Source of the DNA: a virus
DNA: 26,649 bases
Virus record (IMG/VR): IMGVR_UViG_3300027687_000061
Coordinates: 1 to 26,649 of that record
Reading direction: 5' to 3' (one strand)
Made by a program: the position numbers and the translations under genes. Below the pieces are notes generated by a model, which had not been told where the DNA came from, ran no database searches, and saw only the letters and a program-made list of their open reading frames with translations. Below are positions 1 through 26,649 of the stretch, one piece after another. The first letter of the stretch is position 1. The number at the start of each line of letters is the position of its first letter.

Positions 1-2
1 TC

Positions 3-857
3 ATGGGGCATTTGCACAAAGCAATTAAACCTGTCAATCAATTAAGAATGATTGAAGATGCTGTTGTTATTTACAGAATAGTAAGAGCACCTGAAAGAAG
101 AATATTTTATGTTGATGTAGGTAATTTACCTAAAGTAAAAGCAGAAGCTTATCTTAGAGATGTTATGGCAAGATATAGAAATAAACTTGTCTATGATGCT
201 TCTACTGGTGAGATTAGAGATGACAGAAAACATATGTCAATGCTTGAAGATTTTTGGCTACCTCGTAGAGAAGGTGCAAAAGGCACCGAAGTTCAAACAC
301 TTGCAGGTGGACAAAATCTTGGTGAAATTTCTGATGTAGAATATTTTCAAAAGAAATTATATCAATCATTGAATGTGCCTATATCTAGAATGGATTCTCA
401 AAACGGATTCAACATGGGTAGAGCTGCTGAAATCACTAGAGACGAATTAAAATTTACTAAGTTTGTTCAAAGATTAAGAAAAAGATTTACTCAAGTATTT
501 AATGATATACTTAAAACACAATTAGTTTTAAAAGGTATTATTACAATTGAAGATTGGGTAAAGATCAAAGAACATATACAGTATGACTACTTAAAAGATG
601 GATATTTTTCTGAACTAAAGAACGCAGAAATACTAAGAGAAAGATTAAGTCTTGCTAACGAAGTTAGTCCTTACATTGGTAAATACTATTCTGTTGAATA
701 TGTGAGAAAATATGTATTAAGACAAAGCGATGATGATATTATTGAAATAGATCATCAGATCGCAAACGAAATCAAACAAGGTATTATTGCTGCGCCAGAA
801 GGACAAGAGATGGAAGATGACGATAATACTGATATAAATAGTAATGGAGAAGAATAA
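3..857 (+). CDS. gp20: Portal vertex protein gp20, C-terminal part (5' truncated by window)
   Basis: This is the carboxy-terminal 284 residues of a T4 gp20-type portal protein, the dodecameric ring through which DNA enters the head and to which the neck attaches. Recognisable family stretches are the LPKVKAEAYLRD and MARYRNKLVYDASTGEI region, the SMLEDFWLPRREG segment, the TLAGGQNLGEISDVEYFQKKLY segment and NVPISRM. The tail is acidic and low in complexity. The frame is open to the left edge, so the Met at base 3 is probably internal: T4 gp20 has about 520 residues and roughly the first half would lie upstream. The gene ends 2 nt before gp67, and a late promoter for gp67 is embedded in its last codons. 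The family assignment is recall-based but secure. Confidence 0.95.
   Translation: MGHLHKAIKPVNQLRMIEDAVVIYRIVRAPERRIFYVDVGNLPKVKAEAYLRDVMARYRNKLVYDASTGEIRDDRKHMSMLEDFWLPRREGAKGTEVQTLAGGQNLGEISDVEYFQKKLYQSLNVPISRMDSQNGFNMGRAAEITRDELKFTKFVQRLRKRFTQVFNDILKTQLVLKGIITIEDWVKIKEHIQYDYLKDGYFSELKNAEILRERLSLANEVSPYIGKYYSVEYVRKYVLRQSDDDIIEIDHQIANEIKQGIIAAPEGQEMEDDDNTDINSNGEE
833..840 (+). promoter_or_regulatory. T4-type late promoter (TATAAATA) for gp67 and following genes
   Basis: An exact match to the T4 late promoter octamer, read by the gp55 sigma factor with the sliding clamp. It lies inside the 3' end of gp20 (codons for D-I-N-S). The expected +1 is near 846, giving a 14-nt leader that begins with the GGAGAAG ribosome binding site of gp67. 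The placement and perfect match argue against chance. Transcription from here is inferred. Confidence 0.7.
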
Positions 858-859
858 TT

Positions 860-1150
860 ATGTCAAATGAAAATGTAGTTAAGATGGTAGATTCACTTAC
901 AGACGGCGACAATGTTGCGGCTCAAGATGCATTTAAAAGTGCTTTATCTGATAAGATAGGACAAGCACTAGATGATAAAAGACAAACAGTTGCAAACGAT
1001 TGGTTAAACAGCGCTCAAGAATTAGAAGCAGTAGCTGATGCTGCTGGTCTAGACAAATTAGGATTAGAGGCAGACACATCTGCTGAAGAGCCTGTTGAAA
1101 TAGACAATGACGAGGAAGAAAATGAACAACCTATCGTTCCAGAAGTTTAA
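860..1150 (+). CDS. gp67: Prohead core protein gp67
   Basis: A 96-residue acidic protein. The DAFKSALSDKIGQALDDKRQTVANDWL segment resembles the only well-ordered part of T4 gp67, and it ends in an Asp/Glu-rich tail as gp67 does. gp67 is an internal scaffold component of the prohead core and is cut by gp21 during maturation. The position directly after the portal gene is the T4 order. A GGAG-type ribosome binding site lies 7-14 nt upstream, behind a late promoter at 833. Its 3' end overlaps gp68 in another frame, which implies translational coupling. T4 gp67 is 80 residues, so the length fits. Confidence 0.8.
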   Translation: MSNENVVKMVDSLTDGDNVAAQDAFKSALSDKIGQALDDKRQTVANDWLNSAQELEAVADAAGLDKLGLEADTSAEEPVEIDNDEEENEQPIVPEV

Positions 1151-1364
1151 AAAAACTATCAATGAACGCAGGTTTGTTGAACCTGAAAAAGGAGATTTAT
1201 CTCCGACAATGAAGGTTGCTGTGAACGACATTTATAATATGATTGATAATACACCCGATCCTCTTGAAAATAAGATTGAAGGTATTATTGAAACGATTGC
1301 AAAAAAACACAATATTAAAGTGTCTGCTATAGAAGATTACTTTGATAACGAATTAATAAATTAA
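1122..1364 (+). CDS. gp68: Small prohead core protein, gp68-like
   Basis: An 80-residue protein starting MNNLSFQKFKK and overlapping the end of gp67. I chose the ATG at 1122 over the in-frame ATG at 1107 because AGGAAG lies just upstream of 1122 and nothing suitable precedes 1107. The first half is basic and the second half looks helical (IEGIIETIAKKHNIKVSAIEDYF). In T4 the gene after 67 is 68, another prohead core protein. Position and type agree, but this one is shorter than T4 gp68 (about 141 residues) and I see no strong sequence match, so the name rests mainly on synteny. Confidence 0.6.
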   Translation: MNNLSFQKFKKTINERRFVEPEKGDLSPTMKVAVNDIYNMIDNTPDPLENKIEGIIETIAKKHNIKVSAIEDYFDNELIN

Positions 1365-1375
1365 GGAGATAAAAG

Positions 1376-1816
1376 ATGGCTTTAGCTGCAAGAATAATAA
1401 AAGACACATCCATCCCAACCGGTGCTGGTAGTGCTGGTGGTCTGGTTACTGTGTTAGTAAACATGAGTGAAACTGGTACTGATGCCGACAATCTCATAGT
1501 AGATGCAAGTGGTTTAACAGGACACGCTAACGGTGCTAAATTAGACATTACAAGAGCATGGTGGGCACTATCTGATGGTGATGCTGATGATGCTACTGGT
1601 CATGTTATAATTGAATTTATAGCTGCTGGTGGTTCAAACGCTGATACTATAGCACTTAATCTTTCTGGTTCAGGATACTATGATGGTTCTGCTGGAAAAA
1701 TTACTAACAACGCAGTAAACACTAGTGCAACAGGCGGCGATATACAGTTAAGTGCTTTAAGTACTTCTGGATTCGTAATGTTAGAGTTAAGAAAAAATGA
1801 GACATTTACTGCCTAA
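1376..1816 (+). CDS. Beta-rich virion-type protein, copy A of a three-member family
   Basis: 146 residues, rich in Gly, Ala, Ser, Thr and Asn, with alternating hydrophobic stretches typical of beta sandwiches. I see no signal peptide or membrane segment. It shares an ordered set of motifs with the gene at 2169: a Leu-Val...Asp-Ala-Ser-x-Leu strand, a Trp-Trp pair (residues about 62-63), Ser-Gly-x-Gly-Tyr followed by Asp, Asn-Asn-Ala, then Gly-Asp-Ile-x-Leu-Ser and a final Leu-Glu-x-Arg strand. A strong AAGGAG ribosome binding site precedes the ATG. Its place among prohead genes suggests a head decoration or other structural protein made late. That role is inferred; I know no characterised homologue. 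Confidence 0.7.
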   Translation: MALAARIIKDTSIPTGAGSAGGLVTVLVNMSETGTDADNLIVDASGLTGHANGAKLDITRAWWALSDGDADDATGHVIIEFIAAGGSNADTIALNLSGSGYYDGSAGKITNNAVNTSATGGDIQLSALSTSGFVMLELRKNETFTA

Positions 1817-1821
1817 TTCTT

Positions 1822-2169
1822 ATGACGATTAAGAATACAACTGTTGTTGATACCACAGATAAAGCAATAATGCAATCTGCTGGTGTCGGCAACGAAGGCA
1901 ATCAATTAGTGATTGACGCCAACAAACTAACTGACGGAACAAATGAGTCCAGATTAAGTTTAATAGAATGTCACTATTTGATAGAAGGCACAGGAACACT
2001 AAAGATTAGTGCTGGCGAAGAAGTTAATGACTTATCGTTAACTGGTAAAGGTAAATATGGATTACGACCAGATCAATTAAAGTTTGGTAATGATAAACAA
2101 ATAAGATTAACAACGGACTCAAATGTAAAGAGTTATTTGTTAGTAACAGAATTTAGGAGAAATAATTAA
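1822..2169 (+). CDS. Beta-rich virion-type protein, diverged shorter copy B
   Basis: 115 residues. The N-terminus (NTTVVDTTDKA) resembles that of the following gene (QTVVDTTGTK), and LVIDANKL parallels LIVDASGL of copy A. It then has a Cys-His-Tyr instead of the Trp-Trp pair, a GKGKYGL segment where the others have the Ser-Gly-x-Gly-Tyr motif, and a C-terminal strand ending in Glu-Phe-Arg-Arg. This points to the same fold with a shortened middle. The start is 5 nt after the stop of copy A with no Shine-Dalgarno sequence, so translation probably depends on coupling. A structural role is inferred from context. Confidence 0.65.
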   Translation: MTIKNTTVVDTTDKAIMQSAGVGNEGNQLVIDANKLTDGTNESRLSLIECHYLIEGTGTLKISAGEEVNDLSLTGKGKYGLRPDQLKFGNDKQIRLTTDSNVKSYLLVTEFRRNN

Positions 2170-2588
2170 TGGCCGATGTCGTAACAAGTCAAACAGTAGT
2201 AGATACAACAGGTACAAAAACTGTTATGAAGTTTACTAATATAAGTGATGGATCAGGCGAAACACTTGTGACAAAAATGGATTCTAGTGCATTAACATTT
2301 ATGACCGAAGATGATACTAAAAAACTTGCAAAAATTTGGTGGTCTATCAATACTACAAATGGTAAATCAGGAGTAGAACTATTGTGGGCAGGTAGTGGAA
2401 CAAGTTCTGCTAATGCAACAATAGGATTCTTTTCAGGAACAGGATATCATGATTACTTTACATCAGGTAATTCTATTCCTAACAATGCAACATTAACAAA
2501 CAATACTAGTCCTGCTGGTGATATAATATTATCAACAAAAGGATTTGTTGCAGGTGATAACTATACAATAATATTAGAAGTGAGATAA
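2169..2588 (+). CDS. Beta-rich virion-type protein, copy C
   Basis: 139 residues, starting with an ATG that shares a base with the stop of copy B (TAATG) and preceded by AGGAG. The opening (VTSQTVVDTTGTKTVMKFTN) and the pattern of a WW pair near residue 58, SGTGYHD, NNA and GDIILS make it a clear relative of copy A. Short proteins opening this way, with the same 'fully GD-I-L-ST' ending, are familiar to me from marine phage contigs, where they are usually left as hypothetical. That is memory and not a search result. The likely role is a capsid decoration or fibre-associated beta sandwich, by inference from position. Confidence 0.7.
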   Translation: MADVVTSQTVVDTTGTKTVMKFTNISDGSGETLVTKMDSSALTFMTEDDTKKLAKIWWSINTTNGKSGVELLWAGSGTSSANATIGFFSGTGYHDYFTSGNSIPNNATLTNNTSPAGDIILSTKGFVAGDNYTIILEVR

Positions 2589-2770
2589 TGACAAAAAAGA
2601 AAAAAGATTATACCAGAGCAATTCTAGAAAGAATTGTAGGAACAAAATCTAAAACTTATCTTGCAGATGAATTTAAAAATGCATTTGCTGAGAAGTTAGG
2701 GATAAAAAAAGAAGAACTTAAAAAGGAAATTGTAGATAAAATCTATAATAAAGAAAAGGTGGACAGATGA
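2588..2770 (+). CDS. Small Lys/Glu-rich protein, function unknown
   Basis: 60 residues, strongly charged (opens MTKKKKDY, later KKEELKKEIVDKIYNKEK) and probably all helical. The start overlaps the previous stop (TAATG) and the end overlaps the gp21 start (ATGA), so it is locked into the head operon by coupling on both sides. In T4 the small prohead core proteins lie just before gene 21, so this may be a core component, possibly the true functional counterpart of gp68. I do not recognise it by sequence. Confidence 0.6.
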   Translation: MTKKKKDYTRAILERIVGTKSKTYLADEFKNAFAEKLGIKKEELKKEIVDKIYNKEKVDR

Positions 2771-3414
2771 AACTAATTACAGAAACAATTGAAGATATCG
2801 AAGTACTAACGGAAGCAACAACTGACGGTGGTAAATCATATAAGATAAAAGGTGTTTTCATGCAGGCGGATATCAAGAACCGTAATGGTCGAGTTTATCC
2901 AGTCGAAACACTTGCAAAAGAAGTTAGACGATACGCTAACGAATTTATCAATAAGAAACGAGCATTTGGCGAACTAGGACATCCTGATGGACCAACAGTA
3001 AACCTTGAGCGAGTTTCTCACATGATAACTAGTCTTAAATCTGAAGGTAAAAACTTCATTGGTGAGGCTAAAATAATGGACACCCCTTACGGCAAAATCG
3101 TTAAGAACTTAATTGACGAAGGTGCTCAATTGGGTGTATCATCAAGAGGTATGGGTTCAATACAACAATCGAACGGAAGAAACATTGTTGGAAAAGACTT
3201 CTATCTTGCAACAGCAGCCGATATTGTCGCAGACCCTAGTGCACCTGATGCTTTCGTAGAAGGTATTATGGAGAACAAAGAGTGGGTATGGGACAATGGA
3301 ATACTGAAAAGTATGGAAGTTGAAGCATATAAGAAAGAGATAGAAAGAACTAAACGCTCAGAATTAGCGGAAGTTAAAACTGATATCTTTAAGAACTTTT
3401 TATCAAAACTTTAA
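2767..3414 (+). CDS. gp21: Prohead core protease gp21
   Basis: 215 residues, matching the length of T4 gp21 (about 212), the maturation protease that digests the scaffold and trims gp23. The family landmarks are present: the N-terminal strand ending in NRNGRVYPVETL, the His of GELGHPDG (His72) and the Ser of GVSSRGMG (Ser125/126), which are the expected catalytic pair of this serine protease family (MEROPS S77), and the DIVADPSAPDAFVEG block. The start overlaps the preceding stop (ATGA) and has AAGGTGG upstream. The order 67-68-21-22-23 is as in T4. Confidence 0.93.
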   Translation: MKLITETIEDIEVLTEATTDGGKSYKIKGVFMQADIKNRNGRVYPVETLAKEVRRYANEFINKKRAFGELGHPDGPTVNLERVSHMITSLKSEGKNFIGEAKIMDTPYGKIVKNLIDEGAQLGVSSRGMGSIQQSNGRNIVGKDFYLATAADIVADPSAPDAFVEGIMENKEWVWDNGILKSMEVEAYKKEIERTKRSELAEVKTDIFKNFLSKL

Positions 3415-3461
3415 ACCTACGCAGCTTTACTTCAAAGCGAGTGGATTAAGATGGTAAATTG

Positions 3462-3469
3462 TATAAATA
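3462..3469 (+). promoter_or_regulatory. T4-type late promoter for gp22
   Basis: An exact TATAAATA in the gap between gp21 and gp22, continuing as ATAGTAAC. The expected start near 3475 would give a leader of about 40 nt containing AAGGAG before the gp22 ATG. In T4 genes 22 and 23 also have their own late promoters. Assignment is by sequence match and position. Confidence 0.75.
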
Positions 3470-3515
3470 ATAGTAACTGAAAATTAATTAATTTTTAATA
3501 TCAAGGAGAGACCGA

Positions 3516-4562
3516 ATGTCTGAAACCGAAGTAAAAAAAGAGTTAGACGAAGTGAATGCTGCAAATAAAGATGCTGCACCAGCTGAGCCTAACCACCTTA
3601 AAAATGACGCAGAAGATTTGGGTAAGGCAGTAGTAAGACCTACTGATTCCGAAAGCCAAACAGCTGCGAAGAAGGTAAAAAAAGTATCAGATCAGGTTAA
3701 TAAAGATGCTAACGATGGTTCATTACCAAATGATAATAAACCAAAGATGGCTGAAGAAGAAGTAGAAAGTCAAAGCGATAAACTTGCTGAGACAACTACT
3801 GACGCTTTAGAGATTGACCTATCTGCTGATGTCAAAGCACTAGTTTCAAGCGATGCAGACTTATCCGAAGAATTTAAGGAAAAGGCTGCAACAGTTTTTG
3901 AAGCTGCTGTTAAGACTAGAATAAAAGAACAGGTAAAGGTACTAGAGGCTCAGTATGATGATAAACTTTCAGCTGAAAAAGAAACAGTAAAAGAAGCTAT
4001 GGTCGAAAAAGTCGATTCATATCTAAACTATGTTGTTGAAGAATGGATGAAAGAGAATGAGTTAGCAGTAGAAAGAGGTATTCGTACCGAAATCGCTGAG
4101 GACTTCATCACTGGACTTAAATCTTTGTTTAAGGAACACTATATTGATGTTCCCGAAGAAAAGTACAATGTACTTGATGACTTAACAAACCAAACAAAAG
4201 AATTAGAAGCTAAACTTAATGAGCAGATTGAAAAGAATGTAAATCTGACTAAAGAAGTTTCTGAATCTCATAAAACACAAGCGATCTTAGATGTAACTGC
4301 TGATTTAGCAGAAACAGAAAAAGAGAAGTTTGTTTCTATGGCAGAAAATGTTGAGTATGATAGTGCTGAAAAATTTAGAGAGAAGTTAGAGACTATTAAA
4401 GAATCATACTTCCCTAAAGGAAAAACAGAAGTAGCAGAAGAAACACAATCTGTTGATTCTGTGGCGGCAAACGAACCTACTGATTTCTCAGCAGGTAAGT
4501 CGAATGCTATGGCTGCATATACGGCCGCAATATCGAAGAACCTTAAGGCGATAAACCTTTAA
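3516..4562 (+). CDS. gp22: Prohead scaffold (major core) protein gp22
   Basis: 348 residues, highly acidic, with long predicted coiled-coil stretches. Examples are the helical run around residues 125-200 (FKEKAATVFEAAVKTRIKEQ...) and the LTNQTKELEAKLNEQIEKNVNLTKEV run near 225-250. The block from MVEKVDSYLNYVVEEWMKENELAVERGIR through DFITGLKSLFKEHYIDVPEEK is characteristic of gp22 scaffolds. gp22 assembles the internal core on which gp23 polymerises and is later destroyed by gp21. The first 100 residues are a Lys/Asp/Ala-rich extension, longer than in T4 (about 269 residues). An AAGGAG site lies 6 nt before the ATG, and a late promoter lies at 3462. Confidence 0.92.
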   Translation: MSETEVKKELDEVNAANKDAAPAEPNHLKNDAEDLGKAVVRPTDSESQTAAKKVKKVSDQVNKDANDGSLPNDNKPKMAEEEVESQSDKLAETTTDALEIDLSADVKALVSSDADLSEEFKEKAATVFEAAVKTRIKEQVKVLEAQYDDKLSAEKETVKEAMVEKVDSYLNYVVEEWMKENELAVERGIRTEIAEDFITGLKSLFKEHYIDVPEEKYNVLDDLTNQTKELEAKLNEQIEKNVNLTKEVSESHKTQAILDVTADLAETEKEKFVSMAENVEYDSAEKFREKLETIKESYFPKGKTEVAEETQSVDSVAANEPTDFSAGKSNAMAAYTAAISKNLKAINL

Positions 4563-4575
4563 TGTTCTTAATAAC

Positions 4576-4583
4576 TGTAAATA
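4576..4583 (+). promoter_or_regulatory. Probable late promoter for gp23 (TGTAAATA variant)
   Basis: One mismatch from TATAAATA, and the downstream context (ATAATA then ACAAGG) resembles that of the gp22 promoter. The expected +1 near 4589 falls just before the AAGGAG ribosome binding site of gp23. Major capsid genes of T4-like phages normally have their own late promoter. Confidence 0.5.
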
Positions 4584-4602
4584 ATAACAAGGAGAGATAA
4601 AA

Positions 4603-5925
4603 ATGTATCTTACTGAAAACTTACAAGAAAAGTGGCAGCCAGTCCTAGAACATCCCGATTTAAAACCAATCGAAGATGCTTATAAGAAAGCTGTTACAAC
4701 TGTTATTCTTGAAAATCAAGAAAAAGCAACAAGAGAAGACCAAAGCTTTATGGCTGAGGCTGCTCCTGTAAACGCAACTGGTTCATCTGTGGATAACTTT
4801 GATCCCGTTTTAATATCACTAGTTAGAAGAGCAATGCCTAATCTTATTGCTTACGATATCTGTGGTGTTCAACCAATGACTGGTCCAACTGGTCTTATCT
4901 TCGCTATGAAGTCAAGATTTACTAACCAGACTGGTACTGAAGCATTATTTAACGAAGCAGATTCCGACTTTTCTGCTGAAGATGCTGCATCAAACACAGG
5001 TTCACCTGACACACATACAGGTTCTAACCCTGCTACACTAAACGATAGTCCTTCTGCTGGTTCTTATTTAACTGGTTCTGGAATGACTACTGCTCAGTCA
5101 GAAACACTAGGTGATGGTACTGATGAGTTTGCTGAAATGGCATTCTCAATCGACAAAGTAACTGTTACTGCAAAATCTAGAGCTCTAAAAGCAGAGTACA
5201 CTATGGAACTTGCTCAAGACTTAAAAGCAATCCACGGTCTAGACGCAGAAACAGAACTTGCAAACATCCTATCAAGTGAGATTCTTGCTGAGATTAATAG
5301 AGAAGTTGTTAGAACTGTTTATATTACTGCAAAACCTGGTGCTCAAGTAAACACTACTACTGCAGGAATATTCGATCTTGATACCGACTCAAATGGTCGT
5401 TGGTCAGTTGAGAAGTTCAAAGGGCTTTTATATCAATTAGAGAGAGATGCTAACGCTATCGGTCAACAGACAAGAAGAGGCAAAGGGAACATGATTATTT
5501 GTTCTGCTGATGTTGCTTCTGCTTTACAAATGGCTGGTGTATTAGATTACGCTCCTGCTCTTAGCAATAACTTGAATGTTGATGATACTGGTAATACTTT
5601 TGCTGGTATACTTAACGGTAAATTCAAAGTGTATGTTGATCCATACTCAGCGAATGTATCTGCAAGTCAATTCTATGTTTGTGGTTATAAAGGTACTTCA
5701 CCTTATGATTCAGGATTATTCTATTGCCCATATGTTCCACTACAAATGGTGAGAGCAGTTGGTCAAGATAGTTTCCAACCAAAAATCGGTTTCAAAACTA
5801 GATATGGTATGGTTGCTAATCCTTTCGCAACAAGTAACGGACTTGGCGCAGTAGATGTTTCAACACCTGCAGCTGGGGATCTGAACTTATACTACAGACG
5901 AGTTAAAGTTACAAACATTATGTAA
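4603..5925 (+). CDS. gp23: Major capsid protein gp23
   Basis: 440 residues of a T4 gp23-type HK97-fold capsid protein. It opens with ENLQEKWQPVLEHPDLKPI, then shows VLISLVRRAMPNLIAYDICGVQPMTGPTGLIFAMKSRF, a hallmark of T4-like and cyanophage gp23, and ends with the PFATSNGLGAVD region and NLYYRRVKV. A likely gp21 cleavage site is Met-Ala-Glu52 | Ala-Ala-Pro, matching the hydrophobic-x-Glu rule, which would remove 52 residues. A Ser/Gly/Thr-rich stretch near residues 125-165 corresponds to the variable insertion region. An AAGGAG site precedes the start, and a strong terminator follows. Confidence 0.97.
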   Translation: MYLTENLQEKWQPVLEHPDLKPIEDAYKKAVTTVILENQEKATREDQSFMAEAAPVNATGSSVDNFDPVLISLVRRAMPNLIAYDICGVQPMTGPTGLIFAMKSRFTNQTGTEALFNEADSDFSAEDAASNTGSPDTHTGSNPATLNDSPSAGSYLTGSGMTTAQSETLGDGTDEFAEMAFSIDKVTVTAKSRALKAEYTMELAQDLKAIHGLDAETELANILSSEILAEINREVVRTVYITAKPGAQVNTTTAGIFDLDTDSNGRWSVEKFKGLLYQLERDANAIGQQTRRGKGNMIICSADVASALQMAGVLDYAPALSNNLNVDDTGNTFAGILNGKFKVYVDPYSANVSASQFYVCGYKGTSPYDSGLFYCPYVPLQMVRAVGQDSFQPKIGFKTRYGMVANPFATSNGLGAVDVSTPAAGDLNLYYRRVKVTNIM

Positions 5926-5946
5926 TTTCGACTTATCTCGAATATA

Positions 5947-5977
5947 TAAAAGGGGGCGTTTATCGCCCCTTTTTTTT
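5947..5977 (+). terminator. Intrinsic terminator after gp23
   Basis: A GGGGCG/CGCCCC stem around a TTTAT loop, flanked by A's and followed by a run of eight T's. It lies 22 nt after the gp23 stop and ends the head operon before the next late promoter at 5995. Confidence 0.9.
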
Positions 5978-5994
5978 AGCCTACTTTTTACTCT

Positions 5995-6002
5995 TATAAA
6001 TA
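5995..6002 (+). promoter_or_regulatory. Late promoter positioned to give a leaderless gp19 mRNA
   Basis: An exact TATAAATA. In T4 the octamer spans about -13 to -6, which puts +1 on base 6008, the A of the gp19 ATG. There is no ribosome binding site between the octamer and the ATG. Confidence 0.7.
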
Positions 6003-6007
6003 TTAGT

Positions 6008-6607
6008 ATGACAGATATAAATGTATTTACTAGAGAGCCGTCTAAACAAGATTTTGCTAGTCCTGTTCAGTTTAGGTTTAAGATAACCAAACTGCCATTA
6101 GTTGAATATTTTGTACAGACAGCAAACATTCCAGGAATAACTTTAGGTGGCGCTACACAACCAACACCACTTGTTGATATACCAATACCAGGTGATAAGA
6201 TAACTTATGCTTCTCTTGATATGTCATTTCTTGTTGATGAAAATTTAAATAACTATAAAGAGATACACGACTGGATGGTCGGTTTAGGTTTTCCTGATAA
6301 TCATAAACAATTTCAAGACTTACAATCTACTGGTTCAGATAGATTTCCTGGGTCTAGTAGAAGTACAGCCGTAACAGGCACCTCTGTACCACAACCTTTA
6401 AATGAGGGTGGTATATATTCAGATGCTACTTTAACAGTATTGAATAGTAAGAATATTGCCAAAACTGAAATACGATTTAAAAATGTTTATCCGACTAGTT
6501 TGGGTAGTTTGAGTTATGATGTTAAACAATCAGATGTTGATTATCTAGTTGCTCCGATTAGTTTCAATTATACAAACTATGAAATAGTACAAATATCCTC
6601 TAGTTAA
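6008..6607 (+). CDS. gp19: Tail tube protein, gp19 family
   Basis: 199 residues, related to T4 gp19 (163 residues), which stacks as hexamers to form the inner tail tube. Matching blocks are the DFASPVQFRFKITKLP strand near the start, the (I/L)PG turn, the PGDKITYASLDMSFLVDENLNNYKEIHDWM region that parallels the T4 GDR...NDE...WQ region, and the C-terminal strand block ending FNYTNYEIV. It carries a Ser/Thr/Gly-rich insertion near residues 110-135 that T4 lacks. In T4 gene 19 lies between 18 and 20, but here it lies after gp23. It could be a second tube-family paralogue instead of the tube itself. gp18 is not in the window. No Shine-Dalgarno sequence is present. Confidence 0.82.
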   Translation: MTDINVFTREPSKQDFASPVQFRFKITKLPLVEYFVQTANIPGITLGGATQPTPLVDIPIPGDKITYASLDMSFLVDENLNNYKEIHDWMVGLGFPDNHKQFQDLQSTGSDRFPGSSRSTAVTGTSVPQPLNEGGIYSDATLTVLNSKNIAKTEIRFKNVYPTSLGSLSYDVKQSDVDYLVAPISFNYTNYEIVQISSS

Positions 6608-6637
6608 TATTAATCCAAAATAAAATGGTCAAAAGCC

Positions 6638-6666
6638 TTGACATTTGTTCCAAAATATGATATAAT
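6638..6666 (+). promoter_or_regulatory. Sigma70-type early promoter of uvsY
   Basis: A consensus TTGACA (6638-6643), a 17-nt spacer and a consensus TATAAT (6661-6666) with the extended -10 TGA. The expected +1 is base 6673, the A of the uvsY ATG, and there is no ribosome binding site. It would be recognised by the host housekeeping sigma factor. Confidence 0.85.
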
Positions 6667-6672
6667 ACCACT

Positions 6673-7101
6673 ATGACATTAGAAGAATTACAGCAACAGG
6701 TAGATAAAGATTTTAAGCTTGATGATACAGAGTTAGATGCTGAATCAATTAAGATACCTTTATTACATAACAAATATTTACAACACTTTAACAAGTTTTC
6801 TTTATTATTAAAGAAGGCAGAGTATGACCACAAATCAATGGTAAGAGAGAAGTGGGAATACTATACTGGCAAAGCAGATCAATCTGTATATGCACAGAAA
6901 CCTTTTGATCTTAAAGTTCTAAAATCAGATGTTCATATCTATATGGATTCAGATGAAGATTTACAAAAGGCAGACCAAAAAGCAGCCTATCTTAATCAAG
7001 TAGTTAAGTATCTTGAACAAGTTTTAAGAAGCATAAACAATAGAACATTTTTAATTAAGAACGCAATAGAATGGAAGAAGTTCACAAGTGGAGCAATCTA
7101 A
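6673..7101 (+). CDS. uvsY: Recombination mediator UvsY
   Basis: 142 residues, against 137 for T4 UvsY, which loads the UvsX recombinase onto gp32-coated single-stranded DNA. Family features are the N-terminal helix (LEELQQQVDKDF), the basic central region ending KPFDLKVLKSDVHIYMDSD, and the C-terminal oligomerisation helix with YLNQVVKYLEQVLRSINNRTFLIKNAIEWKKFTSG. It starts an operon running through uvsW. The ATG coincides with the predicted transcription start, so the message is probably leaderless. Confidence 0.95.
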   Translation: MTLEELQQQVDKDFKLDDTELDAESIKIPLLHNKYLQHFNKFSLLLKKAEYDHKSMVREKWEYYTGKADQSVYAQKPFDLKVLKSDVHIYMDSDEDLQKADQKAAYLNQVVKYLEQVLRSINNRTFLIKNAIEWKKFTSGAI

Positions 7102-7285
7102 TCACCCTGCTTGTATTGGTCTTTCTAAAGTAGGCAACTATGGTCGAGTACATACACTATGGAACGATTGTAAAGGTAGTCGTCCTACACCATGGTATAT
7201 GAGATTAATCCCTATGAGATATATTAAGTGGGATAGAAACGGGAGTTATTTATTTAATGGAACATCAAAAGATATTCGCAACTAA
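7088..7285 (+). CDS. Small conserved-looking protein of unknown function (GTG start)
   Basis: 65 residues starting with GTG, 14 nt inside the end of uvsY, with GGAAGAAG 7 nt upstream as ribosome binding site. It has a Cys/Trp-containing core (GRVHTLWNDCKGSRPTPWYMRLIPMRYIKWD) rich in aromatic and basic residues. I see no membrane segment. It overlaps the next gene by 29 nt. The position between uvsY and an oxygenase suggests recombination-operon membership. I do not recognise the family. A shorter product from the internal Met at about 7199 is possible. Confidence 0.55.
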   Translation: MEQSNHPACIGLSKVGNYGRVHTLWNDCKGSRPTPWYMRLIPMRYIKWDRNGSYLFNGTSKDIRN

Positions 7286-7862
7286 TCTATTTTTAATAGA
7301 CAATTTTGTACCCAAAAAAGATACTCAAGGTATGAAAAGTTACATTGGTAATCTATGGAAGAATAGAGACTATGATAATAACTGGCAAACTAAGTCAGCT
7401 GATTTACACAAACAAGTAGTGTTTTTTAATTTTTGTAAAATCGTTACCAACGCAACTAAAAAGATATTAGATAAATTAGAATATGAAGTAGATGATATCG
7501 TAATAACAGATATGTGGGCAAATGTTTTAAAAGGTAATGAACATCACCCAATGCACACACACTCAAACAATTTTTTAAGTGGTACATACTATTTACAATC
7601 TGATGAAAATGCTAGTATTGTTTTTCATGACCCTAGACCAGCAGCAGATGTTATTGTACCTAGAAAGAAAGAAACAAATATGGATAACTCAAGCCTATTA
7701 AGTTATGCATCAAGACAGAATAGGGCAATAATATTTCCATCATGGTTACCTCATTGGGTTCAACAAAACAAGTCTAGTAATAAACGCATAAGTATAGCGT
7801 GGAATATACAAGTTAAAGGACAGTTAGGAGAACACCATGAGTTTCAATCAGCAAGTTTCTAA
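7257..7862 (+). CDS. 2OG-Fe(II) oxygenase, cyanophage type
   Basis: 201 residues of a double-stranded beta-helix dioxygenase resembling those commonly found beside uvsW in marine T4-like phages. The iron/2-oxoglutarate residues are visible as the HPMHTH segment (His100/His102), the following SGTYYLQSDENASIVFHDPRP core, distal His166 in WLPHWVQ and Arg177, which should bind 2-oxoglutarate. Such enzymes hydroxylate proteins, nucleic acids or small molecules; the substrate here is unknown. The start lacks a strong ribosome binding site (GGGAG about 11 nt away) and lies within the previous reading frame. The end overlaps the next oxygenase gene by 26 nt. Confidence 0.85.
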   Translation: MEHQKIFATNLFLIDNFVPKKDTQGMKSYIGNLWKNRDYDNNWQTKSADLHKQVVFFNFCKIVTNATKKILDKLEYEVDDIVITDMWANVLKGNEHHPMHTHSNNFLSGTYYLQSDENASIVFHDPRPAADVIVPRKKETNMDNSSLLSYASRQNRAIIFPSWLPHWVQQNKSSNKRISIAWNIQVKGQLGEHHEFQSASF

Positions 7863-8400
7863 TTTTATATATTATTATCCTAAAGTATTAGATTCACAAA
7901 TTTGTAATAGTATATTAACTCACTATAATAAAGATACTTTCAAAGGGTGGAAAACATCTACCTTCTCTACAACAAAATCAAACACAGGCTCATCTAAAGT
8001 TGATATGAAAGAATATTGGATAGGACCAAAAGATATGTTCTATAAAGATATACAAAAAGGTTTTGAAATGGCAGTTGATGATTATGTCAAAGAAAATAAT
8101 AAAATAAATGTTCAAGAATACACACGATTTAGAATTAACTGTTATGAGACTGGTGGTTTTATGAAAGAACATATAGATAATATTCATCATAGTCATGGAC
8201 AGAAACAAGGTTATCCACATCTAACATCTTTAATATTTTTAAATGATGATTACGGTGGTGGCGAATTTACATTATGTGGTGAATCTTTAGATAAAGACAA
8301 AGGATCAGCTGTTGTGTTTCCCTCAAATTTTATGTTTCCCCACGAAGTAGAAAAAGTTACTAGTGGTGTGAGATATAGTATAATGACTTGGGTTTTATAA
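7837..8400 (+). CDS. 2OG-Fe(II) oxygenase, PKHD/prolyl-hydroxylase type
   Basis: 187 residues with a textbook facial triad: His112-x-Asp114 (KEHIDNIHH), distal His169 (FPHEVEKV) and Arg179 for 2-oxoglutarate. The LTSLIFLNDDYGGGEFTL strand pair and GSAVVFPSNFMFPHEV are typical of the prolyl-4-hydroxylase/PKHD group. AGGAG sits 8 nt before the ATG. It is different enough from its upstream neighbour that the two are not a recent duplication. A role in modifying a host or virion protein is possible. The substrate cannot be read from the sequence. Confidence 0.88.
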   Translation: MSFNQQVSNFIYYYPKVLDSQICNSILTHYNKDTFKGWKTSTFSTTKSNTGSSKVDMKEYWIGPKDMFYKDIQKGFEMAVDDYVKENNKINVQEYTRFRINCYETGGFMKEHIDNIHHSHGQKQGYPHLTSLIFLNDDYGGGEFTLCGESLDKDKGSAVVFPSNFMFPHEVEKVTSGVRYSIMTWVL

Positions 8401-8403
8401 TCT

Positions 8404-9882
8404 ATGGACACTCTTATAATAGAGAAGAAGAATGAGGTTTATATAACCGTTGATTGTGACCCAAATGTTCAGAGAGAGTTATCTGAATTTTTTACATTCT
8501 ATGTTCCTGGTTATAAGTTCATGCCTGCATTTCGTAATCGTATGTGGGATGGTAAGATAAGATTATTTTCACAAAAGACCAAAGAGATATACTTTGGATT
8601 ATTTCCTTACATTAAAGCATTTGCCGAAGAAAGAGAATATCATATTGTCTGTGGTAAAGATGTTGAAGTAAAAAATAAAGTAGATAAAGATATTGTTGAG
8701 AAGTTTTCTAATAGTCTAGGTCAAAAATTTGAAGCAAGAGATTATCAAGTAGACGCTATATATCACAGTTTAAAGCACAATAGGGCACTCCTACTTAGTC
8801 CTACAGCATCAGGTAAGTCTTTCATCATCTATGCTCTCATTCGTTACTATACACATCTAATCAAAGATGAGACTAACAATCGAATATTGTTAATCGTACC
8901 TACAACCTCATTGGTTGAGCAGATGTATTCTGACTTTAAATCGTATGGTTGGAATGTAGAAAAGAATTGCCATAGATTGTATAGTGGATATTCAAATCAA
9001 ACAGATAAGAAAGTTCTTATATCAACATGGCAGAGTTTATATAAATTACCAAAAACATATTTTGACCAGTTCGGTGTAGTGTTTGGTGATGAAGCTCATT
9101 TATTTAAATCTAAATCATTAACAGAGATTATGTCTAAACTTATTGATTGTAAATATAGAATAGGCCTAACAGGAACACTTGATGGTGCTCAAACTCATAA
9201 ACTTGTATTAGAAGGATTGTTTGGTGCTGTGAATAAAGTTACATCTACTAGAAAACTTATGGATAAACAACAGCTGTCAAATCTTGTTGTTCGTTGTTTA
9301 ATATTAAAACATACAGATGAAAACTCTAAGATAGTTTCAAATGGTAAATATCAAGATGAAATAGATTACTTAGTAAGTAGCAGACCGAGACAAAATTTCA
9401 TTCGTAATCTAGCACTTAAATTAAAAGGTAATACTTTGGTGTTATTTCAGTTAGTCGAAAAACATGGTAAAGATTTACATAAGATAATAAAAGAAAAGGC
9501 TGAAGAAGGTCGAAAAGTTTTTTATATCTTTGGTGGTGTAGAAGCAGACGAAAGAGAAGCGATAAGAGGTATAGTAGAAAAAGAAAAGAATGCTGTTATC
9601 GTTGCAAGTTATGGCACATTCTCTACTGGTGTTAATATTAAAAACTTACACAATATTATATTTGCTAGTCCATCTAAAAGTAGAATAAGAAACCTACAGT
9701 CTATAGGCCGTGGGTTAAGATTAGGCGACAATAAGGTTAATGCGACATTGTATGATATAGCAGATAATCTAACTTATAAATCAAAAGAAAACTTTACACT
9801 AAAACATTTCCAAGAAAGGATAAACATTTATACCGAGGAAGAATTTGAGTATGAGATACACAATATCGACCTGAAGGAATAG
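8404..9882 (+). CDS. uvsW: ATP-dependent helicase UvsW
   Basis: 492 residues, close to T4 UvsW (503), a superfamily 2 helicase that remodels stalled forks and recombination intermediates and unwinds R-loops. Seen in order: an N-terminal DNA-binding domain with MPAFRNRMWDGKIRLF, the Q-motif-like RDYQVDAIYHSL, Walker A in SPTASGKSF (about 137-139), GDEAH (about 228-232), SAT-type LTGTLDG, and motif VI SIGRGLRLGDNK near residue 433. It starts 4 nt after the preceding oxygenase without an evident ribosome binding site. Confidence 0.96.
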   Translation: MDTLIIEKKNEVYITVDCDPNVQRELSEFFTFYVPGYKFMPAFRNRMWDGKIRLFSQKTKEIYFGLFPYIKAFAEEREYHIVCGKDVEVKNKVDKDIVEKFSNSLGQKFEARDYQVDAIYHSLKHNRALLLSPTASGKSFIIYALIRYYTHLIKDETNNRILLIVPTTSLVEQMYSDFKSYGWNVEKNCHRLYSGYSNQTDKKVLISTWQSLYKLPKTYFDQFGVVFGDEAHLFKSKSLTEIMSKLIDCKYRIGLTGTLDGAQTHKLVLEGLFGAVNKVTSTRKLMDKQQLSNLVVRCLILKHTDENSKIVSNGKYQDEIDYLVSSRPRQNFIRNLALKLKGNTLVLFQLVEKHGKDLHKIIKEKAEEGRKVFYIFGGVEADEREAIRGIVEKEKNAVIVASYGTFSTGVNIKNLHNIIFASPSKSRIRNLQSIGRGLRLGDNKVNATLYDIADNLTYKSKENFTLKHFQERINIYTEEEFEYEIHNIDLKE

Positions 9883-9889
9883 ATAAATA
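9882..9889 (+). promoter_or_regulatory. Possible late promoter variant (GATAAATA)
   Basis: One mismatch from TATAAATA, overlapping the uvsW stop. It lies at exactly the same distance from the next ATG (5 nt) as the gp19 promoter does, so the predicted +1 is again the start codon. Weaker than the exact matches. Confidence 0.35.
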
Positions 9890-9894
9890 GTTAT

Positions 9895-10338
9895 ATGGAT
9901 AAATTAATAGAACAACCTAATGCTAATGTAGTTGATTACCGAATAGTTCGCTTGTCTGATGGTAGCGTTCTTGTTGGTAGTATATCAATAGACAAAGACT
10001 TTTTAAGAATACACAATCCATTAGAACTTAAAACAACACCTAGAATTACAGGTGAAGGGGTAAAAGAAGATTCAGTATTATCACCATGGATACCTTTTAC
10101 AGAGGATAAACTATTTGTAGTACCAAAAGAAAAAGTAATGGTTATATCAAAAGCAGCCAAAGAGTTGGCAAACTATTATGAGGTTGTATTACATAAACTC
10201 TCTAGTGTGAAAACAAAAGCAGTTTACTCTCCTGCTGAGATTGAAAGAATAATGGAACTTGCAGATGAGATGGAAGCACAGTTAGAGGAAGAAAGTAATT
10301 ATGAAAATGATGATGTTGGGAATAAAACAGTACACTAA
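9895..10338 (+). CDS. Small beta-barrel (Sm/SH3-like) protein conserved next to uvsW
   Basis: 147 residues. The first 85 look like a small beta barrel: VVDYRIVRLSDGSVLVGSI, LRIHNPLEL, then SVLSPWIPFTEDKLFVVPKEKVMVI. The 'DG..LVG.I..D...L.I..P' pattern resembles Sm-like RNA-binding folds. The rest is a helix (AAKELANYYEVVLHKL) and an acidic helical tail. I recall similar unnamed proteins beside uvsW in marine T4-like phages, but the function is unknown. No Shine-Dalgarno sequence precedes the ATG, and a late-promoter-like octamer ends 5 nt before it. Confidence 0.7.
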   Translation: MDKLIEQPNANVVDYRIVRLSDGSVLVGSISIDKDFLRIHNPLELKTTPRITGEGVKEDSVLSPWIPFTEDKLFVVPKEKVMVISKAAKELANYYEVVLHKLSSVKTKAVYSPAEIERIMELADEMEAQLEEESNYENDDVGNKTVH

Positions 10339-10370
10339 GCTTAGCCCATCCCAAAGCGACTACATAGTCG

Positions 10371-10398
10371 ATTATACACATAATCCTATGAATGTCAA
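10371..10398 (-). promoter_or_regulatory. Leftward sigma70-type promoter in the gap before gp55
   Basis: On the minus strand this reads TTGACA (10398-10393), 16 nt, TATAAT (10376-10371), so both boxes are perfect consensus. It points away from gp55 into the end of the 9895 gene. No sensible reading frame starts downstream of the expected +1 near 10364, so any product would be a small or antisense RNA. A 6-bp inverted repeat (CGACTA/TAGTCG, 10357-10370) sits between the -10 box and the +1 region. Confidence 0.5.
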
Positions 10399-10425
10399 GC
10401 ACAACAAAAAAACTTATTGAGTTGC

Positions 10426-10454
10426 TTGCATTTTGCTAAAAAATATAGTATAAT
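10426..10454 (+). promoter_or_regulatory. Sigma70-type promoter of gp55
   Basis: TTGCAT (10426-10431), 17-nt spacer, TATAAT (10449-10454). It lacks the extended -10 TG seen in the other early promoters of this window. It gives a leader of about 18 nt before the gp55 ATG, back to back with the leftward promoter at 10371-10398. Confidence 0.65.
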
Positions 10455-10478
10455 ACATTATAGAAAGTTGAAAATATT

Positions 10479-10985
10479 ATGATTAAAAATAAAGCACAAA
10501 AACCACATTATGTAGATAATAAAAAGTTTTTAGAGGCGATGGTTGAGTACAGAGAAAAATGTGCTGATGCTGCAGAAAAAAATAAAAGTAAGCCAGATGT
10601 TACGAATTATATTGGTGAGTGTTTTTTAAAGATTGCAAATCATTTATCGTATAGACCTAATTTTATTAACTATACATTTAGAGACGATATGATATCAGAC
10701 GGTATAGAAAACTGTTTGCAATACATGAGTAACTTTAATCCAGAGAAGTCAAACAATCCGTTTGCATATTTTACACAAATAATTTACTATGCATTTATAA
10801 GAAGAATACAAAAAGAGAAAAAACAAATGCTGATTAAATCTAAGTTGATTGCTAATGCAGGTGCAGAGAATATGATGGACCAGTTAGCAGGAGATGATAA
10901 AGTATATCAAAGTCAAATGTTAGATTTCTTACAAAGAAACGCAGTTAAAGAAGAAGAACCAAAAAAAGAAGTTAAAAAGAAATAG
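10479..10985 (+). CDS. gp55: Late transcription sigma factor gp55
   Basis: 168 residues, against 185 for T4 gp55, the divergent sigma factor that directs host RNA polymerase to TATAAATA late promoters. The core YRPNFINYTFRDDMISDGIENCLQYMSNFNPEKSNNPFAYFTQIIYYAFIRRIQKEKKQ is the conserved sigma region 2-like part that recognises the -10-type octamer. The Lys/Glu-rich C-terminus is where the clamp-binding tail would be, although I cannot identify a clear clamp-binding motif. It heads a cluster with gp47 and gp46 and fits the late promoters seen at 833, 3462 and 5995. Confidence 0.94.
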   Translation: MIKNKAQKPHYVDNKKFLEAMVEYREKCADAAEKNKSKPDVTNYIGECFLKIANHLSYRPNFINYTFRDDMISDGIENCLQYMSNFNPEKSNNPFAYFTQIIYYAFIRRIQKEKKQMLIKSKLIANAGAENMMDQLAGDDKVYQSQMLDFLQRNAVKEEEPKKEVKKK

Positions 10986-10988
10986 ATT

Positions 10989-12074
10989 ATGAAAATAGCA
11001 CTACTTAACGACACCCACTTTGGTGCTCGTAATGACAGCAGTATATTTGATGAATACTTTTATAAGTTTTATGATGATATATTCTTTCCTTACTTAAAAC
11101 AGCACAACATAAAAACACTTATACACTTAGGTGATATAGTTGATAGAAGAAAATATATTAACTATAGAATAGCACACAACCTTAGACATAAGTTTTTAGA
11201 CAAACTGTGGCAGAATAAAATAGATACACATATACTAATAGGTAATCACGATATCTATTATAGAAACACCAATAAAGTAAATGCTGTAAAAGAACTATGC
11301 ACAGCACCTGATGGTGTTAATGAGCCTTGGATATATGAAGAACCTAAAGTAGTAGACTTTGATGGTCTAAAAATATTAATGATGCCTTGGATTAATCCAG
11401 AGAACGAAGTAGATTCTTTAAATACTTTGAACACAGCAGAAGCCGACATATGTATGGGTCACTTTGATTTAAATGGATTTAGAATGATGGACTCAATAGT
11501 ACAAACACATGGTTACGATAAGAATATTGTATCACGATTTGAAACAACATATAGTGGTCATTTTCATCACAAGAATGATGACGGTCAAGTATTCTATTTG
11601 GGTAGTCAATATGAAATGACATGGTCAGACTACAACAATCAAAAAGGGTTTCATGTATTAGATACTGAAACAAGAGAAGTTGAGTTTATTCCTAATCCAC
11701 ATACCATATTTAAAAAGTTAATGTACAATGATACCGAAACAAACTATGATAAAATGGATATATCAGACTACAATCAAAAGTTTATTAAGTTAGTTGTTGT
11801 TAATAAAAAAGACAATCAAATGTTTGATAGGTTGCTTGATAGATTATATAATAATATAAGTGTACATGAGCTTAAAATACTAGAAGATTATTCTGATCTT
11901 AGTCACACCAATGTCAGCGATGATGTTGTTGAGGGGTCTGAAGATACAATTACACTTGTTAATAATTATGTAGATCAGTTGCCAGTTGATTTAGATAAAG
12001 AGAAACTAAAAGTTATGATAAAAGAAAAGTTTATTGAGGCACAGGATAGTGATATAAAAGATGATAGTATTTAA
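10989..12074 (+). CDS. gp47: Recombination nuclease subunit gp47 (Mre11/SbcD-like)
   Basis: 361 residues, related to T4 gp47 (339). The metallophosphoesterase motifs appear in order: NDTHFG (residues about 5-10), GDIVDRR (about 48), GNHD (about 83), MGHFDLNG and SGHFHH. These bind two metal ions for nuclease activity. With gp46 it resects DNA ends for recombination-dependent replication and helps degrade host DNA. It starts 3 nt after gp55 and overlaps gp46 by 14 nt, so the two are made together. Confidence 0.95.
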   Translation: MKIALLNDTHFGARNDSSIFDEYFYKFYDDIFFPYLKQHNIKTLIHLGDIVDRRKYINYRIAHNLRHKFLDKLWQNKIDTHILIGNHDIYYRNTNKVNAVKELCTAPDGVNEPWIYEEPKVVDFDGLKILMMPWINPENEVDSLNTLNTAEADICMGHFDLNGFRMMDSIVQTHGYDKNIVSRFETTYSGHFHHKNDDGQVFYLGSQYEMTWSDYNNQKGFHVLDTETREVEFIPNPHTIFKKLMYNDTETNYDKMDISDYNQKFIKLVVVNKKDNQMFDRLLDRLYNNISVHELKILEDYSDLSHTNVSDDVVEGSEDTITLVNNYVDQLPVDLDKEKLKVMIKEKFIEAQDSDIKDDSI

Positions 12075-13776
12075 AAAAATAAGATACAAGAACTTTCTAT
12101 CAACAGGACAACAGTTCATAGAGATAGATTTAAACAAATCAAACGCCACATTAGTTGTTGGTGAAAATGGTGCAGGTAAATCTACTATGTTAGATGCTTT
12201 ATGTTTTGGTTTATTTCAAAGAGCATTTAGAGCAATCAAGAAAGATCAATTAATTAATTCTATTAATGAAAAAGAATGTGTTGTTGAAGTAGAGTTTACA
12301 ATAGGTAAAAAAGATTACAAGATTATAAGAGGTATCAAACCTAACATATTTGAGATATGGTGTAATGGTGATATGCTAAATCAAGATGCAGCTCAAAGAG
12401 ATTATCAAAAACATTTAGAATCAGTAATACTTAAATTAAATTTTAGATCATTTACACAGGTTGTTATATTAGGTAATGCTTCATTTGTACCATTCATGCA
12501 ATTAAGAGCAAGACACAGACGACAAGTAGTAGAAGAAATATTAGATATTGAAATCTTTTCTAAAATGAACCTATTGTTTAGAGAAAAACAAAAATCTCAA
12601 GATGAGTTAATCAAACAAACAGACTTTAATTATCAAATGGTAGATAGTAAGATTGATGATAAGAAAAATTATATTGATGATATAGGTAATCGAAGTAAAG
12701 ACTTAGTAGATTCTAAGAAATTAGAAGTAAAGAAATCACTTATCGATATAGAAAACTATGAAGAAGATATTAGAAAAGTTAAAACAGAGATTGCTGGTTT
12801 ACAAAAAGAAATACTAGATGCCACAAAGATAAATGCTAAACATCAAAAATTACATACAATGGAAGCAAAGTTAGAAAACACTTGTAATAAACATAAGAAA
12901 GATTTAAGATTCTTTGAATCACATGATGATTGTCCTACCTGTCAACAAGTAATCGACAATGCATTTAAAACAACAATGATTGATAAAAAGAAAGATAAAG
13001 TCATAGAGTTAGATTCAGCATTAGGTCAGATTGAAAAAGAAATTAAAACTACAGAGATGAAGCTTGATAATGTCAATAAGACAATGGTCTTAATAAGAGA
13101 AAAAGAGTTATTGATTAATCGTTATGAGACATCTATAACCGAAATAAACAAACAAAAAGAAAAGATACAACAAGAGATAGATGGTCTATCAAATGAAAAT
13201 CAATCGACTGCTGTTCAGACAGGCGAACTAAATCAACTACAAGAACAGTTAACCGATTTAGAAAAAGATAAGATATCACAAAAAGAAGAAATGGTTTATA
13301 TAGATACCGCTAGACATCTTATGCAAGATACAGGTATCAAAACTAAAATCATTAAACAATATCTACCAATAATGAATCAGTTTATTAATAAGAACTTGGC
13401 TGATATGGACTTCTTTGTTAATTTTAGTTTAGATGAAGAATTTAATGAAACAATTAAATCTAGACACAGAGACGAATTTAACTATCATTCATTTAGTGAG
13501 GGTGAGAAGTTAAGAATAGATTTAGCAATACTATTTACATGGCGTGAAATTGCTAAATTAAAAAACTCTACAAATACAAATCTACTAATACTAGATGAAA
13601 TATTTGATAGTTCATTAGATACCTCTGGTACTGATGAATTTATGAGAATACTAAAAACCACTATGGACAAAGAAAATGTTTTCGTTATATCTCATAAGGG
13701 CGATACTCTAATTGATAAGTTCCCTAGAGTAATGAAATTTGAGAAATATAAAAACTTTACAAGGATGGCAGAATAA
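12061..13776 (+). CDS. gp46: Recombination nuclease ATPase subunit gp46 (Rad50/SbcC-like)
   Basis: 571 residues, similar to T4 gp46 (560). It has an ABC ATPase head split by a coiled coil: Walker A GENGAGKST (about 34-42), a zinc hook CPTC near residue 291 at the coil apex, signature FSEGEKLRIDLA (about 478), and Walker B LLILDEIFDSS (about 507). Long heptad-like helices fill residues 175-285 and 310-420. It pairs with the gp47 nuclease. The last base of the gene is the first base of the deformylase ATG (TAATG). Confidence 0.96.
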   Translation: MIVFKKIRYKNFLSTGQQFIEIDLNKSNATLVVGENGAGKSTMLDALCFGLFQRAFRAIKKDQLINSINEKECVVEVEFTIGKKDYKIIRGIKPNIFEIWCNGDMLNQDAAQRDYQKHLESVILKLNFRSFTQVVILGNASFVPFMQLRARHRRQVVEEILDIEIFSKMNLLFREKQKSQDELIKQTDFNYQMVDSKIDDKKNYIDDIGNRSKDLVDSKKLEVKKSLIDIENYEEDIRKVKTEIAGLQKEILDATKINAKHQKLHTMEAKLENTCNKHKKDLRFFESHDDCPTCQQVIDNAFKTTMIDKKKDKVIELDSALGQIEKEIKTTEMKLDNVNKTMVLIREKELLINRYETSITEINKQKEKIQQEIDGLSNENQSTAVQTGELNQLQEQLTDLEKDKISQKEEMVYIDTARHLMQDTGIKTKIIKQYLPIMNQFINKNLADMDFFVNFSLDEEFNETIKSRHRDEFNYHSFSEGEKLRIDLAILFTWREIAKLKNSTNTNLLILDEIFDSSLDTSGTDEFMRILKTTMDKENVFVISHKGDTLIDKFPRVMKFEKYKNFTRMAE

Positions 13777-14492
13777 TGGCAGAGAAACTAACACCACAAA
13801 AAATAGAAGAAGCAGCAAGACACTTTGACAATATACAAAAAGGTAAAGTGTTAATTAAACCTGAAGAAAAATCAGTTGATGATAAACTAAAAGATATGCA
13901 TGAGTATCTAAAGAAAAAAGATCCAGAAACATATCCTTTAATACCACCAACAGACCCTAGACTATTAATGAAGATTGCACCTTTTACAGATGATATGTTA
14001 AAAGAGTTTAAAATCATAGATAGAAAAGAATTAGCAAAGAAAATGATTAAGAGTATGAATAAGTATGGCGGCATAGGCTTATCAGGCAATCAAGTAGGAC
14101 TACCATTTCGTATGTTTGTTATGGGTCATCCACAAATAGAAGAAGGCAAAGAAAGAGCAGTTTTTAATCCTATTGTTAATGATGTTAGTCCCGAAACAGT
14201 CTTAATGAAAGAGGGTTGCTTATCTTTTCCTTTCTTATTCTTATCAATTAAAAGACCAAAGTGGGTTAATGTAAGATACACAGATGAGAATGGCGAAGAG
14301 GTTGAAGAATTTTTACATGGTATGTCATCAAGAATATTTCAACATGAAAACGAACACATGAACGGATATGTCTTTACAGATTTAGTTAGTAAGTTAAAGT
14401 TAGAAAGAGCCAAGAAATCGCAAAAGAAACTAGTCATGGAAACTATAAGAAATCAACAAAACAGATTGAAGGCACAAGTTGAAACTAAATAG
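13776..14492 (+). CDS. def: Peptide deformylase with N-terminal extension
   Basis: 238 residues. The three deformylase motifs are intact: GIGLSGNQVG (about 98-107, with Ser-Gly where bacteria usually have Ala-Ala), EGCLSFP (about 146-152, metal-binding Cys) and QHENEHMNG, which carries HExxH at about 189-193. The enzyme removes the formyl group from nascent proteins. Marine phages are known to carry it. The catalytic part is normal in size, but about 65-80 residues of mostly charged helical sequence precede it, and these I do not recognise. It is coupled to gp46 by TAATG and overlaps the next gene by 14 nt. Confidence 0.93.
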   Translation: MAEKLTPQKIEEAARHFDNIQKGKVLIKPEEKSVDDKLKDMHEYLKKKDPETYPLIPPTDPRLLMKIAPFTDDMLKEFKIIDRKELAKKMIKSMNKYGGIGLSGNQVGLPFRMFVMGHPQIEEGKERAVFNPIVNDVSPETVLMKEGCLSFPFLFLSIKRPKWVNVRYTDENGEEVEEFLHGMSSRIFQHENEHMNGYVFTDLVSKLKLERAKKSQKKLVMETIRNQQNRLKAQVETK

Positions 14493-14688
14493 AGATTTCT
14501 TTGAAAGTGTAATAGATGTAGGAAGTGGATTCTTTTTATCTATTATAATACAGTTGACAATATTTCCTTTGTTTGATCTACACCCAACAATATTTGAAAA
14601 CTTTTATATTGCAATAATATTTACAGTTGTTTCAATGACACGATCAACATTGTGGCGAAGATATTTTAGAAAGAAAAAGTATGCATAA
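14479..14688 (+). CDS. Small two-helix membrane protein (TTG start)
   Basis: 69 residues starting with TTG inside the end of def, with AAGG a few bases upstream. Two hydrophobic segments are visible (GSGFFLSIIIQLTIFPLF and FYIAIIFTVVSMT), followed by a basic C-terminus (RSTLWRRYFRKKKYA), so the C-terminus probably faces the cytoplasm. Small membrane proteins of this build, with the MTRSTLWRRYF-like end, are familiar from phage genomes without a known role. The overlap with both neighbours implies coupled translation. Confidence 0.7.
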   Translation: MKLNRDFFESVIDVGSGFFLSIIIQLTIFPLFDLHPTIFENFYIAIIFTVVSMTRSTLWRRYFRKKKYA

Positions 14689-15232
14689 ATTAGCAGTAAT
14701 CATAGCACTAAAAGAAGAAACAAAAGATGTTAATTATGAGGACATCTATATAAGTGGTGTCGGTAAAGTAAATGCCACAATAGCTGCTATGAAAGCAATA
14801 AACGAAGGTGCCACAGAGATTGTCAATTACGGAACAGCAGGTGCAGTTAATGATCTGCCTGGTATTGTAGAACCTTATAACTTTAAAAAGGGATTAGTTC
14901 TATGTACAGGTTTCGTTGATAGAGATATGAATGCTACACCTATGGGGTTTGAACTAGGACAAACACCTTATGAGAAAAATGTAATGATAGGCCACACAGG
15001 ATTAATATGTGGTACTGGTGATACATTTGCTACAAATAAACCTGATATAGATTGTGATATAGTTGATATGGAGGCTTATGCAATTGCTAAAGTTTGTGCC
15101 TTACATAACATAACATTTACTTGTTACAAATATATTTCAGATAATGTAGATGAAAACTCACCTGTTGATTTTGCAAGTAATGTATCAAAAGGTAATAAAG
15201 AATTTAACAAGATTATAAGTTTACATATATGA
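14681..15232 (+). CDS. MTA/SAH nucleosidase-like phosphorylase-family enzyme
   Basis: 183 residues of the nucleoside phosphorylase/nucleosidase fold (PNP/UDP superfamily). Diagnostic pieces are GVGKVNAT near residue 28, NYGTAGAV (about 50), VDMEAYAIAKVC with Met130-Glu131 that would hold the ribose, and KYISDNVDE with Asp154 as the expected general acid. These are the marks of 5'-methylthioadenosine/S-adenosylhomocysteine nucleosidase, which here could clear SAH left by the methyltransferase at 19600. It is shorter than bacterial Pfs (about 230 residues), mainly between the first two blocks, so the substrate is uncertain. Confidence 0.78.
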   Translation: MHKLAVIIALKEETKDVNYEDIYISGVGKVNATIAAMKAINEGATEIVNYGTAGAVNDLPGIVEPYNFKKGLVLCTGFVDRDMNATPMGFELGQTPYEKNVMIGHTGLICGTGDTFATNKPDIDCDIVDMEAYAIAKVCALHNITFTCYKYISDNVDENSPVDFASNVSKGNKEFNKIISLHI

Positions 15233-15720
15233 AAACAATTAAAGATAGAGTTGATAACTTTTTTAAATGGGTCAAAGGCTCAGAGTTAGTTGAACTAACA
15301 GATATAGATGTTTCAGAGGATCCAGTTAGACCTGAATTAGATTTAGAATTTCGTACTAGTTATGATAGAAAAATTTATGGTTTAAAATATGAAGATAGTA
15401 TTGAAGGTATTATATGTGTAGCATATACAAATGAGATACCACAGACAATAAGAGAGTTAGATATGTTAAGTAGACTTGCAAACAACACAGGTACTATTGC
15501 TGTTGCATATACTGTATGGTCTAGAAAAAGAGGTGCAGGTAGACAGATCATAGAAAAGTTTTTAGACTTTATAAAAGATCAAAATCAAATAACACAGTTG
15601 GTTACATTGTCGCCACTAACACCTATGGCTACACATTTTCATATAAGTAATGGGGCAAAGTTGTTACAGATTAATTCAGAAACACAAAACTTTGAGTATC
15701 AATGGCGATTAGTAAACTAG
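15229..15720 (+). CDS. GNAT-family N-acetyltransferase
   Basis: 163 residues. The middle reads as a GNAT core: GIICVAYTNEIP, a beta strand TGTIAVAYTVW, then the acetyl-CoA loop SRKRGAGRQIIEKFLDFI (about 101-118), followed by a TLSPL strand and HFHISNGAKLL, the usual C-terminal helix-strand. The first 55 residues are less typical. The start overlaps the previous stop (ATGA). The acceptor cannot be told; GNATs modify proteins, small amines and, in Mu Mom, DNA bases. Confidence 0.75.
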   Translation: MKTIKDRVDNFFKWVKGSELVELTDIDVSEDPVRPELDLEFRTSYDRKIYGLKYEDSIEGIICVAYTNEIPQTIRELDMLSRLANNTGTIAVAYTVWSRKRGAGRQIIEKFLDFIKDQNQITQLVTLSPLTPMATHFHISNGAKLLQINSETQNFEYQWRLVN

Positions 15721-15935
15721 AATACAAAAAATTAAAAGAGTATTATGACTTTCAAAGAAAGAAAGAATACAATAGAGAACAATTATTACATGCTATAAAA
15801 CATATAACTAATAAAGCAGATATTGAAATATACTTTGACGAAGTATGGGCTAGACTTAAAGAAAAAGACTATCAAACACCATCAGACGATTGGGTGCCAG
15901 AAGATTCACAATGGCAAATAGAAGGAGAAAAGTAA
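15702..15935 (+). CDS. Small charged protein, function unknown
   Basis: 77 residues, highly charged and probably helical for the first two thirds (LEYKKLKEYYDFQRKKEYNREQLL...), ending in an acidic, Trp-containing tail (DDWVPEDSQWQIEGEK). It overlaps the GNAT by 19 nt and ends 1 nt before the next ATG, whose ribosome binding site AAGGAG is encoded in this gene's last codons. No family is recognised. Confidence 0.6.
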   Translation: MAISKLEYKKLKEYYDFQRKKEYNREQLLHAIKHITNKADIEIYFDEVWARLKEKDYQTPSDDWVPEDSQWQIEGEK

Positions 15936-15936
15936 G

Positions 15937-17025
15937 ATGAAAGCATGGCAAAATGGATATGAATTAGATACACTAATTGATTGGACTAATAAATTTGAAA
16001 CATATAACAAATATTGTTTTAGTCCTTTTAGTAAAGCAAAAAAGAATGGCATGGCAAGTGCTTTAAGTAAAGGTTTATTACACGAACAAGAAGGAGTTGT
16101 TTATGAGGCAAGAACAGCCAAAGCAACATCAAAAGTAAAAATGTTTGGGGCAGGACCAGAGATTGCAAGTGTGATACCTGGTGAAAAAGTAATATCAAAA
16201 ATATCTTATTCAAGTGATACTACTAAAGAAAATATATCTAATATTTTAAAAGATTTTAAAGAACCTACATGGTGTCATATATTTGAAGAAAATACATTTT
16301 TAAAAAATGCAGTAGAAGAATCAGGGTTTAGAAAGATAGGAACAAAGGTAAGTACATTTAGTGATATAGTAGGTGTCTATTATAGAGGCGATAGACAATT
16401 TACTCCTGTGCCTGAAACTGAAAACATTAATATTCTTAAAACTAAATTGAAGTTTGACCATGATGTTATAGATGACTTAGCACAATATCTTATTGATATG
16501 AACTTAGAATATACAAATCACAATAGTAATTATAATAAAGGTAAAGCATGGCAGGCATTATCGTTACTAGGATTTGAAAAAGATAGTACATATGTTGATA
16601 AAATGGCAGACTTAAAAGAAGATAGACCTTTGGTTAAAACAGACCTATATGATAAGTTAGGAAGTAAAGTTGACCACTTTCTAGATAAGATACCAGGTAA
16701 GTTTGATAGAGTTCGTTTTATGACACTTAAACCGGGTGGGGGTGAACTTGCAAGACATACCGATCAGACAGACCCAACATGGGGTACAACCGATGGCAAA
16801 ATGATACGATTACATATACCGCTTAAGACAAACGATAAAGTTATATTTACATCATGGGATAATAATGGTGAAAAACATATTCACAATATGCAAAAGGGAG
16901 AGTGTTGGTTTTTAGACACTAGACGGCCTCACACAGCAATTAACGGTGGTGATGATATTCGTATTCATTTAGTTGCAGATGTATGGGCAAGTGATGATGT
17001 AAGACAGGCTTTACTTTTAAACTGA
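15937..17025 (+). CDS. Two-domain protein: GNAT-like N-terminus fused to a 2OG-Fe(II) hydroxylase
   Basis: 362 residues. Residues 1-155 resemble a degenerate GNAT acetyltransferase: the end WCHIFEENTFLKNAVEESGFRKIGTKVSTFSDIVGVYYRG matches the final helix and strand pair of that fold. Residues about 165-362 are a double-stranded beta-helix dioxygenase of the aspartyl/asparaginyl hydroxylase kind, with His274-x-Asp276 (RHTDQTDP), distal His332 (RRPHTAINGG) and Arg342, so its iron and 2-oxoglutarate residues are complete. A clear AAGGAG lies before the ATG. The acetyl-CoA loop of the N-terminal half is not obvious, so that half may bind instead of catalyse. Confidence 0.75.
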   Translation: MKAWQNGYELDTLIDWTNKFETYNKYCFSPFSKAKKNGMASALSKGLLHEQEGVVYEARTAKATSKVKMFGAGPEIASVIPGEKVISKISYSSDTTKENISNILKDFKEPTWCHIFEENTFLKNAVEESGFRKIGTKVSTFSDIVGVYYRGDRQFTPVPETENINILKTKLKFDHDVIDDLAQYLIDMNLEYTNHNSNYNKGKAWQALSLLGFEKDSTYVDKMADLKEDRPLVKTDLYDKLGSKVDHFLDKIPGKFDRVRFMTLKPGGGELARHTDQTDPTWGTTDGKMIRLHIPLKTNDKVIFTSWDNNGEKHIHNMQKGECWFLDTRRPHTAINGGDDIRIHLVADVWASDDVRQALLLN

Positions 17026-17038
17026 TGTGTGATACAAT
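17010..17038 (+). promoter_or_regulatory. Early-type promoter before the PLP enzyme gene
   Basis: TTTACT (17010-17015), 17-nt spacer ending in TGA, then TACAAT (17033-17038). The -35 box is imperfect, but the extended -10 matches the other early promoters. The expected +1 is 17045, the A of the next ATG. Confidence 0.6.
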
Positions 17039-17044
17039 ATACTT

Positions 17045-17854
17045 ATGCGATTAGATACGCCTGTTGAAGAATATAAATTAAACGGTAGAAACATACTTGT
17101 TAAACGAGATGACCTTATGGGTGATGGTCAAGTATTACCACCTTGGGGAAAGATGGCAGGTATTGACGCCTTACTAGAAAACTTAAATCCTAAATACCCT
17201 TTAATACATCTTGCAGTAAACGGATCGTGGTCTGGTTGGGCATTATCGTATCTATGTAAAAGAAGAGGTATTAAGTTTATCTATGCATATGCACCATCTA
17301 AAACATATTCTCAATTTATATTAGATAAGGCAAAAGAAAATGATTGTGAGTTTCATGAACTGAAACCTAACATGATGGCGATACTTTATAATAGAGTAAA
17401 TTCATATGCTAAAAAGAATGATATACAGATGTTACCATATGCTTTTGACCATATAGATTATCGTAGTAATCTAAAAGAACGAGCTGAAAAAGTATTTAAA
17501 GAACATTTAGTAGATCATTTAGTTATATCAGCAGGGTCAGGTGTAACAAGTTCTGGTATAGTACAGGCATATCAACCAGGTAATGATTTATTTTCTAACT
17601 CAAATAAACAAGCACATATTATTACAGTATCAAATATCAATACAATATATGAAAAGTACAAAAGTCATAGTATTGCTTCAAGTTCTATTAATGTGGATAA
17701 AACAAAATATGAATTTGATGATATGATGAATGAGTATGAAGTGCCTTTTCCTTGTAACGGAACATGGGATCGAAAAGCATGGTGGTGGTTAGAACAAACA
17801 GAAAACAAACTAAAGGGTGATATATTATTCTGGAACATAGGTGGTAACATATGA
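17045..17854 (+). CDS. PLP-dependent enzyme of the ACC deaminase / D-cysteine desulfhydrase type
   Basis: 269 residues of fold type II PLP enzymes. The TPVEEYKLNGRNILVKRDDLMG opening is the family's usual start. The PPWGKMAGIDALL stretch carries the probable PLP lysine (about residue 40) in the place of the common G-N-K motif. SAGSGVTSSGIVQAY would bind the phosphate, and ILFWNIGGN closes the domain. It is shorter than bacterial ACC deaminase (about 335 residues), and the usual catalytic Asn before the Lys is replaced, so the reaction may differ. It begins at a predicted transcription start without a ribosome binding site and overlaps the next gene by 4 nt. Confidence 0.75.
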   Translation: MRLDTPVEEYKLNGRNILVKRDDLMGDGQVLPPWGKMAGIDALLENLNPKYPLIHLAVNGSWSGWALSYLCKRRGIKFIYAYAPSKTYSQFILDKAKENDCEFHELKPNMMAILYNRVNSYAKKNDIQMLPYAFDHIDYRSNLKERAEKVFKEHLVDHLVISAGSGVTSSGIVQAYQPGNDLFSNSNKQAHIITVSNINTIYEKYKSHSIASSSINVDKTKYEFDDMMNEYEVPFPCNGTWDRKAWWWLEQTENKLKGDILFWNIGGNI

Positions 17855-18837
17855 AAATCTGTTTTGCAAGCTTAAGAAAAAAGATTAACTATACAGATGT
17901 ATTAGAATATGGTATGGATGTTTTTTATGAATCTTTTAGATATTATAAAGACAACAATCCACAACATGAATATTCTTATTATAATTTTGCATGGGGTGGT
18001 AAAGGGGCAGAAAGAAATCCTGATGTTATAAAGAATGCTGATATTATTATATTTCCTGCTGTACAAGAATTTATTTACTTTGCAAATGCTATGCATCCTA
18101 GAGACATAGAGAAATCTCAAAGTGAGATTAGAAAAACATATGACCATCTAAACAATAAAGATATCATACTACTTACACAAGATAGAGGTGTTGATGAAAA
18201 GTTAGTCATGCAGTATACCTTTGAAAACGAAGTTAAACCGAAGTCGTTTAAAGTAATAGATGAAATGGATTTTACATTATGTCTACAGGGTTTAAAATAC
18301 CACTTCATTAAAAACTATTTTAGATTTGAAACAGATAAAAATACAGATTTTGTTTATTGGGGATCTGATAAGAGTAAGGTTGCTGGAGGTGAAAAGTCTG
18401 GTGATAGTAGATTAAGTATTATTAAGTCTATTGTAAAAAATAAAGAAATCAGTTCTACCATTATAGGTAGATGGCCATTTAAAGTAGAAAAGAAATGGAT
18501 ACCCTTGAAAGAGACTTTAGGTTATCTAGATAAAAGTTATAGTACATTATGTTTTAACTGGATAGATCAAACTGCCGTAACCGGTAGATATCATGAGGCT
18601 TTGGCGTGTGATGTCTTTCCGTTTGTCTGGAAAGATTATGATACTAATAACATACTAGTTTCGGATAAATTTCAAAGGTGCTTTACAATTGATGAATTTT
18701 ATGATAAGATAAAGTATATTATTAAAGATGGTAATATGTTAAACAAGATTAAAAGTGATTTTCTAGATAAACTACCTAGTCAAGAACAATACTATAAAGA
18801 ATTTGAAAAGATATTAAATGATTATATTAAAAGATAA
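17851..18837 (+). CDS. Glycosyltransferase-like protein (tentative)
   Basis: 328 residues. The layout suggests a two-domain GT-B-like protein: an N-terminal half with MKICFASLR and DIIIFPAVQEF strands, then a second half with FVYWGSDKS, SSTIIGRWP, and GRYHEALACDVFPFVWKDYD, where the Glu-Ala-x-Ala-Cys pattern resembles the nucleotide-sugar 'E...G' site of many glycosyltransferases. This is weak evidence. Neighbours are a PLP enzyme and a dehydrogenase. If correct, it could glycosylate phage DNA, a phage product or an envelope component. Confidence 0.5.
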   Translation: MKICFASLRKKINYTDVLEYGMDVFYESFRYYKDNNPQHEYSYYNFAWGGKGAERNPDVIKNADIIIFPAVQEFIYFANAMHPRDIEKSQSEIRKTYDHLNNKDIILLTQDRGVDEKLVMQYTFENEVKPKSFKVIDEMDFTLCLQGLKYHFIKNYFRFETDKNTDFVYWGSDKSKVAGGEKSGDSRLSIIKSIVKNKEISSTIIGRWPFKVEKKWIPLKETLGYLDKSYSTLCFNWIDQTAVTGRYHEALACDVFPFVWKDYDTNNILVSDKFQRCFTIDEFYDKIKYIIKDGNMLNKIKSDFLDKLPSQEQYYKEFEKILNDYIKR

Positions 18838-19603
18838 AAAAGATATTAAATTTGCACCAGATACATTCTTAAATGATTATGAATGGGAATCTCATGGTCA
18901 GTATGATAGTTTAGATTTTATTAATCCTAATGTAAAAGTATTGTCAGTTCAATTTTCTAAAGTAGGAGAAAAGAGTTACAAAGCATTTCCTAACTTAGAG
19001 TGGATCATAGTTAGACAACATGGGTTTGATAATGTGAACTTAGAAGAATGTGAAAAAAGAAATATAGGCGTTGTTAATACAAGACCATTCTCACAGTCAA
19101 CAGCAAACTGGATTAATCAATATATTATACCAAATGATAATGTTGCGATTGTTGGGTATGGTGATATAGGTTCTAAAGTAGAAGCAGTTAATTATAAAGT
19201 GTTTAAAAGAAGTGATAGTATTGATAATCTTTCAGAGTTTAATACTTTAGTTGTAGCAGTTCAACCAGAAGGTAATGATAATCTTATTAATGATAGTGTT
19301 TTGAAAAACTTTAAAGGTAAACTAATATCAGTTAGTCGCTCTAATGTTATTGATAATTACGCTCTACATGAAAACATTAATAATATATCTCATGCTTATG
19401 TTGATACCTTAGATAGTAATTTAAGAGAAGAACTATTAGAAACTAAAAAGGTAACTTATACTAAACACACAGCCTTTGAATACAACTTTACATATGAAAA
19501 CAATACACAATACTTTATTAACTTACAAAACACAATTGATAAGTGTCTAGATAATAATATTGATAACGCTATTCTATCAAGAGGAGAGAGGGTACTATTT
19601 TGA
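18818..19603 (+). CDS. D-2-hydroxyacid dehydrogenase-like NAD-binding protein
   Basis: 261 residues. The segment LEWIIVRQHGFDNVNLEECEKRNIGVVNTRPFSQSTANWI follows the pattern of phosphoglycerate and other 2-hydroxyacid dehydrogenases (gaGxDNxdl..c...gi.v.N.p). VAIVGYGDIGSKV is a Rossmann dinucleotide loop (GxGxxG, about residue 113), and the late part has ISVSRSNVIDNYAL and SHAYVDTLDSN. It is about 50-60 residues shorter than usual, and the typical catalytic His near the end is only loosely matched (KHTAF). It may therefore be a specialised or non-catalytic relative. It overlaps the preceding gene by 20 nt. Confidence 0.65.
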   Translation: MIILKDKKDIKFAPDTFLNDYEWESHGQYDSLDFINPNVKVLSVQFSKVGEKSYKAFPNLEWIIVRQHGFDNVNLEECEKRNIGVVNTRPFSQSTANWINQYIIPNDNVAIVGYGDIGSKVEAVNYKVFKRSDSIDNLSEFNTLVVAVQPEGNDNLINDSVLKNFKGKLISVSRSNVIDNYALHENINNISHAYVDTLDSNLREELLETKKVTYTKHTAFEYNFTYENNTQYFINLQNTIDKCLDNNIDNAILSRGERVLF

Positions 19604-20679
19604 CCGATATACTACAAGAAACACATGACAGTTGGAAAACAAAAGGTTTTCCTTTTTATCCTACAAATGAAAAGTGGCGTAAAGAAATCTTTAATCTATT
19701 AGTAAACTTTAGACGAGACACACTTATTGATAGAAAGAATAAAGTTATAGGTCAATCAGCACATGGTCTTAATCTTGCATGGTCGTATATGGAACACGCT
19801 TGGGGTATTAAGTGTGGTAAGATGAAAACACCTATGGAGATATGGGAAGATGAAGAACATCTTAAAAAAGGATTAAACAAAATATTAACAGGCACATTCT
19901 TTCAAAAGAAACCTGCACACAAAATTACAGAATCAGATATGCGTTCTATGTTAAGACGATATACTGGTACTCAAATGGTTTCTAATTTTAGACCTACTGC
20001 AGCTGCAGCTCTTTATGATGTATTCGTAGATAAAGATAGTCCACTTGAAGGTACTGTTGCAGGTACAGTATGGGATCCATCTATGGGTTATGGTGGTCGA
20101 CTACTTGGTGCGATTGCTGCTGGGGTAAACTATATCGGTACTGATCCATGTATTCCTACTTATGAGGGTCTAGAAGGTATATTAAAAGACTTTGGTAATA
20201 CTCACAATACATATTCATTAAACAGACAAGGTAGTGAAACATTTATACCAGAAGATGAAAGTCTTGATTTTGTATTTACAAGTCCACCTTACTTTGGTTG
20301 GGAAGCATATGGTGACGAACCAGAACAATCTAGTATTAAGTTTGATACATCAGAGATGTGGAAAGAACACTTTTTAAAACAGACTATTGCCAATGCTCAC
20401 AAAGGTCTTAAAACTGGCAAAAACCTTGCGTTGAATGTTGCGAATACAAAACAGTACAAGACATTTGAAGAAGATACTGTAGCACTCTCAAAATCAGTAG
20501 GATTTGAACACACAGACACATGGTGGCTATCTCTTAGTACTCAACAAGGAGGATCTGCTGTATCAACCCTAGACGGTGATATTACTGAAACTAAACAAAA
20601 ACAACAATACATGGGCGAATTTGAAAGACCTGACATACCAGGTCGTAAGTTTGAACCAGTTTTTATCTTCAAAAAGTAG
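19600..20679 (+). CDS. DNA methyltransferase (N6-adenine or N4-cytosine type)
   Basis: 359 residues with a TTG start overlapping the previous stop (TTGA) and GAGGAG upstream. The AdoMet site is DPSMGYGGRLLGA (about residues 159-171, motif I) and the catalytic motif IV is TSPPYFGWEAYG (about 226-237). The order motif I then IV suggests the gamma-type layout. The (S/N/D)PPY core cannot separate N6-adenine from N4-cytosine activity. No restriction enzyme gene adjoins it, so protection of phage DNA or epigenetic control is more likely than a restriction system. It ends the accessory run, followed by two hairpins. Confidence 0.85.
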   Translation: MTDILQETHDSWKTKGFPFYPTNEKWRKEIFNLLVNFRRDTLIDRKNKVIGQSAHGLNLAWSYMEHAWGIKCGKMKTPMEIWEDEEHLKKGLNKILTGTFFQKKPAHKITESDMRSMLRRYTGTQMVSNFRPTAAAALYDVFVDKDSPLEGTVAGTVWDPSMGYGGRLLGAIAAGVNYIGTDPCIPTYEGLEGILKDFGNTHNTYSLNRQGSETFIPEDESLDFVFTSPPYFGWEAYGDEPEQSSIKFDTSEMWKEHFLKQTIANAHKGLKTGKNLALNVANTKQYKTFEEDTVALSKSVGFEHTDTWWLSLSTQQGGSAVSTLDGDITETKQKQQYMGEFERPDIPGRKFEPVFIFKK

Positions 20680-20685
20680 ATAAAA

Positions 20686-20707
20686 AGTGCGACATTCTGT
20701 CAGCACT
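20686..20707 (+). other. Stable hairpin just after the methyltransferase stop
   Basis: AGTGC-GACA around a TTC loop pairs with TGTC-(A)-GCACT, giving nine base pairs with one bulge. No T-run follows directly, so alone it is not a classic terminator. It may stabilise the 3' end or assist the next hairpin. Confidence 0.55.
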
Positions 20708-20712
20708 CTATA

Positions 20713-20742
20713 AACCCTTGAAAAATAAGGGTTATTTTATTT
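20713..20742 (+). terminator. Probable intrinsic terminator of the accessory operon
   Basis: AACCCTT/AAGGGTT stem (20713-20719 with 20727-20733) around an A-rich loop, then ATTTTATTT. It lies just before the tandem promoters at 20764 and 20860. Confidence 0.6.
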
Positions 20743-20763
20743 CAAAATAAACGGTAATAATGC

Positions 20764-20792
20764 TTGACATTTACACCGATTGGTGATAGCAT
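20764..20792 (+). promoter_or_regulatory. Promoter P1 of the VWA/HExxH gene
   Basis: TTGACA (20764-20769), 17-nt spacer ending TGA, then TAGCAT (20787-20792). The expected +1 is 20799, which is the A of an ATG opening a 26-codon frame that closes inside P2. Confidence 0.75.
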
Positions 20793-20859
20793 AGCATCAT
20801 GTTAGAAAAATCATTGAAAAGCAACACTTTTTTTATTTTCAAAAAAACGGTATTAGTGC

Positions 20860-20888
20860 TTGACATTTACACCGATTGATGATAGCAT
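20860..20888 (+). promoter_or_regulatory. Promoter P2 of the VWA/HExxH gene
   Basis: TTGACA (20860-20865), 17-nt spacer ending TGA, then TAGCAT (20883-20888). The expected +1 near 20895 leaves about 5 nt before the ATG at 20900 and no ribosome binding site. Confidence 0.75.
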
Positions 20889-20899
20889 AGCACCATATT

Positions 20900-23284
20900 A
20901 TGAAAAACATGAAAACAAACAACATTAACAATCAGGCAAAATCTTTTCTTGCCAAATTACTTGCGACTGAAAATATATCAGTTGAACACAAAAAAGTAAA
21001 AACAGCTTACTTTGATGTTAAGCATAGATTACTTGTATTACCTATATGGAAAAATATGAATGAAGATATTACAGACTTATTAATATCACACGAAGTCGGT
21101 CATGCATTATTTACACCATCATCAGGATGGCAAGATGCTGTTACTAAAAAAAAGATTCCACATTCTTTCTTAAATGTTGTTGAAGATGCTCGTATCGAGA
21201 AGTTAATCAAAAGAAAATATGCAGGTTTATCACAAACATTTATTAGAGGTTATAGAGACCTTATTAATAATGACTTTTTTGGTACTAAAGATAAAGACCT
21301 TGATGATATGCTTCTTATTGATAGATTAAATGTTCATTTTAAATCTTCTCATGTAGAAAGTCCTATTACATTCTCTGATGATACTGAACTTGACTTTGTT
21401 AATAGAATGGAAAAGTTAGAGACATTTGATGATGTGATTAATCTTGCTGAAGAATTATCAAAGTATTGTAAAGAAGAAGCTGAAGAAAAACAAAAAGAAA
21501 TGGAATCTGAAACTGCTGACGATGGCGACTATGATGGCGAAGAAGATGAAGATATGAGAGACGGCGAAAGTCAATCTCAACCTGATGATAACAAAAAAGA
21601 AGAAGAAGAAAAATCAGGTTCTAAAAAATCAGATGAAGAAGGCAAAGAAGATAAAGAAGAAAAAGATACAGATCAAAAAGATCCTATTAATTCAGATGAT
21701 CCAAAAGGCGGTCAACAGAGTGATGAACAGTTAGAGGGTCCACCTTCACAACCTGCAAAGATACCAGAAGATATATCTGCTGAAACTGATAAGTCTTGGG
21801 AAAACAAAAAAGAAAATTTATTAGATCCTGCGTCTAAAGATAATGAATATCTTAATATTCACAATTACAAAAATGTTAATGACTATATTATAGATTACAA
21901 ACAAGTCTTAAAAGATTTTAGTCCAAGATTTAATGTAATTAAAGATACACAAAGATTAAGTTCAATAAACAAACTTCTTTCAGAATACAGAAAGTTTACA
22001 AAATCACAATCTAAAAAAGTTAGTTACATGGTAAAAGAGTATGAAATGAAAAAGTCTGCTTCTGCTTATTCTAGAACCAAACAAGATAAGTCTGGCGTAG
22101 TTGATCCACTTAAACTACACAGTTACAAATACAATGATGATATATTTAAAAGAATGGCAATTACACCTGATGGTAAAAATCACGGTATGATGATGTTTAT
22201 AGACTGGTCAGGTAGTATGCACGATAAGATTACTTCTACTATACATCAATTAATGAATTTAACAATGTTCTGTCAAAAAGTAAATATACCTTTTGAAGTA
22301 TATGCTTTTAGTAATGATGGTTATTCTAATAGAGACCTTGCTAAAGAGGGTAAGAGACATCCTAGTTATCAAGATAATGACATTTCAGTTGATGAAAGAT
22401 TATCTTTAATAAACTTTGTATCTTCTAGAATGAATAGTAAAGAATATGAAAAAGGTATGATTAACTTATTCTTAGTTGCTACTAAAAATGATCCTAGATA
22501 TGATGGATATTTGTCAAGAAAAAAAGTAAGAAACATGGATTTTGTAGAATATAATAAACACATGGCATCAATTGATTGGGTTCGTAACTTACCAAGAGAA
22601 CCTCAAGGATATAGTATGTGTTCTACTCCATTAAATGATTGTATCATGGCTGCAATGCCTATGGTTACTGCTTTCAGAAAAAAATATGCTATTGATAAAA
22701 TGAATACAATCTTTTTAACTGATGGTCATAGTGACGGCAACGATAGAAAGATTTTCTTTAATCCTACCGAACAAGAAATTAAAAACAATTCTATATGTAA
22801 AACTGATCGAGGTTACTTTGTTGGTTATACTTCTTATAAAAGTAATATGATCCTTAGAGATACTAAGACTAAAAAAGAATACTTAGTAGATTCTAGAGAT
22901 ATGACACATAGTTTATTAGATTCTTTAAGAGAAAGAACTGGTACTAAAGTTTTAGGTTTCTATATTTCAAGTGGTAAACAAGTTGATCGTTACACTATGG
23001 ATACCTACTTTCCTAGTTATTCTTATGACGGTAGAAAAACTTTTGATAGAAAAAAAGTAATGGCTGAATTTAGAAAAAATAAATGTCTAGTTGTAAAACA
23101 CAGCATAGGCTATGATGAATTTTACCTCCTTGCTGGGGGTGAGATGCAAGTAACTGATGGTCAAATGGCGACACCATCAGAGAACGCTAAAAAGAGTGAA
23201 ATAAAAAGACTGTTTGCTTCTAATCTAAAAACAAATAGAGATAGTCGAATAGTCTTAAATAAATTTATTTCGCAAGTCGCTTAA
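20900..23284 (+). CDS. CobT-like protein: HExxH metallopeptidase-like domain plus VWA domain
   Basis: 794 residues, the largest gene here. Residues 1-190 hold SHEVGHALF (His64-Glu-x-x-His68) and downstream VVEDARIE (Glu95/Glu99), the layout of a zinc metallopeptidase. Residues about 195-300 are an acidic Glu/Asp/Lys/Ser linker. The C-terminal half has a von Willebrand A domain with the MIDAS start MFIDWSGSM (about 435-440) and later TDGHSDG. The acidic-linker-VWA build is that of CobT, the partner of the CobS AAA+ ATPase, and an ATPase of that type lies just downstream. In marine phages these pairs are named after cobalt chelatase, but no cobalamin gene is nearby. A protein-remodelling complex seems more likely. 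That is inference. Confidence 0.8.
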   Translation: MKNMKTNNINNQAKSFLAKLLATENISVEHKKVKTAYFDVKHRLLVLPIWKNMNEDITDLLISHEVGHALFTPSSGWQDAVTKKKIPHSFLNVVEDARIEKLIKRKYAGLSQTFIRGYRDLINNDFFGTKDKDLDDMLLIDRLNVHFKSSHVESPITFSDDTELDFVNRMEKLETFDDVINLAEELSKYCKEEAEEKQKEMESETADDGDYDGEEDEDMRDGESQSQPDDNKKEEEEKSGSKKSDEEGKEDKEEKDTDQKDPINSDDPKGGQQSDEQLEGPPSQPAKIPEDISAETDKSWENKKENLLDPASKDNEYLNIHNYKNVNDYIIDYKQVLKDFSPRFNVIKDTQRLSSINKLLSEYRKFTKSQSKKVSYMVKEYEMKKSASAYSRTKQDKSGVVDPLKLHSYKYNDDIFKRMAITPDGKNHGMMMFIDWSGSMHDKITSTIHQLMNLTMFCQKVNIPFEVYAFSNDGYSNRDLAKEGKRHPSYQDNDISVDERLSLINFVSSRMNSKEYEKGMINLFLVATKNDPRYDGYLSRKKVRNMDFVEYNKHMASIDWVRNLPREPQGYSMCSTPLNDCIMAAMPMVTAFRKKYAIDKMNTIFLTDGHSDGNDRKIFFNPTEQEIKNNSICKTDRGYFVGYTSYKSNMILRDTKTKKEYLVDSRDMTHSLLDSLRERTGTKVLGFYISSGKQVDRYTMDTYFPSYSYDGRKTFDRKKVMAEFRKNKCLVVKHSIGYDEFYLLAGGEMQVTDGQMATPSENAKKSEIKRLFASNLKTNRDSRIVLNKFISQVA

Positions 23285-23304
23285 TTGATAAAGGAGAATA
23301 TATT

Positions 23305-23547
23305 ATGGAAAATAATACAATCAAACTAACGCCGTCCCAAGAATCGTTTGTTAAAACTGCAAATGAGCAGGGCTTTACAAACACAATTACTAGAAAGGAT
23401 ATCATATCCTTAAAAAGTAGTCATAGTGTAAAGTGGCCAACTTGGTTAGTGAAGAATACTGCTTATAGAGTAGGCAGAGCTTCATACAGTTTACCTACAA
23501 TAGGTCAAACTATGGAATCAGATACTACTGAAACTGTTAGTGAATAA
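23305..23547 (+). CDS. Small protein equal to the N-terminal domain of the downstream AAA+ ATPase
   Basis: 80 residues with AAAGGAG before the ATG, 20 nt after the VWA gene. It aligns with residues 1-70 of the ATPase at 23731: both have TxxQ, then (I/V)(S/T)R-(K/T)-(D/E)-I, a K-x-P-(T/S)-WL segment, (Y)-(R/K)-V-(G/D)-R and Y-(S/A)-LP followed by a Gly. This is a free-standing copy of a putative substrate- or partner-binding domain. It may compete for or adapt the same partner. The C-terminal tail is short and acidic. Confidence 0.7.
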   Translation: MENNTIKLTPSQESFVKTANEQGFTNTITRKDIISLKSSHSVKWPTWLVKNTAYRVGRASYSLPTIGQTMESDTTETVSE

Positions 23548-23560
23548 TCAAAAAATCAAA

Positions 23561-23585
23561 ATGTGGGGGTTTTTGACCCCCATAT
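23561..23585 (+). terminator. Ten-base-pair hairpin between the two CobS-domain genes
   Basis: TGGGGGT/ACCCCCA around TTTTG, extended by further A-T/G-U pairs. No T-run follows on this strand, but a T-rich stretch would follow on the opposite strand. It could be a weak terminator or an mRNA-stabilising end for the VWA transcript. Confidence 0.5.
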
Positions 23586-23662
23586 CGACTAAAAAGAACA
23601 AAGAACGAACAAAGAAAATGAAAAAAGCGCAGAAAATAACGATAAAAAAATGGTTAATATGC

Positions 23663-23691
23663 TTGACTAATGCTTTAATTCATGATAGCAT
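23663..23691 (+). promoter_or_regulatory. Promoter of the CobS-like ATPase (third copy of the repeated promoter)
   Basis: TTGACT (23663-23668), 17-nt spacer ending TGA, then TAGCAT (23686-23691). It shares TGCTTGAC and TGATAGCATAGCACCATA, at identical spacing, with the two promoters at 20764 and 20860, while the spacer sequence differs. Confidence 0.75.
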
Positions 23692-23730
23692 AGCACCATA
23701 CTAAAAAACTACTTTATGAAAGGACTACAA

Positions 23731-24936
23731 ATGACTACATTAAATCAAACTCAAAAAGAGACTGTTGAAATTTTGTACAAAAAGTACAAAAAAACAAATG
23801 TCTCAAGAACCGAGATCAACGAATTAGTTGATAACGGCACAATCAAAAATCCATCTTGGTTAAAATCTAATCAATACAAAGTTGATAGAGGCGTTTATGC
23901 TTTACCAATCGATGGTGATATTTCTTCTCAACTAAAAGAAGAAGTACAATCCGAATTACCTAAAAATGAAACTGCACCTGCTACTGAAATAGTAAGTCAG
24001 GCTGCATTTATCGTTTCATCTTTAACAGGCGATATCGTACCTTCTAAAGATCCTGTGTTTGTACCATGGGGATATTTCAAAGATATTCAAAAGATTGTCT
24101 CAAGTAAACAATTTTACCCAATCTTTATTACAGGTCTTTCTGGTAACGGTAAGACTATGAATGTTTCACAGGCTTGTGCTCAAACTAAAAGAGAATGTAT
24201 CCGTGTGAATATTACTATTGAAACCGATGAAGATGATTTACTCGGTGGTTATAGACTGCAAGACGGTCAAACTGTCTGGCAGAATGGTCCTGTTATCGAA
24301 GCAATGCAGAGAGGTGCTATACTTCTTTTAGATGAAATCGATCTTGCATCAAACAAGATTATGTGTTTACAACCTATTCTTGAAGGCAATGGTGTCTTTC
24401 TTAAAAAGATTAACAAGTTTATTAAACCTGCATTAGGGTTTAATGTGATTGCGACTGCCAATACTAAGGGTCAAGGATCTGAAGATGGCAAGTTTATCGG
24501 TACTAATATTCTTAACGAGGCATTCCTTGAGAGATTTCCGATTACTGTTGAGCAGGCATATCCTACAAATAAGATTGAAAGTAAAATCTTATTGAATGTT
24601 ATGTCCGAAAAAGGTTTGACAAAACAATCAGATGAGAAGTTTGCCGAGAACTTAATCACTTGGGCAGACATCATTCGTAAAACTTATTACGAAGGCGGTG
24701 TAGATGAGCTTATATCTACTAGACGATTGGTTCATATCGTAGAGGCATTCATTATCTTCAAAGATAAAATGAAGTCTATTGAGATGTGTACTAACCGATT
24801 TGACCTAGACACAAAAACTTCCTTTATGGACTTATATACCAAAGTTGATGGCGGCGAAGATATCACCGCTTGGGGTAATCCAGTCCTAGAAGAACCAGAT
24901 TCCGATGATAGTGAGGAAGATAACCCTAGTTACTAG
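23731..24936 (+). CDS. cobS: MoxR/CobS-type AAA+ ATPase
   Basis: 401 residues. I chose the ATG at 23731 because AAAGGA lies 6 nt upstream; the in-frame ATG at 23716 has no site. Residues 1-70 form a small domain shared with the protein at 23305. The AAA+ core follows: Walker A GLSGNGKT (about 135-142), the MoxR/CobS feature DEDDLLGGYRLQDGQTVWQNGPVIEAMQRGAILLLDEID with Walker B near 200, sensor 1 IATANT, and arginine finger region LNEAFLERFP. These ATPases pair with VWA proteins, here the gene at 20900 under a matching promoter. The name cobS follows marine-phage usage; a role in cobalamin is not shown. Confidence 0.88.
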   Translation: MTTLNQTQKETVEILYKKYKKTNVSRTEINELVDNGTIKNPSWLKSNQYKVDRGVYALPIDGDISSQLKEEVQSELPKNETAPATEIVSQAAFIVSSLTGDIVPSKDPVFVPWGYFKDIQKIVSSKQFYPIFITGLSGNGKTMNVSQACAQTKRECIRVNITIETDEDDLLGGYRLQDGQTVWQNGPVIEAMQRGAILLLDEIDLASNKIMCLQPILEGNGVFLKKINKFIKPALGFNVIATANTKGQGSEDGKFIGTNILNEAFLERFPITVEQAYPTNKIESKILLNVMSEKGLTKQSDEKFAENLITWADIIRKTYYEGGVDELISTRRLVHIVEAFIIFKDKMKSIEMCTNRFDLDTKTSFMDLYTKVDGGEDITAWGNPVLEEPDSDDSEEDNPSY

Positions 24937-24967
24937 AGTTATTCAAAATCTATTTCATAATGTAGTT

Positions 24968-24992
24968 GAGGGGCGGCTGATTACCGCCTCTC
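24968..24992 (+). terminator. Hairpin after the ATPase gene
   Basis: GAGGGGCGG pairs with CCGCCTCTC over nine positions (one G-U) around a seven-base loop, then a short T/A-rich tail. It is the expected place for a terminator, although the T-run is weak. Confidence 0.65.
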
Positions 24993-25015
24993 TTAAATCT
25001 ACCTCAGGCGGTCGC

Positions 25016-25044
25016 TTGACAAAGATACTATATTGTGATACGAT
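25016..25044 (+). promoter_or_regulatory. Early promoter of the 25083 two-gene unit
   Basis: TTGACA (25016-25021), 17-nt spacer ending TGA, then TACGAT (25039-25044). Unlike several others it has a real leader of about 30 nt with AAGGAG. Confidence 0.75.
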
Positions 25045-25082
25045 AATATCAACTAATAAAAAACTTGAAGGAGACTTATATT

Positions 25083-25436
25083 ATGCCAAACAAAAAGACT
25101 AAACTAAAAACTGAACAAAAATGGTCAGTTTCACTATCGGGTGCTTCAGTACCAACCTATTTGCAAGAACTTGCTAAAAAGAAAAATGTAAGTAATGCTC
25201 AAATAGTAAATGGTCTGCAGGATTATTTACAAGAAAATCCTAAATTTGCAAAAGAATTTATGGATTATTCTGCAACAATATCAACAAGTAGAAAAGTTCA
25301 AGCAACTGATTCAATACTTGCAAAGAAACTAACTGAAGTTGCAATATTGATTAAAAAATCAAAGAAACCAAAACAAAATATCTCTTTTTTGAGAAATAAA
25401 ATTAAAGAAGAAGCTGGTGAAAAATTACCCTATTAA
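25083..25436 (+). CDS. Small basic protein upstream of a nuclease-like frame
   Basis: 117 residues, Lys-rich at both ends. The ATG at 25083 has AAGGAG 9 nt upstream, so I prefer it to the in-frame TTG at 25065. The middle is helical (TYLQELAKKKNVSNAQIVNGLQDYLQENPKFAKEFMDYS), with a pattern that could be a small DNA-binding helical domain (KKKNVSNAQIVNGLQDYL), but I recognise no family. Its last 13 nt overlap the next open frame, which has no usual start codon, so the two may be coupled or joined by frameshifting. Confidence 0.65.
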   Translation: MPNKKTKLKTEQKWSVSLSGASVPTYLQELAKKKNVSNAQIVNGLQDYLQENPKFAKEFMDYSATISTSRKVQATDSILAKKLTEVAILIKKSKKPKQNISFLRNKIKEEAGEKLPY

Positions 25437-25900
25437 CAAATAAATTTAAATCAAATAAACAATTTGAAACTCACGCCCTAACAAAAGTTATAGGGCGTAA
25501 GTTTATTTTAGAGAATATAGCAGACGATGGAGAAGTTGGTAAAATAGCAGAACAAAAACTATTTGGTAAAGTTGCTCCTGCTGGTAAAGCAGATTTCTAT
25601 GTAAACGGTAAACCAGAAGAACTGAAAGCTTATAAATCAGGATCAATTCATATTCTTACAAGTATATCAGGATATAAAATAAAACAAAAAGCAACTGACA
25701 AAATGAAACGATCCAGTTTACTATACTATGAAAAAACAAATGGTACAATAATATTTGATACACTTTATAGACTTAATAATATGAATGAAGAAGTATTTAA
25801 AAAATCATTAAATATTAGAAAAAATAAGTATGGAAAGTATGAAGCTAATATAACATTAAAAAATTTAGAAAAATCATTTTCAATAAAAGAGGTTGCCTAG
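25424..25900 (+). CDS. Putative PD-(D/E)xK-type nuclease without a standard start codon
   Basis: The frame is open from 25421 (after a TGA at 25418) to a TAG at 25900, but contains no ATG, GTG or TTG until codon 94 (ATG at 25703). Upstream of that ATG the translation is clearly protein-like: FETHALTKVIGRKFI, then GKIAEQKLFGKVAPAGKADFYVNGKPEELKAYKSGSIHI. Counting from ATT at 25424, Asp57 and Glu66-Leu67-Lys68 make a D-(8)-E-x-K pattern in strand context, as in PD-(D/E)xK nucleases, and an early helix has a Glu (QFETH). Translation could start at ATT or arise by a -1 shift from the 25083 gene near GAA AAA TTA. A frameshift error in the sequence is also possible. The nuclease call is tentative. 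Confidence 0.5.
   Translation: MTLLTNKFKSNKQFETHALTKVIGRKFILENIADDGEVGKIAEQKLFGKVAPAGKADFYVNGKPEELKAYKSGSIHILTSISGYKIKQKATDKMKRSSLLYYEKTNGTIIFDTLYRLNNMNEEVFKKSLNIRKNKYGKYEANITLKNLEKSFSIKEVA
25473..25498 (+). other. Eight-base-pair hairpin inside the start of the nuclease-like frame
   Basis: ACGCCCTA pairs perfectly with TAGGGCGT around a ten-base loop. It is 37 nt after the stop of the 25083 gene and followed by a T-rich stretch (GTTTATTTTA), so it could be a weak terminator for that gene or an element controlling entry into the next frame. Confidence 0.5.
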
Positions 25901-25905
25901 TAGGC

Positions 25906-25934
25906 TTGACAATGAATAGAAAATATGATATTAT
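25906..25934 (+). promoter_or_regulatory. Early promoter of the HExxH protein / bS21 operon
   Basis: TTGACA (25906-25911), 17-nt spacer ending TGA, then TATTAT (25929-25934). The expected +1 at 25941 is one base before the ATG at 25942, with no ribosome binding site. Confidence 0.75.
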
Positions 25935-25941
25935 ATAAACA

Positions 25942-26292
25942 ATGAAAAACAAAACTGAAAAAAACATAATACCAAATTCTGTTAAAATCGGATATGTTAA
26001 TTATGAGTTCGACTTTTGGCCTGACACTTTTGCGACTACCGAAGAGGCACAAGGCGAGTTCTTTCAATCACAAGGTAAGATTGGTTTAAAATCTTCTACC
26101 TTAGATAGTATTCATGGTGTGAATACAGTTTTACATGAGATTATGCATGGCATAGTTTATCAGTATGGATTAGTAGAGCATCTTGGTGACAAAGAAGAAG
26201 TTACTGTTAATACGATAACAAATGGCTTAACAACTGTACTAGTTGATAACCCATGGTTAATAGATTATATACGAGGGCAGGTTAAGAAATGA
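25942..26292 (+). CDS. Small HExxH (zinc-peptidase-like) protein
   Basis: 116 residues. STLDSIHGVNTVLHEIMHGIVYQYGL contains His65-Glu66-x-x-His69 in a helix, and Glu85/Glu86 in KEEVTVNTITNGL could be the third ligand, followed by a helix, as in compact zincins of the ImmA/SprT size class. The N-terminal half is beta-rich (VKIGYVNYEFDFWPDTF). I cannot assign a family with certainty. In this position, co-transcribed with bS21, it could cleave a host regulator; that is inference. Its stop overlaps the bS21 start (ATGA). Confidence 0.7.
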   Translation: MKNKTEKNIIPNSVKIGYVNYEFDFWPDTFATTEEAQGEFFQSQGKIGLKSSTLDSIHGVNTVLHEIMHGIVYQYGLVEHLGDKEEVTVNTITNGLTTVLVDNPWLIDYIRGQVKK

Positions 26293-26498
26293 CAATATCA
26301 GTTGATGTAAGAAATAATAATGTAGATAAGGCAATGAGAATACTTAAAAAGAAGTTATTAAAAGAAGGCCTTATGAAAGAATTAAGAGATCGTAAACACT
26401 TTACTAAACCATCGCTTGTTAAAAGAGAAGAAAAGAAACAAGCAATTAGGAGAGTGAAAAAAGAACAGAGATTAAAAGCCATCAAAGACGGCTATTAA
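26289..26498 (+). CDS. rpsU: Ribosomal protein bS21 homologue
   Basis: 69 residues, the normal length for bS21. The opening strand (ISVDVRNNNVDKAMRILKKKLLKEGLMKELRDRKHFTKPS) follows the bacterial pattern V-R-x-N-x-x-x-x-A-(L/M)-R-x-(F/L)-K-(K/R)...-G-x-(L/M)-x-E-(L/V)-R-x-R-x-(F/H)-(Y/F)-x-K-P, and the remainder is Lys/Arg-rich helix. bS21 sits on the 30S platform near the anti-Shine-Dalgarno region of 16S rRNA and takes part in initiation. Phage copies are known in marine viruses. It overlaps the preceding stop (ATGA). Confidence 0.92.
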   Translation: MTISVDVRNNNVDKAMRILKKKLLKEGLMKELRDRKHFTKPSLVKREEKKQAIRRVKKEQRLKAIKDGY

Positions 26499-26583
26499 AA
26501 AGAATTACTTGGTATGATTATGTTGCCCATGCCAAATAATGTAATAAACAAAGGCGACAAAGACTTGAAGGAGTTAATATATT

Positions 26584-26649
26584 ATGGGTAGAAAAGCCTT
26601 AACAAAAAAAACAAAAGTACTAAACTTGTTATCAAAAGGAAAAGCAGTT
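26584..26649 (+). CDS. Small basic protein, N-terminal 22 residues (truncated by window)
   Basis: The ATG at 26584 has AAGGAG 10 nt upstream, in a context (ACTTGAAGGAG then AT-rich) much like that of the 25083 gene. The visible residues (MGRKALTKKTKVLNLLSKG) are basic, and I recall this kind of opening from small phage winged-helix proteins. Too little is present to assign it. Confidence 0.55.
   Translation, partial: MGRKALTKKTKVLNLLSKGKAV

Follow-up and report, generated by a model that had tools for sequence, protein, structure and literature searches.

In a lineage of T4-like marine phages, early promoters of the sigma70 type and late promoters of the T4 type share a placement that puts the predicted transcription start (+1) at the A of the start codon or right next to it, and judging from DNA sequence, this geometry is likely best explained by leaderless or near-leaderless mRNAs. 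The window, meaning the whole 26.6-kb stretch of DNA analysed here, represents part of the genome of a T4-like marine phage, with a GC content of approximately 32%. Among named phages, Mosig EXVC030M and HTVC008M, both of which infect SAR11, are the most closely related, and the hosts of these isolated relatives point to SAR11 as the presumptive host of the window phage. The + strand of the window carries gp22, gp23, a tail gene, uvsY, uvsW, the late sigma factor gene gp55 and other genes. Several of the predicted leaderless genes lie within same-strand runs with small gaps between genes.

Promoters and gene starts in the window

Regarding the late class, the promoter at 5995 is an exact 8-bp TATAAATA box with no -35 element, and the window also contains a gp55 homologue at 10479, assigned by its PHROG late sigma match (Table 1). 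T4 late boxes are numbered with their first base at -13 (PMC2988020); five bases between the box and the ATG thus place the predicted +1 on the A of ATG. The early promoters show a TTGACA-like -35 element, a 17-bp spacer and a TATAAT-like -10 box, often with an extended TG. Here, six bases between the -10 box and the ATG likewise set +1 on the A. As the sigma70 +1 can shift by 1-3 nt, distances of 7-9 nt may mean leaders of 1-3 nt. The original prediction had placed +1 on the A of ATG for the genes at 6008, 6673, 9895, 17045 and 20799, and one base before the ATG for the HExxH gene; the underlying distances are indeed 5 nt for the late and 6 nt for the sigma70-type promoters, and 7 nt from TATTAT to the HExxH start. 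The gene at 6008 had been named gp19. Synteny and the HTVC008M annotation point instead to a gp3-like tail completion gene, which is probably its identity. The variant box GATAAATA overlaps the stop codon of uvsW, the last base of which is the G of the box.

Table 1. Promoters and associated genes in the window, with distances counted as bases between the promoter box and the ATG (d).
Feature	Coordinates	Strand	Details
Late box, longer leader	833..840	+	ATG 860, d=19; GGAG
Late box, longer leader	3462..3469	+	gp22 ATG 3516, d=46; AGGAG
T4-type late promoter box TATAAATA	5995..6002	+	Exact box; 5 nt before ATG 6008; predicted +1 = 6008
Tail gene, predicted leaderless	6008..6607	+	PHROG 45 tail tube; N-terminal Met conserved in Mosig and HTVC008M
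Sigma70-type promoter TTGACA-17-TATAAT	6638..6666	+	TTGACA 6638-6643, TATAAT 6661-6666; 6 nt before uvsY ATG 6673
uvsY, predicted leaderless	6673..7101	+	Pfam UvsY, 2e-41; start Met conserved
Late-promoter variant GATAAATA	9882..9889	+	5 nt before ATG 9895; off consensus at -13
PHROG 471-like gene, predicted leaderless	9895..10338	+	
gp55 promoter TTGCAT-17-TATAAT	10426..10454	+	24 nt before ATG 10479; longer leader without SD
Promoter TTTACT-17-TACAAT	17010..17038	+	TACAAT 17033-17038; 6 nt before ATG 17045 of PLP-dependent enzyme gene (17045-17854)
Promoter TTGACA-17-TAGCAT	20764..20792	+	TAGCAT 20787-20792; 6 nt before ATG 20799 of a frame of ~26 codons
Tandem copy of the 20764 promoter	20860..20888	+	11 nt before peptidase-gene ATG 20900
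Promoter TTGACT-17-TAGCAT	23663..23691	+	24 nt before ATG 23716 (CobS-like gene); longer leader without SD
Promoter TTGACA-17-TACGAT	25016..25044	+	38 nt before ATG 25083; longer leader with AGGAG
Promoter TTGACA-17-TATTAT	25906..25934	+	TATTAT 25929-25934; 7 nt before ATG 25942 of HExxH gene (25942-26292)

Promoter-to-ATG distances in related phages

The distances were compared across 139 related IMG/VR loci, retrieved by uvsY, peptidase and PLP queries; for the late boxes, Mosig and HTVC008M were added, and non-redundant boxes with a downstream ORF-opening ATG were counted. Exactly 5 nt separate box and ATG at 35 of 134 such sites. No box lies at 4 nt, two each lie at 6, 7 and 8 nt, and almost none occupy the range from 6 to 14 nt. 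The gene at 6008 contributes 34 of the 56 raw late sites at 5 nt, and some sites come from single-copy families. Reversed sequence used as a control gave no site at 5 nt, and control octamers produced no comparable spike, while the T4-tolerated variant AATAAATA alone has seven sites at this distance. For the early class, a strict sigma70 promoter was defined by a fixed -35 element and a TG-extended -10 box with ≤1 mismatch. This definition retrieved 72 non-redundant promoters with a 17-bp spacer versus 2 in reversed sequence, and versus 3-8 at each of the spacers of 15, 16, 18 and 19 bp; on both grounds the strict set is taken to consist of genuine promoters. Measured to the first ORF-opening ATG, their distances are most often 6 nt, with a second, broad group at approximately 18-36 nt. 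When the TG was not required, 59 of 105 promoters fell at 5-9 nt, with an overall peak at 6-7 nt. Loose sigma70 scans (≤3 mismatches, spacer 16-18) were discarded, as they returned about as many sites in reversed as in real sequence.

Late sites at 5 nt occur in 14 protein families, and sigma70 sites at 5-9 nt in 18. In tests at the family level, 10 of the 15 late families with a modal distance ≤14 nt have it at 5 nt (p=4e-9), and 15 of the 34 sigma70 families with a modal distance ≤29 nt have it at 5-9 nt (p=1.6e-4). An AT-rich genome of this composition might be expected to yield chance matches, and loose scans do return many false sites in the window and in the control alike; nevertheless, the ratio of 72 strict promoters to 2 in reversed sequence, the preference for the 17-bp spacer, these p values, and promoter positions that are kept while the bases diverge make coincidence a negligible explanation. 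The claim that early and late promoters agree beyond chance is thereby upheld.

Conservation at individual loci shows the same geometry. For the gene at 6008, 34 of 36 relatives place a late box 5 nt from the ATG, with 11 different 5-mers between box and ATG, and GATAAATA (rarely with another first base) stands at 5 nt in approximately 20 relatives of the 9895 gene. Every relative of the HExxH gene that has the promoter (14/14) keeps a distance of 6-7 nt. In uvsY relatives, it is mostly 5-9 nt with a mode of 6, and the promoter position is kept despite 14 different intervening 6-mers at 6 nt; the relatives off the short distance mostly have a long leader, with an SD in the examples L038 and L050. 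Variable distances in relatives would have counted against the original prediction, and at these four loci the distance proved fixed or, for uvsY, mostly short. At loci L091/L145, L095 and L097/L098, the ATG corresponding to 20799 again lies 6 nt from the promoter, with different spacer bases, though the frame is short. The PLP promoter is only partly conserved, being similar in L124 and L145 (6 nt) and in L140-L142 (7 nt) and absent in other relatives.

Part of the early class has short leaders. The short-class early promoters of HTVC008M lie 7-13 nt from the ATG, giving leaders of approximately 1-7 nt, which are short and not zero, as predicted for gp43 (97061), the primase gene (118253) and the gene at 93048, and the peptidase gene at 20900 has a distance of 11 nt and a leader of approximately 5 nt, this distance being kept in near relatives. 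Such leaders would fit simple genome compaction, in which promoters are crowded against genes, leaders are short and variable, and 30S initiation proceeds independently of SD on AT-rich starts, with no need for a 5′-terminal AUG. The SD frequency in SAR11 is also in keeping with this explanation: under a crude first-ATG rule, 12% of 358 SAR11 starts have a 4-base SD versus 63% in T4, so the likely host tolerates SD-less starts. However, compaction would spread the distances, whereas the late class forms a single-position spike at 5 nt, and the compact genomes of T4 and P-SSM4 have almost no such sites. Compaction as the sole cause is therefore regarded as quite unlikely. The proposal of a deliberate leaderless route is supported if "deliberate" is read as selected, but the early genes with leaders of 1-7 nt do not fit a strictly leaderless one.

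Among other T4-like phages, T4 itself has 0/32 late and 0/17 sigma70 sites at 5-9 nt (0/49), and P-SSM4 has 2-3 late and 0 sigma70 sites in this range. Counts of TATAAATA-N5-ATG are 1 in JSE, 1 in T4, 2 in P-SSM4, 2 in Mosig and 5 in HTVC008M, whereas six further T4-like phages (four from cyanobacteria, one from Stenotrophomonas and one from Vibrio) have none. In HTVC008M, predicted late transcripts begin at the A of ATG downstream of boxes ending at 6274, 7556, 31126 and 49754 on the + strand and at 18922 on the - strand. T4 late transcription (gp55-gp33-gp45) resembles that predicted for the window phage in the TATAAATA box and the gp55 homologue, but T4 boxes with a downstream ORF lie ≥10 nt from the ATG, mostly 21-30 nt, and are followed by an SD. 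The Methylophilales phage Melnitz, a sister marine T4-like phage with a methylotroph host, has both promoter classes and two late sites at 5 nt, although its leaders are mostly long. A 400-kb sample of SAR11 showed no -10 peak at 6 nt and hence no leaderless peak. Mimicry of the host is unsupported, since five SAR11 genomes have fewer near-consensus sigma70 promoters than the reversed control and the 400-kb sample lacks the peak.

Shine-Dalgarno sequences and start codons

Short and long sites differ in the Shine-Dalgarno (SD) content of their predicted leaders. None of the 104 short sites (0/41 and 0/63) has an SD within its predicted leader, versus 33/48 and 29/46 of the long sites. Leaders as short as these have no room for an SD in any case. 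Upstream of the short-class ATGs in the window, no SD was found apart from a chance GGTG at 20799, which is the sole exception to the claim that these starts are SD-less; the T4 architecture, with an SD leader of approximately 15-25 nt after the promoter, does not occur at these genes. SD-bearing leaders precede gp22, gp23 and the genes at 25083 and 860. The related claim that longer-leader genes have an SD holds for gp22, gp23 and 25083, but it fails for gp55 (10479) and the CobS-like gene (23716), whose leaders of approximately 18 nt lack one, so that the lack of an SD is not confined to the short-distance genes. One SAR11 16S tail (L165) carries an intact anti-SD.

The start codons appear to be rightly assigned. 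Met1 of UvsY and of the tail gene aligns across phages, and the first 30 codons of six window genes checked contain no SD-preceded in-frame start; a misplaced start codon was thus ruled out for the window genes. The base before the ATG is a pyrimidine at every late site at 5 nt versus 53% of all gene starts, which would favour a transcription start on the A, although this bias is only partly informative, as T precedes 46% of all ATGs in these phages. The late boxes of short- and long-leader genes have the same downstream GT bases and consequently look like one promoter type.

Another explanation accepts the promoters as real and holds that ribosomes mostly translate polycistronic RNA produced by read-through or processing, with leaderless transcripts as a minor species. 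The same-strand runs noted above are compatible with it, and in many relatives the PLP promoter is missing and the gene stands behind other upstream sequence. On the other hand, a terminator-like hairpin with a T-run divides gp23 from the 6008 promoter, and read-through RNA would also offer no SD before these ATGs, apart from the chance GGTG at 20799. Read-through as the main source of translation is therefore considered improbable.

A possible leaderless initiation route and its meaning

Under the preferred explanation of leaderless or near-leaderless mRNA, promoters would be set so that transcription begins at the A of the start codon or only a few bases from it. Such mRNAs would be made at sigma70-type promoters by the host RNA polymerase and at gp55-type TATAAATA promoters by the phage-modified late polymerase, and the promoter placement implies either no leader or one too short for an SD. 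Ribosomes may then initiate on the 5′-terminal AUG, 70S- or IF2-assisted, as is known for lambda cI. Two modes would exist side by side, with leaderless genes next to genes with longer, mostly SD-bearing leaders, and one gene could change mode between lineages. The sequences directly show the promoter geometry, its conservation, the exclusion of SDs and the lack of this pattern in T4, whereas the exact +1, leaderless translation from a 5′-terminal AUG and any regulatory purpose are features that we infer. A more far-reaching proposal is that pelagimyophages run a genome-wide second initiation mode, in which a defined group of early and late genes is transcribed solely into leaderless mRNA while the phage biases host ribosomes towards such messages (e.g., through its own bS21 or an IF2/IF3 shift), creating a translational switch independent of SD pairing; this is rather doubtful.

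Lambda provided the first case of leaderless initiation (PMC3160421). In the classical leaderless mRNAs, such as lambda cI from PRM, transcription starts at the A of AUG, there is no SD and ribosomes initiate at the 5′-terminal AUG, as predicted here. However, lambda cI is one regulatory gene of a temperate phage, whereas the present case comprises many early and late genes of lytic-type T4-like phages, predicted to be leaderless from DNA sequence. In the Thermus phage phiYS40, most middle and late mRNAs are without leaders, which has been linked to increased IF2 and decreased IF3 (reviewed in PMC3594737). This phage is unrelated to those studied here, and its host group is rich in leaderless genes (Deinococcus-Thermus, ~39%; PMC3160421), unlike the SAR11 sample. 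According to one transcriptome paper, phage transcripts are often leaderless (PMC5312081). A pelagimyophage survey did not find middle and late promoters and predicted early ones by generic tools only (PMC7029224). The literature searched yielded no account of leaderless transcripts from pelagiphages or from T4-like phages and no pelagimyophage transcriptome, and the Mosig and Melnitz papers use the word "leaderless" just in a reference title. Leaderless phage mRNA itself is known; what appears to be new is its predicted placement over both early and late classes in a T4-like lineage, which is absent from T4.

For a marine virus group of very high abundance, these data supply working definitions of the early and the late promoter, and sharp predictions of RNA 5′ ends now exist for named genes. 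Gene finders and promoter tools that demand a leader or an SD would misplace such starts. If the prediction is true, T4-type transcription machinery feeds two modes of translation initiation, and SAR11-type ribosomes must cope well with leaderless messages.

Gene contexts of individual promoters

Coordinates of the promoter-associated features
Feature	Genome	Position
GC hairpin and T-run, 3′ of gp23	window	5948-5979
Tail gene originally called gp19	window	6008-6607
Region of the gene 9895 late box, which overlaps the uvsW stop codon	window	9880-9894
Region from the tandem promoter pair to ATG 20900	window	20764-20900
Region of the strict promoter containing the annotated CobS start (89857)	HTVC008M	89838-89877 (L006:39838-39877)

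The gene called gp19 in the original prediction is located between gp23 and uvsY, an interval that is occupied by a gp3-like tail completion gene in cyanophages and in the SAR11 phage HTVC008M. A separate tail tube gene of HTVC008M lies at another place. Its late promoter and ATG immediately follow the terminator-like hairpin. In the T4-type late box of gene 9895, the G that replaces T at position -13 may be due to the overlap with the uvsW stop codon, and this overlap is retained in relatives with TGA or TAA stops. The near-identical promoters of the tandem duplication are spaced by 96 bp, and a frame of approximately 26 codons follows the first and overlaps the second; this arrangement is conserved in several relatives. 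Regarding HTVC008M CobS, the ATG located 11 nt past the -10 box is a likelier start than the annotated one.

Promoter consensus in phage and host

Near-consensus sigma70 promoters are numerous in HTVC008M, unlike in five SAR11 genomes, where they are fewer than in the reversed-pattern control. The phage promoters are far closer to the consensus than those of the host genome.

Translation context and bS21

TATATT-like hexamers, mostly without a -35 element, immediately adjoin the ATG at 51 of 669 gene starts in the pelagimyophage loci (L008-L146), and are perhaps a translation context motif. The ribosomal protein bS21 is situated near the anti-Shine-Dalgarno sequence. Homologues are encoded by Mosig, HTVC008M, and the Methylophilales phage Melnitz, and a link between these phage proteins and Shine-Dalgarno-independent initiation is possible.
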